Shown: piece by piece, positions 1 through 64,000 of the stretch
Layout of the letters: every line of letters begins with the position of its first letter
How positions within the stretch are numbered: position 1 is the stretch's first letter
Assembly (NCBI RefSeq): GCF_016865255.1
Contig: NZ_CP033381.1
Span: forward strand, 3,348,001 to 3,412,000
Length of the DNA: 64,000 bases
Direction: 5' to 3'
Source: Methylomonas sp. LW13
GTDB taxonomy: Bacteria; Pseudomonadota; Gammaproteobacteria; Methylococcales; Methylomonadaceae
Notes under the pieces: generated by a model
What the model saw: the letters and a program-made list of their open reading frames with translations, nothing else
Told to the model about the DNA's origin: nothing
Database searches by the model: none
Position numbers and translations under genes: made by a program

Positions 1-1914
1 AAGGTTTCTTATACCTGCATTTAAGGTTTTCTGACGAGAGTTTGAAATAACATCTTCCCATACGCTTTCCAAACAATGATCATTTCGAAAAAGGCGAATT
101 CGCATGACCGCAAGATCAGTTATTGCAGATGTATAGGAGTCAGTATCATTTTCCGCGCTTTGCATACTGTTTGGCTCGACATCAAGCTCCAGAAAACCGG
201 CACGCGCCATAAGCATTAGGGTCCGCATATTCCACTTCAGGTTCTCTCCAAAACCGCTGCTCATTCCCTGTCTTAATGCTCTAAGATCTATCCTAATAAG
301 CTCGCCATGGTTTGTGTAATTTTTTCTGCTTTCGTACAGTGCGCGCCAACGGGCCATACCCAATTCATTTGAAATAAGTCTAGGGTTTGCCATGTTCTCG
401 GTTAATACCCAGTCTGTATCTTCATAAACCAGTAAGCTAACCGAAGGCATGCCGTCACGTCCGCCACGCCCGACCTCCTGATAAAAACGGTCTAATGTTT
501 CGGGTATCGTCGCATGAAGAATGGTACGAACATCCGCTTTATCGATACCAACGCCAAAAGCGGATGTGGCAACAATGCCGTCTAGTTTATTGCTGATCCA
601 ACCATCAATGATCCTTTTGCGCTCCTGGCCATGTGTGCCACCATCAAACCTTTGAATCCTCTTTAACCCAGCATTTTTTAAGATCCGGTACCACAAGGTC
701 GCGTCTTCTCGAGTAGTCACATAAAGAATAAACGGACGTGGCGCATGTCTTAAGGCTTCTAAAATGCGTTCTTGTTTTTCGACTCGAGATTGCGCTTTAT
801 AGAACCAATATTGCGGTTCAGGACGTAAATGCACTGCGGCAATCATTTGAACTCTTTCAGGAGGACCAAAAAGATTTGCTAGCGTATCTATGGTTTCTGG
901 AGTGAATGTGGCGCTTAGCAGTAAGGTACGAAAAGGCGGAAGTTTTGCTTCATTTAGTTTTCGAAGCAGACTATTGCGTAAGCCTGCTAATACTTGGAAT
1001 TCGGGACGGAATTCATCGCCCCACTGTGTAATCAAATGAGCCTCATCTATAACAATATAACGAAGCATACCATTTTGGGCTACTTCAAAAACCGTTCTTA
1101 GCAGCGATGTCGTTAACGCCTCCGGCGAGGTAAATAATATTCTTTGCGTCCCCTCGAGCATACGGTGGCGAATCTCAGAGCGATCAATTTCCGGCATGGC
1201 CCCATACCATGCTAAAGGCCATGCTTGGTTTATTTGTTTAGATCTCAAAAAATATTGTTCCATTTGCCTTGCTTGATCGATAGCAAGGGCAACTGTCGGT
1301 ACTACAAATAAGGTTAAGTGCCCATCTTGATAATGAACCAAAGCAGGTGCCTGTCCAACTAAACTCTTTCCAGACCCCGTAGGCAAATTGACGATTAAAG
1401 TGTCACCAGGAGGAATCAAAAATGCTCCACGAATTGCTTCCCGTTGCCCAGGACTTGAGTAATACTCATATCCCGTCACATCAGTGATAAAAGGATCAGC
1501 TAGGCAACGTCCATCTTCCCTGACAGTTTTGTTCGAAAATGCATCAGTAAACACTCCAACGTTCCCACCATCCAGCCAAGTTGGATTCCATAATGCTACA
1601 GAGAGTAAGAAAGAATTTGCACATCCAACTCTCATGACTGAAACCCCGTGCGAAGTCCAGTCCGCTTCTGAAGGCCAAGCTGAATCTGCAGGGACACGTA
1701 GGTTCTTCTCACATCCCGAGTTACTAGATTCTCTAAGCAAAATATGCCGAATTAATGGCTGAAGATCGGACTTTTGTAAAACTTCCGTACACCCAAACTC
1801 TTTCAGGATCTGAAGGATTCGATCCATGAGGGAGTCGTTAGCGGTCAATTCTGAAATTTGGAGTGACGGCCACTCTAAAAGAATTTCTTGTAACTTGGAA
1901 AAATCGAAATCCAT
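1..1914 (-). CDS. dpdF: DpdF-like RecQ-family ATP-dependent helicase (partial, C-terminus outside window)
   Basis: The frame runs open from an ATG at 1914 to the window edge (638 codons visible). After an N-terminal region of about 170 residues without recognised motifs come SF2 helicase motifs: Walker A (TGSGKS, near residue 180), VIDEAH (near 290), LLLSAT, and the RecQ-type motif VI QEVGRGGRDG (near 480). RecQ-like helicases of this layout beside an SNF2 helicase and preQ0 genes are typical of DpdF, a component of the DNA 7-deazaguanine modification/restriction system described in Salmonella Montevideo. It starts 16 nt after dpdE stops, so both are probably one operon. Its role is inferred to be restriction of DNA lacking the modification. 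A generic RecQ helicase is the alternative, made less likely by the neighbours. Confidence 0.85.
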   Translation of the reverse strand, partial: MDFDFSKLQEILLEWPSLQISELTANDSLMDRILQILKEFGCTEVLQKSDLQPLIRHILLRESSNSGCEKNLRVPADSAWPSEADWTSHGVSVMRVGCANSFLLSVALWNPTWLDGGNVGVFTDAFSNKTVREDGRCLADPFITDVTGYEYYSSPGQREAIRGAFLIPPGDTLIVNLPTGSGKSLVGQAPALVHYQDGHLTLFVVPTVALAIDQARQMEQYFLRSKQINQAWPLAWYGAMPEIDRSEIRHRMLEGTQRILFTSPEALTTSLLRTVFEVAQNGMLRYIVIDEAHLITQWGDEFRPEFQVLAGLRNSLLRKLNEAKLPPFRTLLLSATFTPETIDTLANLFGPPERVQMIAAVHLRPEPQYWFYKAQSRVEKQERILEALRHAPRPFILYVTTREDATLWYRILKNAGLKRIQRFDGGTHGQERKRIIDGWISNKLDGIVATSAFGVGIDKADVRTILHATIPETLDRFYQEVGRGGRDGMPSVSLLVYEDTDWVLTENMANPRLISNELGMARWRALYESRKNYTNHGELIRIDLRALRQGMSSGFGENLKWNMRTLMLMARAGFLELDVEPNSMQSAENDTDSYTSAITDLAVMRIRLFRNDHCLESVWEDVISNSRQKTLNAGIRNL

Positions 1915-1930
1915 TTTCTCACTTGAAAAA

Positions 1931-4900
1931 TTAGCTGGTATAGGGAAACGGCATATCGGATAGAATTACAGCACCTGCTACGTCGATTTTTACAACTGGA
2001 TTCTTAATTCCTAGATATAGGGCTTGGTTAAGTTTGGTTTCTAACTCTAGTTGTTTACTTTCCGACACTGCTTCAAGTCCATCAAGCATGCGAATACGGG
2101 TCGCTAGTTGAGCTTCACGAATCTCGTCTTCTATTCTGGCTCGTTCGATTGCAATTGTCTTTGCGTCAGCCAAACTTGGTCGAGCCAACAGAATTGCTTT
2201 CGCGCGATCACGCATGCGGGTGCAACGTTCTGCCCAATTCGCAAAAGTGTCGGGCAAGGCTTCCATCAAAGAAAGAAATCTCAATGTCTTAAGATTAGTA
2301 TCGATATAACGACCATCATTTCCAAATTTGTCGTATGGCAGTTCCAGGTGCTTTTCAATAAACTCTATAGATGGCTCATCTCCCTCCTCATCAATCCATA
2401 CCTTTGCAATAATTGGAGGAAAGAGCGAGTCCCTGCGCCGAGAAATAGCTGCACGTGCTGTATCAGTTAATGTAACGGGCGCAGACGCAAGAACCGAATT
2501 AGCTCCTTCAAGTTCGCCCTCAATTAAAAAATCGAAGCAAAAATACATTCTGCTTTCTACTTGATTTAGACCTTTACGAAACTGCCGCCACATGGCAAAA
2601 CTCCGGCCACGATCATCCAGGTCCGAAAAAGATTTTAAGGTTTCGATAAAATCATCACCGTACCGCAAAAGCCGAATACCGTCTTTGACTGCGGTAGGGC
2701 GACGAGAACAATGCGGGTAAGTCAATGGTTGCGAAGCGGTTGAATGGCGATCTCCATAATCAAGAACTCCCAAAAAACTATCTAGGAAACCTGATAGTGG
2801 TATCAATGTGGCCTGTCCACCGTGTCCAGGTGGCTGATATTGAAACCTAAATACAGGATCAGAGTTATCGACCGCAACCGCCGGATATTGGTTAAACATC
2901 AATGTATCGCAAGCCCAATATAGTATTGAACGACGAATGTTTTTCCAGTCTGAATCAATGTCAAAAACGGTCTCTAAATCGCTTTCAACTACAGGAGACA
3001 GTTCATCTAATCCGTCTTGTTGGTCGATAAGTTTTAACTCTTTTTCCACGACTCCGTCTTTACCCTTGAGTTTGCTTACCCACGATTCAATGGCTTCAAC
3101 TCCTTCTGAAAAAATCACACTCTTAATTTGCTGCAATTGATCGTCAACTAAATATTGTAAACTCGAAATAGATCGATCAAACACTCCAAGTGCACTATCG
3201 AGTAATGAAAACCAGTTCTTTTGATACTTGGATCCATCATCGAGAAGCACAAGTGATTCAATACCGTCACCTGATCCATATCGATCAACCCGGCCAATAC
3301 GCTGCTCAATTCGATTGGGTTCTATTGGGAAATCAAAATGAATCATTAATTTTTTTCCACCCTGAAGATTTATTCCTTCCTCGGCAGTTTGATCACAAAC
3401 AATTATCCTGGTGGACTTATCAGAAATGAACTTAGCTATTGATGACTGCTCATCATCGGCAGTATCAAGAACGTCTCCTTCATGTCGAACAACGATCTCG
3501 TCAAACTCAACGGTTAATCGGTCATATACCGTATCAGCAGTCATTTTTTGGGAACAAAAAATGACTATCTTTACCTTACTTAATAACAATGTTGATAGTT
3601 CATTAGCAAGACAATCTAATCGACAATTTAACCACTGCTGTCTGTCAATCAACTTTGTTAAATCTAGAAGTAATTGTTCTTCGTCTTCGAATGAAAGTTC
3701 CGTTGCGTTGCGAATTGATATTAAGCGCCTCTCAGCTAAAGATTTAACATCTCCTGGATTAGTAAAAAGAGCACTTATCAATTGCCAAAAGAAATTGGTC
3801 TTTCCAACATTAGGTACTTGATATTCTTCGGCATCGTCCGTCAAGGTAGCACTAACGCGCCATTGCTCTATAAGGGATTCGATCCTCTCTAATTGAGTTT
3901 CTGGAACAATAACGGTGCGAACTCCCATCCTATTTGGAGTTAACCCTGTTACTTGTCTACGTCTATTTCTTAAAATCCTGCGATGCAAACGATAGGTTTC
4001 TGATAAATGAGCTCGCAAGATACGAATAGCTTCAATAAGATCCGGGTCATTTTCATCAGGTAAACCAATCAATTTTTGTTTCAAAACTCCTACCAGATGA
4101 ATTAAGCGCTCATCATTCGGTAATTTTTCGAGCAATTCATCTAAAATTGAATCTAAGTACAGTACGTTTTGCGGGTCTAATGATGCAACCGCCTCAGCAA
4201 GTATTTGTCTGTTAAGAATTTTAGTCCGAAACCCATCCTCATCCTCGAGGCTATAAACGACCGGATCTAGTAAATGTAGCATTCGCAAAAAACCCGACTC
4301 ATTCCTAAGGACAGGGGTAGCTGATAAAAGCAACAATCGCTCAATTTTATTGGAATGAGATCGAACGATGTCATAGAGTCGTCTTGAATGCTCATCGCTC
4401 CCTGAGGTCGCGTGATGGGCTTCATCGATAACTAACAGATTTGTGCTATTTAAATGCGCCTCAATTTCGTCTAACAAATCAAAAGAGATAACAAAAACTG
4501 ACGTATCAATAAAATCAATTAATCCAAATCGATAAATTAATTCTTGACGCCACTGATGCGCCAAAGACCTAGGCACAAGCACAGTTACCCTATGTTTTAT
4601 AGGGTCATCCAATACAGCTTGTCGAATAACAACGCCAGCTTCAATAGTCTTTCCTAAACCAACTTCGTCGGCTAACAGATAACGTTGCGATGGATCATTC
4701 AGAATGCGCCTTATAACGTTTATCTGATGTGATTCAAGTTCAATAACGGATGAAAGTAATGCAGAGATTCCCCAAGCGGATCCCCTCTGTGAGATATACG
4801 ATGCCATGAAGCCACTGCGAGCTTCCGCATACTGTGGCGTTTCCGTTATTACATTCGCTAAATAGTCAACCGGGTCATCAATTGGCTTTTTGCAACGAAC

Positions 4901-5194
4901 AAACAGATCATCGTATTCACAGAAGACATCGTGTTTATCAGAGAACCGAACCTCCGCACCGTCCCCCGTGTCAACCAATATCCGCCCAACCAACCATTGC
5001 CCCCCCTTAAATCGACAATAAACACGGGTATTCGACCCTAAAGTCTTTCTAATAATATCCTTCGGAAGTACAGAACAGATTTCTCGATGAACTTGAGCTG
5101 GAGACTCAAAGTATTCAATCTGAAGATGAGTAGCATTAGAATCTATTATCTTTGCTATTCCTAAGTATTCCTGTCTTTTAACTATGCAAAACAT
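1931..5194 (-). CDS. dpdE: DpdE-like SNF2-family helicase/translocase
   Basis: This 1087-residue protein has an N-terminal SH3/Tudor-like stretch (about 1-100, with EYFESP) and then an SNF2/SF2 ATPase core: ADEVGLGKT (175-183), DEAH (257-260), LLLSATP, and a helicase C lobe ending in IEQRIGRVDRYGSG. The N-terminus and length fit DpdE of the dpd cluster. In Salmonella, dpd genes insert preQ0-derived bases into DNA and restrict unmodified DNA; DpdE is thought to act on the restriction side. The gene is followed closely by dpdF. About 230 nt separate it from queD, leaving room for a promoter, although none could be assigned. The region is visibly AT-richer than the recombination module at 12-25 kb, suggesting a different origin. 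Confidence 0.85.
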   Translation of the reverse strand: MFCIVKRQEYLGIAKIIDSNATHLQIEYFESPAQVHREICSVLPKDIIRKTLGSNTRVYCRFKGGQWLVGRILVDTGDGAEVRFSDKHDVFCEYDDLFVRCKKPIDDPVDYLANVITETPQYAEARSGFMASYISQRGSAWGISALLSSVIELESHQINVIRRILNDPSQRYLLADEVGLGKTIEAGVVIRQAVLDDPIKHRVTVLVPRSLAHQWRQELIYRFGLIDFIDTSVFVISFDLLDEIEAHLNSTNLLVIDEAHHATSGSDEHSRRLYDIVRSHSNKIERLLLLSATPVLRNESGFLRMLHLLDPVVYSLEDEDGFRTKILNRQILAEAVASLDPQNVLYLDSILDELLEKLPNDERLIHLVGVLKQKLIGLPDENDPDLIEAIRILRAHLSETYRLHRRILRNRRRQVTGLTPNRMGVRTVIVPETQLERIESLIEQWRVSATLTDDAEEYQVPNVGKTNFFWQLISALFTNPGDVKSLAERRLISIRNATELSFEDEEQLLLDLTKLIDRQQWLNCRLDCLANELSTLLLSKVKIVIFCSQKMTADTVYDRLTVEFDEIVVRHEGDVLDTADDEQSSIAKFISDKSTRIIVCDQTAEEGINLQGGKKLMIHFDFPIEPNRIEQRIGRVDRYGSGDGIESLVLLDDGSKYQKNWFSLLDSALGVFDRSISSLQYLVDDQLQQIKSVIFSEGVEAIESWVSKLKGKDGVVEKELKLIDQQDGLDELSPVVESDLETVFDIDSDWKNIRRSILYWACDTLMFNQYPAVAVDNSDPVFRFQYQPPGHGGQATLIPLSGFLDSFLGVLDYGDRHSTASQPLTYPHCSRRPTAVKDGIRLLRYGDDFIETLKSFSDLDDRGRSFAMWRQFRKGLNQVESRMYFCFDFLIEGELEGANSVLASAPVTLTDTARAAISRRRDSLFPPIIAKVWIDEEGDEPSIEFIEKHLELPYDKFGNDGRYIDTNLKTLRFLSLMEALPDTFANWAERCTRMRDRAKAILLARPSLADAKTIAIERARIEDEIREAQLATRIRMLDGLEAVSESKQLELETKLNQALYLGIKNPVVKIDVAGAVILSDMPFPYTS

Positions 5195-5421
5195 TAATCA
5201 TCCTATTGAGTTCATTCCTTCTTGCAAATCTGCTGTCCACATGTTTTAGTGACGAACTAGAAATTAGCCGATTATATAGAGTTACGCATACGAGGCACAA
5301 TTAACGTTAGAAATGTTCTCGTTCGATCTCGCTCAATTCAATCGGTTTTACGCTCATTCCATCACATTCTCGATATTTAACATCTCGCTATTTTAATGCG
5401 TGGCGATGTATTGCTAAGCGC

Positions 5422-5781
5422 TTAATCGTTACCTCTATAGATACAACCTGAAGTGCAAGTTTCCTTGATTTCTAAGCATCCCAGTTCGGGTAGCTTCGGT
5501 TTAAGTTTTTGCCAAATCCATCTTGCTATGTTTTCACTGGTAGGATTTTCCAGGCCTTCAATTTCGTTCAGGTAATAATGGTCCAGTTGATTAATGATTG
5601 GTTTAACAATTGATTTAATGTCTGCAAAGTCCATGACCCAGCCACTGGTTTCGCCAACATTTCCGCTTACAACGATACGCACATGGAAAGAATGTCCGTG
5701 CAGTCTGCCACATTTATGTCCTTCCGGTACATTGGGCAATAAATGAGCTGATTCAAAACTAAAGTCTTTATAGATTTCCAT
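5422..5781 (-). CDS. queD: QueD, 6-carboxytetrahydropterin synthase
   Basis: QueD converts 7,8-dihydroneopterin triphosphate to 6-carboxytetrahydropterin, the second step from GTP to preQ0. At 119 residues it has the usual length. The zinc-binding histidines H13, H28 and H30 (in LHGHSFHV) and the likely catalytic C24 are present. It is last in the queC-queE-queD order and lies upstream of dpdE on the same strand. preQ0 serves both tRNA queuosine and dpd DNA modification; the position beside dpdE/dpdF suggests these copies feed the DNA system, but they could also serve the host. FolE is not in the window. Confidence 0.93.
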
Positions 5782-5830
5782 TAACTAATGAATTTAAGTG
5801 TTTTTAGATTGGTATTGATGTGAATAACGA

Positions 5831-6496
5831 TTATGCGATATCGATCAATTTATGAGTTTGCAAATTCAATCGCCATTTCGGATGCTCTAGGCAGTATTGA
5901 ATTGTTTGTTGAGTAACAGCATCTTGTTGAAGATTGCCAGTCTTCTTTGAGTTTGGGGTAGCCATTGGTGTCAAATAAAAATAATCGGCTTTGATGTGAT
6001 TGAATAGCTCAGGTATTGCATCGAGTTGAGGGAAAACCAGTTTCAACTCGTTGCATTCAGTCACAACGATTTTAGATTGCCCCTTAGGGCTGATACAGAC
6101 CCAATCGATTCCAGGCGGCAGAGGCAATGTACCATTGGTTTCTATCGCTACTTCAAATCCATGCGTATGGAACGCTTCTATCAGGTGTTCGTCTAGTTGC
6201 AGTAACGGCTCGCCGCCCGTGCATACTACATAAGGCTGACCGCCATTTTTCTTCGGCCAAAGTTCGTAAACTTTTTGAGCCACAGCATCGGGCGTATCGT
6301 AAACACCTCCGTTCTCTCCGTCAGTACCGATGAAATCGGTATCACAGAAATTACAGACCGATTCAGCACGATTTTCTTCTTTGCCACTCCAAAGATTACA
6401 TTTGCTAAAGCGGCAGAAGACTGCGGGCCGACCGCTTTGAGCCCCTTCACCTTGCAAGGTATAAAAGATTTCCTTGATTTTATAAGGCTTAGGCAT
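5831..6496 (-). CDS. queE: QueE, 7-carboxy-7-deazaguanine synthase (radical SAM)
   Basis: QueE rearranges 6-carboxytetrahydropterin to 7-carboxy-7-deazaguanine with a 4Fe-4S cluster and SAM. The protein (221 residues) starts with the FYTLQGEG signature. Its cluster cysteines C33, C48 and C51 follow the CX14CX2C spacing of the longer QueE subtype rather than CX3CX2C. The CTGGEP SAM-binding motif and an ETNGT stretch are present. The stop lies 1 nt from the queC stop/start region, so queC and queE are clearly cotranscribed; a 49-nt gap separates it from queD. Confidence 0.94.
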   Translation of the reverse strand: MPKPYKIKEIFYTLQGEGAQSGRPAVFCRFSKCNLWSGKEENRAESVCNFCDTDFIGTDGENGGVYDTPDAVAQKVYELWPKKNGGQPYVVCTGGEPLLQLDEHLIEAFHTHGFEVAIETNGTLPLPPGIDWVCISPKGQSKIVVTECNELKLVFPQLDAIPELFNHIKADYFYLTPMATPNSKKTGNLQQDAVTQQTIQYCLEHPKWRLNLQTHKLIDIA

Positions 6497-6497
6497 C

Positions 6498-7160
6498 TTA
6501 GTAAGCGAGAGGGTCTATCGCACCATTGTTGGAAAAGGCTTCTAGACGTTCGACACAGGAACCGCATTTACCACATGCTTTTGTCCGACCGTTGTAGCAG
6601 GTCCAGGTTTGGCTGTAGTCCAGTCCCATTCTCAATCCGTCAGCCAGAATCTGGCCCTTGTTTTGATTTAAATAAGGAGTGGTAATTTCGACCGGATGGT
6701 AATTGGCGATCTTTGCTACCGCATTCATCTTCTCTACAAATTCGGGTCGGCAGTCTGGATAAATGGCATGATCGCCCGAATGAGCCCCGAAATAGACTTT
6801 ATCCGCGCCTTTCGAGACGGCGTAACCGATTGCTAGTGACAACATGATCATATTACGGTTCGGCACGACCGTTGCTTTCATACTTTCTTCGGCATAATGA
6901 CCTTCCGGTACATCGATATCGGAAGTCAGAGCCGAACCTTGTAATAGATGATTAATTGCCGAAATATCCACTACTTCATGTTCAAGGTTTAATCTCTTGC
7001 AAACTGCACGGGCAAACTCAATCTCTTTAACATGGCGTTGGCCGTAGTTAAAGGTCAATGGAAACACGTCGAAGCCGTTTTGTAAGGCCTTGTGCAACAC
7101 AGTAAATGAATCCATACCGCCTGAGTAGATGACGACAACTTTTTTGTTTTGCAAAATCAT
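6498..7160 (-). CDS. queC: QueC, 7-cyano-7-deazaguanine (preQ0) synthase
   Basis: QueC converts 7-carboxy-7-deazaguanine to preQ0 using ammonia and ATP. The 220-residue protein carries the PP-loop SGGMDS (13-18) and the zinc site near the C-terminus ([15 protein letters not shown]). The start codon overlaps the stop of the upstream SemiSWEET gene by one base (TAATG), implying translational coupling. Together with queE and queD it forms the preQ0 supply unit next to the dpd helicases. Confidence 0.94.
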
Positions 7161-7465
7161 TATTTGTTTTGTTCTTTGAGCCGAACTTTTTGGCTGAAAT
7201 AGAAAGTGAAGAAAGCAATCAAGAAGTCAATCCCTGCCTGTCCCAACATTCCAATGATCGTTTGCAGCGACGAATATTTTTCCGTGTAAACATACAAACT
7301 GATATTGGCTAGGCCAAAGGCGATCCAGGCCATGACGCTTACGCCATCCGCAGATTGCTCACGTAATATTTTTACCAGTTGAGCCAAGCAAGCTAATGGA
7401 AATATAACAGCGGGAATCCAGCCAGAAAGCTGTATGAGCGAAGGAGTCATGTTTTGAGTGATCAA
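7160..7465 (-). CDS. SemiSWEET-type (PQ-loop/MtN3 family) small membrane transporter
   Basis: This 101-residue protein has three predicted membrane helices (about 12-30, 42-60, 68-90) and the SemiSWEET-like stretch [20 protein letters not shown]. Bacterial SemiSWEETs work as dimers and move sugars; the wider MtN3 fold also includes PnuC-type vitamin transporters. It is the first gene of the que unit and overlaps queC by one base. That coupling suggests, but does not prove, a substrate linked to 7-deazaguanine metabolism. An unrelated sugar carrier that happens to be placed here is equally possible. Confidence 0.8.
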
Positions 7466-7590
7466 CTAAATAGAGTTTGATTCTACAACATGGGCGAACT
7501 TTAAGTGTTAAGAACGGAAGGCTAAAAATCGAACGATCACTGGCTAACGCATATAAAATGGCCGTTTAATTCAGTTTGACCTTTGTGCTA

Positions 7591-8334
7591 ATGCCAGACA
7601 CCACATACAAACAAGCGACCGGCTTGATCCGCGAAGCCGAGAAAATCAGCAATCTGCCAGTCCGTGTGACGTGGGACGATACACTACAGGTGGGCGCCGT
7701 CCTGCATTTGAGCGAAGCGCAATGGTCTAAACAGTTGCGGATTTCCGTCAAACCGAGCAGGCCGGACATTCCCTATTTGGTTGGCGTGCAGTGCGCGTTA
7801 GCGGTTCGTTTTTACACACAACGCGAACAAAGGCATTTAACCGCTTCGCAAGCCAGCCGCGACAAAGCTCTCAGTGAATTTCGCGAACTGGGTTATGCGC
7901 CCGAGATGGCGAAGTCTCTGGCGGAGAATTTATTGGCGCAACTGGGCAGCCAGATTCGCAGTGCTGCACCGTTGATCAAACTGTCGGCGCAGATATTCAG
8001 AGACTATCCGGAGCTACGCGACAGTCAGTTGACACATTTTCTTTTGGAAAAAGAAGACGGCGAACGATCATTAGGCATCGATGCTGAGAAGTTTCCGGAA
8101 TGGATATTACGCAGTCATCAAGCCATCAACGGCGCTAACGCGTTGGCCGCCGATTATTTGTTCGATCGTACCGATTTTTTTGCGCCGTTCAAGCAAGCCG
8201 GTTTTGAAGCTATTTGTACTGGATTGGTAGGCGACATCACCGACAGCAAAGCGGATGTATCCGATACCGATCTGGTCAATGCTTGGTTGAGCCGCTTGGA
8301 TTTGAACGACCGTTTTGAATGGATGACACCCTGA
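7591..8334 (+). CDS. Hypothetical protein, first gene of a pair with a TPR protein
   Basis: I do not recognise this family. The reading frame is open from a TTG at 7576, but the ATG at 7591 (MPDTTYKQATGLIREAEK) is the best start, giving 247 residues. It is soluble, with no signal peptide or membrane segment, rich in charged helices, and contains a stretch of W/R-rich residues (ITWDD-type start, RSHQAINGANAL). The next gene begins 1 nt after its stop, so the two are surely cotranslated. They lie divergent from the que operon within the mobile element; a defence or accessory role is only a guess from position. Confidence 0.7.
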   Translation: MPDTTYKQATGLIREAEKISNLPVRVTWDDTLQVGAVLHLSEAQWSKQLRISVKPSRPDIPYLVGVQCALAVRFYTQREQRHLTASQASRDKALSEFRELGYAPEMAKSLAENLLAQLGSQIRSAAPLIKLSAQIFRDYPELRDSQLTHFLLEKEDGERSLGIDAEKFPEWILRSHQAINGANALAADYLFDRTDFFAPFKQAGFEAICTGLVGDITDSKADVSDTDLVNAWLSRLDLNDRFEWMTP

Positions 8335-8335
8335 T

Positions 8336-9421
8336 ATGCAAACACCCAGTACCGTTTTTATCAAAATCGCCGATTACGATTTGTCGGGCTTGCCGGAAAC
8401 CTGCCGTGACCCGAATGCACCCGGTTTCGCGGATACGTTGATTCGACATGTTTCCGACGAATACGCCGCTGATGGGATGTTTGCCAAAGTCAGCATCGAA
8501 CAGGATACCTTGATCATTGCTGAAGACCTGGAAGCCAAGGCCAAGTCAGACGAAGGTCTAGATGCATTGCAGCGCGGGGTTTATGCCACGGGCAAAGCCA
8601 TTTTCGAAGCCTTGCTATTCGAGCACCCGAATAATGCGATTGTGCTGTACAACTTAGGCATGGTCTACAGCGACGAAGGTAACCTGGACAAAGCTATTGA
8701 GTTATTATCGACCTTGATTCGCCTCAAACCGGATTACGCCCATGGCTGGGTAGCGTTGGCTGTGGCGTACATGCGGAACAATCAAATCATCGAAGCCGAT
8801 CAATCCGCACAAAAGGCGGTGCAGTTAGCGCCGAACGATCAATACGCACTGCGCACTGCTGGCTATATTGCATCGAAACTGAATGAACCCGAAGCGGCCG
8901 CCTTACTGGAAAATGCGGTTAGAGCCGCCCCTAACGATCCCATCGCGTTATTGGCGCTGGCGGAAAATCTAATGGTTACCCATAAAGACGAGGCCATCAA
9001 AAAGCGCCTGTCGGCTCTTTTGACGCAGGTCATCGATGTCGCGCCGGGCTCCAAAGCGGCCGAGCGCGCGGAAGAAATCTTGCGAAATCTCGCTTACGAC
9101 AAATTTCGCCAAACCGGAGCGCTCAATCCGCAAGCCGTTGAGTACTGCCTGCATGCGCTACGGACGTTTCAGGGGATGTCTCATCAAGAAGTGGCGGGTG
9201 TGGCCTTGGAAACCGCCGCATTAGGCCAAGGTGGCTTGGATGTGAATAACCCCAATAAAACCTATCAGCTACGCGCAGTTCCCGGCAACTACACCGGCCT
9301 GCAGGTGGTTTGCTTCATGTATGTTGCTCTGGAACAAGTCGCGCCAGGTCAGGATATCGGGTTTGATCTCAAGGCGGAATATGAAGAGGCGCTACGAATG
9401 TTTAAATCCAGCAATCGTTGA
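8336..9421 (+). CDS. Tetratricopeptide-repeat protein
   Basis: The 361-residue protein has at least three TPR units between about residues 85 and 200 (ALLFEHPNNAIVLYNLGMVY, LIRLKPDYAHGWVALAVAYM, AVQLAPNDQYALRTAGYIAS). The N-terminal 80 and C-terminal 140 residues match nothing I know. No signal peptide or membrane helix is seen, so it should be cytosolic. It is coupled to the preceding unknown gene. TPRs mediate protein-protein contacts; here they may scaffold the upstream protein, which is inference. Confidence 0.8.
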   Translation: MQTPSTVFIKIADYDLSGLPETCRDPNAPGFADTLIRHVSDEYAADGMFAKVSIEQDTLIIAEDLEAKAKSDEGLDALQRGVYATGKAIFEALLFEHPNNAIVLYNLGMVYSDEGNLDKAIELLSTLIRLKPDYAHGWVALAVAYMRNNQIIEADQSAQKAVQLAPNDQYALRTAGYIASKLNEPEAAALLENAVRAAPNDPIALLALAENLMVTHKDEAIKKRLSALLTQVIDVAPGSKAAERAEEILRNLAYDKFRQTGALNPQAVEYCLHALRTFQGMSHQEVAGVALETAALGQGGLDVNNPNKTYQLRAVPGNYTGLQVVCFMYVALEQVAPGQDIGFDLKAEYEEALRMFKSSNR

Positions 9422-9544
9422 TGGAGATTGTCTGATTTTAATAGGGACCATCACATTTATTGGATTTCAAATGTTGCTTCATTCCCTAACGCCGCATTAC
9501 AGCGTGGGAATAAAGTGAACCGAATTTGGATACACCGCATCCTC

Positions 9545-10762
9545 ATGACACATCAAAAAAACAATCGTATTGCGGTGTTCGTAGACGCCGAAAATGTCAC
9601 GAACTGGATCAAACACGGCGGCGTCAGAATACTGATGGAAGAGCTGAATCAGTTTGGACAGATCATTATCCGTCGCGCATACGGTGTTTGGAGCAAACCG
9701 AATTTGGCCATGCACCAGGCAGCGATCAATCAATCCGGGTTCGAGCTTATCCATTGTTATCATCCTGTGACGGGCAAAAACACAGCGGACATTCAGATGA
9801 CGCTGGATATCATCGAATGCGCATGGGAACTACCGAACATTACCTGCTTTGTGCTGGTCACAGGCGACTCAGACTTTACACCAGTCTTTCGCCGACTTCG
9901 GGAAATGGACAAGGATGTGATTGGCGTTGGCCAGCATTCTACCTTGAGCGAATGCGTGAAGACGTCTTGCACTCGGTTCATTTATACGGACGATGTCATT
10001 AACACGTTGATCGGCAATGAGGCTTCGCCACAGGAGTCCCTACCTCCGCAGCCATTACCGAATTCCCAACCAACCCTTACGCTGGCACAGGCCAATGAGT
10101 TGGTCATTGCCCACTTGAAGGCATCGCCTATACCGATCAATATCGGACAAATCAAGAGTTCTCTCAAGCAGACTGCGGCCGACTTCGACGAAAAACATTT
10201 CGGATTTAAAACGTTCACGGATTACCTAACTGCAAACGACGCCATCGAAATCAGCAAAATCGGCACGGTTAATTTCGCCAGTTTAGCGAAGCCTGCCCAG
10301 TCGATCGAAACAGCCAAAGTCGTCGCAACCGCGGAAGCCTACAAAGCCCTACTGAAAAAATACAATGCACTGCCGGACAATGCCGACACGCTGAAAAAAA
10401 TTTACAAACATGCCGTGGCCTTGAAGGATGTTTATCCTGATCCGGCACAATTCAGAGTGGCTTTATTTGATGTGTGCCATCAGGCTGATCCGAGCATCAC
10501 AAAAACGACCGTGAACAAGGCATTTTCCTATTTTATCGTCATGGGACTGGTTCATACCGAAAAGGCTAAAGGTGGTATCGATTCCGTGCGGGTGAAAAAA
10601 ATGACACTCAAGGACTTTTTATTGAAATCCGACAAGTTGGTCATCGCCAAACTTCTGGAGCTCGGAAAGACCCATGCGTTGGACTTGAAAGCCAAGGAAG
10701 TCAAGAAAATCACGCTGTCAACGATCAGTAAAGACAGCATCAAAAAATTGATTGGGGAATAA
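9545..10762 (+). CDS. NYN-domain (PIN-like) predicted RNase with OST-HTH/LOTUS domain
   Basis: From the ATG at 9545 the protein is 405 residues. It begins with a NYN/LabA-type domain: VFVDAENVTNW near the N-terminus and TGDSDFTPVFRRLRE about 100 residues later carry the acidic residues expected of a PIN-like metal-dependent nuclease. A central segment (about 185-255) resembles OST-HTH/LOTUS, an RNA-binding winged helix, and the C-terminal part may hold another helical domain. NYN+OST-HTH proteins are predicted RNA-processing or degrading enzymes. The frame opens already at 9428, but that extension looks non-homologous. It lies 123 nt after the TPR gene and is possibly cotranscribed. Confidence 0.8.
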   Translation: MTHQKNNRIAVFVDAENVTNWIKHGGVRILMEELNQFGQIIIRRAYGVWSKPNLAMHQAAINQSGFELIHCYHPVTGKNTADIQMTLDIIECAWELPNITCFVLVTGDSDFTPVFRRLREMDKDVIGVGQHSTLSECVKTSCTRFIYTDDVINTLIGNEASPQESLPPQPLPNSQPTLTLAQANELVIAHLKASPIPINIGQIKSSLKQTAADFDEKHFGFKTFTDYLTANDAIEISKIGTVNFASLAKPAQSIETAKVVATAEAYKALLKKYNALPDNADTLKKIYKHAVALKDVYPDPAQFRVALFDVCHQADPSITKTTVNKAFSYFIVMGLVHTEKAKGGIDSVRVKKMTLKDFLLKSDKLVIAKLLELGKTHALDLKAKEVKKITLSTISKDSIKKLIGE

Positions 10763-10995
10763 GACACGATAAACCGGATGGATCAGGCACAACTCGTGCG
10801 TAAATGCCCCCCTTAAATGCAGCTTTTGCTACCATCGGCCACTGATGAAGAAATAGCCATGCAGGAACTGAAAGCGTTGTTAAAACCTCGCATTGCAACT
10901 GGAACATGGCAATGTCGTCAGCGCGTCCAATCACTCTATCCTTGTGGAAATCTTGCCATCGCCACTTGATGGGGTTAATACGCATAGTTTCGACG

Positions 10996-11493
10996 TTATG
11001 CTTCGAGAGAACGGCGTAAATCCTTGATGAGACGGTAAAGGTGGAATGGGTCAGTCGGTGAGGGGACAAAACCAAACCGCTCGTAGAACTGTTTAGCGGG
11101 CTCGTCCTTGGCGTGAACAGCAAAAGCACGAATACCGCCAATGTCGGCAGCCTGCAATGTCCGTAGCATGGCGTCTTTTAATAGGCCGGAACCAATGCGG
11201 CCTTGCCATGGGGTACTTACAGCCAACCGTGCTAACAACATGACGGGAACAGGGTGACGGGCTAAGCCTTTGGTCAAGCGCTCCGGCGCATCGCCAAAGG
11301 CGACTTCGCCCACTACCAGGCTGAAGAAGCCGATGACCTCCTGGTCATGCAGACCGATATAGGTTTGCGAAGCGTTGGCTTGCTGATTGCCTAGCGCATA
11401 GCGAATAAGAAAGCGATCAAGTTCGTCGCGCCCACAGGTAAAGCTATCAACGGGATGATCGCGCCGTAGCTTCTCAATCCGAAACCCCGTCAT
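10996..11493 (-). CDS. GNAT-family acetyltransferase toxin (TacT/AtaT-like)
   Basis: The 165-residue protein has the GNAT fold signature, including the acetyl-CoA-binding WQGRIGSGLL and the late tyrosine in KQFYERFGF. The opening, with FTCGRDELDRFL, is typical of toxins of type II GNAT/DUF1778 modules, which acetylate aminoacyl-tRNA and block translation. It overlaps its antitoxin gene by 4 nt (ATGA), the standard arrangement. It probably stabilises the mobile element. Confidence 0.9.
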   Translation of the reverse strand: MTGFRIEKLRRDHPVDSFTCGRDELDRFLIRYALGNQQANASQTYIGLHDQEVIGFFSLVVGEVAFGDAPERLTKGLARHPVPVMLLARLAVSTPWQGRIGSGLLKDAMLRTLQAADIGGIRAFAVHAKDEPAKQFYERFGFVPSPTDPFHLYRLIKDLRRSLEA

Positions 11494-11780
11494 TCGGTCG
11501 TCGGCAGATCAAAGGGACTCGGCTCGCGGAACAAACGCTGAATCTGGGGCACAACTTGCGGCGGTGCATCGAGTGCGGCCATGAAATGTTCCCATTGCTC
11601 TGCATTAAGTTCAAAGCGTTGTCGCTCGCTAAGCGTTTCGGCGGCGCGTGATAAGGCACTCGCCAATACAAACTGACTGACGGAGCAATGGGCTGCTTGT
11701 GCCGCCGCGCTCAAGGTTTGCTTTGCTTCGGGCGATAATCGCAGGTCAAGTTTGGTGGTGCGTGTCGATTGAGTAGCCAT
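11490..11780 (-). CDS. DUF1778 (TacA-like) antitoxin
   Basis: The start at 11780 is chosen because AGGAGG lies 4 nt upstream; the frame extends to 11798 without support. The protein (96 residues) has the ribbon-helix-helix start TKLDLRLSPEAKQTLSAAA, a DUF1778 hallmark, followed by a tail that would wrap the toxin. Ribbon-helix-helix antitoxins bind their own promoter, so autoregulation with the GNAT toxin is expected. Its stop overlaps the toxin start. Confidence 0.9.
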   Translation of the reverse strand: MATQSTRTTKLDLRLSPEAKQTLSAAAQAAHCSVSQFVLASALSRAAETLSERQRFELNAEQWEHFMAALDAPPQVVPQIQRLFREPSPFDLPTTE

Positions 11781-11904
11781 AATACCTCCTTTGGGCATGG
11801 AAAAGCAGTATAGCCGCCAGACTTTGTCATGACAATAATAAGCTAAACGGTTTACGCAGGATCGACGCGGTAACGAACTCCCTATTTTTTACCCAGTGGT
11901 TGAG

Positions 11905-12549
11905 TCAAATGTGGCTATCACCCTTCTGTGAATCATGATCAAAAGTGGATTCCGGCTCCACATTCAATCCTGATTCCAGTCTAGCAATCCTTAAGTCCTC
12001 CCCATGTCCCTGCTCATGCGCCGCCTGATGCGCATGTCGTTCCATCGTCACTATTTTATTGGCCAGTCGCTGTAATCGCTGCTGCCACTGATAACGGGCC
12101 TCGATGCAATGTTTGTTGGAGATGATCTGGCATAGCCACAAGGTATCCATCACGATCATCAATTGATCCAATAAACGAATCAACTCGACGAATTGCGCAA
12201 TCTGCGGCGAGGCAATCTTCGCAACGAATTCCCTGGGATGCGTGTAGGTGGGCGTTTCAGTGATGCCATTGTCGGCTTTGAGTTTTTCCAGACGCATCTT
12301 TTCCTGCTGCAGCTGCTCCGCGCATTCGGCAATCATCTGACTGACGAGACTCTCGATTTCATCGACCGTTTCCTCCCGGCCGATGATGCGCAGGATCACG
12401 TCGATCGCGTACAAGGACACCATCAGCCGGTGATAGCTATTGCGAATCACGCGAATGGCTTGTTCGCTGTTGATGCTAAACGTACGCTCAAATATCGGGC
12501 GACTGATCGTGTGTCGTTTGCTTTTGGGTTGAACCGGACTTTCTGCCAT
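11905..12549 (-). CDS. AcaB/DUF1845-like protein of integrative conjugative elements
   Basis: The 214-residue all-helical protein shows a pattern I associate with the DUF1845/AcaB family: PTYTHP (about 96), a conserved SPQIAQFVELIRLLDQL stretch, DTLWLCQIIS and a C-terminal basic helix region. AcaB is a transcriptional regulator of IncA/C plasmids; relatives are common in ICEs. Function here is therefore probably regulatory, but this rests on pattern memory, not a search. It is divergent from ssb, with a perfect palindrome in the shared upstream region. Confidence 0.6.
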   Translation of the reverse strand: MAESPVQPKSKRHTISRPIFERTFSINSEQAIRVIRNSYHRLMVSLYAIDVILRIIGREETVDEIESLVSQMIAECAEQLQQEKMRLEKLKADNGITETPTYTHPREFVAKIASPQIAQFVELIRLLDQLMIVMDTLWLCQIISNKHCIEARYQWQQRLQRLANKIVTMERHAHQAAHEQGHGEDLRIARLESGLNVEPESTFDHDSQKGDSHI

Positions 12550-12611
12550 GTCAGCACCTGTTTGGGAGGATTAAAGATCGCCCAATCATACGGTGTCTGT
12601 TTCTCATGCCT

Positions 12612-12649
12612 GTTCGCGAAAGCTCGATAATTGTCGAGCTTTCGCGAAC
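12612..12649. promoter_or_regulatory. Perfect 16-bp inverted repeat with 6-nt loop
   Basis: GTTCGCGAAAGCTCGA (12612-12627) is repeated exactly in inverse at 12634-12649, separated by TAATTG. It lies about 60 bp upstream of the AcaB-like gene start and about 275 bp before ssb. No T-run follows on the plus side. It may be an operator, a single-strand initiation or transfer site, or a bidirectional terminator. The structure is seen; the function is unknown. Confidence 0.7.
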
Positions 12650-12713
12650 GACTCTTCGAAAAAATCTGCTCCAATGGCATCACAGTTCATGAGGTGTTTT
12701 ATCTCGTCATGAT

Positions 12714-12791
12714 CCGACTTCGGTCGGCGTTCCGTCTTTAGGCGGCGGCGGTGGTTTCTCATCGGCGTGTCAGGTGCGTCAAGCCTGATGT
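12714..12791 (+). ncRNA. Structured leader element, copy A (four predicted hairpins)
   Basis: This is one of three related elements (others at 16256-16330 and 22409-22487). The predicted stems are CCGAC-TTCG-GTCGG, CCGTC-TTTA-GGCGG, CGGTG/CATCG and TCAGG/CCTGA, with conserved linkers CGTTCCG and GCGTCAAG. Stems change in a compensatory way between copies while the linkers stay constant. It lies about 130 nt upstream of the ssb start. It could act as RNA or as single-stranded DNA; a relation to the STAXI motif is possible but untested. Confidence 0.65.
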
Positions 12792-12809
12792 GATTATTGA
12801 TTGTGTTTA

Positions 12810-12860
12810 CCCTGCCGGGCGTATCGATTCCCCGCAGGGATTCGGCGCTCCGGCATACCC
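12810..12860 (+). promoter_or_regulatory. Hairpin leader upstream of ssb
   Basis: GCCGG (12814-12818) can pair with CCGGC (12850-12854) around an inner hairpin closed by TTCCC/GGGA, while CCCTGC (12810-12815) can alternatively pair with GCAGGG (12834-12839). The mutually exclusive pairings resemble an attenuator. This is the least typical of the leader family: it lacks a T-run and lies further from the start codon. Confidence 0.45.
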
Positions 12861-12923
12861 ATCGCCGCGCCGTTGGGTATTGTTATCGTTGAGTCGGGCG
12901 CGGCCGACAGGAGAAATGTCATC

Positions 12924-13355
12924 ATGGCCAATCGCGGCGTGAACAAAGTCATCTTGCTAGGCCGGCTCGGCGCCGATCCGGAGGTTCGCTACATGCCAAA
13001 CAACGGCGGCAAAGTTGTCGCCGTTCGCTTAGCCACCAGCGAAGTCTGGAACGATCCCAAAAACGGCAAACAGGAGCGGACCGAATGGCATCGGGTGGTG
13101 TTTTTCAAAAAACTCGCCGATACCGCCGAGCAGTATTTGCATAAAGGCAGTCAGATCTACATCGAAGGCCGTTTGCGCACCCAGCAATGGGGCCAAGCGA
13201 ATGACAAACGGTACCGTACCGAAATCACCGCCTTTGAATTGCAGATGCTGGATCGCCCTGCCCCATCAACATCTGGAAATGGTTCATCAACATCAAACTC
13301 AGCACCCGAGGACTCTGATTGGGATGACGACTACAGTGATATGCCCAACCATTAA
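12924..13355 (+). CDS. ssb: Single-stranded DNA-binding protein
   Basis: The ATG at 12924, with AGGAG 11 nt upstream, gives 143 residues starting [20 protein letters not shown], the classic SSB OB-fold opening; the frame extends to 12801 without support. The OB domain (about 1-110) contains [18 protein letters not shown] and [11 protein letters not shown]. The C-terminal tail is acidic but ends DMPNH instead of the usual D-I-P-F, so docking of host partners may be altered. It heads the recombination module and would act with the annealase and exonuclease. Confidence 0.95.
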
Positions 13356-13431
13356 ACCGCGGAGCGCCGATTACTGGCGTTCGTTGCTTTAAGTTTTCAT
13401 CACCGATCCTTTTCAGGCTTCGGTATTTCAA

Positions 13432-13480
13432 CCCCAAGGGGAATTCCATTCCCCGGCGGGCAATGGCGTTCCCTTTTTTT
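13432..13480 (+). promoter_or_regulatory. Attenuator-like leader upstream of the bet-like gene
   Basis: GGGAA (13439-13443) pairs with TTCCC (13469-13473), CCATT with AATGG inside, capped by CCCCGGCGGG, and seven T follow (13474-13480): a good intrinsic terminator. CCCCAAGGGG (13432-13441) can form a competing small hairpin using the same G-run. The ribosome binding site GAAGGAG begins about 3 nt after the T-run. Confidence 0.65.
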
Positions 13481-13497
13481 ATTGAAGGAGACTCACC

Positions 13498-14544
13498 ATG
13501 AGCCAAAACAACCGTAATACCTTACCCAAAACCCGTGACCTGCCGATGCCGGCTGTTGTGCAACAAAGTTATGGCCTGTCGGAGCAGTCCTGGAAAGTGC
13601 TGACGGAAGTCACCTTTCCCACCGCGAAATCCCCGGAAGCCATTCTGATGGCGCTGGATTATTGCAAGGCTCGCAAACTCGACATCTTCAAAAAGCCGGT
13701 GCATATCGTGCCGATGTGGAGTGCGGCATTGGGCCGCAATGTCGAGACCGTCTGGCCGTCCATCATGGAAATCCAGACCACCGCGTCCCGAACTGGTGTT
13801 TGGGCTGGCATGGATAGACCCGTATGGGGTCCTGATGTCACCAAAACCTTTACCGGGCGCTACAAGGACGACAACGAGCAATGGCAGGAGTCCAGTGTCA
13901 CCGTGACCTTTCCCGAATGGGTCGCCGTGACCGTGTACCGGATCGTCGGCGGTAAACGCTGCGCCTTTACCGAGGAAGTCTACTGGCTGGAGGCTTATAG
14001 CACGGCCGGCGGTAAAAACTCGCAAGTGCCCACCGCGATGTGGATCAAACGCCCCAAGGGGCAATTGGCCAAATGCGGTAAAGCGGCGTCTTTGCGTACT
14101 GCCTTTCCAGAGGAATGCGGCTATGCCGCCGAGGAAATGGATGGCAAAACGCTTGATGACATCGCCGACGGTAACGTGATCGATGGCAGTGCTACGCTTG
14201 TGCATGCAGCCGAGGTTGGCAGTGAAGATCAGGTTTGTGGGGACGATGATGCAAACCGCGTCATCGATCTGTCGCAAATCCATCCCAAGGTACAAAAAGC
14301 CGTGGCGGAATTAGTTCGTCGCACTACGGCAGCCGGTGCCTGGAAAGCGGCTTACGACTATGCCAATCAGAAGTTCAAAGGCATGGATCTGACGTTTGCC
14401 TTGGCCGAGTTGGATAAGGTATCGGAGGTTGAACCCAGGACCACACGGGCATTGGGTCAAACTGAAGCTACCGTCATGCCGCCATTGACACCGAAGGAGA
14501 TGGCCATGAATCATGCGCGTCAGACTTTGGGTGCCAACCGTTAG
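13498..14544 (+). CDS. bet: Bet/RecT-type single-strand annealing protein
   Basis: This 348-residue protein resembles the lambda Bet group: ALDYCKARKLDIFKKPVHIV and the later region GQLAKCGKAASLRTAFPEE are characteristic. Such proteins anneal complementary single strands in recombination, working with a 5'-3' exonuclease. Here the exonuclease is two genes downstream and SSB just upstream, the same trio found in SXT/R391 and IncA/C elements. The C-terminal third (after about 240) is less conserved. A GAAGGAG site precedes the start. Confidence 0.88.
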   Translation: MSQNNRNTLPKTRDLPMPAVVQQSYGLSEQSWKVLTEVTFPTAKSPEAILMALDYCKARKLDIFKKPVHIVPMWSAALGRNVETVWPSIMEIQTTASRTGVWAGMDRPVWGPDVTKTFTGRYKDDNEQWQESSVTVTFPEWVAVTVYRIVGGKRCAFTEEVYWLEAYSTAGGKNSQVPTAMWIKRPKGQLAKCGKAASLRTAFPEECGYAAEEMDGKTLDDIADGNVIDGSATLVHAAEVGSEDQVCGDDDANRVIDLSQIHPKVQKAVAELVRRTTAAGAWKAAYDYANQKFKGMDLTFALAELDKVSEVEPRTTRALGQTEATVMPPLTPKEMAMNHARQTLGANR

Positions 14545-14654
14545 TCATATCGCTGGACAGGGCTTTTCCGTTGCTTAATCAGGCTATCGGCTAGGACATT
14601 TTCAATCGGGCGTCTGCTGATTTTCAGCATCCGTCACTTCAACCACAACCCATT

Positions 14655-14705
14655 CAGGGCGTCATGACTCGCCCGTGTGGGGATTCATGACGCTCTGGAT
14701 TTTTT
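14655..14705 (+). promoter_or_regulatory. Terminator-like leader upstream of the 14720 gene
   Basis: CAGGGCGTCATGA (14655-14667) pairs with TCATGACGCTCTG (14685-14697), 13 bp with one G-T, and T6 follows (14700-14705). The loop contains CGCCCGTGTGGGG, which can form its own hairpin. The ribosome binding site GGAGAG begins 6 nt later. This is one of the strongest members of the leader family. Confidence 0.7.
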
Positions 14706-14719
14706 AATAAGGAGAGATC

Positions 14720-15055
14720 ATGAATGCAATCGATCAATCATTGAACCGCGTGCCCTGTCATACCGACTGGCAGCGTTACGATTCACCGACGGTAATTCGC
14801 CGGCATGGCCGCGGCTTTTTAGAGCGTAACTTTAAACCGGGCGTAGTCGTGGCAGAGGTCGACAAACCCTCCAAAGCGGAATTACACAATTTGGTGGAAA
14901 GCTTTGGTGGCTTGGTGTTGCCGACCACGGATGCCGTGTTGTTGCTATTTGCCGATTTCCATTGGGCCAAGCGCTGTGAACAGCATTTAACCCAACGCGG
15001 CGTGCCTTCGTTGCGGTTAGGCTGTCACATTCAGTTGCCGGATGCCTGGCAATGA
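14720..15055 (+). CDS. Hypothetical protein between annealase and exonuclease genes
   Basis: I do not recognise this 111-residue protein. It is soluble, with a stretch GRGFLERNFKPGVVVAEVD and a C-terminal LPDAWQ. The start is supported by GGAGAG 4 nt upstream. Its stop overlaps the exonuclease ATG by 4 nt, so it is translationally coupled to it. Its place inside the recombination trio suggests an accessory role in that process, which is inference. Confidence 0.75.
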   Translation: MNAIDQSLNRVPCHTDWQRYDSPTVIRRHGRGFLERNFKPGVVVAEVDKPSKAELHNLVESFGGLVLPTTDAVLLLFADFHWAKRCEQHLTQRGVPSLRLGCHIQLPDAWQ

Positions 15056-16053
15056 ACGTCATCGACGTTTCGCAACGTTCCGCCGCATGGCGGCACTGGC
15101 GTTCACAAGGTGTCAGTGCCAGCGAAGCGGCCGTCATCATGAATCGTTCGCCGTACAAAAGCCCTTGGCGCCTCTGGGCAGAAAAGATCGGCCTGGTTCT
15201 GGAAGCCAGCCTGGACAACAACCCGTTGATCCGCGCCGGCATTCAGCAAGAGCCCGAGGCCTTGCAACGCTTCGAGGACAAACACGAGTTGATGTTGTTA
15301 CCGTTATGCGGCGAGTCGGAACAGTATCCCTTGATGCGAGCTTCGTTCGACGGCTTGTCCGACGCAAATGAGCCCGTCGAAATCAAATGTCCGCATGAGA
15401 CCACGTTCTTGGATGTGCTGTTGAATCGGGAAGTATCAGCGGCCTATCAGTTGTATTGGTGCCAGGTGCAACAGCAGCTGCTGGTCGCTGAAGCCGAGCG
15501 CGGCTTTTTGTTTTTCTACCACCAAGGCCAGGACGTCGAGTTCGAGATTCAGCGCGATGAGACCTTTCTCACCGAGCTGATCGAGTCCGCGATGGCTTTC
15601 TGGTCGGCGGTCAAATCGAAAAAGGAACCGAGCAAGGATCCAGAACGCGATTTGTACTTACCCAAAGGTGATGCAGAGCAGCAATGGCAACAGCTGGCGG
15701 CGAGTTATCGCAATAGTGCCGTAAAAATCGCTGATTTGAAAGCGGAGTTAAAAACCTTGGAGGATAGTCAAGCGGCCATTGAAAACACGTTGGTGTTGCT
15801 GATGGGCGAATACCTGGCCGCGGAGCATTCCGGGTTGCGCATCAGTCGGTTTCAAAGCCAGGGTGCTATCGATTACAAGGCGGCACTCCAGGCCTTGCAA
15901 CCGGATGTTCTGGCATCGGCGCTTGAAGTCTATCGAAAACCGTCTGCCACGCGAGTCCGCGTGACCTGCCGGGACGACGACGGTAAACATGCCGAAGTGC
16001 CGTTCGATGCGCAGGCTTTGAAAGACCTGGTGGACATGGACTTTTGGTTTTGA
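15052..16053 (+). CDS. exo: YqaJ-type (lambda exonuclease-like) recombinase exonuclease
   Basis: The 333-residue protein starts with the YqaJ-type opening (RSAAWRHWRSQGVSASEAAVIM). The PD-(D/E)XK core is visible as SFDGLSD followed by PVEIKCP, with YQLYWCQVQQQLLV as the late glutamine motif. A coiled-coil stretch spans about 225-265. Together with the Bet-like protein and SSB it would resect and anneal DNA ends. The protein ends VDMDFWF, an acidic aromatic tail shared with two other module proteins. The start overlaps the preceding stop (ATGA). Confidence 0.9.
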   Translation: MNVIDVSQRSAAWRHWRSQGVSASEAAVIMNRSPYKSPWRLWAEKIGLVLEASLDNNPLIRAGIQQEPEALQRFEDKHELMLLPLCGESEQYPLMRASFDGLSDANEPVEIKCPHETTFLDVLLNREVSAAYQLYWCQVQQQLLVAEAERGFLFFYHQGQDVEFEIQRDETFLTELIESAMAFWSAVKSKKEPSKDPERDLYLPKGDAEQQWQQLAASYRNSAVKIADLKAELKTLEDSQAAIENTLVLLMGEYLAAEHSGLRISRFQSQGAIDYKAALQALQPDVLASALEVYRKPSATRVRVTCRDDDGKHAEVPFDAQALKDLVDMDFWF

Positions 16054-16074
16054 GTCTTGATGGTTCGTTTCACG

Positions 16075-16103
16075 ACATCCTGTAACCCTGGTGGTTACGG
16101 GAT
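16075..16103 (+). terminator. Hairpin after the exonuclease gene
   Basis: CATCCTGTAACC and GGTTACGGGATG form a 12-bp stem (one mismatch or wobble) around CTGGT about 20 nt after the exonuclease stop. No strong T-run follows, so termination would be weak, or the hairpin may protect the mRNA end. Confidence 0.45.
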
Positions 16104-16255
16104 GTTCATTGATTGACGTCAGCCGGTCAAGACAGTTGACGCCTGACAACGGATCGAATCATTTCGTTATGGCCTGTCGGTTTTAGGCTGGGCTTTTAAA
16201 AAAGTCCAACCCAAAACCCGCATCGTTCAGGTATTCCTTTCATGGAATCCCGAAT

Positions 16256-16330
16256 CCGGTTGCGACCGGCGTTCCGTTGTTAAGCGGCATGAGCGTTTGC
16301 CTCGTGTGCCAGGTGCGTCAAGCCTGGTGT
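16256..16330 (+). ncRNA. Structured leader element, copy B
   Basis: This copy has stems CCGGT-TGCG-ACCGG, CCGTT-GTTA-AGCGG, ATGAG/CTCGT and CCAGG/CCTGG. Against copies A and C, A-T becomes G-C and C-G becomes T-A in the first stem, and T-A becomes C-G in the last; the loop changes from TTCG to TGCG, still a UNCG-type tetraloop. The linkers CGTTCCG and GTGCGTCAAG are unchanged. It lies about 75 nt upstream of the 16403 start. Confidence 0.65.
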
Positions 16331-16340
16331 TTTTGTTTGT

Positions 16341-16382
16341 CCCGTTGGGGTTCATCACCCTTGCGGGATGGTGCCCCCTTTT
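16341..16382 (+). promoter_or_regulatory. Attenuator-like leader upstream of the 16403 gene
   Basis: CCCGTTGGGG forms a small hairpin whose G-run can instead pair with the CCCC at the end of the element, enclosing a CATCACCC/GGGATGGTG stem; TTTT follows. AAGGAGGT, the ribosome binding site, starts 9 nt later. Confidence 0.55.
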
Positions 16383-16402
16383 CACTTTTGAAGGAGGTCA
16401 TT

Positions 16403-16615
16403 ATGAATCACGACTTTTGGAAAACCTTGCATGGCTGGTTGAACGTTGCGCATAGCGACGACATCCAGGCCAAAAAGCGTTTGCTGCTGGAAATGCATCG
16501 TCAAATCTCGGACCCCGGTTTAAGAAGCGACATTCAGCGCATCCTGCGTTTGATGGATCGGGAGCTGTTGGCCCGCGCCGAATGGGCGATGTACTGCGTA
16601 ATGCAGTTACGTTAA
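16403..16615 (+). CDS. Small hypothetical protein of the recombination module
   Basis: The ATG at 16403 follows a near-perfect AAGGAGGT (16391-16398); the frame extends upstream without support. The 70-residue protein is helical (NHDFWKTLHGWLNVAHSDD, then a basic helix) and I do not recognise it. A terminator follows directly. It may be a small regulator or partner of the AAA+ protein encoded next; that is only inferred from position. Confidence 0.7.
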   Translation: MNHDFWKTLHGWLNVAHSDDIQAKKRLLLEMHRQISDPGLRSDIQRILRLMDRELLARAEWAMYCVMQLR

Positions 16616-16623
16616 TTTTTTCT

Positions 16624-16644
16624 CCCCTGGTTTACCAGGGTTTT
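16624..16644 (+). terminator. Intrinsic terminator after the 16403 gene
   Basis: CCCTGG-TTTA-CCAGGG followed by TTTT lies about 10 nt after the stop codon. Confidence 0.65.
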
Positions 16645-16649
16645 AATCA

Positions 16650-16690
16650 CCCGCTGGGGCTCATTACCCCTCGGGGCCGGTGCGCCCCTT
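16650..16690 (+). promoter_or_regulatory. Hairpin leader upstream of the AAA+ gene
   Basis: CCCGCTGGGG (16650-16659) can form a small hairpin, or its GGGGC can pair with GCCCC (16684-16688) around an inner ACCCC/GGGG stem. It lies about 20 nt before the ribosome binding site GAGGAG. Only a short T-containing stretch follows. Confidence 0.5.
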
Positions 16691-16722
16691 GTCATTTGAG
16701 GCTAGTCCTCGAGGAGCTCACC

Positions 16723-17664
16723 ATGTACCAACAATATTCCATTGCTAACACCTTCGGCATTCAGGCCCCGGCTTCCATGAAAGTGGAAGGTTTTAGCCCG
16801 GCCAATAACCCGTATGTGCCGGCTATCAAGCCCTATGTGTTTCGCAAGGATCACTTGCGGGATGTGTTGGCGTTTTTGGGCGCACACAATGGCGATGGTT
16901 TATACCTGACCGGGCCGACCGGTTCCGGCAAAACCTCGTTGTTGGAGCAAGTCGCGGCGCGTCTCAATTGGGGCGTGCATTCGGTCACCGGTCACGGCCG
17001 ACTGGAGCTCAACGATCTGCTCGGTCAGTACATGCTAATCGACGGCGGTGCGATGAAGTGGATCGACGGCCCCTTGACCTTGGCGGTACGTCTGGGCCAT
17101 GTGCTGTTGATTAACGAAATCGATGCAATCGATCCCGCAGAGCTGATTGGCCTGAATGAAATCGTCGAAGGCAAACCGTTGACGATTCCGCAGACCGGCG
17201 ACGTGATTGCCCCGCATTCCAAGTTTCGTTTGGTGGCCACCGGCAATAGTGCCGGCAGTGGCGACCAGTCGGGTTTGTACCAAGGGGTGTTGCGGCAAAA
17301 CCTGGCCTTCCTGGATCGGTTTAGGTTGATGGAAGTCGGTTACCCCGAGCCTGAAGACGAAATGAAGCTGTTGGCCGATGTGGTGCCGACCATGCCGGAA
17401 TCTGTACGGGAAAGCATGATCAAAGTGGCCAATCAGATTCGTAAAGTCTTTATTGGCGGTGCGGATGGCAACGGCATGTTGTCGGTGACCTTATCGACGC
17501 GCGGTTTGGTGCGCTGGGCAACCTTGGTGGCGACCTTCAAAAGTGCCCCAAATGCCCTCGCCTATTCGCTGGATCGTGCCTTGACTTTCCGTGCAGAACC
17601 CGCCGAACGCGAAGCGATTCATCGCATCGCCAAGGATGTGTTCGGTGACGATTGGGCTGTGTAG
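16723..17664 (+). CDS. CobS/MoxR-like AAA+ ATPase
   Basis: The ATG at 16723, preceded by GAGGAG, gives 313 residues. The AAA+ core has Walker A GPTGSGKT (64-71), Walker B LLINEID (about 128-134) and a sensor-like VATGNS. In SXT/IncA/C elements a CobS-like ATPase, a DUF3150 protein and a CobT-like VWA protein sit together as here. MoxR-type ATPases remodel partners together with VWA proteins; real cobalt chelation is unlikely. Its substrate in this module is unknown. It ends GDDWAV, faintly similar to the acidic aromatic tails of its neighbours. Confidence 0.88.
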   Translation: MYQQYSIANTFGIQAPASMKVEGFSPANNPYVPAIKPYVFRKDHLRDVLAFLGAHNGDGLYLTGPTGSGKTSLLEQVAARLNWGVHSVTGHGRLELNDLLGQYMLIDGGAMKWIDGPLTLAVRLGHVLLINEIDAIDPAELIGLNEIVEGKPLTIPQTGDVIAPHSKFRLVATGNSAGSGDQSGLYQGVLRQNLAFLDRFRLMEVGYPEPEDEMKLLADVVPTMPESVRESMIKVANQIRKVFIGGADGNGMLSVTLSTRGLVRWATLVATFKSAPNALAYSLDRALTFRAEPAEREAIHRIAKDVFGDDWAV

Positions 17665-17666
17665 CT

Positions 17667-18428
17667 ATGATAGCCTGGAGTTTATACCGTCATCGTAATA
17701 CAGACGGCAGTTCCAAAGACTGGGCGGTCCGAAGCAATTCGGATGGCAGTATCACCACCCGCTGGGGCAAAACGGCCAATCGATTACCGGGCGTCAGTAA
17801 TCGTTATGGGATTCAGCAACGCGATATCGAACGGCAAAAACAGGCCAAGGGCTATGAATGGGTTGGTTTGGTGGATATTGATGTGAACGGCAACGTACGG
17901 TTTCCGGACACGTCCTCGACGATCGCTCCATCCGTTCCAGAGGCAACCACCATCCCGTCTCCGCCCGTCAGGGTCGACAAGCTGTATTGGCATGTCGATT
18001 GTCGCGCCGGTCAGGCGACCTTGCTCGACATGAGGCTCGCCTTGCGACGTTGGTTGGGCGACCTGGAGGCCTGGTCTCAGGCTCAAGGACTTGCCGTAAG
18101 CGACTGGTCCGGTTGGCAACGGCTGATCGACGCCAGTCTGGGCGAGGAAGCCTTCGATCTCAGCGGTCAAATCCACCTCGAGCACGGGGTGTTGCCTTGG
18201 CTGTGGTTGATGGCCTTGAAGCAGGCCGCCTTTCCTGGCGTCTCGGTCGGAATTGCCACCGAAAGCGGCCGCGACGTGTCGGCAGAGCTGAAAGCCGAAA
18301 CCGAAGTCCTGGCGCTATTCGAGATCGACATCGAGGCCATAAGGCCGTTGGCGGAAAGTTTGGGGCTATTGAAACCCCGACTTGATCTGGCGTTGGCCAT
18401 GGCCGATCAAACCGATCACTGGTTTTGA
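17667..18428 (+). CDS. Unknown protein with WGR-like N-terminus and DxWF tail
   Basis: The ATG at 17667 is 2 nt after the AAA+ stop, implying coupling; the frame opens 15 nt earlier. The first 70 residues (SKDWAVRSNSDGSITTRWGK) resemble a WGR domain, a nucleic-acid or protein-binding module, though this is by eye only. The rest is unrecognised and lacks membrane segments. It ends DQTDHWF, matching the terminal pattern of the exonuclease and DUF3150 proteins. A role as adaptor in the module is inference. Confidence 0.75.
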   Translation: MIAWSLYRHRNTDGSSKDWAVRSNSDGSITTRWGKTANRLPGVSNRYGIQQRDIERQKQAKGYEWVGLVDIDVNGNVRFPDTSSTIAPSVPEATTIPSPPVRVDKLYWHVDCRAGQATLLDMRLALRRWLGDLEAWSQAQGLAVSDWSGWQRLIDASLGEEAFDLSGQIHLEHGVLPWLWLMALKQAAFPGVSVGIATESGRDVSAELKAETEVLALFEIDIEAIRPLAESLGLLKPRLDLALAMADQTDHWF

Positions 18429-18454
18429 TCAGCTGAGGTTCCGACCATTGATTC

Positions 18455-18483
18455 CTGCAGCGAACTGTTCTCTGCAGTTTTTT
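18455..18483 (+). terminator. Terminator-like hairpin after the WGR-like gene
   Basis: CTGCAG (18455-18460) and CTGCAG (18472-18477) pair, followed by six T (18478-18483). Confidence 0.5.
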
Positions 18484-18490
18484 AACACTC

Positions 18491-18531
18491 ACCCGGAAGG
18501 GGCCATTTGCCCCCATGGGGTCAGTGTGCCT
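18491..18531 (+). promoter_or_regulatory. Hairpin leader upstream of the DUF3150 gene
   Basis: CCCGGAAGGGG is followed by GCCCCCATGGGGTC and GTGTGCC; GGC can pair with the final GCC around a CCCC-CAT-GGGG hairpin. The element ends about 7 nt before the ribosome binding site AGGAGG. It has no T-run but matches the family in layout and position. Confidence 0.45.
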
Positions 18532-18550
18532 TCTTCCCTAGGAGGTTCAC

Positions 18551-19759
18551 ATGACACAAACCCAACTCATTTTAGATCAAGTAGTCTTGGTCAAAGTCGA
18601 CGCCACGATTTACGGCGCGCGCAAAAAACTCAACAAAGAAGATCTGGTACTGGCCGACGGTAGCAAGTTGCCGCCGGAGGATTTGGCCAGTTTAGGCTCG
18701 AAGCGCTTGCTCGATCCGGACCGTCTCTCGGTGTTCAACCGCCTGAAAAAGGAAGCCGAACGCATTTGTTTACGCGTCGGCACCCGCTTTCTGGGCGGTT
18801 TCATCGTACCGGTCGCGGCAGCACCACAAGTCACGGTGGAACTGGATCGAATCGCTGGGGATTTTGCTCAGGCACGGGCCGAGTTTTTGGATGGCTACGA
18901 TACTGCGGTACAAGACTGGATGGTCAAACATCCGGAATTCGCCGGCATCATCGAAAAAGCCATTGACTCGGTGGCCTTGGTCGCCACCCGCTTGACCTTT
19001 GATTATCTGGTGGTGTCGGTGGCCTTACCCGAACAGTTGCCAAAAGTGGAGGTCGAACGCCTGGAAAGCAAAATCGGTTCGTTGAGCGAGCAGATGTTCC
19101 ATGAAATTGCGGTGGACGCCAACTTGCTGGTCGAACAATCGTTGCTCGGCAAGGAACAAGTCACCCGCAACGCGCTCAGGCCGATCAAACGCATCCGCGA
19201 CAAACTCGATGGCTTGAGTTTTTTGGATCATCGCGTAGCGCCGGTGGTAACCACCATTGACGACTTGCTCGGCAAAATTCCGACTCGGGGCTCAATCGAA
19301 GGCGGTTTGCTGCAGGAAATTCTCGCCATGGCGATGTTGCTGGCCGATCCGGATAAAACTCGGCGGCACGGAGAAGGATTGTTGGCGGCGCAAGCGCCTA
19401 CACCGGAGCTAGAGACCGATGCTGACGTTGATGTCGAAGAAATCGTCGATCCAACGGAACCCGAGTCATCCGAATTGCCAGCATCACCAACACCCGTCAT
19501 CCCTGTCATTGCAGAGACCGTTTCGAGCGATCCGGATTTTACGGATCTGTTTGATGGCATCTTTGACGATGAGCTCGAAGCAGAATCGTCATCCGATGAC
19601 TGGGCTTTAGAAGTCTTGCTGGATAAACGCCAGTCCGATTTGGTAACCGGTCACGATGCCGATCAAGCCAATGATTTGGAGAACTCAGCGGAACCGGCAA
19701 CGGTGACGGCGGGAGACGATGAGGAGGCGGACGATTCCGACCAGGATTACTGGTTCTGA
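18551..19759 (+). CDS. DUF3150 family protein
   Basis: The 402-residue protein starts after AGGAGG and has the DUF3150 opening (VVLVKVDATIYGARKKL) with a helical core to about residue 275, then a long acidic low-complexity linker (about 280-400). DUF3150 genes accompany CobS/CobT-like genes in ICEs and IncA/C plasmids; their function is unknown. The protein ends SDQDYWF, sharing D-aromatic-W-F with two neighbours. The disordered linker plus terminal motif looks like a tethered docking peptide. Confidence 0.82.
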   Translation: MTQTQLILDQVVLVKVDATIYGARKKLNKEDLVLADGSKLPPEDLASLGSKRLLDPDRLSVFNRLKKEAERICLRVGTRFLGGFIVPVAAAPQVTVELDRIAGDFAQARAEFLDGYDTAVQDWMVKHPEFAGIIEKAIDSVALVATRLTFDYLVVSVALPEQLPKVEVERLESKIGSLSEQMFHEIAVDANLLVEQSLLGKEQVTRNALRPIKRIRDKLDGLSFLDHRVAPVVTTIDDLLGKIPTRGSIEGGLLQEILAMAMLLADPDKTRRHGEGLLAAQAPTPELETDADVDVEEIVDPTEPESSELPASPTPVIPVIAETVSSDPDFTDLFDGIFDDELEAESSSDDWALEVLLDKRQSDLVTGHDADQANDLENSAEPATVTAGDDEEADDSDQDYWF

Positions 19760-19781
19760 TCTGACGCCATTTAACTATTCA

Positions 19782-19834
19782 CCCACTGGGGCAAAGTCAT
19801 GTCCCGCTGGGGCCATGGTTTGCCCCGTATTTTG
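19782..19834 (+). promoter_or_regulatory. Attenuator-like leader upstream of the CobT-like gene
   Basis: GGGGCAAA (19788-19795) pairs perfectly with TTTGCCCC (19819-19826), enclosing a second hairpin CATG-CCC-GCTG-GGG-CATG. CCCACTGGGG at the 5' side can compete for the same G-run. GTATTTT follows, then TTGGAG as ribosome binding site. Confidence 0.65.
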
Positions 19835-19843
19835 GAGCACACC

Positions 19844-21667
19844 ATGAAAAATAGAACCTTACACAACGCATTTCCCATCGTTGCGGCCGCCATTGGCAAT
19901 CGCTTTGGCGTCAAAGTCAGTGTCGGTGGCAATCAGGCTTATACCGATGGGAAATCGATTCAGTTGCCGGCTTATGACGGCGACGATCAGGATTATCAGG
20001 ATATCGCCTGGGGACTGTTAGCCCACGAGGCGGCGCATATTCGCTATTCGGATTTTACGCTTCGCTATGGCAGTTCGGTCTTACGTCGGAGGCTTTGCAA
20101 TGCGATTGAAGATGTCCGAATCGAGTATGAACTGGCCAAAGACTTTCCGGGGACTCGACTGACGATACGCACGGTCATCGAAAAGATGATTGCCAAAGGC
20201 GACTTTGTCGCCAGCCGTATCGACGACCATCCGGCCAATATTCTGTACAGCTATGTCTTGAAAAGCTTGCGTGCCAGGGTATTGGGTCAGTCGGCGTTAC
20301 AGCCGTTGGTCGAGGAAACCGAAATCGCATTGAAGGCAACGTTTCCCATCGGCGCGGTAACGCGACTGAAAGGCTTGCTGTCCGAAGTTCCGGAGAGCTT
20401 GCAATCGGAGAGCGATTGTTTGCAGTTGACCGATCGCATCCTGACCATGATTGAACAGGAGTTCGAACAACAACGGCAACGCAATCAGGCCCAGCCATCG
20501 GCAGATGAGGAAACCACTCCTCCTAAACCGGATGAGACCTATCAGGATGCTGAATCAGCCGAATCAAATGATACGGAAGGCCCGGATTCCGAGGATGACA
20601 CGAAGTCCAATGAACGCTTACCCAACGACACTGATGACGAATCGTCTTCAGAATCCGATGGTAACGATGCATTGAATCCGGCAGATCCTGACAATGAACC
20701 AACAACATACTCCAATAGCGCTTTATACACTCCGCAATGTGATGATGAAGAGACCACGGAGATTCGGGACCCTATCGACGTCTTGAAAACCTTGTTGTCC
20801 GCTGAAGACGGTGACATCGAGCGGGATTTATTCGAATCGCTGAAATCGGCTTTGTCGTTGGCGGCCGAAGACGTATCGGAATTGCTGATGCCGAGCGGCC
20901 ACGAGCCGCCCATGGATGAGCGGGCTGGTGCGTTTTTGCTGCGTAAGGTGCAAAGCGAATCGGGAAAAATCCGCGCCGCGTTGCAAGGCCTGGTGCAATC
21001 GCAAACCCTGAACCGCTCGCAACACGCCTGTCGTGGGCGACGGCTGGATGGTAAGCGTTTGCATCGACTGCCGCTGGGCGAAACCAAGCTGTTTCAACGC
21101 AAGCAGTCCAAGGCGGCACCCAATACGGCCATCCATCTGCTACTCGATAAGTCGGAAAGCATGGGTTATCAAGTCACCGATAGCCAGGGTCAGCCGATAG
21201 GATCGCGAATGCCGATTGCATTGGAAGCCACTTTGGCGCTGGCCTTGGCCTTTGAAGGGATTCCGGGAGTCAATCCTGGCGTCACTGCGTTTCCAGGCCA
21301 TCACGATGATTCGGTTTTTCGTCTGATTGAGCATGGCCAACGTGTGAATGCCAGAACTGGTGCCTTCTCTTTGTCGGCTACCGGCAGTACGCCGATGACC
21401 GAAGCGATTTGGTTTGGTGCGGCGTCACTGCTGCGTTGCCGGGAACCGCGCAAGGTATTGATGGTAATGACCGATGGTCAACCCAATGATACCCTGAGCA
21501 CACTGGAGCTGTTGCAGCGCTGCCGCGATAGCGGTATTGAAACCGTCGGTGTGGGGTTGGGACTGGATGTCAGTCATCTATTCCCGATTGCCATCACCAT
21601 CAACGAACTTCAAGAGCTGAGAGCGCAATTGTTCGAACTCTCGAAATCGTTGTTGTTGGCGGCTTAA
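19844..21667 (+). CDS. CobT-like VWA protein with HExxH motif
   Basis: The ATG at 19844 with TTGGAG 7 nt upstream gives 607 residues; an upstream extension to 19799 overlaps the leader hairpin and is rejected. The N-terminus carries HEAAH (61-65) in LLAHEAAHIRYSDF, a possible zinc site. A highly acidic linker follows (about 205-310), then a VWA domain with the MIDAS motif DKSES (about 433) and TDGQPND. This is the VWA partner of the CobS-like AAA+ ATPase. By analogy with MoxR/VWA pairs it may be a chaperone or remodelling complex acting on recombination proteins. Whether HExxH is active is unknown. Confidence 0.85.
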   Translation: MKNRTLHNAFPIVAAAIGNRFGVKVSVGGNQAYTDGKSIQLPAYDGDDQDYQDIAWGLLAHEAAHIRYSDFTLRYGSSVLRRRLCNAIEDVRIEYELAKDFPGTRLTIRTVIEKMIAKGDFVASRIDDHPANILYSYVLKSLRARVLGQSALQPLVEETEIALKATFPIGAVTRLKGLLSEVPESLQSESDCLQLTDRILTMIEQEFEQQRQRNQAQPSADEETTPPKPDETYQDAESAESNDTEGPDSEDDTKSNERLPNDTDDESSSESDGNDALNPADPDNEPTTYSNSALYTPQCDDEETTEIRDPIDVLKTLLSAEDGDIERDLFESLKSALSLAAEDVSELLMPSGHEPPMDERAGAFLLRKVQSESGKIRAALQGLVQSQTLNRSQHACRGRRLDGKRLHRLPLGETKLFQRKQSKAAPNTAIHLLLDKSESMGYQVTDSQGQPIGSRMPIALEATLALALAFEGIPGVNPGVTAFPGHHDDSVFRLIEHGQRVNARTGAFSLSATGSTPMTEAIWFGAASLLRCREPRKVLMVMTDGQPNDTLSTLELLQRCRDSGIETVGVGLGLDVSHLFPIAITINELQELRAQLFELSKSLLLAA

Positions 21668-21686
21668 ATACTGAAGGAAACCTCGC

Positions 21687-22013
21687 TTACTCGAACAAGG
21701 TCGATAGTCGTGCCAGCACGTCATCCATGATGGCGTCCGGTACGCTATCGACCCATCGAGCTTGGCGAGCCGCCAAATCGAGGATACGCGGTTGGTCGCA
21801 GCGAATCACACCGGTGGTTTTGATTCCCGTCAACGGAACCGCAAATCCCAGGCGCCGCGCGAAATCACCGCCCGTGGTGATCGGTAATACCACCGGCAGT
21901 TTGGTGACCTGATTGAATTCATCCGGGGACACGATGACCACCGGCCGGCTGCCTTTTTGTTCATGGCCTGCGGTCGGATCGAGTGAAACCAAATAGATGT
22001 CGCCGCGCTTCAT
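21687..22013 (-). CDS. MazF/ChpB-like endoribonuclease toxin
   Basis: The 108-residue protein begins MKRGDIYLVSLDPTAGHEQK and contains RPVVIVSPDEFN and PITTGGDFARR, typical of the MazF/PemK fold; such toxins cut mRNA at short motifs. It overlaps its antitoxin by 4 nt (ATGA). It is convergent with the CobT-like gene (20-nt gap). Probable function is stabilisation of the element. Confidence 0.92.
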   Translation of the reverse strand: MKRGDIYLVSLDPTAGHEQKGSRPVVIVSPDEFNQVTKLPVVLPITTGGDFARRLGFAVPLTGIKTTGVIRCDQPRILDLAARQARWVDSVPDAIMDDVLARLSTLFE

Positions 22014-22267
22014 AGCAGTTCGTTACCCACCGCCGGCGTATCGATCCATTCGCGCTCTTCTTCGGACAGTGGTGCGGAATAGTCTGAATTGGCCAGTAAT
22101 TCGGCCAGGGTGTAATGCGGCTTCGGAGATGGCTCTACGACCAAACGGCCGTGATCGATAACCAAGCCTACCGTCGCGCCGGCTTGCAAGTGTAATTGTT
22201 CCAACAATGCCGGAGGCACCGCCAACATGATTGAGCCGCCGACTTTACGTAGATTGGTAGTGTGCAT
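22010..22267 (-). CDS. MazE/ChpS-like AbrB-fold antitoxin
   Basis: The start at 22267 is preceded by GGAG at 7 nt; a frame extension to 22297 has no such site. The 85-residue protein opens with MHTTNLRKVGGSIMLAVPPAL, a swapped-hairpin AbrB DNA-binding domain, and has an acidic tail that would cover the toxin. Autorepression of the pair is expected from the family. Confidence 0.9.
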   Translation of the reverse strand: MHTTNLRKVGGSIMLAVPPALLEQLHLQAGATVGLVIDHGRLVVEPSPKPHYTLAELLANSDYSAPLSEEEREWIDTPAVGNELL

Positions 22268-22330
22268 AGCATCGCTCCGGGGATAATTGTTATACAAAAA
22301 TATAACATAAAATCCCTCTCCACAGGTCGG

Positions 22331-22373
22331 TTTTTCCGATGGCTCGACTTCTCAAGTCCAGCCATCGGAAAAA
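22331..22373. terminator. Long bidirectional terminator-like palindrome
   Basis: TTTTTCCGATGGCT and AGCCATCGGAAAAA form a 14-bp stem, with GACTT-CTC-AAGTC pairing inside. Flanking T and A runs suit termination in both directions. It separates the mazEF-like promoter region from the leader of the 22599 gene. Confidence 0.6.
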
Positions 22374-22408
22374 CAGGCACTTCATGCGTTCTGTCCAGAA
22401 CGCTGAAT

Positions 22409-22487
22409 CCGACTTCGGTCGGCGTTCCGTCTTTAGGCGGCGAGCAAGGTGTTCCCTTGATCGTGTCGGGTACGTCAAGCCCGATGT
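22409..22487 (+). ncRNA. Structured leader element, copy C
   Basis: This copy is identical to copy A over its first 34 nt and then diverges. The third stem is CAAGG-TGTTC-CCTTG, unrelated in sequence to copies A and B but again able to pair. The last stem is TCGGG/CCCGA, with A-T to G-C exchange against copy A. The ACGTCAAG linker is retained. It lies about 110 nt before the 22599 gene. Confidence 0.65.
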
Positions 22488-22521
22488 AAATCGCAGTGGT
22501 GCTACCCACTGAAAATCAAAA

Positions 22522-22575
22522 CCCGCTTCGGGCGACCATCGCCCGGCCGGGCGCTGTTCATTCGAAGTGTTTTCT
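22522..22575 (+). promoter_or_regulatory. Attenuator-like leader upstream of the 22599 gene
   Basis: CGCTTCG (22524-22530) pairs with CGAAGTG (22563-22569), enclosing the perfect CGCCCG-GC-CGGGCG hairpin (22540-22553). TTTTCTT follows, and AAAGGAG precedes the start codon. Confidence 0.6.
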
Positions 22576-22598
22576 TAAATTTTCAAAGGAGAACTTCA

Positions 22599-23132
22599 AT
22601 GAACTTTATTTTCGGCGTCATCCTTTTGGCGATGTTTATCCTTGCCTTGCGAGTCCTTTGGGCAACGGCGTTGCAACTGCTGAGCGCATTGCAACACGCA
22701 GCTCAAACGTTTCACCGCTATCGTGTGCAGCGTTTGGCTCGTAACCGGCTACCGGTAGTCATGCCCCAAATCCGTCATGAGGTGGATTGGTTGGCCATGT
22801 CCGATTCCGTGCGCCAGGAAATTCAGACACGTAATCACGCTGTCAATCGTGAGGCTGTACGACTGGAGGCACAATTACAGGCCAAGTTAAAAACCATCGA
22901 GATCTATGAAGCGAATATTCAAATCGCCAAACTGGAGCGGGAGTTGTTGAAAATCAAACCGGTGATCGACAGTCCAGAGCCTGAAGTCAAAAAAACTCGG
23001 CGCTCGAAAAAGCAGTCGGTTGCCGTCACTGAAACTACAACCCAGAACACGAAACATCCGGTTTCTCAGCTACGGGCTGCATTGAAAGGCAACGATTTAT
23101 CGACGCCGGTCAGTGAGTCTGTCCGCCATTGA
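22599..23132 (+). CDS. Hypothetical single-pass membrane protein with coiled coil
   Basis: I do not recognise this 177-residue protein. An N-terminal membrane helix (about 3-25) is followed by a basic segment, a long coiled-coil-like region (about 75-130) and a lysine-rich tail. AAAGGAG supports the start. It may anchor an element-encoded complex at the membrane. It overlaps the convergent next gene by 23 nt. Confidence 0.7.
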   Translation: MNFIFGVILLAMFILALRVLWATALQLLSALQHAAQTFHRYRVQRLARNRLPVVMPQIRHEVDWLAMSDSVRQEIQTRNHAVNREAVRLEAQLQAKLKTIEIYEANIQIAKLERELLKIKPVIDSPEPEVKKTRRSKKQSVAVTETTTQNTKHPVSQLRAALKGNDLSTPVSESVRH

Positions 23133-23484
23133 ATACCGCAAGCGTCGCGCCGTTTTTTGTCATTACGGTGCGTACTGGCTTAGCCAAGTCAACCTTGGGT
23201 TCGTCGAAGCGAAAGCCATCCGGCAACAGCGATTGGAGATCCTCAAAGGTTTCCCGTCGCAATTGCCGGACATTGCTCAACAACGTCCAGGCTCGCTTCG
23301 GATCGTCGATATTTTGCAACACATCGGCTTCCGCGGCATCCAACTTCGTCAAAATTGTTTTGCAAAGATTTAACGCATTCAGTCTGGGATCGAGTGGTAT
23401 TGCCATCGGTTTTCGTACTGGTTGCGTACTCTCGGTCTGCTTAAGACTGAGGAAATCAAAAATGCGCAAAATATCGTCAAACAT
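23110..23484 (-). CDS. Hypothetical protein
   Basis: This 124-residue soluble protein (start MFDDILRIFDFLSLKQ) is unrecognised. It is convergent with the previous gene. The minus frame is preferred over a plus-strand open frame at 23113-23373 because its composition looks protein-like (acidic helices, PLDPRLNALNL). No strong ribosome binding site is visible, so the call is moderate. Confidence 0.5.
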   Translation of the reverse strand: MFDDILRIFDFLSLKQTESTQPVRKPMAIPLDPRLNALNLCKTILTKLDAAEADVLQNIDDPKRAWTLLSNVRQLRRETFEDLQSLLPDGFRFDEPKVDLAKPVRTVMTKNGATLAVFNGGQTH

Positions 23485-23590
23485 GGCTATTTCTCTGCTA
23501 TTTGATGAGTTTTAGTCACCATATACCGATTTTTGCGCGAATTCAACCCCGCTGTGTGAGCCAGATTTAGGCTTAATTCAGCGTTTTTAA

Positions 23591-23636
23591 CCCTGCAGGA
23601 ACCTCATCCTGTCGGGTGGTCGTTCCTGCATTTTTT
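23591..23636 (+). promoter_or_regulatory. Terminator-like leader upstream of the 23650 gene
   Basis: GCAGGAAC (23595-23602) pairs perfectly with GTTCCTGC (23622-23629) around an inner ACC/GGT-closed hairpin, followed by six T (23631-23636). The ribosome binding site GGAGGAG starts in the very next bases. CCTGCAGG at the 5' side can compete. Confidence 0.7.
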
Positions 23637-23649
23637 GGAGGAGATGACC

Positions 23650-24312
23650 ATGAAAACAATCAACCAACCTAGCGTTGGCACAACCCCTGCCGAAAACAGC
23701 ACGGTTCGGTATCTGAATCAGTACCGGTGTCCCTACTGCCAAACCGAATGGGAGGATGAATGGGATTGCGCCTGTAACGATCGCTGCCCGGACTGCAACA
23801 AGGAAATCGAGCCTTATGAAAGCGCATTGATCGAGGGTGAATCGGCGGAAACCGAGTCCCCAGTCGAAGAACCCGCGTCAGCCAATGTCACGGCGGCGGC
23901 TATGAATCGGTTCTTCGTAGTCTCCTACGAAATCGACTATATGCACCGCGTTTCGGTGGGTATCACTGCGGAGAGTCACGAAGCGGCACAACTGATTGCC
24001 GAGCAGGCATTCAATGACGCCACGATTTGGGATGACACCGCTGCTATGCCGTTATTGTCCGATGAATTTCATGAATCGGAGGGTGAAAGCCTGGTCTGGG
24101 AGTGCGTTGCGGTTGAACAATGGCCAGACCCGGATCATTCGGTACGGCAATTGAAGCAGGAACAAGCAGCCATGCGGGTTTGCCGGGGATTGGTCGAAGC
24201 CTATCAACAAGGTGAAGCCAGTGGCGGCAGTATCGATTGGGACGACTTGGATCCATTAATCCCTCTGGCCTTACAAGCCTTGGGGAAACCTGCATTGGAA
24301 ATTCAATCCTAA
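23650..24312 (+). CDS. Zinc-ribbon-containing hypothetical protein
   Basis: The ATG at 23650 sits 6 nt after GGAGGAG; ATGs at 23635 and 23644 overlap that site. The 220-residue protein has a CPYC...CACNDRCPDC zinc ribbon at about 30-53, an acidic linker, and a domain of about 70 residues (FFVVSYEIDYMHRVSVGITA) that I do not recognise. Similar proteins occur in ICEs as conserved hypotheticals. Nucleic-acid or protein binding through the ribbon is a guess. Confidence 0.72.
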   Translation: MKTINQPSVGTTPAENSTVRYLNQYRCPYCQTEWEDEWDCACNDRCPDCNKEIEPYESALIEGESAETESPVEEPASANVTAAAMNRFFVVSYEIDYMHRVSVGITAESHEAAQLIAEQAFNDATIWDDTAAMPLLSDEFHESEGESLVWECVAVEQWPDPDHSVRQLKQEQAAMRVCRGLVEAYQQGEASGGSIDWDDLDPLIPLALQALGKPALEIQS

Positions 24313-24392
24313 AACTTCGCGCGGTCTTTAAGCGCGCAATTTGCAAAAGCCCGAGGTAGCCACGTCATTTGATTTGGCACTCATTTTTTCCA

Positions 24393-24445
24393 CCCACACG
24401 GGAATGTCCTATTCCCGCTGGGGAATCGTGATGTTTCCGTTTTTT
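24393..24445 (+). promoter_or_regulatory. Attenuator-like leader upstream of the 24462 gene
   Basis: CGGGAA (24399-24404) pairs with TTTCCG (24434-24439) and encloses ATTCCC-GCTG-GGGAAT (24411-24426). Six T follow. CCCACACGGG at the 5' side offers the competing hairpin. TTGAGGA before the ATG is the ribosome binding site. Confidence 0.65.
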
Positions 24446-24461
24446 CCTTGAGGACAACATC

Positions 24462-24959
24462 ATGAAACAAATCTTTGAACACACCTTCGGCACGGGGCAT
24501 TGCATCCAATATCAGCGTTTGCCGTCGGGCACCTGTTATCACGCCGATACACCGGAACCGGTGGTCGAGTTGCTGGAACAGCTTCGCCATAGCCGACGCA
24601 AAATCAGGTTGTATTACGGCGACACCCAAACAGGTCAGTCCTGGCTCGATGAGAATGATGTCATCGGCTGGATCGGCCGCTCGACCGGCACGATTAAAGT
24701 GCCACTTTTGATCGAACCGGGTGACATCGGTGGTCCGGCATTGCTGGATCATTGCATCGTCCGTATCGACAGCCCACGCCAAGTGCTTTACCAACACGAT
24801 GAATTTCGTGTTGGAGAGGTGGAACTGGTCAGAGGTGAGCTTAACCGCTTGCCTTGGGAAATCTGGATCGACGGAGCCGTGCATGCCCGGTTCAAGGGGA
24901 AAATCGAAGCCCGGCAGTATCAGGACTTCATAGAAGGCAAACGATTTGCGTTGATCTGA
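24462..24959 (+). CDS. Hypothetical protein of the integrative element
   Basis: This 165-residue soluble protein is unrecognised. It is rich in beta-type segments (KIRLYYGDTQTGQSWLDEND, then GDIGGPALLDHCIVRID) and ends with a basic region and KRFALI. Proteins of this style are common as conserved hypotheticals in ICE backbones, but I cannot name the family. A terminator follows. Confidence 0.72.
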   Translation: MKQIFEHTFGTGHCIQYQRLPSGTCYHADTPEPVVELLEQLRHSRRKIRLYYGDTQTGQSWLDENDVIGWIGRSTGTIKVPLLIEPGDIGGPALLDHCIVRIDSPRQVLYQHDEFRVGEVELVRGELNRLPWEIWIDGAVHARFKGKIEARQYQDFIEGKRFALI

Positions 24960-24981
24960 CGCGTCGTTTTCACTTTTGACG

Positions 24982-25002
24982 CTCGGTTAAGCCGAGTTTT
25001 TT
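24982..25002 (+). terminator. Intrinsic terminator after the 24462 gene
   Basis: CTCGG-TTAAG-CCGAG followed by six T, about 25 nt after the stop codon. Confidence 0.75.
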
Positions 25003-25008
25003 CAAGAT

Positions 25009-25058
25009 CCCCTGCGGGATGATTCAATCCCGCTGGGATTGAATCGGTCGCGAGGGGG
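25009..25058 (+). promoter_or_regulatory. Orphan hairpin leader
   Basis: An 11-bp perfect hairpin (GATTCAATCCC-GCT-GGGATTGAATC, 25021-25045) is enclosed by CCCC/GGGG outer arms. It matches the other leaders, but the downstream reading frame stops after 17 codons. Confidence 0.6.
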
Positions 25059-25073
25059 TCTTTGGAGTACACC

Positions 25074-25127
25074 ATGACAGACCCATTTCAACATTACCCC
25101 GTATCCTCTGCAGTCCACGCCAGATAA
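25074..25127 (+). pseudogene. Truncated reading frame behind an orphan leader
   Basis: TTTGGAG and an ATG follow the leader as for its intact relatives, but the frame ends after MTDPFQHYPVSSAVHAR. The most likely reading is the 5' remnant of a lost module gene, possibly removed when the Fic-integrase segment joined. A genuine short leader peptide is the alternative. Confidence 0.4.
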
Positions 25128-25242
25128 GGCGGTAACACTGGTAATACCAGAAATCTCACTTCACTATAACTTCAACAGTTACAGCGCTCGGGTTTGCTCA
25201 GAGTGGCACTACAGTCTTTAGTGATGTTTAAACAGGTCTTTT

Positions 25243-25274
25243 ATAGATCATAAAGTGCTATATTTGTGATCTAT
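25243..25274. promoter_or_regulatory. Inverted repeat, probable operator of the Fic gene
   Basis: ATAGATCATAAA (25243-25254) and TTTGTGATCTAT (25263-25274) are inverted copies (11 of 12 match) with an 8-bp spacer, 20 bp before the Fic start. The surrounding bases are AT-rich and could include the promoter. Confidence 0.6.
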
Positions 25275-25294
25275 GAAATCGTTTTGTATTAATC

Positions 25295-26410
25295 ATGCTC
25301 TGGAATTGGCAACTGGCCGATTGGCCGCACTTAACCTATAACGCGTCGCAGCTGGACGATTTTGAAAAGCGCTTATTGCTTGGCGCCGGCGTATCATTCG
25401 GCGCGGTGAAGCATTTATCCGAAGACGACAGACGACAGTTGACTATCGAACTGATCAGCAATGAAGCCCTAAAAACGTCAGCTATTGAAGGTGAATATCT
25501 GAACCGGGACAGCCTGCAATCTTCCATTTGCCGCCAATTCGGTTTAATCACCGATCATCGAAAAGTCCCGCCGGCCGAGCAAGGCATAGCGGAAGTTATG
25601 GTCGATCTGTACCAACACTTCGCAACGCCTATGACTCACGAGCAACTATATCAATGGCATTCCTGGATTACCGCCGGTCGCAACGATCTACTGGATGTAG
25701 GACGTTATCGAAGCCACGAAGACCCAATGCAAATTGTCTCCGGTCCCATTTACGCGCCCAAAGTGCATTTCGAAGCGCCGCCGTCCTGCCAGATGGCACG
25801 AGAGATGGATCAGTTCATTGACTGGTTCAATTGCACGGCACCCGACGGAAACACACCTTTGCCTGCATTACAACGTGCCGGGATTGCCCATCTTTATTTC
25901 GTTAGCATCCACCCGTTCGAGGACGGCAACGGTCGCATCGGTCGGGCGATTGCCGAAAAGGCGTTGGCCCAATGCCTGGGGCAACCAACATTAATCGCGC
26001 TGGCATTTACCATCGAACGGCACCGCAATGCATACTACACTGCCTTGGAAATGGCCAACAAGCAAATCGACGTGACTGATTGGCTGGTGTATTTCGCCGA
26101 ATTGGTGATGGCCGCTCAGGAATACACCCATCAATGGATCGATTTTTTAATTCAAAAAACCAAGCTCTACGACCGCGTACGCGGACAACTGAATCCGCGT
26201 CAGGAAAAAGCCTTGGCCAGAATGTTTCGGGAAGGTCCAGATGGCTTTACTGGTGGACTCAGCGCGGACAAATATCGAAGTATTACGGGAACTCCTTCAG
26301 CAACGGCCACTCGTGATCTGCAGGATCTAGTCGCCAAGGGAGCATTGATTCGAACAGGCGAACGGAAACATACGCGCTACTATTTGAATTTAACCGAGCC
26401 ACTGCCTTAA
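25295..26410 (+). CDS. Fic-domain AMP-transferase-like protein (class II)
   Basis: The 371-residue protein has a DUF4172-like N-terminus, the Fic catalytic motif HPFEDGNGRIGR (206-217) and a C-terminal winged-helix-like region (about 300-365). The inhibitory motif [ST]xxxE[GN] is present as TSAIEG (61-66) ahead of the Fic core, as in class II proteins that control themselves. Such enzymes usually attach AMP to protein hydroxyls. The C-terminal domain may bind the inverted repeat upstream, giving autoregulation (inference). It is convergent with the integrase, 3 nt apart. Confidence 0.9.
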   Translation: MLWNWQLADWPHLTYNASQLDDFEKRLLLGAGVSFGAVKHLSEDDRRQLTIELISNEALKTSAIEGEYLNRDSLQSSICRQFGLITDHRKVPPAEQGIAEVMVDLYQHFATPMTHEQLYQWHSWITAGRNDLLDVGRYRSHEDPMQIVSGPIYAPKVHFEAPPSCQMAREMDQFIDWFNCTAPDGNTPLPALQRAGIAHLYFVSIHPFEDGNGRIGRAIAEKALAQCLGQPTLIALAFTIERHRNAYYTALEMANKQIDVTDWLVYFAELVMAAQEYTHQWIDFLIQKTKLYDRVRGQLNPRQEKALARMFREGPDGFTGGLSADKYRSITGTPSATATRDLQDLVAKGALIRTGERKHTRYYLNLTEPLP

Positions 26411-26413
26411 ATT

Positions 26414-27604
26414 CTAATAAGCCTGCTCGCAATACCTGGCCCAATCGGCCATAAGCTGCGATCGCTTTTCCATCAAATCCCCTCGGCGATACGCGGCCTC
26501 CGCCTGATTTTTAATCGTGTGGGCTAATGCCATTTCAACTACTTCACTGGGATAATGGGTAGTTTCAGCGGCCCAATCCCTAAAACTAGATCGAAATCCA
26601 TGAACCGTCAGTTCCGGGAGGCCCATGCGTTTTAATAGTTGCAGCATGGCCATATTAGACAAACCTCTTTTTAATCCAGGAAACACAAATTCATTAGTTT
26701 TGAGTAGACTCATCTCCTGAACGATAGCCATTGCGCGAGGTGGCAAGGGTACTCGATGAGGTTTTTTGGCTTTCATCCGTTCAACGGGAATTGTCCATGT
26801 CTGACTGATCACATCTATTTCATCCCAAGTTGCGCCGATGGATTCATTGGTTCGGGCGGCGGTAAGGATCGTAAATTCCAGACATCGCGCGGCTACACCC
26901 TGTTGATTTTTTAGCTTTACAATAAATTCCTTTATATCCGTGTAAGGCAATGCAGCGTGATGCTCGACGTTTTGAACTTTGGATGGTTTAGGTAAAATCT
27001 TGTCGAGATGACCACGCCATCGAGCTGGATTTTCGCCTTCACGATATTTGCTTACAGTCGCCCAATCCAGCACCGTCTCGATGCGACCTCGTAATCTGCT
27101 GGCCGTTTCATTTTTGGACGTCCAGATTCCTTCAAGACATTTAACAACCAATGCCGTATCGACTTCCGTGACCGGGAGTTTGCCAATGGTTGGATATGCG
27201 TACTGTTCTAGGGTATTGGACCATTGCTGAGCATGCTTAGGATTTTTCCAGCCATGGCGATTAATCTCAATGTAAGCGGCGGCACATTCTGCAAATGTCA
27301 TTGATTTGGCGACGGACAAGTGAAGCTCGCGTTCAATTTTCCGTTTTTCCACCAGAGGATTCAGACCTTGTTTGAGCAGCTTTCGGTATTCAGATGCTTG
27401 CTCCCTGGCTGCTTCCAGCGAAATATCGCCAAAACTACCCAGACCAATCTCGGTAGCCTTTTTATTCCTGACAAATTTGAAAATCCAGCTTTTTGAAAGT
27501 GTCGGACTAACCTGTAGGTAAAGACCTCCACCATCACTGTGATAACCGGGAGTTTTGATTGTCACAACCTTGCGTGCGTTCAGCTTATTCAAAATCCGAC
27601 TCAT
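26414..27604 (-). CDS. int: Tyrosine-type integrase with N-terminal arm-binding (DUF4102-like) domain
   Basis: This 396-residue protein has the P4-type layout: an arm-binding domain with DGGGLYLQV (24-32) and a catalytic domain with R251 (TAARTNE), H335 and R338 (HGFR), H362 (AHTI) and the nucleophile Y372 (AAYRRGD). All catalytic residues are present, so it should be active. Such integrases usually insert at the 3' end of tRNA genes. It reads into the element from its right end. No excisionase gene is evident nearby. Confidence 0.95.
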   Translation of the reverse strand: MSRILNKLNARKVVTIKTPGYHSDGGGLYLQVSPTLSKSWIFKFVRNKKATEIGLGSFGDISLEAAREQASEYRKLLKQGLNPLVEKRKIERELHLSVAKSMTFAECAAAYIEINRHGWKNPKHAQQWSNTLEQYAYPTIGKLPVTEVDTALVVKCLEGIWTSKNETASRLRGRIETVLDWATVSKYREGENPARWRGHLDKILPKPSKVQNVEHHAALPYTDIKEFIVKLKNQQGVAARCLEFTILTAARTNESIGATWDEIDVISQTWTIPVERMKAKKPHRVPLPPRAMAIVQEMSLLKTNEFVFPGLKRGLSNMAMLQLLKRMGLPELTVHGFRSSFRDWAAETTHYPSEVVEMALAHTIKNQAEAAYRRGDLMEKRSQLMADWARYCEQAY

Positions 27605-27645
27605 AAATCCGACTCATAAATCCTACCCTACTTCCTACCCTACTT
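27596..27645. repeat. Short tandem repeats at the integrase start (possible arm-type sites)
   Basis: CCGACTCATAAAT occurs twice in tandem (27596-27608, 27609-27621), followed directly by CCTACCCTACTT twice (27622-27633, 27634-27645). The repeats span the integrase start codon and upstream region, where arm-type integrase sites or an autorepressor site would be expected. The repeats are seen; the role is inferred. Confidence 0.6.
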
Positions 27646-27767
27646 TCGGCATCGGATTGGAGTATATTTTATCGAACCAAGCTGGACAATAATTTTATAA
27701 CTTATCGTTTTTTAACAAAAATTTAGGACAATAAAAAACAATATCGGACTCTTGTTAGGCGGACTAG

Positions 27768-27777
27768 CTCTCCGCCA
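27768..27777 (+). other. Possible attachment-site remnant: tRNA-Ser-like 3' end
   Basis: CTCTCCGCCA matches the 3' end including CCA of many bacterial tRNA-Ser genes and is followed at once by a terminator, as a tRNA gene would be. No T-arm is present upstream, so only about 10 bp match. TCCGCC also pairs with GGCGGA at 27758-27763, offering a non-tRNA explanation. Confidence 0.35.
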
Positions 27778-27783
27778 TATTCT

Positions 27784-27812
27784 AAAAGGCCTTGTTAATC
27801 AAGGCCTTTTTT
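27784..27812 (+). terminator. Strong intrinsic terminator
   Basis: AAAAGGCCTTG and CAAGGCCTTTT form an 11-bp stem around TTAAT, followed by more T. It probably belonged to the gene or tRNA disrupted or flanked by the element. Confidence 0.85.
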
Positions 27813-27897
27813 GTTTTAGAGGCTAAGACAAGCAAAATTTGCTGCAAAAGCGCCCTGCGTGGATACAAAACCCTATCAACTAACCAAGCGGAAATGT

Positions 27898-28404
27898 TTA
27901 TTTCCCGTCGATTGTAGCCTGCTCAACAATATGCTTTGACGCTTCTTCCAGCAAAATTAGCGTCGACGTTTCCTCGCCGCCTAAATTTCTGAAAGCCTCG
28001 TATTGGGTGCCGGGCGCAAATTCCAATCCGGTAAAACGCTCGGCACCATCGTAATCGACCAACAGTTTGCCGTTTTTTGTATATTTGGCGTTGTAGACCA
28101 ACGATCCCCTGCCCGCGCCGAAACCTACCGTCAATCGTAATGCGGCATTACCCGGATCAAATGCCGAAATCGCCACATCCAGCTGCGTAGCATTCTCGTC
28201 GGTAACAAGATTAAATCCCGCAGTTAATAAAGAAGCCTGAATATAACGCTTGAGTTTATCGACAATCTCCGCGTTCTCGCCACTTACATCAAGCTTAATG
28301 TCCTTCCCGTAACTCGAAACACTTTCCGACGATAGTGTTTTCAGTTGGTGAGTCGAACACGCGGTTAAGATCAATAGCGATAGAATCAAAGACAGTAATT
28401 GCAC
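27898..28404 (-). CDS. DUF4410-like lipoprotein
   Basis: A GTG at 28404 preceded by GAGG at 5 nt gives a classic lipoprotein start (VQLLSLILSLLILTACSTHQ, lipobox LTAC); the frame runs upstream to 28488 without support. The 168-residue mature part resembles DUF4410 (VDKLKRYIQASLLTAGF, VGFGAGRGSLV). Function is unknown; it should be membrane-anchored in the periplasm. It is the first chromosomal gene beyond the element. Confidence 0.75.
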   Translation of the reverse strand: MQLLSLILSLLILTACSTHQLKTLSSESVSSYGKDIKLDVSGENAEIVDKLKRYIQASLLTAGFNLVTDENATQLDVAISAFDPGNAALRLTVGFGAGRGSLVYNAKYTKNGKLLVDYDGAERFTGLEFAPGTQYEAFRNLGGEETSTLILLEEASKHIVEQATIDGK

Positions 28405-28536
28405 ATTTACCTCAGTTTTTAAAATCCGTATTGCGTTGGCTCGATACAATCGAGGATTCGTTGAATATAGCCCCCTCGATTCCGTCAACGCTTCATTGAG
28501 GCCTATTGTATAAGATACCGCTATCGCGACGGCTAC

Positions 28537-28893
28537 CTACCCAGCTGATTTACCAATCACCGCCGGCAATTGCTTGGGCGCCTTGATGCGCAGTTGTTTA
28601 TTGATGTTATAGCGCCCGAACACCACCTCGATATCGCCCGTTGCCACCCCAAACTCTTTGGCTAGAAAGCGCACCATATGATCGGTGGCCTTGCCGCCCA
28701 CCGGCGCGGCGGTGACGCTAATCTTGAGTTGCCGGCCTTTAGGTTTGCCGATGACATCCTGCTTGGCGGATGGCGTACCGAGCACATTCGGCACCAGCAC
28801 GTCGCCATCCCAGCCGCAAAACGAATCCATCACCAATCCCTTGCCCGTTTCCTTAGCCCCGCCCTTCGCTTTGATTTTTTTAGGTTTTGCCAT
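28537..28893 (-). CDS. DUF167/YggU family protein with N-terminal extension
   Basis: The second half (LKISVTAAPVGGKATDHMV then DIEVVFGRYNINKQLRI) is a clear DUF167/YggU match. The first 50 residues are a lysine-rich extension not seen in E. coli YggU. YggU-type proteins are small, soluble and of unknown function. The gene stands alone, 130 nt upstream of the DUF4410 gene on the same strand. Confidence 0.8.
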   Translation of the reverse strand: MAKPKKIKAKGGAKETGKGLVMDSFCGWDGDVLVPNVLGTPSAKQDVIGKPKGRQLKISVTAAPVGGKATDHMVRFLAKEFGVATGDIEVVFGRYNINKQLRIKAPKQLPAVIGKSAG

Positions 28894-29040
28894 GCTGTCG
28901 ATTAATTCCGGAAAAATGCGTGTTTAAAAATGAATAACCAACGCGGTCTTTGCAAGACGACGCGGAGCGTCTGGGAACGCACACCTTATCGCGTTTCCAA
29001 AGGACGCGAAGGCAATCCCCATGAAGCCGAAGGCACATAA

Positions 29041-29376
29041 AAATGTCACGTAGGCACCCACCCAGCTTTCGAACATACCCTCGCGAATCTCGAAGGCGCA
29101 TTCAGCGACCTTGACCGCACCTCCAACACATTTGTCCGTGCCCCCACAGCCAGCGAACACACATTCCGGATATTTTTACATACGCCCGGGAAGTTTTTAT
29201 ACCTCTCCCAAGCCATTGAGAGTGCGTCCACGGGATTATTAGATACACACGGGACATCCGGATATACATTAATTAATACAACCGATGCGCTTCACGTTGT
29301 TCTGCACATCCTAAAAGGCGACGAGTTACCGCATGCCACGCCGAACATCGGAGATTTCAGCGGAGATAGCGCATAG
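29041..29376 (+). pseudogene. Possible decayed coding remnant
   Basis: The plus frame from 29041 stays open for 112 codons without an ATG and ends at a TAG. Its conceptual translation (such as HTLANLEGAFSDLDRTSNTF and SGYTLINTTDALHVVLHILK) looks protein-like, but I cannot assign a family. It may be a repeat or a gene fragment; a spurious open frame is possible. Confidence 0.25.
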
Positions 29377-29465
29377 GCACGATTAGGCCCGAAGCGCGGG
29401 CAAGCCCGTCGTTCCCACGCAGCGCATCGGAACGAGGAATTCTTTAAGGGGTTGGTTTACTCCCG

Positions 29466-29687
29466 TATGCCGCGCCGAGCACCGGAGGTTTTGCCGAGAA
29501 TGGCCCGCAGGGGAGCGGCAGGGATGCCGCTCGTTTTCGGAGGGGGCAGGAAGCCCCTTCCGAAAACCCTCGGCAAATACCCACAGGGCACAAGAGCGAG
29601 GAGCGCAGGAAACAAGCAGCATCCGGGTCGCCTTTTCTTTGGATACTTTCTTTTGGCCACGCACAAATTCGTCTGGAGCGAATTTTT
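29466..29687. repeat. Intergenic repeat, copy 1
   Basis: It starts TATGCCGCGCCGAGCACCGG and ends with GCACAAATTCGTCTGG-GCGAATTT after TTTCTTTGGATAC. A second, diverged copy lies at 29801-29993 in the same orientation. GC-rich and G/C-symmetric, it looks non-coding. The surrounding 28.9-30.2 kb also holds several GTTCCCACG-type hairpins. Confidence 0.65.
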
Positions 29688-29800
29688 CTGGTTACCACGC
29701 AGCGCGGGCAAGCTGCGGGTTCCCACGTAGCACGTGGGAACCAGAAAAAAGGCCGCGTAAGCGGCCACACCTTTTCGCGCGAAGCGCATACCAAATCCCC

Positions 29801-29993
29801 TATGCCGCGCCGAGCACCGGAGGGTTTGGGCGGATCAGCCCGGCAGGGGCGCGGCGCGCTTTCGGAGGGCTAGGACAGCCCTTCCGAAAACCCCGTTCAA
29901 ATCCTACGGCGCGCAGGACCAAAGCGGCATCGGGGGGCTTTTTCTTTGGATACTGTCTTTTGGACACGCACAAATTCGTCTGGAACGAATTTG
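29801..29993. repeat. Intergenic repeat, copy 2
   Basis: Shares the first 23 bases and the final ACGCACAAATTCGTCTGG segment with the copy at 29466-29687; the middle is shorter and diverged. It is bounded on the left by the hairpin-rich stretch 29690-29800 and followed by about 200 bp without a gene. Confidence 0.65.
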
Positions 29994-30218
29994 AACAGCC
30001 GATAGGCTGGCCCGGAGGGCGAAAACCAGGGATGATTTTCGTAGCAGAAAGTATCGGAGTTGCCGGTCCGCGAACCGGCGTTAAATTAGGCTTCGCGATA
30101 GCAAAACAATATTCATACAAGCTTTTAATTCCGCATGGTTACAAAAACCGTGCCCACCTTATCTGGCTTCGATTTAGCTATTCATTTGGATTGACTTAGA
30201 TAACAGTATCTACGCTGG

Positions 30219-30518
30219 CTATTTATTCGATTCACTATTCGTTGAACTATTATTTCCTTGTGTGGATTGTACATTTGAACTTTGCATTGGAACTTTACCA
30301 GGAGCCATTTGCATTGTCGGGATATCAGCACTTAGTCCGACAATGCTCCCATTTCCAGGAGCAATCATCATATTGGGTATATTAGCGCTATCAAGTGCCA
30401 ACTTAGTGGATAATGTAGATACTTCTTGTGTTTTTTTCTCATTGCTCATTTCAGGATTCCCATTGATGTTAACTGTTACAAAGAAAATAGTTAGTGAAAT
30501 AGAAATAATAAATAACAA
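30219..30518 (-). CDS. Small hypothetical protein with N-terminal membrane helix
   Basis: The frame begins with a TTG at 30518; the open frame continues further upstream and the true start is uncertain. An N-terminal hydrophobic stretch (LFIISISLTIFFVTV) precedes a Ser/Asn/Met-rich tail with two related segments (IPNMMIAPGNGSIVGLSA and IPTMQMAPGKVPMQ). It would be exported or membrane-anchored. It lies 26 nt after the 30545 gene and is probably cotranscribed. The pair is AT-rich compared with its surroundings, which suggests recent acquisition. Family unknown. Confidence 0.5.
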   Translation of the reverse strand: MLFIISISLTIFFVTVNINGNPEMSNEKKTQEVSTLSTKLALDSANIPNMMIAPGNGSIVGLSADIPTMQMAPGKVPMQSSNVQSTQGNNSSTNSESNK

Positions 30519-30544
30519 ACCAGTTAAATGGTTTATTATTAAAT

Positions 30545-30922
30545 TTATTTTTTCAAAGTGATTTTTTCTGTCTGCGCACTTATTAAAGCATTAATATAGT
30601 AATTTTCAGCAATAGACAATTGTCTATTTATTCCGTAATTACTGATCAAAAATGAAACCAACGAAAAAATTATTGTTAAAAGAAACAGAACCCACGACAA
30701 TTTTATCGACCACAAATGCCCTGCGAGATCAATAGGAATAATAAGCTTTATTGCCGTAAGAGAAAGACCTAGCGCTGCTGATGACAGAGACAAAATCGCT
30801 TTGTCATAATTTTCGGTATTAGACAACTGACGTTTTAATAATTCGGCTCTATAGGCGTCATGAATTTCAATACATCTCTTTTGCTCTTCTTCCGTTCTAA
30901 CAAATTTCTGAGCTTTAGCCAT
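30545..30922 (-). CDS. Small two-helix membrane protein
   Basis: The 125-residue protein has a charged N-terminal helix (EEEQKRCIEIHDAYRAELLK) and two membrane helices (about 43-63 and 72-94). I do not recognise it. It starts at an ATG after AAGTTA-type sequence without a strong ribosome site. AT-rich composition and pairing with the next small gene suggest a transferred two-gene unit. Confidence 0.65.
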   Translation of the reverse strand: MAKAQKFVRTEEEQKRCIEIHDAYRAELLKRQLSNTENYDKAILSLSSAALGLSLTAIKLIIPIDLAGHLWSIKLSWVLFLLTIIFSLVSFLISNYGINRQLSIAENYYINALISAQTEKITLKK

Positions 30923-31014
30923 AACTTGTAACGTATTTAACTAATAGGTTTGGCGAACGCTGAAGTATTTTGACATTCAGCCACTAAAGTCCGTACGGCG
31001 GAACCACAAAATCA

Positions 31015-31230
31015 TCATGCCGCCTGCAACTCCCTCAACGGCAAATGCAAAACCGCTAAATTTTGAATATCCGCTTTTTGACTTGCATGTTGAACATCGA
31101 TCCCCACCAATGCACCGTTTTCGTCGAAATCCAATACCACACCATCACTGACTTCATCCGAATCGACCGAAGGCCTGTCGGCTAAATGAATGTAAAGAGA
31201 ATCTGTCGCTTCGTCGTAGCTCAATTTCAT
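31015..31230 (-). CDS. DUF2283 family protein
   Basis: The 71-residue protein starts MKLSYDEATDSLYIHLADRP, the DUF2283 signature, and contains VVLDFDENGALVGIDV. It overlaps the DUF4258 gene upstream by 4 nt. DUF4258/DUF2283 pairs are widespread and behave like toxin-antitoxin modules by layout; DUF2283 would be the antitoxin-like partner. That role is inferred. Confidence 0.9.
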   Translation of the reverse strand: MKLSYDEATDSLYIHLADRPSVDSDEVSDGVVLDFDENGALVGIDVQHASQKADIQNLAVLHLPLRELQAA

Positions 31231-31466
31231 GGTTTAAATCTCCGGTCGGGAAAGGCGTTGTGGATGGTTATGCCATCGGACAAGGTAACAACACGCAAAT
31301 ACTTATTTAATTCGGATACGAAAAACCAGTGACGAATTCTACCGTCTTCTTGAATTTCGCGGCGAAACGGTTCGGACAATGCAGATTGGCACCATTCGAG
31401 TCTCATGTAAGGCCTTTTTTGCAACACATCGTTACGAAAATACTCGGTCGTCGCTATCTCAATCAT
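31227..31466 (-). CDS. DUF4258 family protein
   Basis: The 79-residue protein (about W25 CQSAL, then RIRHWFFVSEL and YLRVVTL) matches DUF4258, small RelE-like-fold candidates. It precedes and overlaps the DUF2283 gene, the usual arrangement. RNase or toxin activity is suspected for the family, not shown here. Confidence 0.8.
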   Translation of the reverse strand: MIEIATTEYFRNDVLQKRPYMRLEWCQSALSEPFRREIQEDGRIRHWFFVSELNKYLRVVTLSDGITIHNAFPDRRFKP

Positions 31467-31493
31467 CGTCGGATTATAACGAACCGCACCAAA

Positions 31494-32183
31494 TTAACCA
31501 CACTTCGACTCCCCACAATTCAAACAAGTCATACACCCATCCATCAACACCATCGCTTTAGTCGAACATTTCACGCACAACACCGCTTTTTCCGGAAACG
31601 CCTGCCCCTCCGTCGTGCCATGTTGCGCTTCAAACTCCCGGCGCTTTTCGTCGACCAATTGCTGGTGGTGATCGCTGAGTTTTTCCGGCTTGATCATGCC
31701 GATGTGTTTCATGTGCGATTCGATGGCGTGACCGATCTCAGCCACCAGGGACGGCATGAATACCCCACCTTTTTTGAAATATCCGCCCTGCGGATCGAAT
31801 ACCGCCTTCATTTCTTCCACCAAAAAGGTGGCGTCACCGCCCTTGCGAAACACTGCCGAAATCAAGCGGGTCAGCGCCAGTACCCATTGAAAATGCTCCA
31901 TGTTTTTGGAGTTGATGAAGATTTCGTAAGGCCGGCGTTCCTGATGCACCGTGCCTTCGTTCAGGATGATGTCGTTGATGGTGATGTACAGGGCGTGCTC
32001 GGACTGCGGGGTTTTGATCTTATAGGTGGAACCCAGCAGCATCTCCGGGCGCGCCAGATTTTCGTGCATTTCTTCCAGTGAAGGTTTTGCCAGTTCGGCT
32101 TCCGCCTGGGCAGCTGCTTCCAGGTTTTCTTTGGTCAGCACTTTGTAGCCGACGATTTTTTTGTTGATTTTGTGTAGGGTCAT
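31494..32183 (-). CDS. nrdJb: NrdJb, small component of split class II ribonucleotide reductase
   Basis: This 229-residue protein corresponds to the C-terminal TSCPD-type part of adenosylcobalamin-dependent reductases, encoded separately as in Pseudomonas. It ends with a cysteine-rich zinc-ribbon-like tail (CVKCSTKAMVLMDGCMTCLN), likely involved in re-reduction of the active site. It lies downstream of nrdJa, separated by 120 nt that hold an inverted repeat. Confidence 0.9.
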   Translation of the reverse strand: MTLHKINKKIVGYKVLTKENLEAAAQAEAELAKPSLEEMHENLARPEMLLGSTYKIKTPQSEHALYITINDIILNEGTVHQERRPYEIFINSKNMEHFQWVLALTRLISAVFRKGGDATFLVEEMKAVFDPQGGYFKKGGVFMPSLVAEIGHAIESHMKHIGMIKPEKLSDHHQQLVDEKRREFEAQHGTTEGQAFPEKAVLCVKCSTKAMVLMDGCMTCLNCGESKCG

Positions 32184-32236
32184 GGGTTTTCCGTATTCTG
32201 TAGCTTGGGTTTACCGGCCGGGCATAAAAGCGCATG

Positions 32237-32269
32237 CGTAACCCAAAATTGCCGTCGTGTTGGGTTACG
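32237..32269. repeat. Inverted repeat between nrdJa and nrdJb
   Basis: CGTAACCCAA (32237-32246) and TTGGGTTACG (32260-32269) pair exactly; CTAACCCAACCTACA follows. Such GTTGGGTTACG-type repeats are frequent between genes in Methylococcales and other bacteria. It may tune the ratio of the two subunits by stabilising or terminating the transcript, which is inference. Confidence 0.7.
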
Positions 32270-32303
32270 GCTAACGCCTAACCCAACCTACATTTTTTAA
32301 AAA

Positions 32304-34454
32304 TCAAAACTTGCCGTAATAGCCTTCTTTCAAAGCATCAAACAAGTTGGCAGCGGTGTGGGTTTCGCCATCGTATTCCACTTCTTCGTTGCCTTTAAAT
32401 TCCACCACATGGCCGTCTTCCAGGGTGAACTGGTAGGTGGTGTTTTCCAGGTCGGATTCCTTGACCAACACGCCCTGAAACACTTCCGGGTTGAAGCGGA
32501 AGGTAGTGCAGCCTTTCAGGCCTTGGTCGTAGGCGTATTCGTAGATGGACTTAAAGTCTTCGTACGGATAATCGGTCGGCACGTTGGCGGTTTTCGAGAT
32601 GGACGAGTCGATCCAGCGTTGCGCAGCAGCTTGAATATCGACATGCTGTTTGGGGCTGATGTCATCGGCAGCGATGAAATAATCCGGCAATTGCTGAGCC
32701 GGATCCTGGCTGTATGGCATGGCTTGCGGGTTGATCAGTTCGCGGTAGGCCAGCAATTCAAAGGAAAACACGTCGATTTTTTCCTTGGACTTTTTGCCTT
32801 CGCGGATTACGTTGCGCGAATAATGATGGGCAAAGCTCGGTTCAATACCGTTGCTGGCGTTGTTGGCCAGCGACAGTGAGATGGTGCCGGTCGGCGCGAT
32901 CGAACTGTGGTGGGTAAAGCGGCAGCCAACTTCCGCCAGTTCCGCGACCAATTCCGGCAGTTCCTGCGCGACTTTTTGCATGTAGCGGCTGTATTTGGCG
33001 TGCAAAACTTTACCGGGCACTTGGTCGCCCAGTTTGTAACCGTCCGCCGTCATTTCCGGGCGTTTGTGCAGCATTTCGCCGGTGACGGTGAATAACTGCT
33101 CCATGATAGGTGCCGGGCCCTTTTCTTTTGCGAGCTCCAGGCCGGCTTTCCAGCCTTCCAAAGCCAACTCTTTGGTGACTTGTTCGGTAAATACCAGAGA
33201 CTCTTCGTTGCCGTATTTCATGCCCAACATAGTAATGGTGGAACCCAAGCCTAAATAGCCCATGCCGTGGCGGCGTTTGCCAATGATTTCTTCGCGCTGT
33301 TTTTCCAAAGGCAGGCCGTTGATCTCGACGACGTTATCCAGCATCCGGGTAAAGATACGAATAGTTTTACGATAAGCTTCCCAATCGAAGCGGGCTTCTT
33401 TGGAGAATGGTTTATCGATGAAGCGGGTCAGGTTGATCGAGCCCAGCAAGCAACTGCCGTAAGGCGGCAGCGGTTGTTCGCCGCAAGGGTTGGTGGCGCG
33501 GATGTGCTCACAAAACCAGTTGTTGTTCATCTCGTTGACTTTGTCGATCAAGATAAATCCCGGTTCGGCGTAATCGTAAGTGGAGGACATGATGATGTCC
33601 CACAAGCGGCGGGCCGGCATGACTTTGGTAATGCGGCAAGCCACCAAGCCGGCCTCGTTGACCACATAGCCTTTTTTATTGGGCAGATCGCGCCAAACGA
33701 TTTTGTCGGTATCGGTTAAATCCAGTTTATCGGCATTGGCTTCGCGTTCGGTAACCGGGAAAGACAGCGGCCATTGGCCGTTGCTTTTAACGGCTTCGAC
33801 GAATTCGCTGGTAATCAGCAGCGACAAATTGAACTGGCGCAAGCGGCCGTCTTCACGCTTGGCGCGGATAAAGTCCACCACGTCCGGATGGGCGACGTCG
33901 AAGGTAGCCATTTGCGCGCCACGGCGGCCGCCGGCCGACGATACGGTGAAACACATCTTGTCGTAAATATCCATGAACGACAACGGGCCGGAGGTATAGG
34001 CGCCGGCGCCTGATACATAAGCGTCTCGCGGCCGTAATGTCGAAAATTCGTAACCGATGCCGCAACCGGCTTTCAGGGTCAGACCGGCTTCGTGAACCTT
34101 GTGCAAAATGTCGTCCATCGAATCTTCAATGATGCCGGATACGGTGCAGTTGATGGTGGAGGTGGCCGGTTTATGATCCAAAGCGCCGGCGTTGGAGGTG
34201 ATGCGACCGGCCGGGATCACGCCTTTCCGCAAGGCCCACAGAAATTCTTTGTAGTGTTTTTCTTGCAGCGCCTTGGTTTTCTCCACACTAGACAGGGCCT
34301 TGGCGACGCGCTTATAGGTGTCATCAATGGTTTCGTCAATCGCTTTGCCATCCTTGGTTTTTAAGCGGTATTTGCTGTCCCAAATATCCAGGGAAGCACT
34401 TTGCAGCGGGATTTCGGTGGCGTCTTGTGTCACAACATGAAGTTTTGCGGTCAT
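32304..34454 (-). CDS. nrdJa: NrdJa, catalytic component of adenosylcobalamin-dependent ribonucleotide reductase
   Basis: Class II reductases make deoxyribonucleotides using adenosylcobalamin to generate the thiyl radical, independent of oxygen. The 716-residue protein contains the active-site loop NPCGEQPLPPYGSCLLGSIN and the substrate-site cysteine region (TINCTVSG). It lacks the C-terminal TSCPD part, supplied by nrdJb. Two NrdR-like boxes lie about 110-160 bp upstream of the start. No cobalamin riboswitch was recognised there. Confidence 0.95.
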   Translation of the reverse strand: MTAKLHVVTQDATEIPLQSASLDIWDSKYRLKTKDGKAIDETIDDTYKRVAKALSSVEKTKALQEKHYKEFLWALRKGVIPAGRITSNAGALDHKPATSTINCTVSGIIEDSMDDILHKVHEAGLTLKAGCGIGYEFSTLRPRDAYVSGAGAYTSGPLSFMDIYDKMCFTVSSAGGRRGAQMATFDVAHPDVVDFIRAKREDGRLRQFNLSLLITSEFVEAVKSNGQWPLSFPVTEREANADKLDLTDTDKIVWRDLPNKKGYVVNEAGLVACRITKVMPARRLWDIIMSSTYDYAEPGFILIDKVNEMNNNWFCEHIRATNPCGEQPLPPYGSCLLGSINLTRFIDKPFSKEARFDWEAYRKTIRIFTRMLDNVVEINGLPLEKQREEIIGKRRHGMGYLGLGSTITMLGMKYGNEESLVFTEQVTKELALEGWKAGLELAKEKGPAPIMEQLFTVTGEMLHKRPEMTADGYKLGDQVPGKVLHAKYSRYMQKVAQELPELVAELAEVGCRFTHHSSIAPTGTISLSLANNASNGIEPSFAHHYSRNVIREGKKSKEKIDVFSFELLAYRELINPQAMPYSQDPAQQLPDYFIAADDISPKQHVDIQAAAQRWIDSSISKTANVPTDYPYEDFKSIYEYAYDQGLKGCTTFRFNPEVFQGVLVKESDLENTTYQFTLEDGHVVEFKGNEEVEYDGETHTAANLFDALKEGYYGKF

Positions 34455-34565
34455 TCGTGGATTCCCTTTTCTAGTTGAATGGTTATAGGCCTATCTTGCC
34501 GCTCCGGCACGGCTAAGATGTTGATGTTTATTGGATTAAAACCGAAAACAATACAGTCCGGCGAT

Positions 34566-34613
34566 ATACTGCATATAGTGTCTATGTTGAAATTCTAGCA
34601 CAACATATTGTGT
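34566..34613 (-). promoter_or_regulatory. Pair of NrdR-box-like operators upstream of nrdJab
   Basis: On the minus strand ACACAATATGTTGTGC (34598-34613) and ACACTATATGCAGTAT (34566-34581) resemble the NrdR consensus ACACWATATATWGTGT. They are separated by 16 bp, placing centres 32 bp apart, about three helical turns, as typical for NrdR. Repression at high dATP would follow from the family. Confidence 0.8.
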
Positions 34614-34619
34614 TGTCAG

Positions 34620-35109
34620 CGGGAAATTTTTACTAAATAGCCGCACTTGCGTGCTTTGTTTTTTAACTCAAGGAGTTAGCGGCGGCATTTAATTTCAATT
34701 TCCTAATTAGATGGCCTAGCCATAAGATTTCGAATTGAGCGGATGGTTTACTCAGGCGCGGGAGGAGTCGAGGTTGCCGTATCAACCGATTATTCCCGGA
34801 ATGCGGACGCGCCTAACAACAGCGGACCGCCACTGCATTTGGTGTTTATCGTGGGGATTGAAAATGGCGTTAATAAGACAGACAGTTCTGGTGTTGCGCT
34901 CGGCCTGGGCCAGTCAAAGGGCTGGAAGTAATGGAGAGTTCGCTAAACCGCAAAGCTAACAATGGCAAGGCAAAACCCAGCTTGCCATTTTGCCGAAAAT
35001 AGGAATCCGTTGCGACGATGGCGTAGCGCTTGCCTTAGGAGTATTGATTGGGACGCTTGAGATTACCGAATAGAATCGTGGGAGATTCTACATTTAACCT
35101 CCGATAGTC
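34620..35109. other. Non-coding stretch between nrdJ promoter and tRNA-Val
   Basis: About 490 bp with only short open frames. The one at 34743-34931 (62 codons) has a protein-like composition but no ribosome binding site or recognisable family. I see no RNA gene or strong terminator. Confidence 0.4.
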
Positions 35110-35185
35110 TGGTGGGTGCTGAGGGGTTCGAACCCCCGACCCTCGCCTTGTAAGGGCGATGCTCTCCCAGCTGAGCTAAGCACCC
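35110..35185 (-). tRNA. tRNA-Val(TAC)
   Basis: The 76-nt cloverleaf reads GGGTGCT...AGCACCC with encoded CCA, D-stem TAGCTCAGCTGGGAGA, anticodon loop CTTACAA (TAC) within CGCCC/GGGCG, and T-arm GGGTTCGAACCC. All stems pair. Confidence 0.97.
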
Positions 35186-35662
35186 GACTAAAGGACGCGC
35201 ATTCTATCCAAAACTGGAGCTGCTGCAAAATGTTTTGTTAACTTTGCGATGCAAATACTCGTGCCACACGTGCAGTTGCCAAGAGTTTGCATTCTCCGGA
35301 CAGCCATTAGAAAAACAGCCGGTACACGCAAACCATTTCTAGAAAAAAATTACACTGATAAACTCACCCCCTCAAAACCGGCCCCTACACACAAACCGCA
35401 AACACTGTGTGCGTCAGCTTATTTTCCGGATGTATTGAAAAATCCCGGTTTTAAGTTACCTTTATGTAGGCTTATGACTACGTAAAATGAAAGCCTGGAG
35501 GCTCATAGTGTTTCAAGCACAATTATCCAAGTTACCTTAAGACACGTTCTACTAAGCGCTAAACCCGGCGCATTGATACGGAACAATCGAAAGCAGTGAC
35601 TGGGTTAACAATCCCGGCGCGAGCAGTACTTAAACCGTTATACGTTTATCGACAAAAATCTG
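35186..35662. other. Intergenic region before the diguanylate cyclase
   Basis: About 480 bp. Reading frames here (the longest at 35249-35485) are weak and lack ribosome sites. It probably carries the tRNA-Val promoter and that of the diguanylate cyclase, but no clear motif was found. Confidence 0.4.
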
Positions 35663-36700
35663 ATGAGTAAAGGCACCACTTACATACCGATTTACGATTT
35701 CTCGCCGAGCGTTAACGCCGGCCATCTAAAACAAATCCTGCCATTATTGATGCGTCATAACGTTGCTGCCAATCCCATCAACTACGCTATTTGGTACGAC
35801 TATGTGGCCGGCGGAAACCCGAGCTTAAACAAAGCAGTCGACTCGTTGCTCGCCGAAAACAAGGCCTTCGATTACGACAACAGCGTCGAGCTTTACAAAT
35901 CACACATTTGTAATGCGTCTTTGGAATCTTTCGAGCAAATCAACCGGCAACTGCACAAAGTCATCGAGCAAGCCACTAGCGCGATCAACGAAACTTACAA
36001 CAAGGCCGAAGAGACCAACGACAGCTTTCAGAAAAAATCAGTCATCTTGGAAACTTTCTCCGCTTCAGACGGCTTGAAAACCATCTTGGAAGAAATCATT
36101 CAGGAAACCAAAGCGCTGGCGATGACCAGTCAGGCCATGCAAACCAAGCTGACCGAAGCCAACCAAGAAATGGAGCAATTGCGCACCGAGCTGGCTCAAG
36201 CCAGACAAATCGCTACCACCGACGGTTTAACCGGCTTGTTGAATCGGCGCGCGTTCGACATGACCTTGGCAGAAATCATCGAACAATCCGCACCCGATAC
36301 CGCGTGCCTGTCGATGCTGGACATAGACCATTTCAAACGCATTAACGACACTTACGGCCACACTATCGGCGACAATGTCATTAAATATGTAGCGAATTTA
36401 ATGAAGAAACACGCCGAGGAACATCATCACGTTGCGCGTTACGGCGGTGAGGAACTGGCGATTATCATGCCCAACACCAGCCACGAAAAGGCGGTAGAAA
36501 TCTCCGAAAATATTCGCACCGCGATGGCAGCCAGCCGCTTGCAACGCAAAAACGACAACCAGTCGCTGGGCAAAATCACCTTGTCGATAGGCGTTGCCAG
36601 ATTGCAATCCGGCGATAATCCGGAAAGCTTTATCGTCCGCGCAGATAACGCCTTGTATAAAGCCAAGCAAAGCGGCCGCAATCGGGTAATCCATTCATAA
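35663..36700 (+). CDS. Diguanylate cyclase (GGDEF)
   Basis: The 345-residue protein has a helical N-terminal half (about 1-175) with coiled coil but no membrane segment or known sensor, and a C-terminal GGDEF domain. The active-site motif is RYGGEEL near residue 260, and DIDHFKRINDTYGH is intact, so it should make cyclic di-GMP. The RxxD inhibitory site expected just before RYGGEE is absent (HAEEHHHVA instead). What signal it senses is not visible. Confidence 0.93.
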   Translation: MSKGTTYIPIYDFSPSVNAGHLKQILPLLMRHNVAANPINYAIWYDYVAGGNPSLNKAVDSLLAENKAFDYDNSVELYKSHICNASLESFEQINRQLHKVIEQATSAINETYNKAEETNDSFQKKSVILETFSASDGLKTILEEIIQETKALAMTSQAMQTKLTEANQEMEQLRTELAQARQIATTDGLTGLLNRRAFDMTLAEIIEQSAPDTACLSMLDIDHFKRINDTYGHTIGDNVIKYVANLMKKHAEEHHHVARYGGEELAIIMPNTSHEKAVEISENIRTAMAASRLQRKNDNQSLGKITLSIGVARLQSGDNPESFIVRADNALYKAKQSGRNRVIHS

Positions 36701-36713
36701 ACCGCAGAAAAAA

Positions 36714-37943
36714 CTAGCGATCCGTCAAGCGCTGTACCACTATGCAACCCACCATATCGCCCTCGACGTTGACCATGGTCCGCACCGTATCCAGTATGCG
36801 GTCTATGGGTAACAGTATCGTAATGGCTTCGGTCGGGAGACCAACCGATTGCAACACCATCATCATGGTCACCATGCCGGCGCTGGGGATGCCCGGCGCG
36901 CCCATGGCGGCGATCATCGTGGTAAAACACACGATCAATTGTTGCGCCAAATCCAGCTCTATGCCGGCTAAATTCGCGACAAATAACGCAGCGGCAGCTT
37001 CGTAGAGCGCGGTGCCGTCCATATTGACCGTGGCACCCAGCGGCACCACGAAACCGGCAATACCGGGTTTGACGTGCAAATGCTGTTCAACGCAACGCAA
37101 GGTGACGGGCAATGTGGCAGAGCTGGAACTGGTGGCAAATGCGGTGATTAAGGCTTCCCTGGCGCCCAGGAAAAACTTCAGCGGCGAAACCTTGGCAACT
37201 ATACCTAACAACAAAGGCAACACGACCAAGCCATGCAGCATGGTGGTGCCAATGACCACCGCGACAAATTCCGCCAAACTGCTTAACAAGGCCATATTTT
37301 GCGTCGCCAGCAACTGCGCCAGCAAAGCCATGATGCCGAACGGGGCCAGCCGCATAATCCAGCCGACCAAGCGCAGCATTAACTCCAAGCCTTCCTGCAA
37401 TAGCAGCAAGATATTGCGGTAACGATCCCCTCCCACTACCAAAGCAATCCCCAACAACAGTGCAAACATCACGATGGGCAGGATATTGGCCTGCGCTAGT
37501 GCGGCAAACGGGTTAACGAATAAGCCATGCAGGAAGCTGGCTACAAATTGCGCAAAGCTCATTTGCTTGGCGGCGAAGTTGGGAACAGCGTTATTGAATA
37601 AGTCTAGATTCAAACCTTTTCCGGGCTCGAATATATTTGCCGCCGCCACGCCCAGCAGGATAGCCAGAGCCATAGAAACCATAAAAAAAACCAAGGTAGA
37701 CAGCCAGACTTGATGCAATTGGCCGTGCATGCGCAAATTTGCCACCCCAACCGCAATGGAGGTAAACACCAAAGGCACCAACACCATTTTCAACAAATCC
37801 ATGAATAAAGTACTCAATAGACCGCAAACGTAAATACCTTGTTTGCTGAGCGCGGCGTCCGGTCCCAACTTGGCGAATCCCATGCCCAACGCTACGCCGA
37901 ATACGGCACCCAGAAAAATTTGTGTGTTTAATGCGACTTTCAA
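36714..37943 (-). CDS. Dicarboxylate/amino acid:cation symporter (DAACS family)
   Basis: This 409-residue membrane protein has the family's marks: the serine-rich ATSSSSATLP re-entrant loop, GATVNMDGTALYE and DRILDTVRTMVNVEGD. Such GltP/DctA-like carriers import glutamate, aspartate or C4-dicarboxylates with sodium or protons. Substrate cannot be told from sequence by eye. It is convergent with the diguanylate cyclase (13 nt apart). Confidence 0.93.
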   Translation of the reverse strand: MKVALNTQIFLGAVFGVALGMGFAKLGPDAALSKQGIYVCGLLSTLFMDLLKMVLVPLVFTSIAVGVANLRMHGQLHQVWLSTLVFFMVSMALAILLGVAAANIFEPGKGLNLDLFNNAVPNFAAKQMSFAQFVASFLHGLFVNPFAALAQANILPIVMFALLLGIALVVGGDRYRNILLLLQEGLELMLRLVGWIMRLAPFGIMALLAQLLATQNMALLSSLAEFVAVVIGTTMLHGLVVLPLLLGIVAKVSPLKFFLGAREALITAFATSSSSATLPVTLRCVEQHLHVKPGIAGFVVPLGATVNMDGTALYEAAAALFVANLAGIELDLAQQLIVCFTTMIAAMGAPGIPSAGMVTMMMVLQSVGLPTEAITILLPIDRILDTVRTMVNVEGDMVGCIVVQRLTDR

Positions 37944-38108
37944 TCCGGCCTCCTGAAAATACGCTGATCGTAAAACCCCAAAGCTTAGAGATTTATCATA
38001 ACAAGCCCAGCCCCCATCATCTAAAAGCGCTGTCAGTGCGCGGATACGTTCCGCCGAGAGCGGCTAAGATTGGCTTTTGGCTTGTCTATTTCGGTAAAAT
38101 CCGCCGTT

Positions 38109-38603
38109 ATGACGACAATCACCGACCCACTAGAAACCTGTTTATGCGGCTCCGGCCTCGATTATGCCGATTGCTGCGGCCGCTATCACAGCGGAGAACA
38201 CAATCCACCGACTGCGGAAGCCTTGATGCGCTCGCGTTTTAGTGCCTATGCCCGGCGCGATGTGGACTATTTATTGAATACTTGGGATACCAGCAAACGG
38301 CCGGCAGCCATCGACTTTTCCAAGGAAACCGCGCAATGGCAAAAACTGGCGATAGCCAGCACTAAAAAAGGCAGCGCCCACGACAGCAAGGGCATTGTCG
38401 AGTTTAAGGCTTTTTACCGACAAGACGGCGAAGACTATTTCATGCACGAAATCAGTCGCTTCGTTAAATCCAATTCCCGTTGGCTTTATCTGGACGGCGT
38501 CATCAAAGCCGCAGGCAAAGTTGCGGCAAGTACGGATACCGGCAAAAACGCGCCTTGTCCGTGCGGCAGCGGCAAGAAATTTAAACGTTGCTGCGGCCGC
38601 TGA
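38109..38603 (+). CDS. YchJ-like protein with two SEC-C motifs
   Basis: The ATG at 38109 gives 164 residues, beginning with a SEC-C-type motif (CLCGSGLDYADCCGRYHSG) and ending with another ([15 protein letters not shown]); between them is the YchJ/UPF0225 domain with SRFSAYARRDVDYLLNTW. SEC-C motifs bind zinc. Function is unknown. The frame extension to 38070 has no support. Confidence 0.9.
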   Translation: MTTITDPLETCLCGSGLDYADCCGRYHSGEHNPPTAEALMRSRFSAYARRDVDYLLNTWDTSKRPAAIDFSKETAQWQKLAIASTKKGSAHDSKGIVEFKAFYRQDGEDYFMHEISRFVKSNSRWLYLDGVIKAAGKVAASTDTGKNAPCPCGSGKKFKRCCGR

Positions 38604-38630
38604 AAACCGGCCCGCTAAACCGTCATCAAG

Positions 38631-39098
38631 TCAGCGCGCCGCATCCACAAAATTCAATTGCTTCCAGGCTTCATAAAGCACTATCGCCACGGTATTGGAG
38701 AGATTAAGACTGCGGCTTTCCTTACGCATCGGCAAATACAGTTGCAGCGCGGTCGAATGTTGACTGAGAAATCCGGCCGGTAAGCCACGGGTTTCCGGAC
38801 CGAATAACAAGGCATCTCCCGCTTTGTATCGCACCTCACTGTAACCGGTGTGGCCTTTGGTGGTTAAAGCAAATAAACGTTGGGGCTTGGCTTTTTCGAC
38901 GTAATCGTGCAGGGAACCGTACTGGCGGATGTTCACCCATTCATGATAATCCAGCCCGGCGCGACGCAGACGTTTGTCGTCCAGATCAAAGCCCAAGGGC
39001 TGGATTAAATGCAGATGCGCACCGGTATTAGCGCATAAACGGATGATATTGCCGGTATTGGCCGGTATTTCCGGCTCGAACAAGACAATATCCAGCAT
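38631..39098 (-). CDS. trmL: tRNA (cytidine(34)-2'-O)-methyltransferase TrmL
   Basis: This 155-residue SPOUT enzyme methylates the wobble ribose of tRNA-Leu isoacceptors. It begins LDIVLFEPEIPANTGNIIRL and has the knot motifs FGPETRGLP and LPMRKESRSLNLSN that bind SAM. Length and motifs are standard. It starts 4 nt after the glgP stop, so the two are cotranscribed. Confidence 0.95.
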   Translation of the reverse strand: MLDIVLFEPEIPANTGNIIRLCANTGAHLHLIQPLGFDLDDKRLRRAGLDYHEWVNIRQYGSLHDYVEKAKPQRLFALTTKGHTGYSEVRYKAGDALLFGPETRGLPAGFLSQHSTALQLYLPMRKESRSLNLSNTVAIVLYEAWKQLNFVDAAR

Positions 39099-39102
39099 TG
39101 TT

Positions 39103-41607
39103 TCAGTATTTTTCCACGTCCACCGGCGACAGCTTCCAAATCTCGCGGTTGTATTCGCTAATCGTTCTATCGGTGGAAAACTTACCGCTGGCCGCGGTGT
39201 TGAGAATACTCATTTTGGTCCAGCGCTCTTGATCACGCCAAGTTTGCTCGACGCGCTTCTGTGCTTCCAGATAGCTGCGGAAATCGGCGATAGTCATCCA
39301 AGGATCGTGCGGACTTTTAATCGAAGCAATGATGTCGTCGAAAATCCCCGGCTCAAACTGATTGAAATGCCCGCATTCCAGCAAGCGCATCGCGCCTTGT
39401 AAATCGCTGTCCTGATTGATGAACCATTGTGGATCGTAATGCGGCCGCATCGCCTCCACTTCGGTTTCGGTCAAGCCGAACAGGAAGAAATTGTCGGCAC
39501 CGACCTCTTCACGAATTTCGATGTTGGCACCGTCCAAGGTACCGATGGTCAGCGCGCCGTTCATCATAAATTTCATATTCCCGGTACCGGACGCTTCCTT
39601 GCCGGCAGTCGAAATTTGTTCCGACAAATCCGCGCCCGGACAGATTTTTTCCATCGCCGATACGCAGTAATTGGGCATAAACACCAATCTCAGCTTGTTG
39701 CCTACTTCCGGATCTTCATTAATGACATTGCCGACATTGTTTATCAGCTTGATGATTTTTTTCGCCATGACATAGCCAGGGGCCGCCTTGCCGCCGATCA
39801 AGACGCAACGATCCACCCAGTTTTGCGTATCGCCACGTTTAATCCGATCATAGAGATGAATCACATGCAGCACATTCAAAATTTGCCGCTTGTATTCGTG
39901 GATACGTTTAACCTGCACATCAAACAAAGCATCGACATTGATTTCAATGTCATGTTCTTCTTTTTTGTAGTCAACCAAACGTTGTTTACTGGCCCGATTC
40001 AAGTCGTACCATTTTTGCCTGAACGCCGCGTCCTCGGCATAAGGCGCTAATTTGGACAGCTGAGACAGGTCGGTAATCCAGCCGTCACCAATAGTTGCGG
40101 TGATAAACTCAGCCAATTCCGGATTACAGCCGGCCAGCCAGCGTCTAGGGGTCACACCGTTAGTTTTGTTATTAAATTTTTGCGGCCAGAGCTCATAAAA
40201 ATCTTTAAACAAGCCTTCCTGCAACAGCTTGGAATGCAGCTCGGCGACACCGTTGACAGAAAAACTGCCGACGATAGCCAAAAATGCCATCCGCACCTGT
40301 TTTTGATAACCCTCTTCGATGATGGACATCCGCGCCATGCGGGGATTGTCGCCAGGCCAACGCGCCGACACTTCAGCCATGAAGTGTGCGTTGATTTCAA
40401 AAATAATTTCCATCAAGCGCGGCAGCAAATGCTGCATCAGATTAACCGACCATTTTTCCAAGGCCTCGGGCAACAAGGTATGATTGGTGTAGGCCATCGT
40501 TTGCCGCGTGATGTTCCAGGCTTCTTTCCAAGGTAAACCGTGAATATCCATCAACAAGCGCATCAGCTCGGCCACCGCGATGCTGGGATGGGTGTCGTTG
40601 AGCTGAAAGCAGTTTTTCTCGGCAAATTTACTGAAATTATTACCGTGGCGCCCCACCCAGTTGGCGATGACGTCCTGCAAACTCGCGGAGGCCAACAGAT
40701 ATTGCTGTTGCAGGCGCAAGGCTTTGCCGTTTTCGTTGGCATCGTTGGGATACAACACCATCGTAATGTTTTCAGCGGTGTTTTTCTCGGCCACGGCTTC
40801 GGCGTAATCACCGGCATTGAATTCCTGCAAATTGAATTCTTCCGTGGCGATGGCTTTCCACAAGCGCAGAGTATTGACCGTACCGTTTTTATAGCCAGGC
40901 ACCGGCGTGTCGTAAGGCATGGCAATCACATCATGGGTATCCAACCAACTGGTGCGCTTGTTGCCTTTTTCATCGATGTGGGTTTGGGTGTGGCCGCCGA
41001 ATTTGATGCGGTGCATGTATTCCGGACGTTCTATTTCCCAGACATTGCCCATCCGCAACCAATGATCGGGTTTCTCGACCTGCTCACCATTGACGATTTG
41101 TTGCGAAAACATGCCGTATTCATAACGCAAACCGTAGCCCGTGACCGGTAGTTGCAAGGTGGCACAACTATCGATGAAACATGCCGCCAAGCGTCCCAAG
41201 CCGCCATTACCCAAACCTGCGTCCGGCTCGCTCTCGATGAGTTCCTCGGCTTCCAAACCCAAATCATACAAGGCTTGCGTGACAATATCGTCAACCCCGA
41301 GATTCAACATGGCGTTGCTCAAAGAACGCCCCATCAAAAATTCCATAGACAGATAGAAGGCTTTTTTACAATCGGAGTCGCGATAGACGTTGTAGGTTTT
41401 CTTCCAGCGTTCGACCAAACGGTCGCTGATCGCCAAAGACAAGGCTTCGTAGGCGTAATGCGGAGAACGGCAATTTTCATCGCGCCCGAGCCGATGACTG
41501 TAGTAGTGTTTGAAGTCGGCGATGAAATGCTTTTTTTCCATGCCCAACTTGGGGAGCTTGGTAATATCGGCGGCGGGATTACTCTTATTAAAGACTCTAT
41601 GCGGCAT
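39103..41607 (-). CDS. glgP: Glycogen phosphorylase
   Basis: This 834-residue enzyme releases glucose-1-phosphate from glycogen using pyridoxal phosphate. The PLP region EASGTGNMKFMMNGALTIG and the N-terminal NGGLGRLAACF are intact, and the length is usual. It would serve mobilisation of storage glycogen, common in methanotrophs. trmL follows closely downstream. Confidence 0.97.
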   Translation of the reverse strand: MPHRVFNKSNPAADITKLPKLGMEKKHFIADFKHYYSHRLGRDENCRSPHYAYEALSLAISDRLVERWKKTYNVYRDSDCKKAFYLSMEFLMGRSLSNAMLNLGVDDIVTQALYDLGLEAEELIESEPDAGLGNGGLGRLAACFIDSCATLQLPVTGYGLRYEYGMFSQQIVNGEQVEKPDHWLRMGNVWEIERPEYMHRIKFGGHTQTHIDEKGNKRTSWLDTHDVIAMPYDTPVPGYKNGTVNTLRLWKAIATEEFNLQEFNAGDYAEAVAEKNTAENITMVLYPNDANENGKALRLQQQYLLASASLQDVIANWVGRHGNNFSKFAEKNCFQLNDTHPSIAVAELMRLLMDIHGLPWKEAWNITRQTMAYTNHTLLPEALEKWSVNLMQHLLPRLMEIIFEINAHFMAEVSARWPGDNPRMARMSIIEEGYQKQVRMAFLAIVGSFSVNGVAELHSKLLQEGLFKDFYELWPQKFNNKTNGVTPRRWLAGCNPELAEFITATIGDGWITDLSQLSKLAPYAEDAAFRQKWYDLNRASKQRLVDYKKEEHDIEINVDALFDVQVKRIHEYKRQILNVLHVIHLYDRIKRGDTQNWVDRCVLIGGKAAPGYVMAKKIIKLINNVGNVINEDPEVGNKLRLVFMPNYCVSAMEKICPGADLSEQISTAGKEASGTGNMKFMMNGALTIGTLDGANIEIREEVGADNFFLFGLTETEVEAMRPHYDPQWFINQDSDLQGAMRLLECGHFNQFEPGIFDDIIASIKSPHDPWMTIADFRSYLEAQKRVEQTWRDQERWTKMSILNTAASGKFSTDRTISEYNREIWKLSPVDVEKY

Positions 41608-41744
41608 AGTACTTACCCTTGAGGACAGTGAAAATTAAAGGCCGTGGGCCGCTGATTTTGCAAGGCTGAAAGCGATGCCAAAGGCCCTCTAAATCAAATT
41701 GTCGGGCAGCCGCGACGCCCGGTTTGGGGCGCCGCGGTTAAACA

Positions 41745-44492
41745 TTAGTTCAACTTGCCGTGGCATTGCTTGTACTTTTTACCGGAACCGCAGGGGCATG
41801 GGTCGTTACGGCCCACTTTGTTGCCGAGTCTGACAAAAGGCTGCTCCGCGTTCTCCGGGTCTGAGTCTGGCTGAGCTGCTGGTGCCACGGGCTCTTCTTC
41901 AAAAATGGAGTGGGCTTCCGCGTGTTCGTAGTGCATTTCCAGCGGTGCTTGGCGTTGTTCGTCGATCGCCTGCACGTCTTCTTCTCGCGCCACTTGTACC
42001 TTGGCGAGTATACCCACCACTTCCTGCTTGATATGCGTCAACAGGCCGGTAAACATTTGGAACGACTCGCGCTTGTATTCCTGCTTGGGGTCTTTTTGCG
42101 CATAGCCTCTGAAATGAATACCTTGGCGCAATTGGTCCATCGCCGCCAGATGTTCTTTCCAGCTATTATCCAGCACTTGCAACATCACGGATTTCTCGAA
42201 ATGCCTTAGCACTTGCACACCTACGGCCTCTTCACGGGCGCGGCTTTCTTGCTCGGCTTTTTCGATAATCAGCCGGCGCAATTTCGCTTCATTCAGGGTA
42301 CGGTCGTGCTCCAGCATTTCCACTAGCGGCATCTGCAGATTAAATTCTTGCTGCAAATGGGTTTCCAATCCACGCACATCCCATTGCTCTTCCATGGTTT
42401 TCGGCGGAATGTATTCGGTGATGACGTCGTTCAACACGTCAGCACGAATCGCGTTGATAATGTCGTTGATGTCTTCGGCAGCCATCAACTCATTGCGCTG
42501 CGCGTAAATAACCTTGCGCTGATCGTTGGCGACGTCGTCGTAAGCCAAAATTTCTTTGCGAATATCAAAGTTACGATTCTCGACTTTGCGTTGCGCGCTT
42601 TCGATGGAACGAGTCACCCAAGGATGCTCAATCGCTTCGCCTTCTTCCATACCCAGTTTTTGCATCAAGCTGGCGACGCGCTCGGACGCGAAAATCCGCA
42701 TCAAATCGTCTTCCAGCGACAGATAAAAACGGGTCGAACCCGGATCGCCCTGCCGACCGGAACGGCCACGCAATTGGTTGTCGATCCGCCGCGACTCGTG
42801 GCGTTCCGAGCCGATCACATGCAGACCGCCGCTTGCCAAGACTTTTTCATGTCTTTCCTGCCAAGTAGCACGCACCCGCTCTTTATCGGCTTCGCTGGCA
42901 TCCGGTCCCAAGGCAGCCAGTTCGGCATTCAGATTGCCACCCAACACGATGTCGGTACCGCGACCGGCCATATTCGTAGCAATCGTGACGGCGCCCGGCA
43001 TACCGGCATTTTCGATAATGTGGGCTTCGCGCTCGTGCTGCTTGGCATTCAAGACTTCATGGCGGATGTTTTGTTGTTGCAGCATCCGGGAAATCAATTC
43101 AGAGTTTTCGATCGACGTCGTACCCACCAACACCGGTTGGCCGCGCTGCACGCAATCTTTGATGTCTTCGATGACAGCCTTGTATTTTTCCCGCGCGGAC
43201 AGATAAACCAAATCGCCCTTATCTTTACGAATCATCGGTCTGTGGGTAGGAATAACCACCACTTCCAGGCCGTAGATTTTGTTCAACTCAAACGCTTCGG
43301 TATCCGCAGTACCGGTCATACCGGATAATTTGTTGTAAAGACGGAAATAATTCTGGAAGGTAATCGAAGCCAGCGTTTGGTTTTCGTTTTGAATAGTCAC
43401 GTTTTCCTTGGCTTCCATCGCTTGATGCAAACCCTCGGACCAACGCCGGCCGCTCATCATCCGGCCGGTAAATTCGTCGACGATGATAACCTGACCGTCC
43501 TTCACTACATAATCCACGTCTTTTTGGAAAAGTACGTGAGCTCTCAGCGATGCGTTCAAATAGTGCATCAAGCGGATATTGGCGGCTTCGTATAGTGTGG
43601 AGCCGTCGGCTATCAAGCCGTGCTCCGCCAACAACCGCTCAACGTGCTCATAGCCGGCTTCGGTCAGATGAATCTGCCGCGATTTTTCGTCCACCGCATA
43701 ATCGCCGGGCATTTGATCCTGTTTTTCCGGGTCGTCGGCTTTTTCCTGTTTGGTCAGGTAGGGAATGATTTGATTGGTCTTCAGGTAAATATCGGTACTG
43801 CCTTCCGCCTGGCCGGAGATGATCAACGGCGTTCTGGCTTCGTCGATCAAAATAGAGTCAACCTCGTCGACGATGGCAAAATTCAGATCGCGCTGGACTT
43901 TTTGTTCCAGGCTGAAGGCCATGTTGTCACGCAGGTAATCGAAACCAAATTCGTTGTTGGTGCCGTAGGTAATATCCGCTGCATAGGCAACCTGGCGTTG
44001 CTCGTGCGTCAAATCGCTGACGATGACACCGGTGGTCAAGCCCAGGAAACCGTATAATTTGCCCATCCATTCCGCGTCGCGGCGGGCCAAGTAATCATTG
44101 ACGGTAACGACATGCACGCCTTTACCGGGCAAGGCATTCAAGTAGGCGGCCAAGGTCGCCATCAGGGTTTTACCCTCACCGGTTTTCATCTCGGCTATCT
44201 TGCCACTGTGCAAGACCATGCCGCCAATCAACTGCACGTCGAAATGCCGCATGCCAAATACACGGGTCGAGGCTTCCCGCACAGCGGCAAAGGCTTCTGG
44301 GAGTAAATTGTCTAAGTTTTCGCCTTGGGCCAGGCGGTCGCGAAATTCCTGCGTCTTGGCTTGTAACGCCGCATCGGATAATTTTTCGTATTCGGCGGCC
44401 AGAGCATTGACTTTCTTGACTAGCTTGCGTTTCTTCTTGACCAGCCTGTCGTTGCGGCTGCCAACTACCAATTTAACCAGCTTACCCAGCAT
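41745..44492 (-). CDS. secA: Protein translocase ATPase SecA
   Basis: SecA drives protein export through SecYEG. The start at 44492 ([17 protein letters not shown]) fits the family and is preceded by TGGA; the frame extends 27 nt further. The protein (915 residues) has Walker [16 protein letters not shown], and the C-terminal zinc SEC-C domain ([19 protein letters not shown]). Divergent from trkA. Confidence 0.98.
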
Positions 44493-44789
44493 GATATTTC
44501 CAGAGTGAGAGTGAACCAAAGTTTGCGATTATAAACGGTATGGGGCGGCTGTGACCAGAAAACAAGCCCGGCAAGCTGAGACTATTCACCAGCCTGTTTT
44601 TGTAAATCGGCTATTTAAAACAGGATTTTTGCTTGGCAGCCGCAGCCTAACTGCATCATCCGGCGATTTCCATCGCCGCAAAGTTAGCACTCGCTGGAAC
44701 ATGGACAAGCCTATCGATCAGCGTATAATTCGCCGGCTTCGGCCCTTGTGGCGGCAAGCATTCGACATCATTACTGGCTTTAACAATTT

Positions 44790-46145
44790 ATGAAAATAGT
44801 GATTCTCGGTGCCGGTGTGACCGGCTCTTCGGTTGCCGGCGCATTGGCCAGTGAAGAAAACGATATTGTCGTTATCGATAAAAATGCCCACTTGCTCACC
44901 GCATTAAAAGGCCGCCTGGATATAGCCACCGTCGAAGGTAACGCGGCCCATCCCAGCGTGCTGGAACAAGCCGGAATTCAGGACGCCGACATGGTGATTG
45001 CCGTTACCGACCGCGACGAGACCAATATGCTGGCCTGTCAGGTGATCAACACCCTGTATAGCAAACCCAAAACCATCGCCCGAGTGCGCGCCATCGATTT
45101 TCTCAACCATCCGGAATTATTTGCCCCGGGCGGTATTGATATTGTCATCAGCCCTGAGCAGGTTGTCACCGAATCCATCCACAACCTGATCAAATACCCC
45201 GGCGCGCTGCATGTGTCCGAGTTTGCCGACGGCTTGGTCAGGCTGTTTTCGATTCGCGTGGTACCGACCGGCTTTCTGACCGGCAAACGCATCCACGCCG
45301 TCAAAGAAAAACTGGCCGACAGCATGATCCGGGTCGCGGCGATTTTCCGCGACGGCAAAGCCATCGCGGTAAACGGCGAGGCGGTGATTGCTACCGGCGA
45401 CGAAGTATTCTTTGTCTGCCCACGCGATAAGGTTCGTAAAACCCTGGTGGATCTGCATAAACTGGAATCGCCGATCAAAACCATTATGCTGGCCGGCGGC
45501 GGCCACGTCGGCAAGCGGCTGGCCATTGCCTTGGAAAAAAACTACCACGTCAAAGTCATCGAACAAGACATCGAGCGCGCGCGGGAGATATCTAACGATT
45601 TGCGTAACACCTTAATTCTACACGGCGACTGTACAGACGAATCGCTACTGCAGGAAGAAATGATCGAAGACATTGATTTGTTCTGCGCGATTACCAATAA
45701 CGACGGCATCAACCTGATTGCCGCCGGCCTGGCGAAAAAACTCGGCGCCAAAAAGGCGATCTGCCTGATCAACAATAATTCTTACCTAAAATTATTGGAC
45801 GGCACCGAAATCGATCTGGCGATTCAACCGAAACTGGAAACCTTGGGCGGCATCCTCAAACACGTGCGTAAAGGCGACGTGGTCGGCGTCAGCTCGGTAT
45901 GCGGCGGCAGTGCGGAAGCGATCGAAGCGATTGCTCACCGCAGCAAGAACTCCAGCTCCGTGGTGGGCTTAAGGGTAGATCAGGTCAACTTACCGGACGG
46001 CGTCATATTAGGCGCGCTGATTCGCGAAAAAGAAGTGATTCCGGTGCATCACGACACCGTATTCGCGGAAGGCGATCACGTGGTGATGTTTGCGTTGAAC
46101 AAGAAAATGGTTAGAGACATTGAAGGCTATTTCCAGCCCATCTAG
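44790..46145 (+). CDS. trkA: Trk potassium uptake regulatory subunit TrkA
   Basis: The 451-residue protein has two RCK (NAD-binding) modules, starting with ILGAGVTGSSVAGAL and LAGGGHVGKRLAIAL, each followed by a TrkA-C domain. It gates the TrkH/TrkG potassium channel at the inner membrane; no trkH lies beside it here. Its 3' end overlaps the convergent next gene by 4 nt. Confidence 0.97.
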   Translation: MKIVILGAGVTGSSVAGALASEENDIVVIDKNAHLLTALKGRLDIATVEGNAAHPSVLEQAGIQDADMVIAVTDRDETNMLACQVINTLYSKPKTIARVRAIDFLNHPELFAPGGIDIVISPEQVVTESIHNLIKYPGALHVSEFADGLVRLFSIRVVPTGFLTGKRIHAVKEKLADSMIRVAAIFRDGKAIAVNGEAVIATGDEVFFVCPRDKVRKTLVDLHKLESPIKTIMLAGGGHVGKRLAIALEKNYHVKVIEQDIERAREISNDLRNTLILHGDCTDESLLQEEMIEDIDLFCAITNNDGINLIAAGLAKKLGAKKAICLINNNSYLKLLDGTEIDLAIQPKLETLGGILKHVRKGDVVGVSSVCGGSAEAIEAIAHRSKNSSSVVGLRVDQVNLPDGVILGALIREKEVIPVHHDTVFAEGDHVVMFALNKKMVRDIEGYFQPI

Positions 46146-46684
46146 TCCGCCAAATCCGCATCGATAAAAGCCAGTGCCCGTTGCGGCAAACCGTCGTTTC
46201 CCTCGCCTTGCAAAGAAGCCTGGCTGTCTTCATGCACCGCTGTCATGAACTGCAACAACTGCATTTCAATCTTCATTTTTTCCTGCGGTTCTTGGGCATC
46301 CCACATCCGATTCAATAACTGCTTGGCGTGATGGTGAATCGTGAACGCCACCGCTTCCGGCAGATGCGCGTAACTGGTGCGCAAAGACTCCTTCAGCTTA
46401 TCCAGTGATTGCAGATATTGCTGATAGTCTTTTAAATCCTGCTGACATTGGGTTTTCACCATCGCCAGCTCATTGCTATTGCGAGCTTTGTTGACGGCCA
46501 ACTCGTGCGCCAATTGCTGCGACTGTTTTTTCAGTTGCGCCACCAAGGCCTGTTCCGCCAGCGCCTTGGTTTGCCGCAGTTCGGCGACATCTTCGTGCCT
46601 GGATAAATGCCATTGCAGATTGTCGTCGCGACTGCGCCGCAAAAACGCCAGCGCTTCGCCCAGCCAACTGCTAATCGACGACAT
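46142..46684 (-). CDS. Coiled-coil hypothetical protein
   Basis: The ATG at 46684 (MSSISSWLGEALAFLRRSRD) overlaps the upstream gene by 14 nt; the frame continues upstream to 46807 but that part overlaps the neighbour fully. The 180 residues are mostly helical and charged with a long coiled coil (about 30-110). Unrecognised. It is last in an operon with the 46671 membrane protein and a VOC protein. Confidence 0.7.
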   Translation of the reverse strand: MSSISSWLGEALAFLRRSRDDNLQWHLSRHEDVAELRQTKALAEQALVAQLKKQSQQLAHELAVNKARNSNELAMVKTQCQQDLKDYQQYLQSLDKLKESLRTSYAHLPEAVAFTIHHHAKQLLNRMWDAQEPQEKMKIEMQLLQFMTAVHEDSQASLQGEGNDGLPQRALAFIDADLAD

Positions 46685-47204
46685 GCAGTTGGTGGCGTAA
46701 AGCCAGCATGGCCGCAGCATCGGCTTGTTTACGATAGGTACGCAAGGCTTTGCGCAGATTTTTATATCGAGTGGCTGGCAATTGCGCCCGCACCGCTTGC
46801 AATTCATCGCTAATTACCGCGAATAAGGCCCTGGCCTGTTTGCGGTTATCGGCTACCATCAATCGTTGCCGCTTGAATCTGCTCAGATAACTCAACTGCC
46901 GGCATTCCGCAGCCTGGCGCCGCTCAATATTTTGCCGACGAATCTGCAAAGACAACAGCTGCCGTACCGCCGCCGATTCGCGACTGAAATACCCGCGCAG
47001 CTCACGGTAAACCGCTTTAAATAAGGTCATCACGCCCAGCAAAGCCAGCAGGCCCAAAGCCAGTAACATCACTTTACTGGCCAACAGATAAAACAGCCCC
47101 ATCAACAAAACCAAGCCAAACTGCAAACACACAAACCCCAGCACAAACAGCAGCATCGCCAGGCTGCCTATCAGTAGTCCGCCGAAAAAAAGCCGTCCGA
47201 ACAT
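46671..47204 (-). CDS. Membrane protein with basic cytoplasmic domain
   Basis: The ATG at 47204 lies 5 nt after the VOC stop (frame start by TTG at 47213). The 177-residue protein has two N-terminal membrane helices (about 5-28 and 35-58), then an arginine/glutamine-rich helical domain. Unrecognised. It overlaps the coiled-coil gene downstream, suggesting the two proteins work together at the membrane. Confidence 0.75.
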   Translation of the reverse strand: MFGRLFFGGLLIGSLAMLLFVLGFVCLQFGLVLLMGLFYLLASKVMLLALGLLALLGVMTLFKAVYRELRGYFSRESAAVRQLLSLQIRRQNIERRQAAECRQLSYLSRFKRQRLMVADNRKQARALFAVISDELQAVRAQLPATRYKNLRKALRTYRKQADAAAMLALRHQLHVVD

Positions 47205-47209
47205 GACTC

Positions 47210-47584
47210 TCAAGGCCGCTCGATAAACTCCAGCGCATTGCCGTCTCTATCCCGGCAAAACAGCGCCTTGCGGCCGGAGATACTCAGCGTGTAAGCCGTA
47301 CCGGCCCGCTCCAGATCTTCGCGTAGAGCATCAACGGAATCAATATGCATCGCCACATGCCGATCACGGCCGCCATGCGCCGGCCTGCCGGTGGTGGGAT
47401 CGGGATTTTCCAATTCCAACAAATGAATTTGCTGCGCACCAATTTGCAGCCAGGCGCCTGGGAACGGTAGATTCGGCCGTTCGGTCTGCTCCATTCCCAA
47501 CACATCGCGGTAAAAAAGCAGCGATTGCTCGGTATCGGAGACGATCAAACTGGCGTGATGTATCGTGAAATTATGTTTGGACAT
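47210..47584 (-). CDS. VOC-family (glyoxalase-like) protein
   Basis: The 124-residue protein shows the paired beta-alpha-beta units of VOC proteins: ITIHHASLIVSD-type start, FYRDVLGM, HLLELENP, HVAMHIDSVDAL and GNALEFIE. Metal ligands H (near 10) and E (late) fit the fold. It could be a glyoxalase, dioxygenase or resistance protein; substrate unknown. The ATG at 47584 is preferred over a TTG 9 nt upstream. Confidence 0.88.
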   Translation of the reverse strand: MSKHNFTIHHASLIVSDTEQSLLFYRDVLGMEQTERPNLPFPGAWLQIGAQQIHLLELENPDPTTGRPAHGGRDRHVAMHIDSVDALREDLERAGTAYTLSISGRKALFCRDRDGNALEFIERP

Positions 47585-47627
47585 GGCAATCAACAGGTGA
47601 GTAAGGCAGCGAGATTATACCGCCCGA

Positions 47628-48410
47628 TTATTTCACCGCGTAGGTTTTCAACCATTCCAAACTGACAGCGGTCTCAATCGTCGGCCGGTACTCGGCACCC
47701 ACCCAACCTTGGTAATCCGAGTTTGCGATAACATCGAACAAAATTTTGAAATCTACGGCGCCCGTACCCGGCTGGCCGCGGCCTGGAGAGTCGGCAAATT
47801 GAATATGCCCGATTCTATCCATATGTTGGCGCAAAAATCCGGCGCAATCTTCGCCCATCCGGCTCATGTGATAAATGTCGTATTGCATGAATAAGTTTGG
47901 ATGATCGATTTGCTTGAGCACATCCAGCATTTTGTCGCCGGTGTCGACGATAAAACCTGGCATGTCGTGGCTATTGACCGCCTCGAATACGGTTTTGATA
48001 CCCAACTCGGCAAACGCTCCGGCGGCGTAAGCCAGATTTTCCAGCAAAGTAGCGTGATATTCAGCCAAGCGACGTGGATTAAAACAACGGCCGGGCAACA
48101 CATTAATGACGCTTGGCTTCAAGGGTTCGGCGTAAGACAAGGTCTGCTCAACCGCAGCTTTAAAGTCATCGCGTCTTTCTGGAACCGCCGCCAAACCCTC
48201 GCCGCCCTGCAGCAAGGTATCGGCATCGACATTGAACAACACCAGCTTTAAGTCTTGTTGAGCCAATAGGTCACCGATTTGTTCGACTCGCAGCGCGTAG
48301 GGAAACTGGATTTCCACTGCGTCGAAACCGCACTGTTTAGCCGCCTGAAACCGTTCCGGCAAGGGCAACTCGGTAAATAATAAACTCAGATTGGCTGAAA
48401 AGTGCAGCAT
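47628..48410 (-). CDS. hyi: Hydroxypyruvate isomerase-like protein
   Basis: This 260-residue TIM-barrel protein begins LHFSANLSLLFTELPLPERF and has EAVNSHDMPGF, QYDIYHMSRMG and GHIQFADSPGRGQPGTG, as in Hyi/OtnI. It interconverts hydroxypyruvate and tartronate semialdehyde. It overlaps garR by one base; together they connect glyoxylate or hydroxypyruvate metabolism to glycerate, which suits C1 metabolism. Confidence 0.92.
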   Translation of the reverse strand: MLHFSANLSLLFTELPLPERFQAAKQCGFDAVEIQFPYALRVEQIGDLLAQQDLKLVLFNVDADTLLQGGEGLAAVPERRDDFKAAVEQTLSYAEPLKPSVINVLPGRCFNPRRLAEYHATLLENLAYAAGAFAELGIKTVFEAVNSHDMPGFIVDTGDKMLDVLKQIDHPNLFMQYDIYHMSRMGEDCAGFLRQHMDRIGHIQFADSPGRGQPGTGAVDFKILFDVIANSDYQGWVGAEYRPTIETAVSLEWLKTYAVK

Positions 48411-49288
48411 CAGTCTTGGGCGTACAGTTTGATAAGTGTCGAGGGATCTTGCTCCAAAAAGCCGCTACTGCCGTGCAATTGCATGAGTTGCGCCGCCAAG
48501 CCCGACATGGGTATCGCACTGCCCTGCTTGCCGGCTAAATCGACGGCCATATTTAAATCTTTCAATAAGGTTTTCACGCGCCACTTTACCGGCTCGAAAC
48601 GCTGGTCCGCCATTTCCGGGCCAACGATTTGCAAAGGCTTGGAATCGGCAAAGCCGCCGGCCAGCGCTTCCGGAATTTTTGCGGCATCGACGCCGGCCGA
48701 ATTGGCCAGCGCCATCATTTCCGCGATCACCAGCACATTGCAACTGACGATCATCTGATTGCAGATTTTAGTGGTCTGACCACTGCCGACCGGCCCCATA
48801 TGCGTCAAACGGCTATACAGCGGCCGCAATACTTCACGGGCAATTTGAATGTCTTGTTCCGCACCGCCGGCCATAATCGCCAAACTACCCTGCTCTGCCC
48901 CGGCCGTGCCACCGGATACCGGCGCATCGACCCAGCGCATGCCGCAAGCTGTCTGCAATTGAAATGCCATGCGCCGGGTAGCTTCCGGATGAATGCTGGA
49001 TAAATCAATCAACAGTTTGTCGGCAGCGCCGTTGGCGATAATGTGTTCCGTCACCATCGCTTCAACGGCCATGGTGTCGGCCAGGCACAAAATCACCACA
49101 TCGGAGGCTTTTACCAATTCGCCGACACTGCCACAGACCTTCGCACCGGCGCCAGCCACCACAGCCAATTTAGCGGCAGTGCGATTCCAGACATTCACCT
49201 GAAAACCCGCCGCCAGAAGCCGCATGGTTAAAGGTTGCCCCATCAGACCGATGCCGACGAAACCGAGCGTGTAGTGTTGTTCTGCCAT
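48410..49288 (-). CDS. garR: Tartronate semialdehyde reductase (2-hydroxy-3-oxopropionate reductase)
   Basis: The 292-residue beta-hydroxyacid dehydrogenase has the NAD(P) motif GFVGIGLMGQPLTMRL, the substrate loop DAPVSGGTAGAEQGSLAI and the catalytic lysine in TTKICNQM. It reduces tartronate semialdehyde to glycerate. It is translated first and coupled to hyi. Confidence 0.93.
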   Translation of the reverse strand: MAEQHYTLGFVGIGLMGQPLTMRLLAAGFQVNVWNRTAAKLAVVAGAGAKVCGSVGELVKASDVVILCLADTMAVEAMVTEHIIANGAADKLLIDLSSIHPEATRRMAFQLQTACGMRWVDAPVSGGTAGAEQGSLAIMAGGAEQDIQIAREVLRPLYSRLTHMGPVGSGQTTKICNQMIVSCNVLVIAEMMALANSAGVDAAKIPEALAGGFADSKPLQIVGPEMADQRFEPVKWRVKTLLKDLNMAVDLAGKQGSAIPMSGLAAQLMQLHGSSGFLEQDPSTLIKLYAQD

Positions 49289-49302
49289 AGTGACGCTCGC
49301 TG

Positions 49303-49797
49303 TTATTCGAATAGCGCCGGGCTTAAATCCAAACGCTCAGCATCGCCGCGCCCGCTCATCAGATGTTGATAGACGATTTGAAAAGCTTCGTCGAAATCGG
49401 CATTCACGAAACGCTGGGACAAATGCACGCAAATCGCATATAAGCCGGAATAATGCACGGTCTCGCCGGAAGTACATAGGTTGATTTTCTCGGACAGCAC
49501 CCGCATCACTGACAGCACTGAACCATCTTGCCGCCAGTTGGCGGACACACTGACCACCTCATCGCCCCGGCTCGCGATAGCCGCCAGCGCATTAAAGGAT
49601 AAATCCACCAGCCCAGCCAAAATTTTGATGAGGTCGCCGCTGGCAATGGCTTTAAAGGTCTCGCTACCGCAATCCAATAATAGCGCTTGGCGCAGCACAA
49701 TATCCATATCTGACAAGTGCCCGATCTCGCCGTCATCGGGCTGCTTGATAGCGAATTTCCGGTGAAAATCTCTAACTTGTTGTAAATGTTTGTTCAT
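49303..49797 (-). CDS. Phosphoribosyl-ATP pyrophosphohydrolase-like (MazG-superfamily) protein
   Basis: The 164-residue all-helical protein starts NKHLQQVRDFHRKFAIKQPD, as in the standalone PRA-PH-like/MazG-like nucleotide hydrolases. Acidic residues expected to hold magnesium are present (DDGE, DMD, DLSFNALAA) but not a full classic ExxE-ExxD pattern that I can align by eye. Likely a house-cleaning NTPase. It is 14 nt downstream-adjacent to garR on the same strand. Confidence 0.6.
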   Translation of the reverse strand: MNKHLQQVRDFHRKFAIKQPDDGEIGHLSDMDIVLRQALLLDCGSETFKAIASGDLIKILAGLVDLSFNALAAIASRGDEVVSVSANWRQDGSVLSVMRVLSEKINLCTSGETVHYSGLYAICVHLSQRFVNADFDEAFQIVYQHLMSGRGDAERLDLSPALFE

Positions 49798-49947
49798 GAT
49801 TCTACTCCGGGCTTGGATTCAAAGAATTCGGGGAATAATGGCGCGGCGCTGGATAACATCGGTAGTCAACGACCTAGCCATTTTTAGGACATTAGCACAA
49901 TCGGAGAATGCGCCAATGCATCAAGTAGGGCAACGGGGAAATCGGTT

Positions 49948-50436
49948 TTAACGCAGTTGCCGGCGCGATTCAATCAACGACAAACTGACTATTACAATCA
50001 GCAGGAACAAGGATGTTTCCAATAATAAAAACGCGGCTATTTTGAAATAAGCAAAAGCCGGATCGACATAACGCACCAACCAACCCGCCGCTTCATCGGC
50101 AATTGCCGCGGCATAAACGATTGCGCTGATCCAGACTTTCATCAGAGTCGGCAACGAGGTCATCAGCATCAGATGCGTCAGCGTCAATACCAACATACCC
50201 ATAGCAAACAAATGAAAATGACTGACTTCCAGTAGGCTTTGATAGCTTTTCGGCTCGTTAAACTCTTGCTCGTTACCCAAATAGTAAGAAACGACCGACT
50301 CCGGGGTGAGATTCATTTTATGGAAATACATCAGACCATTGCTGATCCACAATAAGGCCACATAGGCCAAGAACATCAAGATCAGAGAGTTGATCAACAG
50401 CTGGCGATTTTGCTCGCCGGTTACAAAGAAACGCAT
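49948..50436 (-). CDS. Four-helix membrane protein of a Fur-preceded operon
   Basis: The 162-residue protein has four predicted membrane helices (about 13-36, 71-92, 97-120, 130-157). Histidines in and near the second helix (VSHFHLFAMG, THLML) could bind haem or metal. Its start overlaps the stop of the FMN-binding gene (TAATG). I do not recognise the family. With a flavoprotein and a porin upstream it could pass electrons across the inner membrane, for example for iron reduction; this is inference. Confidence 0.75.
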   Translation of the reverse strand: MRFFVTGEQNRQLLINSLILMFLAYVALLWISNGLMYFHKMNLTPESVVSYYLGNEQEFNEPKSYQSLLEVSHFHLFAMGMLVLTLTHLMLMTSLPTLMKVWISAIVYAAAIADEAAGWLVRYVDPAFAYFKIAAFLLLETSLFLLIVIVSLSLIESRRQLR

Positions 50437-50987
50437 TATTTGGGCTTGTTTTGGATGAGAACTTGATAAATCGCCAATACCTTGCGCGCGCTGTTAATTG
50501 CGGCTCGGGTGCTGAGCGTCGCCCCCGCCACACCCTGTATATCCTGATTCAGGCTCAACTCTTCGATGGAATGATTAGCCAGCAAGGCCATCCAGCGCTC
50601 CGGCGGTTGATATTCCGGCGGCTCATGAAACGCCAATGTGTGGACGTTACGCAATTTGCCATCCGGCGTAAGTACCACCAACAAGGTTTCCGGTTTGGTT
50701 CTAACAGTGTGGGCCTCAATCGCGGCATAGCCGATTACTGCACCTTGCTTCTTACCCACATAAAAACTAAACAGATTGGATTCCAACTTGACCTTCGCGA
50801 GCTGTTCGATCTGCGCGACTTCCTCCGGCGTGGGAAACAGCGATTGCATTTCCACGGCAGCGTCGTCGCCGAAGGCCAGCTTCATCGCTTCGTCCTTGCT
50901 GTAAAACACGGCGGCGACAAGGTTTACGCTCGTTAAACAAAAAACCAGCAGCGTCAGCATAAGCCGACGAGTTTTTGAAATCAGCAT
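50436..50987 (-). CDS. Exported FMN-binding-domain protein
   Basis: The 183-residue protein has a signal-like N-terminus (LMLTLLVFCLTSVNLVAA) and a C-terminal FMN-binding domain with VAGATLSTRA, matching the S/A-G-A-T-x-S/T site where FMN is attached to threonine in RnfG/NqrC-type proteins. It should be periplasmic. It is coupled to the four-helix membrane protein and follows the porin gene. Confidence 0.82.
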   Translation of the reverse strand: MLISKTRRLMLTLLVFCLTSVNLVAAVFYSKDEAMKLAFGDDAAVEMQSLFPTPEEVAQIEQLAKVKLESNLFSFYVGKKQGAVIGYAAIEAHTVRTKPETLLVVLTPDGKLRNVHTLAFHEPPEYQPPERWMALLANHSIEELSLNQDIQGVAGATLSTRAAINSARKVLAIYQVLIQNKPK

Positions 50988-51151
50988 GAGTGGGAAAAAT
51001 CCAGGGAGTGAACAATACGGCGGCTATGATAGAGACCGGCAAACAATTTGCCAAGCCGATACGCGCATAAGCAATTTATGCGGCAGCATTATATAACGAT
51101 GTACCCCGCTGTATGAAACGGCGGGGCTTAACACGCAACTAGACAGCCGCC

Positions 51152-52585
51152 TTAGAAAATAAAGCCCACACCCAAGTTGAAGTCGTCTGGAGACGTGCCC
51201 GACTTTTGGGTGAAATTACGGTAATCGGCCTTTATCACGACATTCGGAATGGGTTTGTAGTTGAGGCCGACTTGGTAGATTTCGACATCCCTGGTCAAAT
51301 CGTCTCGACAAATGGCGTTTGCGCATGTCGAAGCAGTAGCAACAGTATCCATACGCTCGTAACGTACGAAAGGAGCCAAATATTGGGTTGTATCGTGCGC
51401 AAAGTGCGGCAATATGTCGTAACCAACTTCACTGTACCAACCATAGTTTTCTTCACCGATACTTTTAGCATTGGCGACACTCAACAAGGCTGCATCGCCG
51501 ATATGCCCCCAGGAACCCAAGGTACGAAATTCCAGGCCACGGTATTTCCATTGCAGATGGGCTTCGTAAAGTTGCGTTGCTACTTCGAGTTGCCGCCCGT
51601 TATACAGCTGATTCTGCCCGGAATTACCGACATACGCCGAGCCGCCCACCATGACGCCAGGCAACATCGGCGGCGCATAGTCCACGCGACCGACATAAGC
51701 CAAATCTTCCGCCAACGCCTGTCCTCCTGATTGCCGGCCGCTACGAATGCCGTCAGCGCCAAAATTCTTAGCGTTCATACCGTTAACCACATAGGTTGTG
51801 TAGGTCAGACCCGGCAACAATTCACCGAATAACCCCACACCGTTTTCACGCCAAGTGCTGGGAATAATGCGTCTTTCGACTTCCGGGCGATTGTTACCGA
51901 AGAAAAACGGCGGCTCATGTATCTGGTTGATAAAGCCCATCGGCATTAACACCATCCCGGCCCGGATGTTGACCAGCGGGTCGATGAAGAAATCCAAGGA
52001 GGCCATTTCAACGGAGACGGTGCCCGTGCTACCCGATCCGTTATTGCCAGTTGAGGAATGTTCGAACTCTATTTCGCTGTTGAACAGTATGCTGTCAGTG
52101 AACTTATAACCCGCATAAATGACTAGTCGTTCGAAATCTGTATTGTCCGGATTAGTGACGGTACCGGTTGCCGCATTACGCCCGCCCTGATCATCAACCC
52201 GCGCCTGATAATTGACCTCACCATAGCCACCTAAGGACAGACCCTTGCCTACTTGATACACCTTCGAGGCGGCAGGACCTAAACCGTATGCGCTTTTGTA
52301 TTCGACTTTTTCCGGCACCACCAACTCGGTACGCAGCTTTTCCACTTCCTCCGTCAATACATTGGTTTTACGCTCCAAATTGCTGACTTCACCGGTGGGC
52401 GCTTTTTGCGCGACCGCTTCCAGCTTTTTAGTCATGCTATCAATCTGCTGCTGCTGAGCCTGAATGATCTTCCACATTTCATCCATGGTCTGCGGCTTTT
52501 CGGCGGGAATACCTGCAGCGTTTACCCCGGCACTGACGACAATCGCCGAGATCGCGGCGCTAAGTTTTGAGTTTAATGGCTTCAT
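51152..52585 (-). CDS. Outer-membrane porin with N-terminal coiled coil
   Basis: The ATG at 52585 with GGAG upstream gives 477 residues: a signal peptide (cleavage about 24-25), a coiled-coil segment (about 30-90, IIQAQQQQIDSMTKKLEAVA) typical of trimeric OprO/P-like porins, then a beta-barrel ending in phenylalanine (NLGVGFIF). Substrate is unknown. A Fur box lies 47 bp upstream, so iron limitation should induce it along with the FMN-binding and membrane genes, if they share the transcript. Confidence 0.85.
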   Translation of the reverse strand: MKPLNSKLSAAISAIVVSAGVNAAGIPAEKPQTMDEMWKIIQAQQQQIDSMTKKLEAVAQKAPTGEVSNLERKTNVLTEEVEKLRTELVVPEKVEYKSAYGLGPAASKVYQVGKGLSLGGYGEVNYQARVDDQGGRNAATGTVTNPDNTDFERLVIYAGYKFTDSILFNSEIEFEHSSTGNNGSGSTGTVSVEMASLDFFIDPLVNIRAGMVLMPMGFINQIHEPPFFFGNNRPEVERRIIPSTWRENGVGLFGELLPGLTYTTYVVNGMNAKNFGADGIRSGRQSGGQALAEDLAYVGRVDYAPPMLPGVMVGGSAYVGNSGQNQLYNGRQLEVATQLYEAHLQWKYRGLEFRTLGSWGHIGDAALLSVANAKSIGEENYGWYSEVGYDILPHFAHDTTQYLAPFVRYERMDTVATASTCANAICRDDLTRDVEIYQVGLNYKPIPNVVIKADYRNFTQKSGTSPDDFNLGVGFIF

Positions 52586-52631
52586 ATCGGTCTCCAAGAA
52601 TTTGAGACTCGAGTATAAAACCCCTACAACA

Positions 52632-52650
52632 ACTAATGCAAATCATTCTC
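52632..52650 (-). promoter_or_regulatory. Fur box upstream of the porin operon
   Basis: The 19 bases ACTAATGCAAATCATTCTC match the Fur consensus GATAATGATAATCATTATC at 14 positions (plus-strand reading). Location 47 bp upstream of the porin start fits repression by iron-loaded Fur. Confidence 0.75.
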
Positions 52651-52714
52651 AAATCTATCCGCATTACGAAAAAATAGTTACCCCCAAAATATTGACTCCC
52701 ATCCAATTCGGCCG

Positions 52715-52972
52715 CTATAAGCAGCTACACATTGCGATAAGATGAAGTTTTTCAGTACGTTTCATTTTTTTGATGAACACTTCCCTTCTTGAGGCAGAAA
52801 CACGATCATGTCCCGCTTCGACAAACACCAATTGCCGAGGTTGACGGCTTCTAAAGTATTTGGCTCCTTTTTGCATCAGATGCTGGCGGAAACGTCTTTC
52901 AACATCGGTACTGATTCCGGTATACAGACTACCGTCATCACACTGAATGATATACACCGACCAATTCGACAC
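52715..52972 (-). CDS. GIY-YIG domain protein (UPF0213/YhbQ-like)
   Basis: The 85-residue protein has the GIY-YIG core VYIIQCDDGSLYTGIS (6-21) with R27 and the later E64 region. Small single-domain members are predicted nucleases acting on DNA, of unknown physiology. It starts 7 nt after the next upstream gene's stop. Confidence 0.9.
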   Translation of the reverse strand: MSNWSVYIIQCDDGSLYTGISTDVERRFRQHLMQKGAKYFRSRQPRQLVFVEAGHDRVSASRREVFIKKMKRTEKLHLIAMCSCL

Positions 52973-52979
52973 TGGCGCG

Positions 52980-53261
52980 CTATTCAGAGTCGGTGGATTT
53001 ATTCAACCAACTGTTCAACAAAATCGCTACCAATACGCCAAACCCGATATAGGCATAGCGAACGATGAAGATCAGTGCGGCGCTTTGGCTGTGACTTGCA
53101 GCATCTTTGACACTTGGCGTGATAGCCAAAGTCCAGAGCAGCGCCGCCAAAAAATAGACCACCACACCCGACACCGCCCATGAGATTGGCGGACGACTTG
53201 AGCGTGCCGCCGTGTTGTAAAACCAAATGCCGACTAACGCAGCAGCTATCGAACCTAACAT
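52980..53261 (-). CDS. Small membrane protein
   Basis: The 93-residue protein has three hydrophobic segments (about 1-18, 27-48, 63-85). Unrecognised. It lies between rnhA (23 nt upstream) and the GIY-YIG gene and is likely cotranscribed with both. Confidence 0.65.
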   Translation of the reverse strand: MLGSIAAALVGIWFYNTAARSSRPPISWAVSGVVVYFLAALLWTLAITPSVKDAASHSQSAALIFIVRYAYIGFGVLVAILLNSWLNKSTDSE

Positions 53262-53284
53262 GTATTTTCCTGATTTTAAGTGAT

Positions 53285-53725
53285 TTATCGGCGAGACAAG
53301 CGCTCGATCCCCAGATTGGCCAACTGATCGGCACGCTCGTTACCGACATCCCCGGCATGCCCCTTCACCCATACCCAATCGATGTTGTGACGCTGGATAG
53401 CAGCATCCAAACGTCGCCATAAATCTTCGTTTTTCACTGGTTTATTTGCCGCGGTTTTCCATGCCCGCTTTTTCCAATTAGCCATCCATTCGGTAATACC
53501 TTGCAAAACATATTTAGAGTCAGTGTGCAATTTGACGCTACACGGTTTTGTTAGTGTTTCCAGAGCCTGTATTGCGGCCACTAATTCCATCCGGTTATTC
53601 GTCGTTTCAGGTTCACCGCCGCATAGCTCCTTTTCTTTATTTCGGTATTCCAAGCGCACGCCCCAACCTCCTGGCCCAGGGTTGCCCTTGCATGCACCAT
53701 CCGTATAAATAATGACTTCAGTCAT
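53285..53725 (-). CDS. rnhA: Ribonuclease HI
   Basis: The 146-residue enzyme removes RNA from RNA:DNA hybrids. The catalytic residues D9, E47, D69 and D133 are in place, along with the basic handle region ([12 protein letters not shown]). It overlaps the methyltransferase gene by 8 nt, as seen around yafS-rnhA in E. coli; dnaQ and gloB are not adjacent here. Confidence 0.97.
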
Positions 53726-54440
53726 GGCCCACCTTTCTATGTAAGTTCGATTTCAATCCCAATCCAACCGCAGCTAAATTGGTGCGGCGTTGCTGTGCCG
53801 CAGTCAAAGGAATCAATGTGTATTGCCTTTTCACCGCCTTAATGCCGTAAGCCATCGCAAACAAAGACGCAAAGCTGAACTCGAATTTTCCGTGAGCAAT
53901 GGTGTAACTGTCTAATCCAAACTCGGCAGTGGTTAGCAATTCGAAATTCATCAGTTTCAACCAATCCAAAACCCGAGCTTTGGTAATCAAATGCGCCCGC
54001 CAGGATTCCGCGAGCTTCCAGTCCCATAAAAACTGAAAACGTACCGACATACTGAACGGATTGAAATTCAACATGACCAATTCGCCACCCGGTTTTAACA
54101 CGCGATTGACTTCGCGTAGGGTTTGAAATCGACGCGCGTCGAACTCCAAAATGTGCGGAAGTATGACTAAATCCATCGATTCAGTTTGAATAGGCAAGCT
54201 GAATGCCTTAGCAGTCACCTTCAACGCGCCAGCATCACCCAAGGCCTTGCCGTCAAGAATTAGATAATTCTTATATAAGGAAAAATCGACGAACTCATTT
54301 TCCCAACCTAAGCCACCGATCTGGAGTTGTCGTTGTTTACAACTCACCGTTATTGATCTTCGCAGATAGTTGGCCTCCATGGTTTGCAGCAGCTTGCCCC
54401 TTGGGGTTTGGTACAACGCAAACAGAAATTGTCTCTTCAT
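53718..54440 (-). CDS. SAM-dependent methyltransferase (YafS-like)
   Basis: The 240-residue protein has a degenerate class I methyltransferase core; [33 protein letters not shown] contains the post-motif region typical of Methyltransf_11. The glycine-rich motif I is not evident, so activity is uncertain. It precedes rnhA and is divergent from mltD, a neighbourhood conserved in gammaproteobacteria. Confidence 0.82.
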
Positions 54441-54525
54441 TTAACCGCCGCTAAGGGTATGTTTTTTTGGCTATTTTAGAAAGCCATGCTAGGATCTAAT
54501 TTTTTTATTTTAGCGAGTTCAGACA

Positions 54526-56124
54526 ATGCCCCGCTCAATTTCCAAAAAATCAGGCCGTCATCTGTCTTATCTACTACCTATTTTGCTGGCAACCGGTTGT
54601 AGCCAACATGCGCAAAAAGACCATCTAAGCCAATCATCAACCAGCAAGTTTTCCGTATTTACCCGGAATGGCAATGCCGGAAAAATCCATAACAAACAGG
54701 TAGAAGCAAAAGAGCACGCCACCATCTGGGATAGGATGCTGTCTCTTTACGCCTTACCGGAAATCGATAATGCCAGAATCGACCGCGAAGTAAACTGGTA
54801 TCTCAGAAACCCTGAATATCTGACCAGAGTACAACAACGCGCTGAGCCTTATTTATACTTCATACTCAACGAAATCGAAGCGAAAAACATCCCCGGAGAA
54901 TTGGCCCTGTTACCTGCAGTTGAGAGCGCTTTCAGACCTGACGCAATGTCGCCAGCTCAAGCATCCGGTCTTTGGCAGTTCATTCCGCCGACCGGGCGTC
55001 TTTACGGGTTGAAGCAGAATAGCTGGTATGACGCGCGACGCGATGTGGTGCAATCGACTCAGGCAGCCACTACCTTTCTGAAAGAACTGAGCGAGACTTT
55101 CAATAACGACTGGTTACTGGCGCTCGCTTCATACAACGCCGGCAAAGGCAATATCAAAAACGCCGTAGATAGAAACCTCGAACGCGGTCAGCCTACCGAC
55201 TTCTGGTCTCTGGATTTGAACAACGAGACCTCAGCTTACGTACCCAGGCTGCTGGCAATCGCCAAGATCTTTGCCAACCCGGAAAAATATAACGTCAATC
55301 TGCATCAATTCGCCAATCAGCCTTACTTTGAATTGGTGGATGTAAAGTCGCAGCTCGATTTGGGTAAAGCCGCCGAAATGGCGCAAACCCCACTGGACGA
55401 CTTCTTAAAGCTCAATCCCGGCTACAACCGCTGGAGCACCGACCCGAACGGTGCGCAACATCTGTTGATTCCGGTAAGCAAAGCCGATTCCTTTAAAGAG
55501 AAACTCGCTGAACTGCCACACGAAGAAAGAATCAAGTGGGAACACCATACAGTTGGCAAGAAAGAGACGCTGAAAAGCATAGCCAGCAAGCACAGCACCA
55601 GTGTAGAAGAGATTATTAATGTCAATCATCTTGACGACGATACGGTTGCCCAAGGCACAATCCTGCTAATTCCAGTGTCTTATCATTCACAGAAAGGCGA
55701 ACCAACCACATCGGCTGTTGCCGCAGTGTCACAACAATCCACGCCAACCCCCGCCCAATCAAGCAAACAGCAATATACGGTTAAGAAAGGCGATACCTTA
55801 TGGGATGTCTCGCAACGTTTTTCTGTTGATAAAGATGATATTGTGAGTTGGAATAAATTGCCCAAGAAAGCGGCTCTGAAACCCGGTCAAAAACTGACTA
55901 TCAAGAAAACCAGCGGCAGTATAACCGTGGCATCTACCGCGCCTTCCGTCAAGCAAATCAGCTACACAGTCAAACCCGGCGATACCTTGGCGCAGATCTC
56001 CAAAAAATTTAACGTTAACGTCACCGAGCTCCGCAAATGGAATAACGTTCCCAAAAACAAGGCGGACATCAAACCGGGCTCTAAGCTAAAAGTGATGATT
56101 GAAGCCGGTCATCCGTCTACCTAA
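54526..56124 (+). CDS. mltD: Membrane-bound lytic murein transglycosylase D
   Basis: The 532-residue lipoprotein has lipobox LATGC, an SLT domain with the catalytic glutamate in LLPAVESAFRP and the GLWQFIPPTGR motif, and three LysM repeats (about 345-390, 415-460, 475-525), each with the TVKxGDTL-type start (the first is degenerate). It cleaves peptidoglycan glycan strands at the outer membrane. E. coli MltD has two or three LysM units. Confidence 0.96.
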   Translation: MPRSISKKSGRHLSYLLPILLATGCSQHAQKDHLSQSSTSKFSVFTRNGNAGKIHNKQVEAKEHATIWDRMLSLYALPEIDNARIDREVNWYLRNPEYLTRVQQRAEPYLYFILNEIEAKNIPGELALLPAVESAFRPDAMSPAQASGLWQFIPPTGRLYGLKQNSWYDARRDVVQSTQAATTFLKELSETFNNDWLLALASYNAGKGNIKNAVDRNLERGQPTDFWSLDLNNETSAYVPRLLAIAKIFANPEKYNVNLHQFANQPYFELVDVKSQLDLGKAAEMAQTPLDDFLKLNPGYNRWSTDPNGAQHLLIPVSKADSFKEKLAELPHEERIKWEHHTVGKKETLKSIASKHSTSVEEIINVNHLDDDTVAQGTILLIPVSYHSQKGEPTTSAVAAVSQQSTPTPAQSSKQQYTVKKGDTLWDVSQRFSVDKDDIVSWNKLPKKAALKPGQKLTIKKTSGSITVASTAPSVKQISYTVKPGDTLAQISKKFNVNVTELRKWNNVPKNKADIKPGSKLKVMIEAGHPST

Positions 56125-56189
56125 AGCTTCAGACAACAAATACGTAAGTTCAATATGGATCTACGACACTAGATCTTTCTCATCGCCGC

Positions 56190-56226
56190 AAGAGTAAACT
56201 TAAATAAGCGATTTAGGTTTACTCTT
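56190..56226 (+). terminator. Hairpin after mltD
   Basis: AAGAGTAAAC (56190-56199) and GTTTACTCTT (56217-56226) pair exactly, with TAAAT/ATTTA inside. Termination is plausible for both directions because of the flanking A and T bases, though there is no long T-run. Confidence 0.6.
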
Positions 56227-56398
56227 ATGCTTCGCGAGATCAAACCGCCCCAGTAAAGCGATCAGCATAGGAGACGCTAGTCGCCACATCACCACAGAAA
56301 TAGTGATTGGACTTAAAATACTGAATTAAAACAGACGATATAGCAAACTTTGCACAGCATTATTTCCGCTGCGCAAGAGCTATAAATTTAAGAATTGA

Positions 56399-56474
56399 TG
56401 GCGTCCCCACGGGGGTTCGAACCCCGGTTACCGCCGTGAAAGGGCGGTGTCCTAGGCCACTAGACGATGGGGAC
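56399..56474 (-). tRNA. tRNA-Glu(TTC), copy 1
   Basis: The 76-nt sequence GTCCCCA...TGGGGAC with encoded CCA has anticodon loop CTTTCAC (TTC) in CCGCC/GGCGG and T-arm GGGGTTCGAACCCC. It is identical to the copy 141 bp away. Confidence 0.97.
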
Positions 56475-56539
56475 TAAGACTATTTTTTCAGAATGACTTC
56501 TTCAACAAGAAGTGCCGGTTTAACCGACTTTAGCCAAGT

Positions 56540-56615
56540 TGGCGTCCCCACGGGGGTTCGAACCCCGGTTACCGCCGTGAAAGGGCGGTGTCCTAGGCCA
56601 CTAGACGATGGGGAC
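56540..56615 (-). tRNA. tRNA-Glu(TTC), copy 2
   Basis: Same 76-nt cloverleaf as the neighbouring copy, with anticodon TTC and encoded CCA. Together with tRNA-Ala and gltX it forms a probable single transcription unit on the minus strand. Confidence 0.97.
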
Positions 56616-56636
56616 TCAGGACTAAATCAACTACTT

Positions 56637-56712
<76 letters not shown>

Positions 56713-56753
56713 GTAGTTGAGTTCTCGTATTATACGGATTTTCAGAGCTTTGT

Positions 56754-58160
56754 CTAGGAATTTTCTACATTCTTTATGTATCTGATCGCTCGCTCTATTC
56801 TGTGCAAGGTTTTCTCTCTGCCTAATAGAGCCAAAGTCAGATCAATAGCCGGCGATACGCCGCTGCCACAAACCGCAACGCGCAAGGGCTGCGCAACCTT
56901 ACCCAGATTAAGTTGCAACTGCTCCGCGCTGTCCAATACCACTTGATGAAGGCCTGAAGCTTCCCATTCGCCGATAGAGCAAAATTGCACCAGTAAGTGT
57001 TGCAATACATCATCCACGCCCGCTTTGAAATTCTTCTTGGCGGCTTTTTCTTCGTAAGCATCGAATTCCTTGTAAAAGTATTCGCTCTCGGCAGCCATAT
57101 CCACCAGAGTTTTGCATCGCTCGCGCTGCGCTTTAACCACATCCGCCAGCGCCGGGCCGGTAGTCGGATCGATACCGCGCTCCCCCATATGCCAAGCCAA
57201 GTGCCGAGCGACGTGCGCCGGATCGCTATTCATAATGTACTGATGATTCAACCACACCAGCTTCTCGGTATTGAACGTGGACGCGGAAACGTTAACTTTT
57301 TCCAACTCGAACAACGCCACCATTTCTTCCAAGGAAAACAATTCCTGATCACCGTGCGACCAACCCAACCGCACCAGATAGTTCAACAAAGCTTCGGGTA
57401 AATATCCGTCATTACGATATTGCATCACGCTGACCGCGCCGTGGCGTTTGGACAATCTTGCACCGTCGGAACCTAAAATCATCGGCACATGCGCATACAC
57501 AGGCAATTGCGCGCCCAAGGCTTTCAGAATATTAATCTGCCTGGGCGTATTGTTAACATGATCGTCACCCCGTATTACATGAGTAACTCCCATATCCATA
57601 TCGTCGACTACTACCGTCAGGTTATAGGTCGGGGTGCCGTCGGAACGGGCAATGATCAGGTCATCCAGTTCCTTGTTAGCAACGACGATACGACCTTTTA
57701 CTAAATCGTCGATAATCACTTCGCCCTGCTCCGGGTTCTTAAAGCGCACCACCCGCTCGCCTTGCGGATTGTCAACGCCATGCCGGCACTTGCCGTTGTA
57801 ACGCGGCTTTTCCTTGTTGGCCATTTGCTGCTCGCGCAAAGCTTCCAACTCTTCGCGACTGCAGTAGCAATAATAGGCATCTCCCTGCGCCAGCAATTGC
57901 TGAATGACCTCTTTGTATCGATCAAAACGATGCGTCTGATAGAACGGACCCTCGTCATATTCCAAGCCTAACCAAGTCATGCCTTCCAGAATTGCATTCA
58001 CCGACTCCTGGCTGGAACGTTCAAGATCGGTGTCCTCGATTCGCAAAATAAATTTGCCACCGTGTTTGCGCGCATACAACCACGAAAACAGAGCGGTTCT
58101 GGCACCGCCAACATGTAAATAACCGGTGGGACTGGGGGCAAAGCGGGTTCTAATACTCAT
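56754..58160 (-). CDS. gltX: Glutamyl-tRNA synthetase
   Basis: The start [13 protein letters not shown] at 58160 is preferred over a TTG two codons upstream. The 468-residue class I synthetase has the HIGH-type motif [11 protein letters not shown] and KMSKS-type ARLSKRHG. It charges the tRNA-Glu encoded just downstream in the same direction. The catalytic zinc-ribbon region contains CYCSREELE and C-x-H (KCRHGVD). Confidence 0.97.
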
Positions 58161-58166
58161 CGTCAA

Positions 58167-58610
58167 TTATTTAGTTGTTAAAAATTTCTTGGCATATTCG
58201 CCGGGAATGGAGCGAGAGGCGTTTAAACGCATCGCCTGGTAATTAAATTGCACGCTGCCTTTCGCTGCATCGTTTCTGCCCAGAATCGCCAGCGAGGTGG
58301 CATGTCCTTGTTTGGCAGCTTTTTCGTACCAATCGGTAGCCTTATCTCTGTCGCTATTCACGCCCATGCCTCGATCATACATCGCACCCATGACCACCTG
58401 AGCATCGAGCAAACCTTGATTCGCCGCCTTTTCCATCCACTCCGCGGCCTTGTGCTCGTCCTTCTCGAAACCCTCTCGGCCCAGTAAATACAGCGATGCC
58501 AACTTGGCTTGAGCCTGCGCATTCCCCTGCTCAGCCATTTCTTTCACGCTGTCAGCCTTTACCGCACTAGCAAGTAAAAACATCGCACAGAAAAATAAAA
58601 TCTTGCCCAT
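58167..58610 (-). CDS. Exported Sel1-repeat protein
   Basis: The ATG at 58610, preceded by TTGGAG at 6 nt, gives 147 residues with a signal peptide (cleavage near SAVKA-DS) and two to three Sel1-like repeats (AQAKLASLYLLGREGFEKDE, AQVVMGAMYDRGMGVNSDRD). It should be periplasmic and mediate protein contacts. It precedes gltX by 6 nt. Confidence 0.85.
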   Translation of the reverse strand: MGKILFFCAMFLLASAVKADSVKEMAEQGNAQAQAKLASLYLLGREGFEKDEHKAAEWMEKAANQGLLDAQVVMGAMYDRGMGVNSDRDKATDWYEKAAKQGHATSLAILGRNDAAKGSVQFNYQAMRLNASRSIPGEYAKKFLTTK

Positions 58611-58778
58611 TACATTCTCCAAGGAAGCCTGAGGATTAAAAACAAACCGGCATTATTTCACGGCGCCCGGCTAAGATGAACGCACTATTTAAAAATAAGG
58701 GATTGATGTTAGACTTAAGACACCAAGGCGGTACGCTAGGCCTTGTCGATGCAGAACAATAACCTGGAGAATCAATAC

Positions 58779-59963
58779 ATGAAAAGAAACCTTTTATTCA
58801 CGGCCACTCTGGCCGGAGCGCTGCTTTCCGGTTGCGCGACGCAGTCGAGCAATAATTTCCAGGCATTCCAGCCTGAAGACCTTAACGCGCTGGTTAAATC
58901 CGGAAAACTGGTACAAAAAACCAACAGCTTTTTCGTGATTAATGATTCGTCTTCATCCATGAGCCGTACCTATGTAAATTCTGCGGATTACAGCGGCACC
59001 AAGCTGGATGTCGAAAAAAATCTGCTCAATAAGTTTAACAAATCCATTCCGGTTATGCCGCTGACATCCGGTTTGCGCAGCTTCGGTTTTGGCCCATGCC
59101 TGTCTTGGGGCTCAACTTATCTCAACCAAGCCGTGCAAAATTACACTCAGGCCGGTTTCGAAACTGCAATTACCTCTCTACAATGCTCTAGCGGCGGCAC
59201 CCCACTGGCCACGGCGCTAAGCGAGTCCGGCAAAGACATCACCTCTGCTCCCGGCAATATCGCCTTAATCGTTTTAAGCGACGGTATCGAGGAAGTCTCG
59301 CCGCTACCGACTGCAGAAGCACTTAAATCCCAATACGGAGACAAGCTATGCATTTACACAGTCTGGGTCGGTAATGACCAAGATGTGGCCGGACAAGCGG
59401 TGCTGCAAGACCTAGCCAATGCATCGGGTTGCGGATTCTCCACTACTGCCGAAGCGATCACCAGCGCCAAAGGCATGAGTGATTTCGTTAAAAACGTCTT
59501 CTTGAAAGCAGGCACACCCAAAGTGGCCGATTGCTCAACCCAAGACGACGACAAAGACGGCGTAAGCAACTGTGCCGATAAATGCCCTGACACCCCTAAA
59601 GGCGCTATCGTCGATAAAGACGGTTGCTGGGCGTTCCGCGGCCTACTGTTCGATTTCGACAAATCCGACGTCAAAGCCAAATACGGCCCGCTGATCCAAA
59701 ACGCCGTGGAAGTCATGAAAATGAACCCTGGTTTGACCATAGAGATTCAGGGCCACACCGATAGTTACGGTAAAGATGCTTACAACCAAAAGCTTTCCGA
59801 GCGCAGAGCCAATGCGGTCAAAGCCGAGTTGATCAAACAAGGCGTGGAAGGCAAACGCCTGACAGCGGTTGGCTTCGGCGAGTCCAAACCCGTCGATACC
59901 AATGAAACCGACGAAGGCCGTGCCTACAACCGCCGTGTCGAATACAAACGTACCGACCGCTAA
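58779..59963 (+). CDS. VWA-OmpA domain lipoprotein
   Basis: The ATG at 58779 with GGAG upstream starts a lipoprotein (MKRNLLFTATLAGALLSGC). A VWA-like domain follows with the metal-site motif NDSSSSMSRT (about 60), then a thrombospondin-type-3 calcium segment (DDDKDGVSNCADKCPDTPKG) and a C-terminal OmpA peptidoglycan-binding domain (GHTDSYGKDAYNQKLSERRA). The 394-residue chain should sit in the outer membrane and bind peptidoglycan. The specific partner of the VWA part is unknown. Confidence 0.88.
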   Translation: MKRNLLFTATLAGALLSGCATQSSNNFQAFQPEDLNALVKSGKLVQKTNSFFVINDSSSSMSRTYVNSADYSGTKLDVEKNLLNKFNKSIPVMPLTSGLRSFGFGPCLSWGSTYLNQAVQNYTQAGFETAITSLQCSSGGTPLATALSESGKDITSAPGNIALIVLSDGIEEVSPLPTAEALKSQYGDKLCIYTVWVGNDQDVAGQAVLQDLANASGCGFSTTAEAITSAKGMSDFVKNVFLKAGTPKVADCSTQDDDKDGVSNCADKCPDTPKGAIVDKDGCWAFRGLLFDFDKSDVKAKYGPLIQNAVEVMKMNPGLTIEIQGHTDSYGKDAYNQKLSERRANAVKAELIKQGVEGKRLTAVGFGESKPVDTNETDEGRAYNRRVEYKRTDR

Positions 59964-59990
59964 ACGATAAGCTTCCAGCTTGACGAAACC

Positions 59991-60015
59991 AGGGAGGCCC
60001 AGGCCTCCCTTTTTT
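59991..60015 (+). terminator. Intrinsic terminator after the VWA-OmpA gene
   Basis: GGGAGG and CCTCCC pair around CCCAGG-type loop bases, followed by six T. Confidence 0.85.
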
Positions 60016-60449
60016 ATGTCCAGCCCGGTCCAATCCACTGCCGGCGTATATTTGTGTTGCGTAGCGTAATTGTCAATTTATCGAAGCATCAACCTCGTAT
60101 CTGCATGTTAAGTACACGAAACCATGGGATGCCTATAAATTACCTGAAATCGGACATTCCAGAATTTCGCCAGTCCATTCAAAAATTTTTGATATACCTA
60201 ATTTGGATTTTTGGCGTGTAACCAAAGCGAGCAACAAATCCCAGATGGCCGCAAACGTGAACGGGCTATTAAAGGTGTAACGCTTTGGCATATTTTGTTT
60301 TCAGTGGTCGAGCTCAACCCGTTGCGGCTTATCACCCAATCTGGTTCAATCACGGAAACTTGTTCATAACCAGCTATGACTAACCTTCATCGAATGATAT
60401 ACAGAAGTGAAAATATTCTGCTAATCAATACAGTAGGATTAGCGCCACG
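60016..60449. other. Gene-poor stretch before the Imm1-like gene
   Basis: About 430 bp without a convincing gene. A minus-strand frame (60133-60291, 52 residues starting MPKRYTFNSPFTF) and a plus-strand frame over the same bases are both open but unsupported. It could be the site of a degraded toxin or a promoter region. Confidence 0.35.
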
Positions 60450-60464
60450 TTGGGCGCCAGCCGA

Positions 60465-60872
60465 ATGCCGATAGCGATGCTCACGATCTCTGACTGGGAT
60501 AGCGCACACGAACGCGACAAGATGATTGAGAGCCCCACTTGGTCAGAAATCGAATCTGCTATTCGCGCGCTGAACAACGAAAACCTAAACGACCTATATC
60601 TCTACCCAGAAAAGAATAATACCGAAACCTATCTTTGCATCGGCGGCGGTTCTGGTCGCTACGTTTTAACCGGTTCTATCAAAAACCAATCTTTCCCAAC
60701 GTTAATCGATCCTGATCGCTCAAGTATGTCAAGTACTCAGTTGGTAGTTGGTGGTCAGTTAGGTGACTACCCAAGCAATTGGGTCATGGATCTTTGCACC
60801 ACGCTGCAAACCGCGAAAGCTTTCTATGACGGAAGCGGGTTCAAATGCGGTGTTAAGTGGCAGACAGCATGA
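60465..60872 (+). CDS. Imm1-like immunity protein
   Basis: The protein (about 135 residues from the ATG at 60465; the start could also be 60477) shows the Imm1 pattern: ETYLCIGGGSGRYVLTG, VVGGQLGDYPSNWVMDL and a final FYDGSGFKCGVKWQ. Imm1 proteins neutralise nuclease or deaminase toxins of polymorphic toxin systems. No toxin gene is next to it, so it looks like an orphan immunity gene. Confidence 0.65.
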   Translation: MPIAMLTISDWDSAHERDKMIESPTWSEIESAIRALNNENLNDLYLYPEKNNTETYLCIGGGSGRYVLTGSIKNQSFPTLIDPDRSSMSSTQLVVGGQLGDYPSNWVMDLCTTLQTAKAFYDGSGFKCGVKWQTA

Positions 60873-61027
60873 GTATCGCTACTGGCAAGATTCGTAAACT
60901 CATCGCACCCTAAGCCTGCTTTTGTTTGGACATTTGCGATTGGGCATTTTTGTTTGCTTTGGCGGGTATTCGTCGAACTCAGTTTATCCACTCAACACCC
61001 ATAAATACCGGCCCCTCAACTGTCAGG

Positions 61028-64000
61028 TCAATACCTGACCAACACCGTTTCGTTGGATAACAAGCGCCGCAGGCGGATCAGGAGTTCATCGCTAGGGCGC
61101 ACGCGCCAGTCGTCGCCCAATTGCAGGGTCGCTTTATCGGTGCCAGTTCGGTACTCGATTTGGATTGGACATTGACCGCCGCAGAATGGCGTCAGCGTGG
61201 CCTGTAGGCTTGCCAGCCAACCGGACGGCAGGCCGCCATTGGCCAGATCTATCGTCAACGTAATGCCGCGGGCATATAACTCGCGCGCTTCTTCCATACT
61301 GTAGAGCTTCTCGGCAGTCATCCTAAGACTGTTGGTAAAGTCGTCCATTGCCAATGAACCTTCGGCAATCAGAATCGTGTCTTTGCTGAGCAGGTTGCGG
61401 TATTTTTCGTATATATTGCTGAAGGCCGCCACTTCCAGCCGGCCGGTACGGTCGTCCAGCGTTGCAAAGCCCATCATCTTGCCCTGCTTGGTTTGCCGGG
61501 TACGCATTTCCACGATCAGGCCGGCAACACGCGCTTCCATTTTGCCTCTGGAGCGGCCGGCATCGACTTCCAGACTGGCGAGCGAGCCATGGGTGATATG
61601 TTTTAATTCCGGCAAATATTCGGCGATGGGATGGCCGGTCAGAAATAGCCCCAAAGTTTGCTTTTCCGCTTCCAGCTTTTCTTTTTCGGTCCACGGCTCG
61701 ACCACGGTGGAATAAGCTTCCGCTTCACCGTCGCTGACTTCCACTTGTACCGCCAAACCGAATAGATCGTTTTGACCGGCCAACGCCATTTTTCCGTGTT
61801 GTTCGGCCACTCGCAACGCAGTAGTCAATTCAGCGAGATGCGCCGCGCGATTAGGATCGATGGTATCCAGCGCTCCGGCTCTGATCAATGCTTCCAAAAC
61901 CCGGCGATTGACCTTGCGCAAATCGACGCGCTTGCACAGATCGTACAAACCCGCAAACGCGCCGTTGGCAGCCCGTTCTTTTAATAGATCTTCAATCGCA
62001 TTTTCGCCGACACCCTTAATCGCGCCGATACCATAAACAATCTGACCCTGGTCGTTTACCGTAAAACGAAAGTCGGAAACATTAATGTCCGGCGGGCAAA
62101 TCTCCAGCTTCATCTCCCGACATTCGTCGATCAAAACCACCACTTTGTCGGTGTTATCCATATCCGACGACATCACCGCCGCCATGAACGCGGCCGGATA
62201 ATGCGCCTTCAACCAGGCGGTCTGATACGCAACCAAAGCGTAAGCCGCCGAATGCGATTTGTTGAAACCGTAGCCGGCAAACTTCTCCATCAGGTCGAAA
62301 ACATAAGTCGCGATCGCGGCATCGATCTGGTTCGCTAACGCGCCCGACATAAATTTTTCCCGCTCCTTGGCCATTTCCTCCGGCTTTTTCTTACCCATCG
62401 CCCGCCGCAACATATCGGCGCCGCCCAAAGTGTAACTGGCCAATTCCCGGGCAATCTGCATCACCTGTTCCTGATACAGAATAACGCCGTTGGTGGGTTT
62501 TAAAATCGGTTCCAGTAATGGATGCGCGTATTCAGCCTTGGCGCCGTGCTTGACGTTGATGTAATCGTCAACCATGCCCGATTCCAAAGGGCCGGGACGG
62601 AATAAAGCGACGAGCGCGATAATGTCGTCGAAGCAATCCGGTTTCAGTTTTTTGATCAACTCCTTCATGCCGCGCGACTCCAGCTGAAACACGGCCGTAG
62701 TCTGGGCGTTTTTTAATAATTCATAGCTGGGCAGGTCGTCGCGCGGAATCTGGGAAATATCGACCGGCTCTTCACCGCGCTGCGCGCGCTGGCGATTGAT
62801 GGTTTGCAGCGCCCAATCGATGATTGTCAAGGTCCGCAACCCCAGGAAGTCGAATTTAACCAAGCCAACCGCTTCGACATCGTCCTTATCAAACTGCGTG
62901 ACCAGATTGCCGCCGCCCTGCTCGCAATACAAAGGGCTGAAATCGGTGAGTTTGGTAGGCGAAATCACCACGCCACCGGCGTGCTTACCCGCATTCCGGG
63001 AGATGCCTTCCAGCGAACGCGCCATATCGATCAGCGCTTTAACCTCTTCCTCGGTATCGTACAACGCCTTTAATTCGGCACTGTCTTGCAGAGCCTTATC
63101 CAGGGTCATGCCAATTTCGAATGGAATCAGCTTGGCCAAGCGATCCACAAAACCGTAGGCGTGCCCCATTACCCGCCCTACGTCGCGAATTACCGCCTTA
63201 GCCGCCATCGAGCCGTAGGTGATAATCTGTGATACGTGGTCGCGGCCATAGTGGCGGGCCACGTAATCGATCACCTCGTCGCGGCGTTCCATGCAGAAGT
63301 CGATATCGAAATCCGGCATCGACACCCGCTCAGGATTCAAAAACCGTTCGAACAGCAAATCGAATTCGATCGGATCAAGGTCGGTAATCTTCAACGCATA
63401 CGCCACCAAAGAACCGGCACCCGATCCTCGCCCCGGCCCGACCGGTATCGCATTGTTCTTGGCCCACTGAATAAAGTCGGCAACAATCATGAAATAACCG
63501 GGAAAACCCATTTGGGTGATCACGTTCAGCTCAACTTCCAATCTTTCGTCATAGACTTTGCGGTTTTCCGCGAAGCTGCCCTTGCCTACCGGCGGATACT
63601 GGATTAAACGCTCTTCAAGCCCTTGACGCGAGGCGTGCTTGAAATAGTCGTCCAGCGTCATACCTTCGGGGACTGGAAAATCGGGCAAATAATTTTCGCC
63701 CAGAGTCAGCTCGACATTACAGCGTTTAGCAATTTCCACGCTATTGGCCAATGCCTCCGGAATATCGGCAAACAATTCGGCCATTTCCTCGGCAGTACGC
63801 AGGTATTGCTGAGCTGTGTAATTTTTCGGCCGGCGGCTGTCGTCCAGCACCCGGCCCTGATGGATACAGACCCTCACTTCATGCGCATCGAAATCGTTTT
63901 TACTGATAAAACGCACGTCGTTGGTGGCGACGACCGGCAAATCCAGTTCGGCAGCCAAATCCGCCGCTAATTTAATATAACGCTCTTCGTCCGCTTTGCC
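61028..64000 (-). CDS. dnaE: DNA polymerase III subunit alpha (partial, N-terminus outside window)
   Basis: The frame is open to the window edge; about 990 of an expected 1160 residues are visible. It begins inside the PHP domain ([18 protein letters not shown]) and includes the polymerase catalytic motif [15 protein letters not shown], the fingers region with [19 protein letters not shown] and the OB domain near the C-terminus ([19 protein letters not shown]). This is the replicative polymerase subunit. The apparent start at 63958 is an internal TTG. Confidence 0.97.

Follow-up and report, generated by a model that had tools for sequence, protein, structure and literature searches.

Repeated RNA Leaders Before the Genes of an Element Module in Methylomonas sp. 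LW13 as Candidate Default-Off Translational Attenuators

The Module and Its Leaders

The window, a stretch of 64,000 nt of the genome of Methylomonas sp. LW13, carries a module in which almost every gene that neither overlaps nor abuts its neighbour is preceded by a short element able to form competing hairpins (Table 1). This had been anticipated in the original prediction, which saw in the choice between the hairpins a regulatory principle, and it is still the likely one.

Table 1. Module, leaders and copies of a second motif (R2), in positions of the window
Feature	Positions	Strand	Description
R2 copy 1	12709..12792	+	upstream of ssb leader
ssb leader, divergent	12809..12923	+	strict C-type motif at 12809-12839, followed after 84 nt by the start codon
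Module	12924..24959	+	ssb, recT, 111-aa gene, YqaJ exonuclease, 70-aa gene, AAA ATPase, 253-aa gene, DUF3150, VWA, 177-, 220- and 165-aa genes
recT leader	13431..13497	+	motif 13431-13460, x′C3, run of 7 T, Shine-Dalgarno
111-aa gene leader	14648..14719	+	looser motif; the 72 nt are predicted to fold into B, with T-run
R2 copy 2	16248..16331	+	upstream of 70-aa gene leader
70-aa gene leader	16340..16402	+	hairpin C and hairpin covering the Shine-Dalgarno
AAA (CbbQ/CobS-like) gene leader	16649..16722	+	strict motif; predicted C to B to C+D
DUF3150 gene leader	18491..18550	+	strict motif; predicted C to B to C+D
VWA/CobT-like gene leader	19781..19843	+	strict motif; D and B supported by covariation (27 orthologous leaders)
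R2 copy 3	22405..22488	+	upstream of 177-aa gene leader
177-aa gene leader	22521..22598	+	looser motif
220-aa gene leader	23590..23649	+	looser motif
165-aa gene leader	24392..24461	+	strict motif; predicted C to B to C+D
Orphan leader, atypical	25008..25073	+	gene absent from this copy (DUF4942-type in a paralogue)

The strict form of the element, ACCC-N4-GGG-N(7-16)-CCC-N4-GGG, is found seven times in the window against 0.02 expected matches; six of these lie on the gene strand and one of the seven is the palindrome read in reverse. Looser versions are recognized by eye upstream of the starts at 14720, 16403, 22599, 23650 and 25074. In the whole 5.23-Mb genome there are 28 strict matches, all confined to four paralogous copies of the element, and the reversed control gave 0. 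The observation of a recurrent element before the listed starts is, as a whole, partly confirmed, the element being present but its hairpins having been assigned wrongly, and the interpretation attached to it, serial transcription terminators under antitermination or hairpin choice, is partly supported.

Leaders were compared in a family-level and a class-level set, both chosen by the strict pattern and by a start with a Shine-Dalgarno sequence; selection by the pattern makes hairpin C, described below, easier to find in them. Of 121 pattern matches, 35 were dropped because no Shine-Dalgarno-bearing start codon with a 30-codon ORF lay within reach; these were mostly the palindromic match read in reverse, and some real leaders (that of ssb in the window, L035:8132 and a few others) were lost among them. 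The class-level leaders, of which only the 49 matches having a start were kept, were fetched after the hypothesis had been formed and represent a held-out set, not fully independent since a few of them are closely homologous to family-level ones (L238, L050).

The leaders are located 30–54 nt upstream of start codons, as determined on the first 86 of them within a search distance of about 80 nt. The stop codon of an upstream ORF occurs within 160 nt in 114 of 135 leaders, at a median distance of 35.5 nt, and within 3 nt in only three, so that coupling to the preceding gene's stop codon was rejected as a general feature. When genes are sorted by the gap to the upstream gene, a leader accompanies 3/8 of those at less than 20 nt and 34/56 of those at 45 nt or more, no gene having a gap of 20–45 nt; all three leaders at the short gaps look spurious. 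As the original prediction had it, the genes at 15052 (overlapping) and 17667 (2-nt gap) have no leader, and genes of this kind probably escape the need for one through translational coupling. The 3 promoter-like sites found between 12500 and 25400, against 8.8 expected, agree with the claim that there is little room for promoters.

Taken alone, the window gives a modest folding signal: 8/12 coding sequences (12 of the 15 ORFs entered were tested) were positive, one of them a minus-strand ORF, against 13/60 shuffles, and the fold-energy z of its eleven leaders ranges from +0.2 (AAA, not below shuffles) and −0.1 (ssb) down to −6.3 (orphan). The strength of the signal derives from paralogues and relatives.

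Architecture and Complementarity of the Leaders

From 5′ to 3′, the leader is organized as C1(ACCC)-N4-G1(GGG)-x-C2(CCC)-N4-G2(GGG)-x′C3-Shine-Dalgarno-start. Each CCC-N4-GGG block had been taken for a small hairpin of its own; instead, C1..G1 and C2..G2 are the two arms of a single nested hairpin (C), as indicated by the covariation of N4 between the arms, seen at 4/4 positions in the held-out set and clearly at 1/4 in the family-level set. The larger hairpin of the original prediction, formed by G1x with x′C3 (state B), is real, but a competing third pairing, of x′C3 with the Shine-Dalgarno/start region (state D), had been overlooked; gene by gene, the same arm is complementary to both partners. 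The conserved parts are ACCC/GGG/CCC/GGG and the Shine-Dalgarno, which are the selection pattern itself, and the loop and N4 sequences are variable, so that the conserved aptamer sequence of a metabolite riboswitch was not found in them.

Both complementarities were computed directly by permutation tests. For G1x:x′C3, z is −14.7 in 76 family-level leaders and −10.2 in 48 class-level ones, and for x′C3:SD (Shine-Dalgarno) it is −14.5 and −10.4, against −1.7 and 0.0 for the negative control G1x:SD and +1.2 and +0.7 for x′C3:C2N4G2. With the GGG removed, x:x′C3 still gives −10.1 and −8.0, and G1x directly resembles the Shine-Dalgarno region (z = 6.9 and 3.9). The sequences of x, x′ and the Shine-Dalgarno flank differ from gene to gene, and the complementarity is kept. 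A third set of 37 leaders from an IncC plasmid, pVAS114 and pLM6, picked by folding and not by sequence pattern, gave z = −9.6 for G1x:x′C3, with the negative control G1x:SD also low (−2.9); three or four of its rows are doubtful and its x′C3:SD value is not independent of the selection.

In an alignment of 27 orthologous VWA leaders, 84.5% of the cells of D are paired, against at most 43.9% in slid registers, and its covariation score is reached in 0/500 shuffles, two of the five measures being not extreme (39 and 62 of 500). For B, 91.2% are paired, against at most 67.6%, again with 0/500 shuffles for covariation, its score of 0.222 lying near the 0.193 of the +1 slide. Covariation of hairpin C is unsupported in this alignment (415/500 shuffles reach its score). 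RNAalifold, applied to a MAFFT alignment of 68 of the 72 reference leaders, recovered only seven pairs, all of C, because the variable loop misaligns D.

Predicted Folds and Folding Order

The minimum-energy fold contains C and D together in 70/85 family-level and 42/48 class-level leaders. B is the predicted ground state in 76/85 and 34/48 leaders, both before the Shine-Dalgarno is made and when it is held open, at a median cost of 7.6 and 8.5 kcal/mol in the two sets. As the RNA grows, the ground state follows the path C to B to C+D in 66/85 and 30/48 leaders, against means over eight control repeats of 21.1 and 8.9 with swapped heads, 36.6 and 18.0 with swapped tails and 5.5 and 1.6 with a shuffled middle. 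The Shine-Dalgarno is no more than modestly less accessible than in shuffles: the median unpaired probability is 0.23 and 0.20 against 0.33, and values under 0.2 occur in 32/85 and 19/48 leaders against 101/402 shuffles.

The eleven sites of the window, which had been treated as alike, include exceptions. The recT and 111-aa gene leaders prefer B, which in recT is terminator-like and directly followed by the seven T. The leaders of ssb (12924) and of the orphan (25074) are atypical in that no local x′C3 hairpin is predicted to hide the Shine-Dalgarno, and in two of the four copies the former shows poor conservation. An x:x′ pseudoknot formed over hairpin C was weighed by reasoning and dismissed, since the linker that follows G2 would not reach across the C stem.

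Relatives in Other Conjugative Elements

The design recurs on other conjugative plasmids and in integrated elements, where many genes are preceded by it. Similar leaders were found on an IncC plasmid and on two other MOBH plasmids, and MOBH plasmids also carry relatives of the module genes; pTEM-2452 has homologous genes without such leaders (folding test positive in 3/21, against 9/105 shuffles). In these folding tests, the entered feature rows numbered 63 of 69, 50 of 53 and 25 of 60, of which 58, 47 and 22 were tested; in pLM6, 24 of 31 were tested, and for the IncC plasmid insertion-sequence, transposon, integron and resistance-region entries were omitted. A scan of viral contigs returned at least 120 stretches with the pattern, mostly with a single match per stretch among the 80 listed, and these matches are read as chance.

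Searches for a trans-acting factor of the NusG, ProQ/FinO or CsrA type covered the whole genome. The original prediction had called for a search for an element-encoded antiterminator, and a specialized NusG paralogue would be expected for antitermination of the RfaH/LoaP type; the only NusG-family gene of the genome lies outside the elements. The single ProQ gene, at 3088823, is far from the element copies, and the single CsrA gene, at 1398161, lies some 8 kb away from a copy that is placed at 1406–1418 kb and may extend beyond it; none of these three lies inside a module copy. Among nine hypothetical proteins of the IncC leader region, no RNA-binding domain was found with Pfam; one of the nine matches a DNA methylase family.

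Comparison With Known Systems

In trp-type attenuators, pairing is chained as 1:2, 2:3 and 3:4, and the leaders described here likewise comprise four segments whose neighbouring pairings are mutually exclusive; they differ in having the Shine-Dalgarno region as their last segment and in their repetition before many genes of one element. In hok-type metastable mRNAs, nascent conformations are unlike the final one and the ribosome binding site is hidden, two traits shared by the predicted folds, whereas no toxin gene or antisense RNA was seen in the leaders and the switch is repeated gene by gene.

The nearest precedent is the translational attenuator upstream of bet in SXT/R391 and IncA/C elements (Garriss et al. 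2013, as given in a review), reported in that review for SXT as lowering the translation of an abundant transcript (PMC4542580). The gene family, the position and the reported effect are alike, and the IncC bet leader folds into C and D, a structure able to hide the Shine-Dalgarno; in the window, the leader at the corresponding position is that of recT, for which B is the predicted ground state. In the review's account one gene is named, whereas here a large set of leaders per element is found in several kinds of conjugative elements, with the additional decoy pairing B. No description of such leaders as a multi-gene class was found in the literature searched, the SXT attenuator as given in that review being the single earlier example (PMC4542580).

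The STAXI RNA motif (RF01728), as described in PMC2864571, also occurs near ssb, topoisomerase and integrase genes and is made of repeated small structures, but these are a pseudoknot repeated two or three times, whereas here each gene has its leader. The best match of its covariance model in the genome scored 13 bits, at other places, against a threshold of 40.5. Scanning the window with Rfam gathering thresholds returned four tRNAs only, and scans at permissive settings, applied to the module and to three plasmid loci, gave only matches far below threshold.

Proposed Mechanism and Alternatives

We consider it likely that the leaders act in cis as translational attenuators that are off by default. 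The model comprises four chained segments: (1) C2-N4-G2, (2) C1-N4-G1-x, (3) x′C3 and (4) the Shine-Dalgarno with the start region. Once the mRNA is complete, pairings 1:2 (hairpin C) and 3:4 (hairpin D) would bury the Shine-Dalgarno and keep translation low; in state B, pairing 2:3 would leave it free because G1x is a decoy of the Shine-Dalgarno region for x′C3. Since the predicted ground state runs from C through B to C+D, B would be favoured between the emergence of x′C3 and that of the Shine-Dalgarno, and in most leaders also whenever the Shine-Dalgarno is held open. B would then be the translated state, and the genes would be silent until something favours it: a ribosome captured during transcription, a factor encoded by element or host, or an RNA acting in trans. 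Strong T-runs would add transcription attenuation in a subset of leaders, and this may be the case in those with long runs, such as recT.

The leaders could also be serial transcription attenuators, with B as intrinsic terminator, C as antiterminator and an element-encoded factor providing read-through, as the original prediction favoured. B, with a median of 11 pairs in the family-level and 10 in the class-level set, is in most leaders the predicted ground state before the Shine-Dalgarno is made, and a simple scan of the region found a mild excess of terminator-like sites (26 against a shuffle mean of 17.0, sd 4.4), to which the T-run of recT may be added. However, T-runs, announced as frequent, are confined to some leaders: a terminator-type run follows B in 37/85 and 13/48, is missing in more than half, and by eye is mostly absent from the IncC leaders printed. 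Moreover, the gene-specific pairing of x′C3 with the Shine-Dalgarno region, a trait more general than the T-run, is left unexplained, the sole NusG-family gene is outside the elements, and the SXT bet attenuator is termed translational (PMC4542580), all of which makes termination unlikely as the main mechanism. Stable hairpins found at many boundaries of the long co-directional gene run of the IncC plasmid would suit a function in mRNA stability or processing, in which tandem hairpins shield the 5′ ends of the pieces into which a long transcript is processed, an improbable explanation because x′C3 would not need to match both G1x and the Shine-Dalgarno region.

Two further alternatives place the function in DNA. 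Structures in single-stranded DNA that arise in conjugation or replication, like those proposed for STAXI, would fit the ssDNA-related genes of the module (ssb, recT, exonuclease) and its relatives on MOBH plasmids; the position 30–54 nt before the starts and the pairing with the Shine-Dalgarno region point instead to mRNA, as does the occurrence of G-U pairs, and we regard this possibility as very improbable. That the tandem CCC-N4-GGG palindromes are double-stranded operators of a dimeric transcription factor, as the two dyad-symmetric blocks of strict-pattern leaders might suggest, is scarcely credible, given that block spacing varies within the allowed range, that in the held-out set the N4 of the two blocks covary as the arms of a hairpin do and that complementarity is kept while x, x′ and the Shine-Dalgarno flank vary by gene.

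Extending the translational attenuator model, we tentatively raise the possibility of an element-wide translational lock in several kinds of conjugative elements, composed of many per-gene switches mostly different in sequence and alike in logic (C, B, C+D), in which translation would occur mainly on nascent RNA, the ribosome catching the Shine-Dalgarno during the phase that has B as ground state, and the switches would all open together on a common signal. IncC plasmids and the integrative elements related to them have an important role in carrying antibiotic resistance. Joint control of a large block of their genes by one such lock, if real, would account for their being transcribed with little translation, and would define a regulon recognizable by its structure. 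The leaders compared (76 and 48) represent natural versions of a single bistable RNA design, in which it would be possible to test in vivo how RNA folds during transcription and how the ribosome competes with the anti-Shine-Dalgarno.

Additional Features of the Element

The alignment of the second structured motif, R2, was restricted to sequences containing the loop pattern and GGCGT, excluding four matches without GGCGT and near-identical ones, so that the conservation of these two parts is partly due to selection. The orphan leader at the end of the module is, judging from the paralogous copies, one that has lost its gene: at its position, the other three copies have an ORF of 572 (ending at the edge of the stretch), 587 and 587 aa, and the one of these that was scanned matches DUF4942.

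Leader Architecture and Distribution

The window spans positions 3,348,001–3,412,000 of the genome. Its 12-kb module contains, in order, ssb, recT, a 111-aa gene, a YqaJ exonuclease gene, a 70-aa gene, a gene for an AAA (CbbQ-type) ATPase, a 253-aa gene, DUF3150, a VWA/CobT-like gene and three further genes, and three paralogous copies are found elsewhere in the genome. The strict leader pattern, ACCC-N4-GGG-N(7-16)-CCC-N4-GGG, has 28 matches in the 5.23 Mb genome (both strands searched, palindromic sites counted twice), all of them within the four module copies, and the reversed pattern has none; in the window there are seven matches against 0.02 expected. In the four-copy alignment, the strict or a looser pattern precedes nearly each gene start; the ssb leader is poorly conserved. 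The exceptions are genes that overlap the preceding gene, as originally predicted, and likewise those that abut it.

From 5' to 3', a leader consists of C1, N4, G1, x, C2, N4, G2, a short linker, x'C3, an often T-rich spacer, the Shine-Dalgarno sequence (SD) and the start codon, with 30–54 nt between G2 and the start in the first 86 leaders. C1-N4-G1 and C2-N4-G2 are the two arms of one hairpin, termed C. In 49 held-out (class-level) motifs, the N4 positions 1:4, 2:3 and 4:1 pair above shuffles (at most 1/1000 as high) and 3:2 was reached by 7/1000; in 78 family-level motifs, 4:1 is clear (0/1000), 1:4 was reached by 16/1000 and the other two position pairs are not significant (63 and 206 of 1000). 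Since these positions pair between the two blocks, the small CCC-N4-GGG hairpin proposed in the original prediction is actually one arm of hairpin C.

Eleven starts had been listed as preceded by such structures. At seven of them (see table) the SD base-pairs locally, with the x'C3 region, according to the predicted fold; ssb and the orphan start do not fit. Hairpin B (G1x with x'C3) is the predicted fold of the 72 nt in front of recT and of the 111-aa gene; in longer sequence, the SD of either gene pairs far upstream only. The orphan leader is followed by a short gene remnant, at whose position the other three copies carry long ORFs, two of 587 aa and one of 572 aa that is truncated by the end of its stretch, of DUF4942 type in the one copy scanned; this leader has thus survived the loss of its gene. 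Further 3' in the window are a putative Fic-like gene, judged by its motif, and an integrase gene.

Positions of leaders and other features (window coordinates unless stated)
Feature	Position	Remark
Starts with SD paired to local x'C3	16403, 16723, 18551, 19844, 22599, 23650, 24462	predicted fold
Orphan leader start	25074
Gene remnant at orphan	25074-25127
Second motif	12709-12792, 16248-16331, 22405-22488	three copies
MazE/PemK-type toxin-antitoxin pair	21687-22297	minus (opposite) strand, within module, between VWA and 177-aa genes
NYN + OST-HTH/LOTUS domain protein	9428-10762	just 5' of module
Sole CsrA gene of the genome	1398161	outside window; about 8 kb from one module copy
cobS-like and DUF3150 leaders, IncC plasmid stretch L082	before 8992, 13827	L082 coordinates

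Three-Way Complementarity of x'C3

The x'C3 segment is complementary both to G1x (hairpin B) and to the SD/start region (hairpin D). For each leader, duplex energies were computed for its own G1x, its stretch after G2 (x'C3) and its SD/start region, and were set against the values obtained when segments were swapped among leaders. In the family-level set (n = 76), z was –14.7 for G1x:x'C3 and –14.5 for x'C3:SD, with negative controls at –1.7 (G1x:SD) and +1.2 (x'C3:C2N4G2). The class-level set (n = 48), fetched only once the hypothesis existed and including a few close homologues of family-level leaders (loci L238 and L050), gave –10.2 and –10.4, with controls at 0.0 and +0.7. When GGG was omitted, x:x'C3 retained z of –10.1 and –8.0, respectively. 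A third set, 37 leaders of the IncC plasmid, pVAS114 and pLM6 picked by folding rather than by sequence pattern, gave –9.6 for G1x:x'C3 (G1x:SD control –2.9); its –12.5 for x'C3:SD is not independent because SD pairing served as a selection criterion.

Covariation was also assessed in 27 orthologous VWA leaders, where 0/500 shuffles scored as high as D, and likewise 0/500 as high as B. For D, covariation was 0.233 vs ≤0.082 in slid registers; for B the margin was smaller (0.222 vs 0.193 at the +1 slide), with 91.2% of cells pairing vs at most 67.6% in slid registers. Hairpin C showed no covariation in these 27 leaders.

Predicted Folding and Mechanism

In the minimum-energy fold of the complete leader, C and D occur together in 70/85 family-level and 42/48 class-level leaders. 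Forcing the SD open has a median cost of 7.6 and 8.5 kcal/mol, respectively; with the SD so constrained, B is the most favorable structure in 76/85 and 34/48. The mean unpaired probability of the SD is only modestly lower (medians 0.23 and 0.20) than with shuffled upstream sequence (0.33). In growing prefixes, modeled as equilibrium folds rather than by kinetic simulation, the predicted structure is C once G2 is included, B in prefixes ending before the SD, and C together with D when the start codon has been reached; 66/85 and 30/48 leaders follow this order. The path was found in means (8 repeats) of 21.1/85 and 8.9/48 with heads exchanged between leaders, 36.6/85 and 18.0/48 with tails exchanged, and 5.5/85 and 1.6/48 with the middle shuffled.

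The best-supported mechanism is translational attenuation, in which, according to these folding models, C+D in the complete leader would keep translation off by default and the alternative hairpin B would free the SD. The original prediction suggested serial terminators; a terminator-type T-run follows B in 37/85 family-level and 13/48 class-level leaders. A search for an element-encoded antiterminator, covering NusG-family, ProQ and CsrA proteins, found one gene of each in the genome and none within a module copy; CsrA is encoded about 8 kb from one copy and may belong to that element. Among nine IncC proteins of the leader region annotated as hypothetical, Pfam revealed no RNA-binding domain, and one matches a DNA methylase.

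A translational attenuator upstream of bet in SXT is credited to 2013 work in a passage of a review (PMC4542580), and the leader before bet on the IncC plasmid belongs to the same type as those analyzed here. In the open-access literature searched, no description was found of a class with many leaders per element or of the decoy pairing B, and no Rfam family matches the leaders at threshold.

Occurrence in Other Genomes and on Plasmids

Pattern matches, often clustered, are present in 72/201 genomes of the family. In the class sample, a longer pattern with a terminal GGAG is found in 74/323 genomes, in many of them as a single, chance-like match, and the reversed control likewise matches in some genomes. 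Clear clusters include nine matches within 7.5 kb in the class-level genome G305, where genes behind such leaders encode a helicase-like protein and a RadC-like one that scores just below the curated cut-offs; in another genome, G503, an STY4534-family ICE replication protein gene lies behind one.

The AAA gene has relatives at 27 named loci, which belong to Methylomonas, Methylobacter, further Methylococcales or unclassified Gammaproteobacteria, and more distant ones on an IncC, a Vibrio, a Methylomonas and a Citrobacter plasmid, all four with a MOBH relaxase. On pIMP-PH114 (IncC), two-hairpin leaders precede 28/47 tested CDS at 50–100 kb vs 40/235 shuffles, being dense at 69–96 kb (before cobS-like, ssb, bet, exo, DUF3150, VWA and other genes); other regions gave 8/58 (shuffles 43/290) and 4/22 (shuffles 7/110). 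The counts were 9/18 vs 9/90 shuffles for pVAS114, 11/24 vs 28/120 for pLM6 and, about background, 3/21 vs 9/105 for pTEM-2452, where homologous genes are present. In this MOBH plasmid, the homologous module has AT-rich leaders from which the hairpins are absent. On the IncC plasmid, the cobS-like and DUF3150 leaders share about 80 identical upstream bases and diverge just before the SD, as if they had been exchanged or duplicated.

A Second Structured Motif

The ssb, 70-aa and 177-aa leaders are each preceded by a second motif, 84 nt long, with four tandem hairpins. Its loop pattern, GGTRCGTYAAGCC, has 12 matches in the genome, three per module copy, and the reversed control has 2. No Rfam match was obtained in scans covering the motif. 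Speculatively, it may mark the start of a transcription unit or act on the polymerase. In 21 sequences selected by the loop GGTRCGTYAAGCC plus GGCGT, compensatory changes occur at 13 of the 28 predicted pairs.
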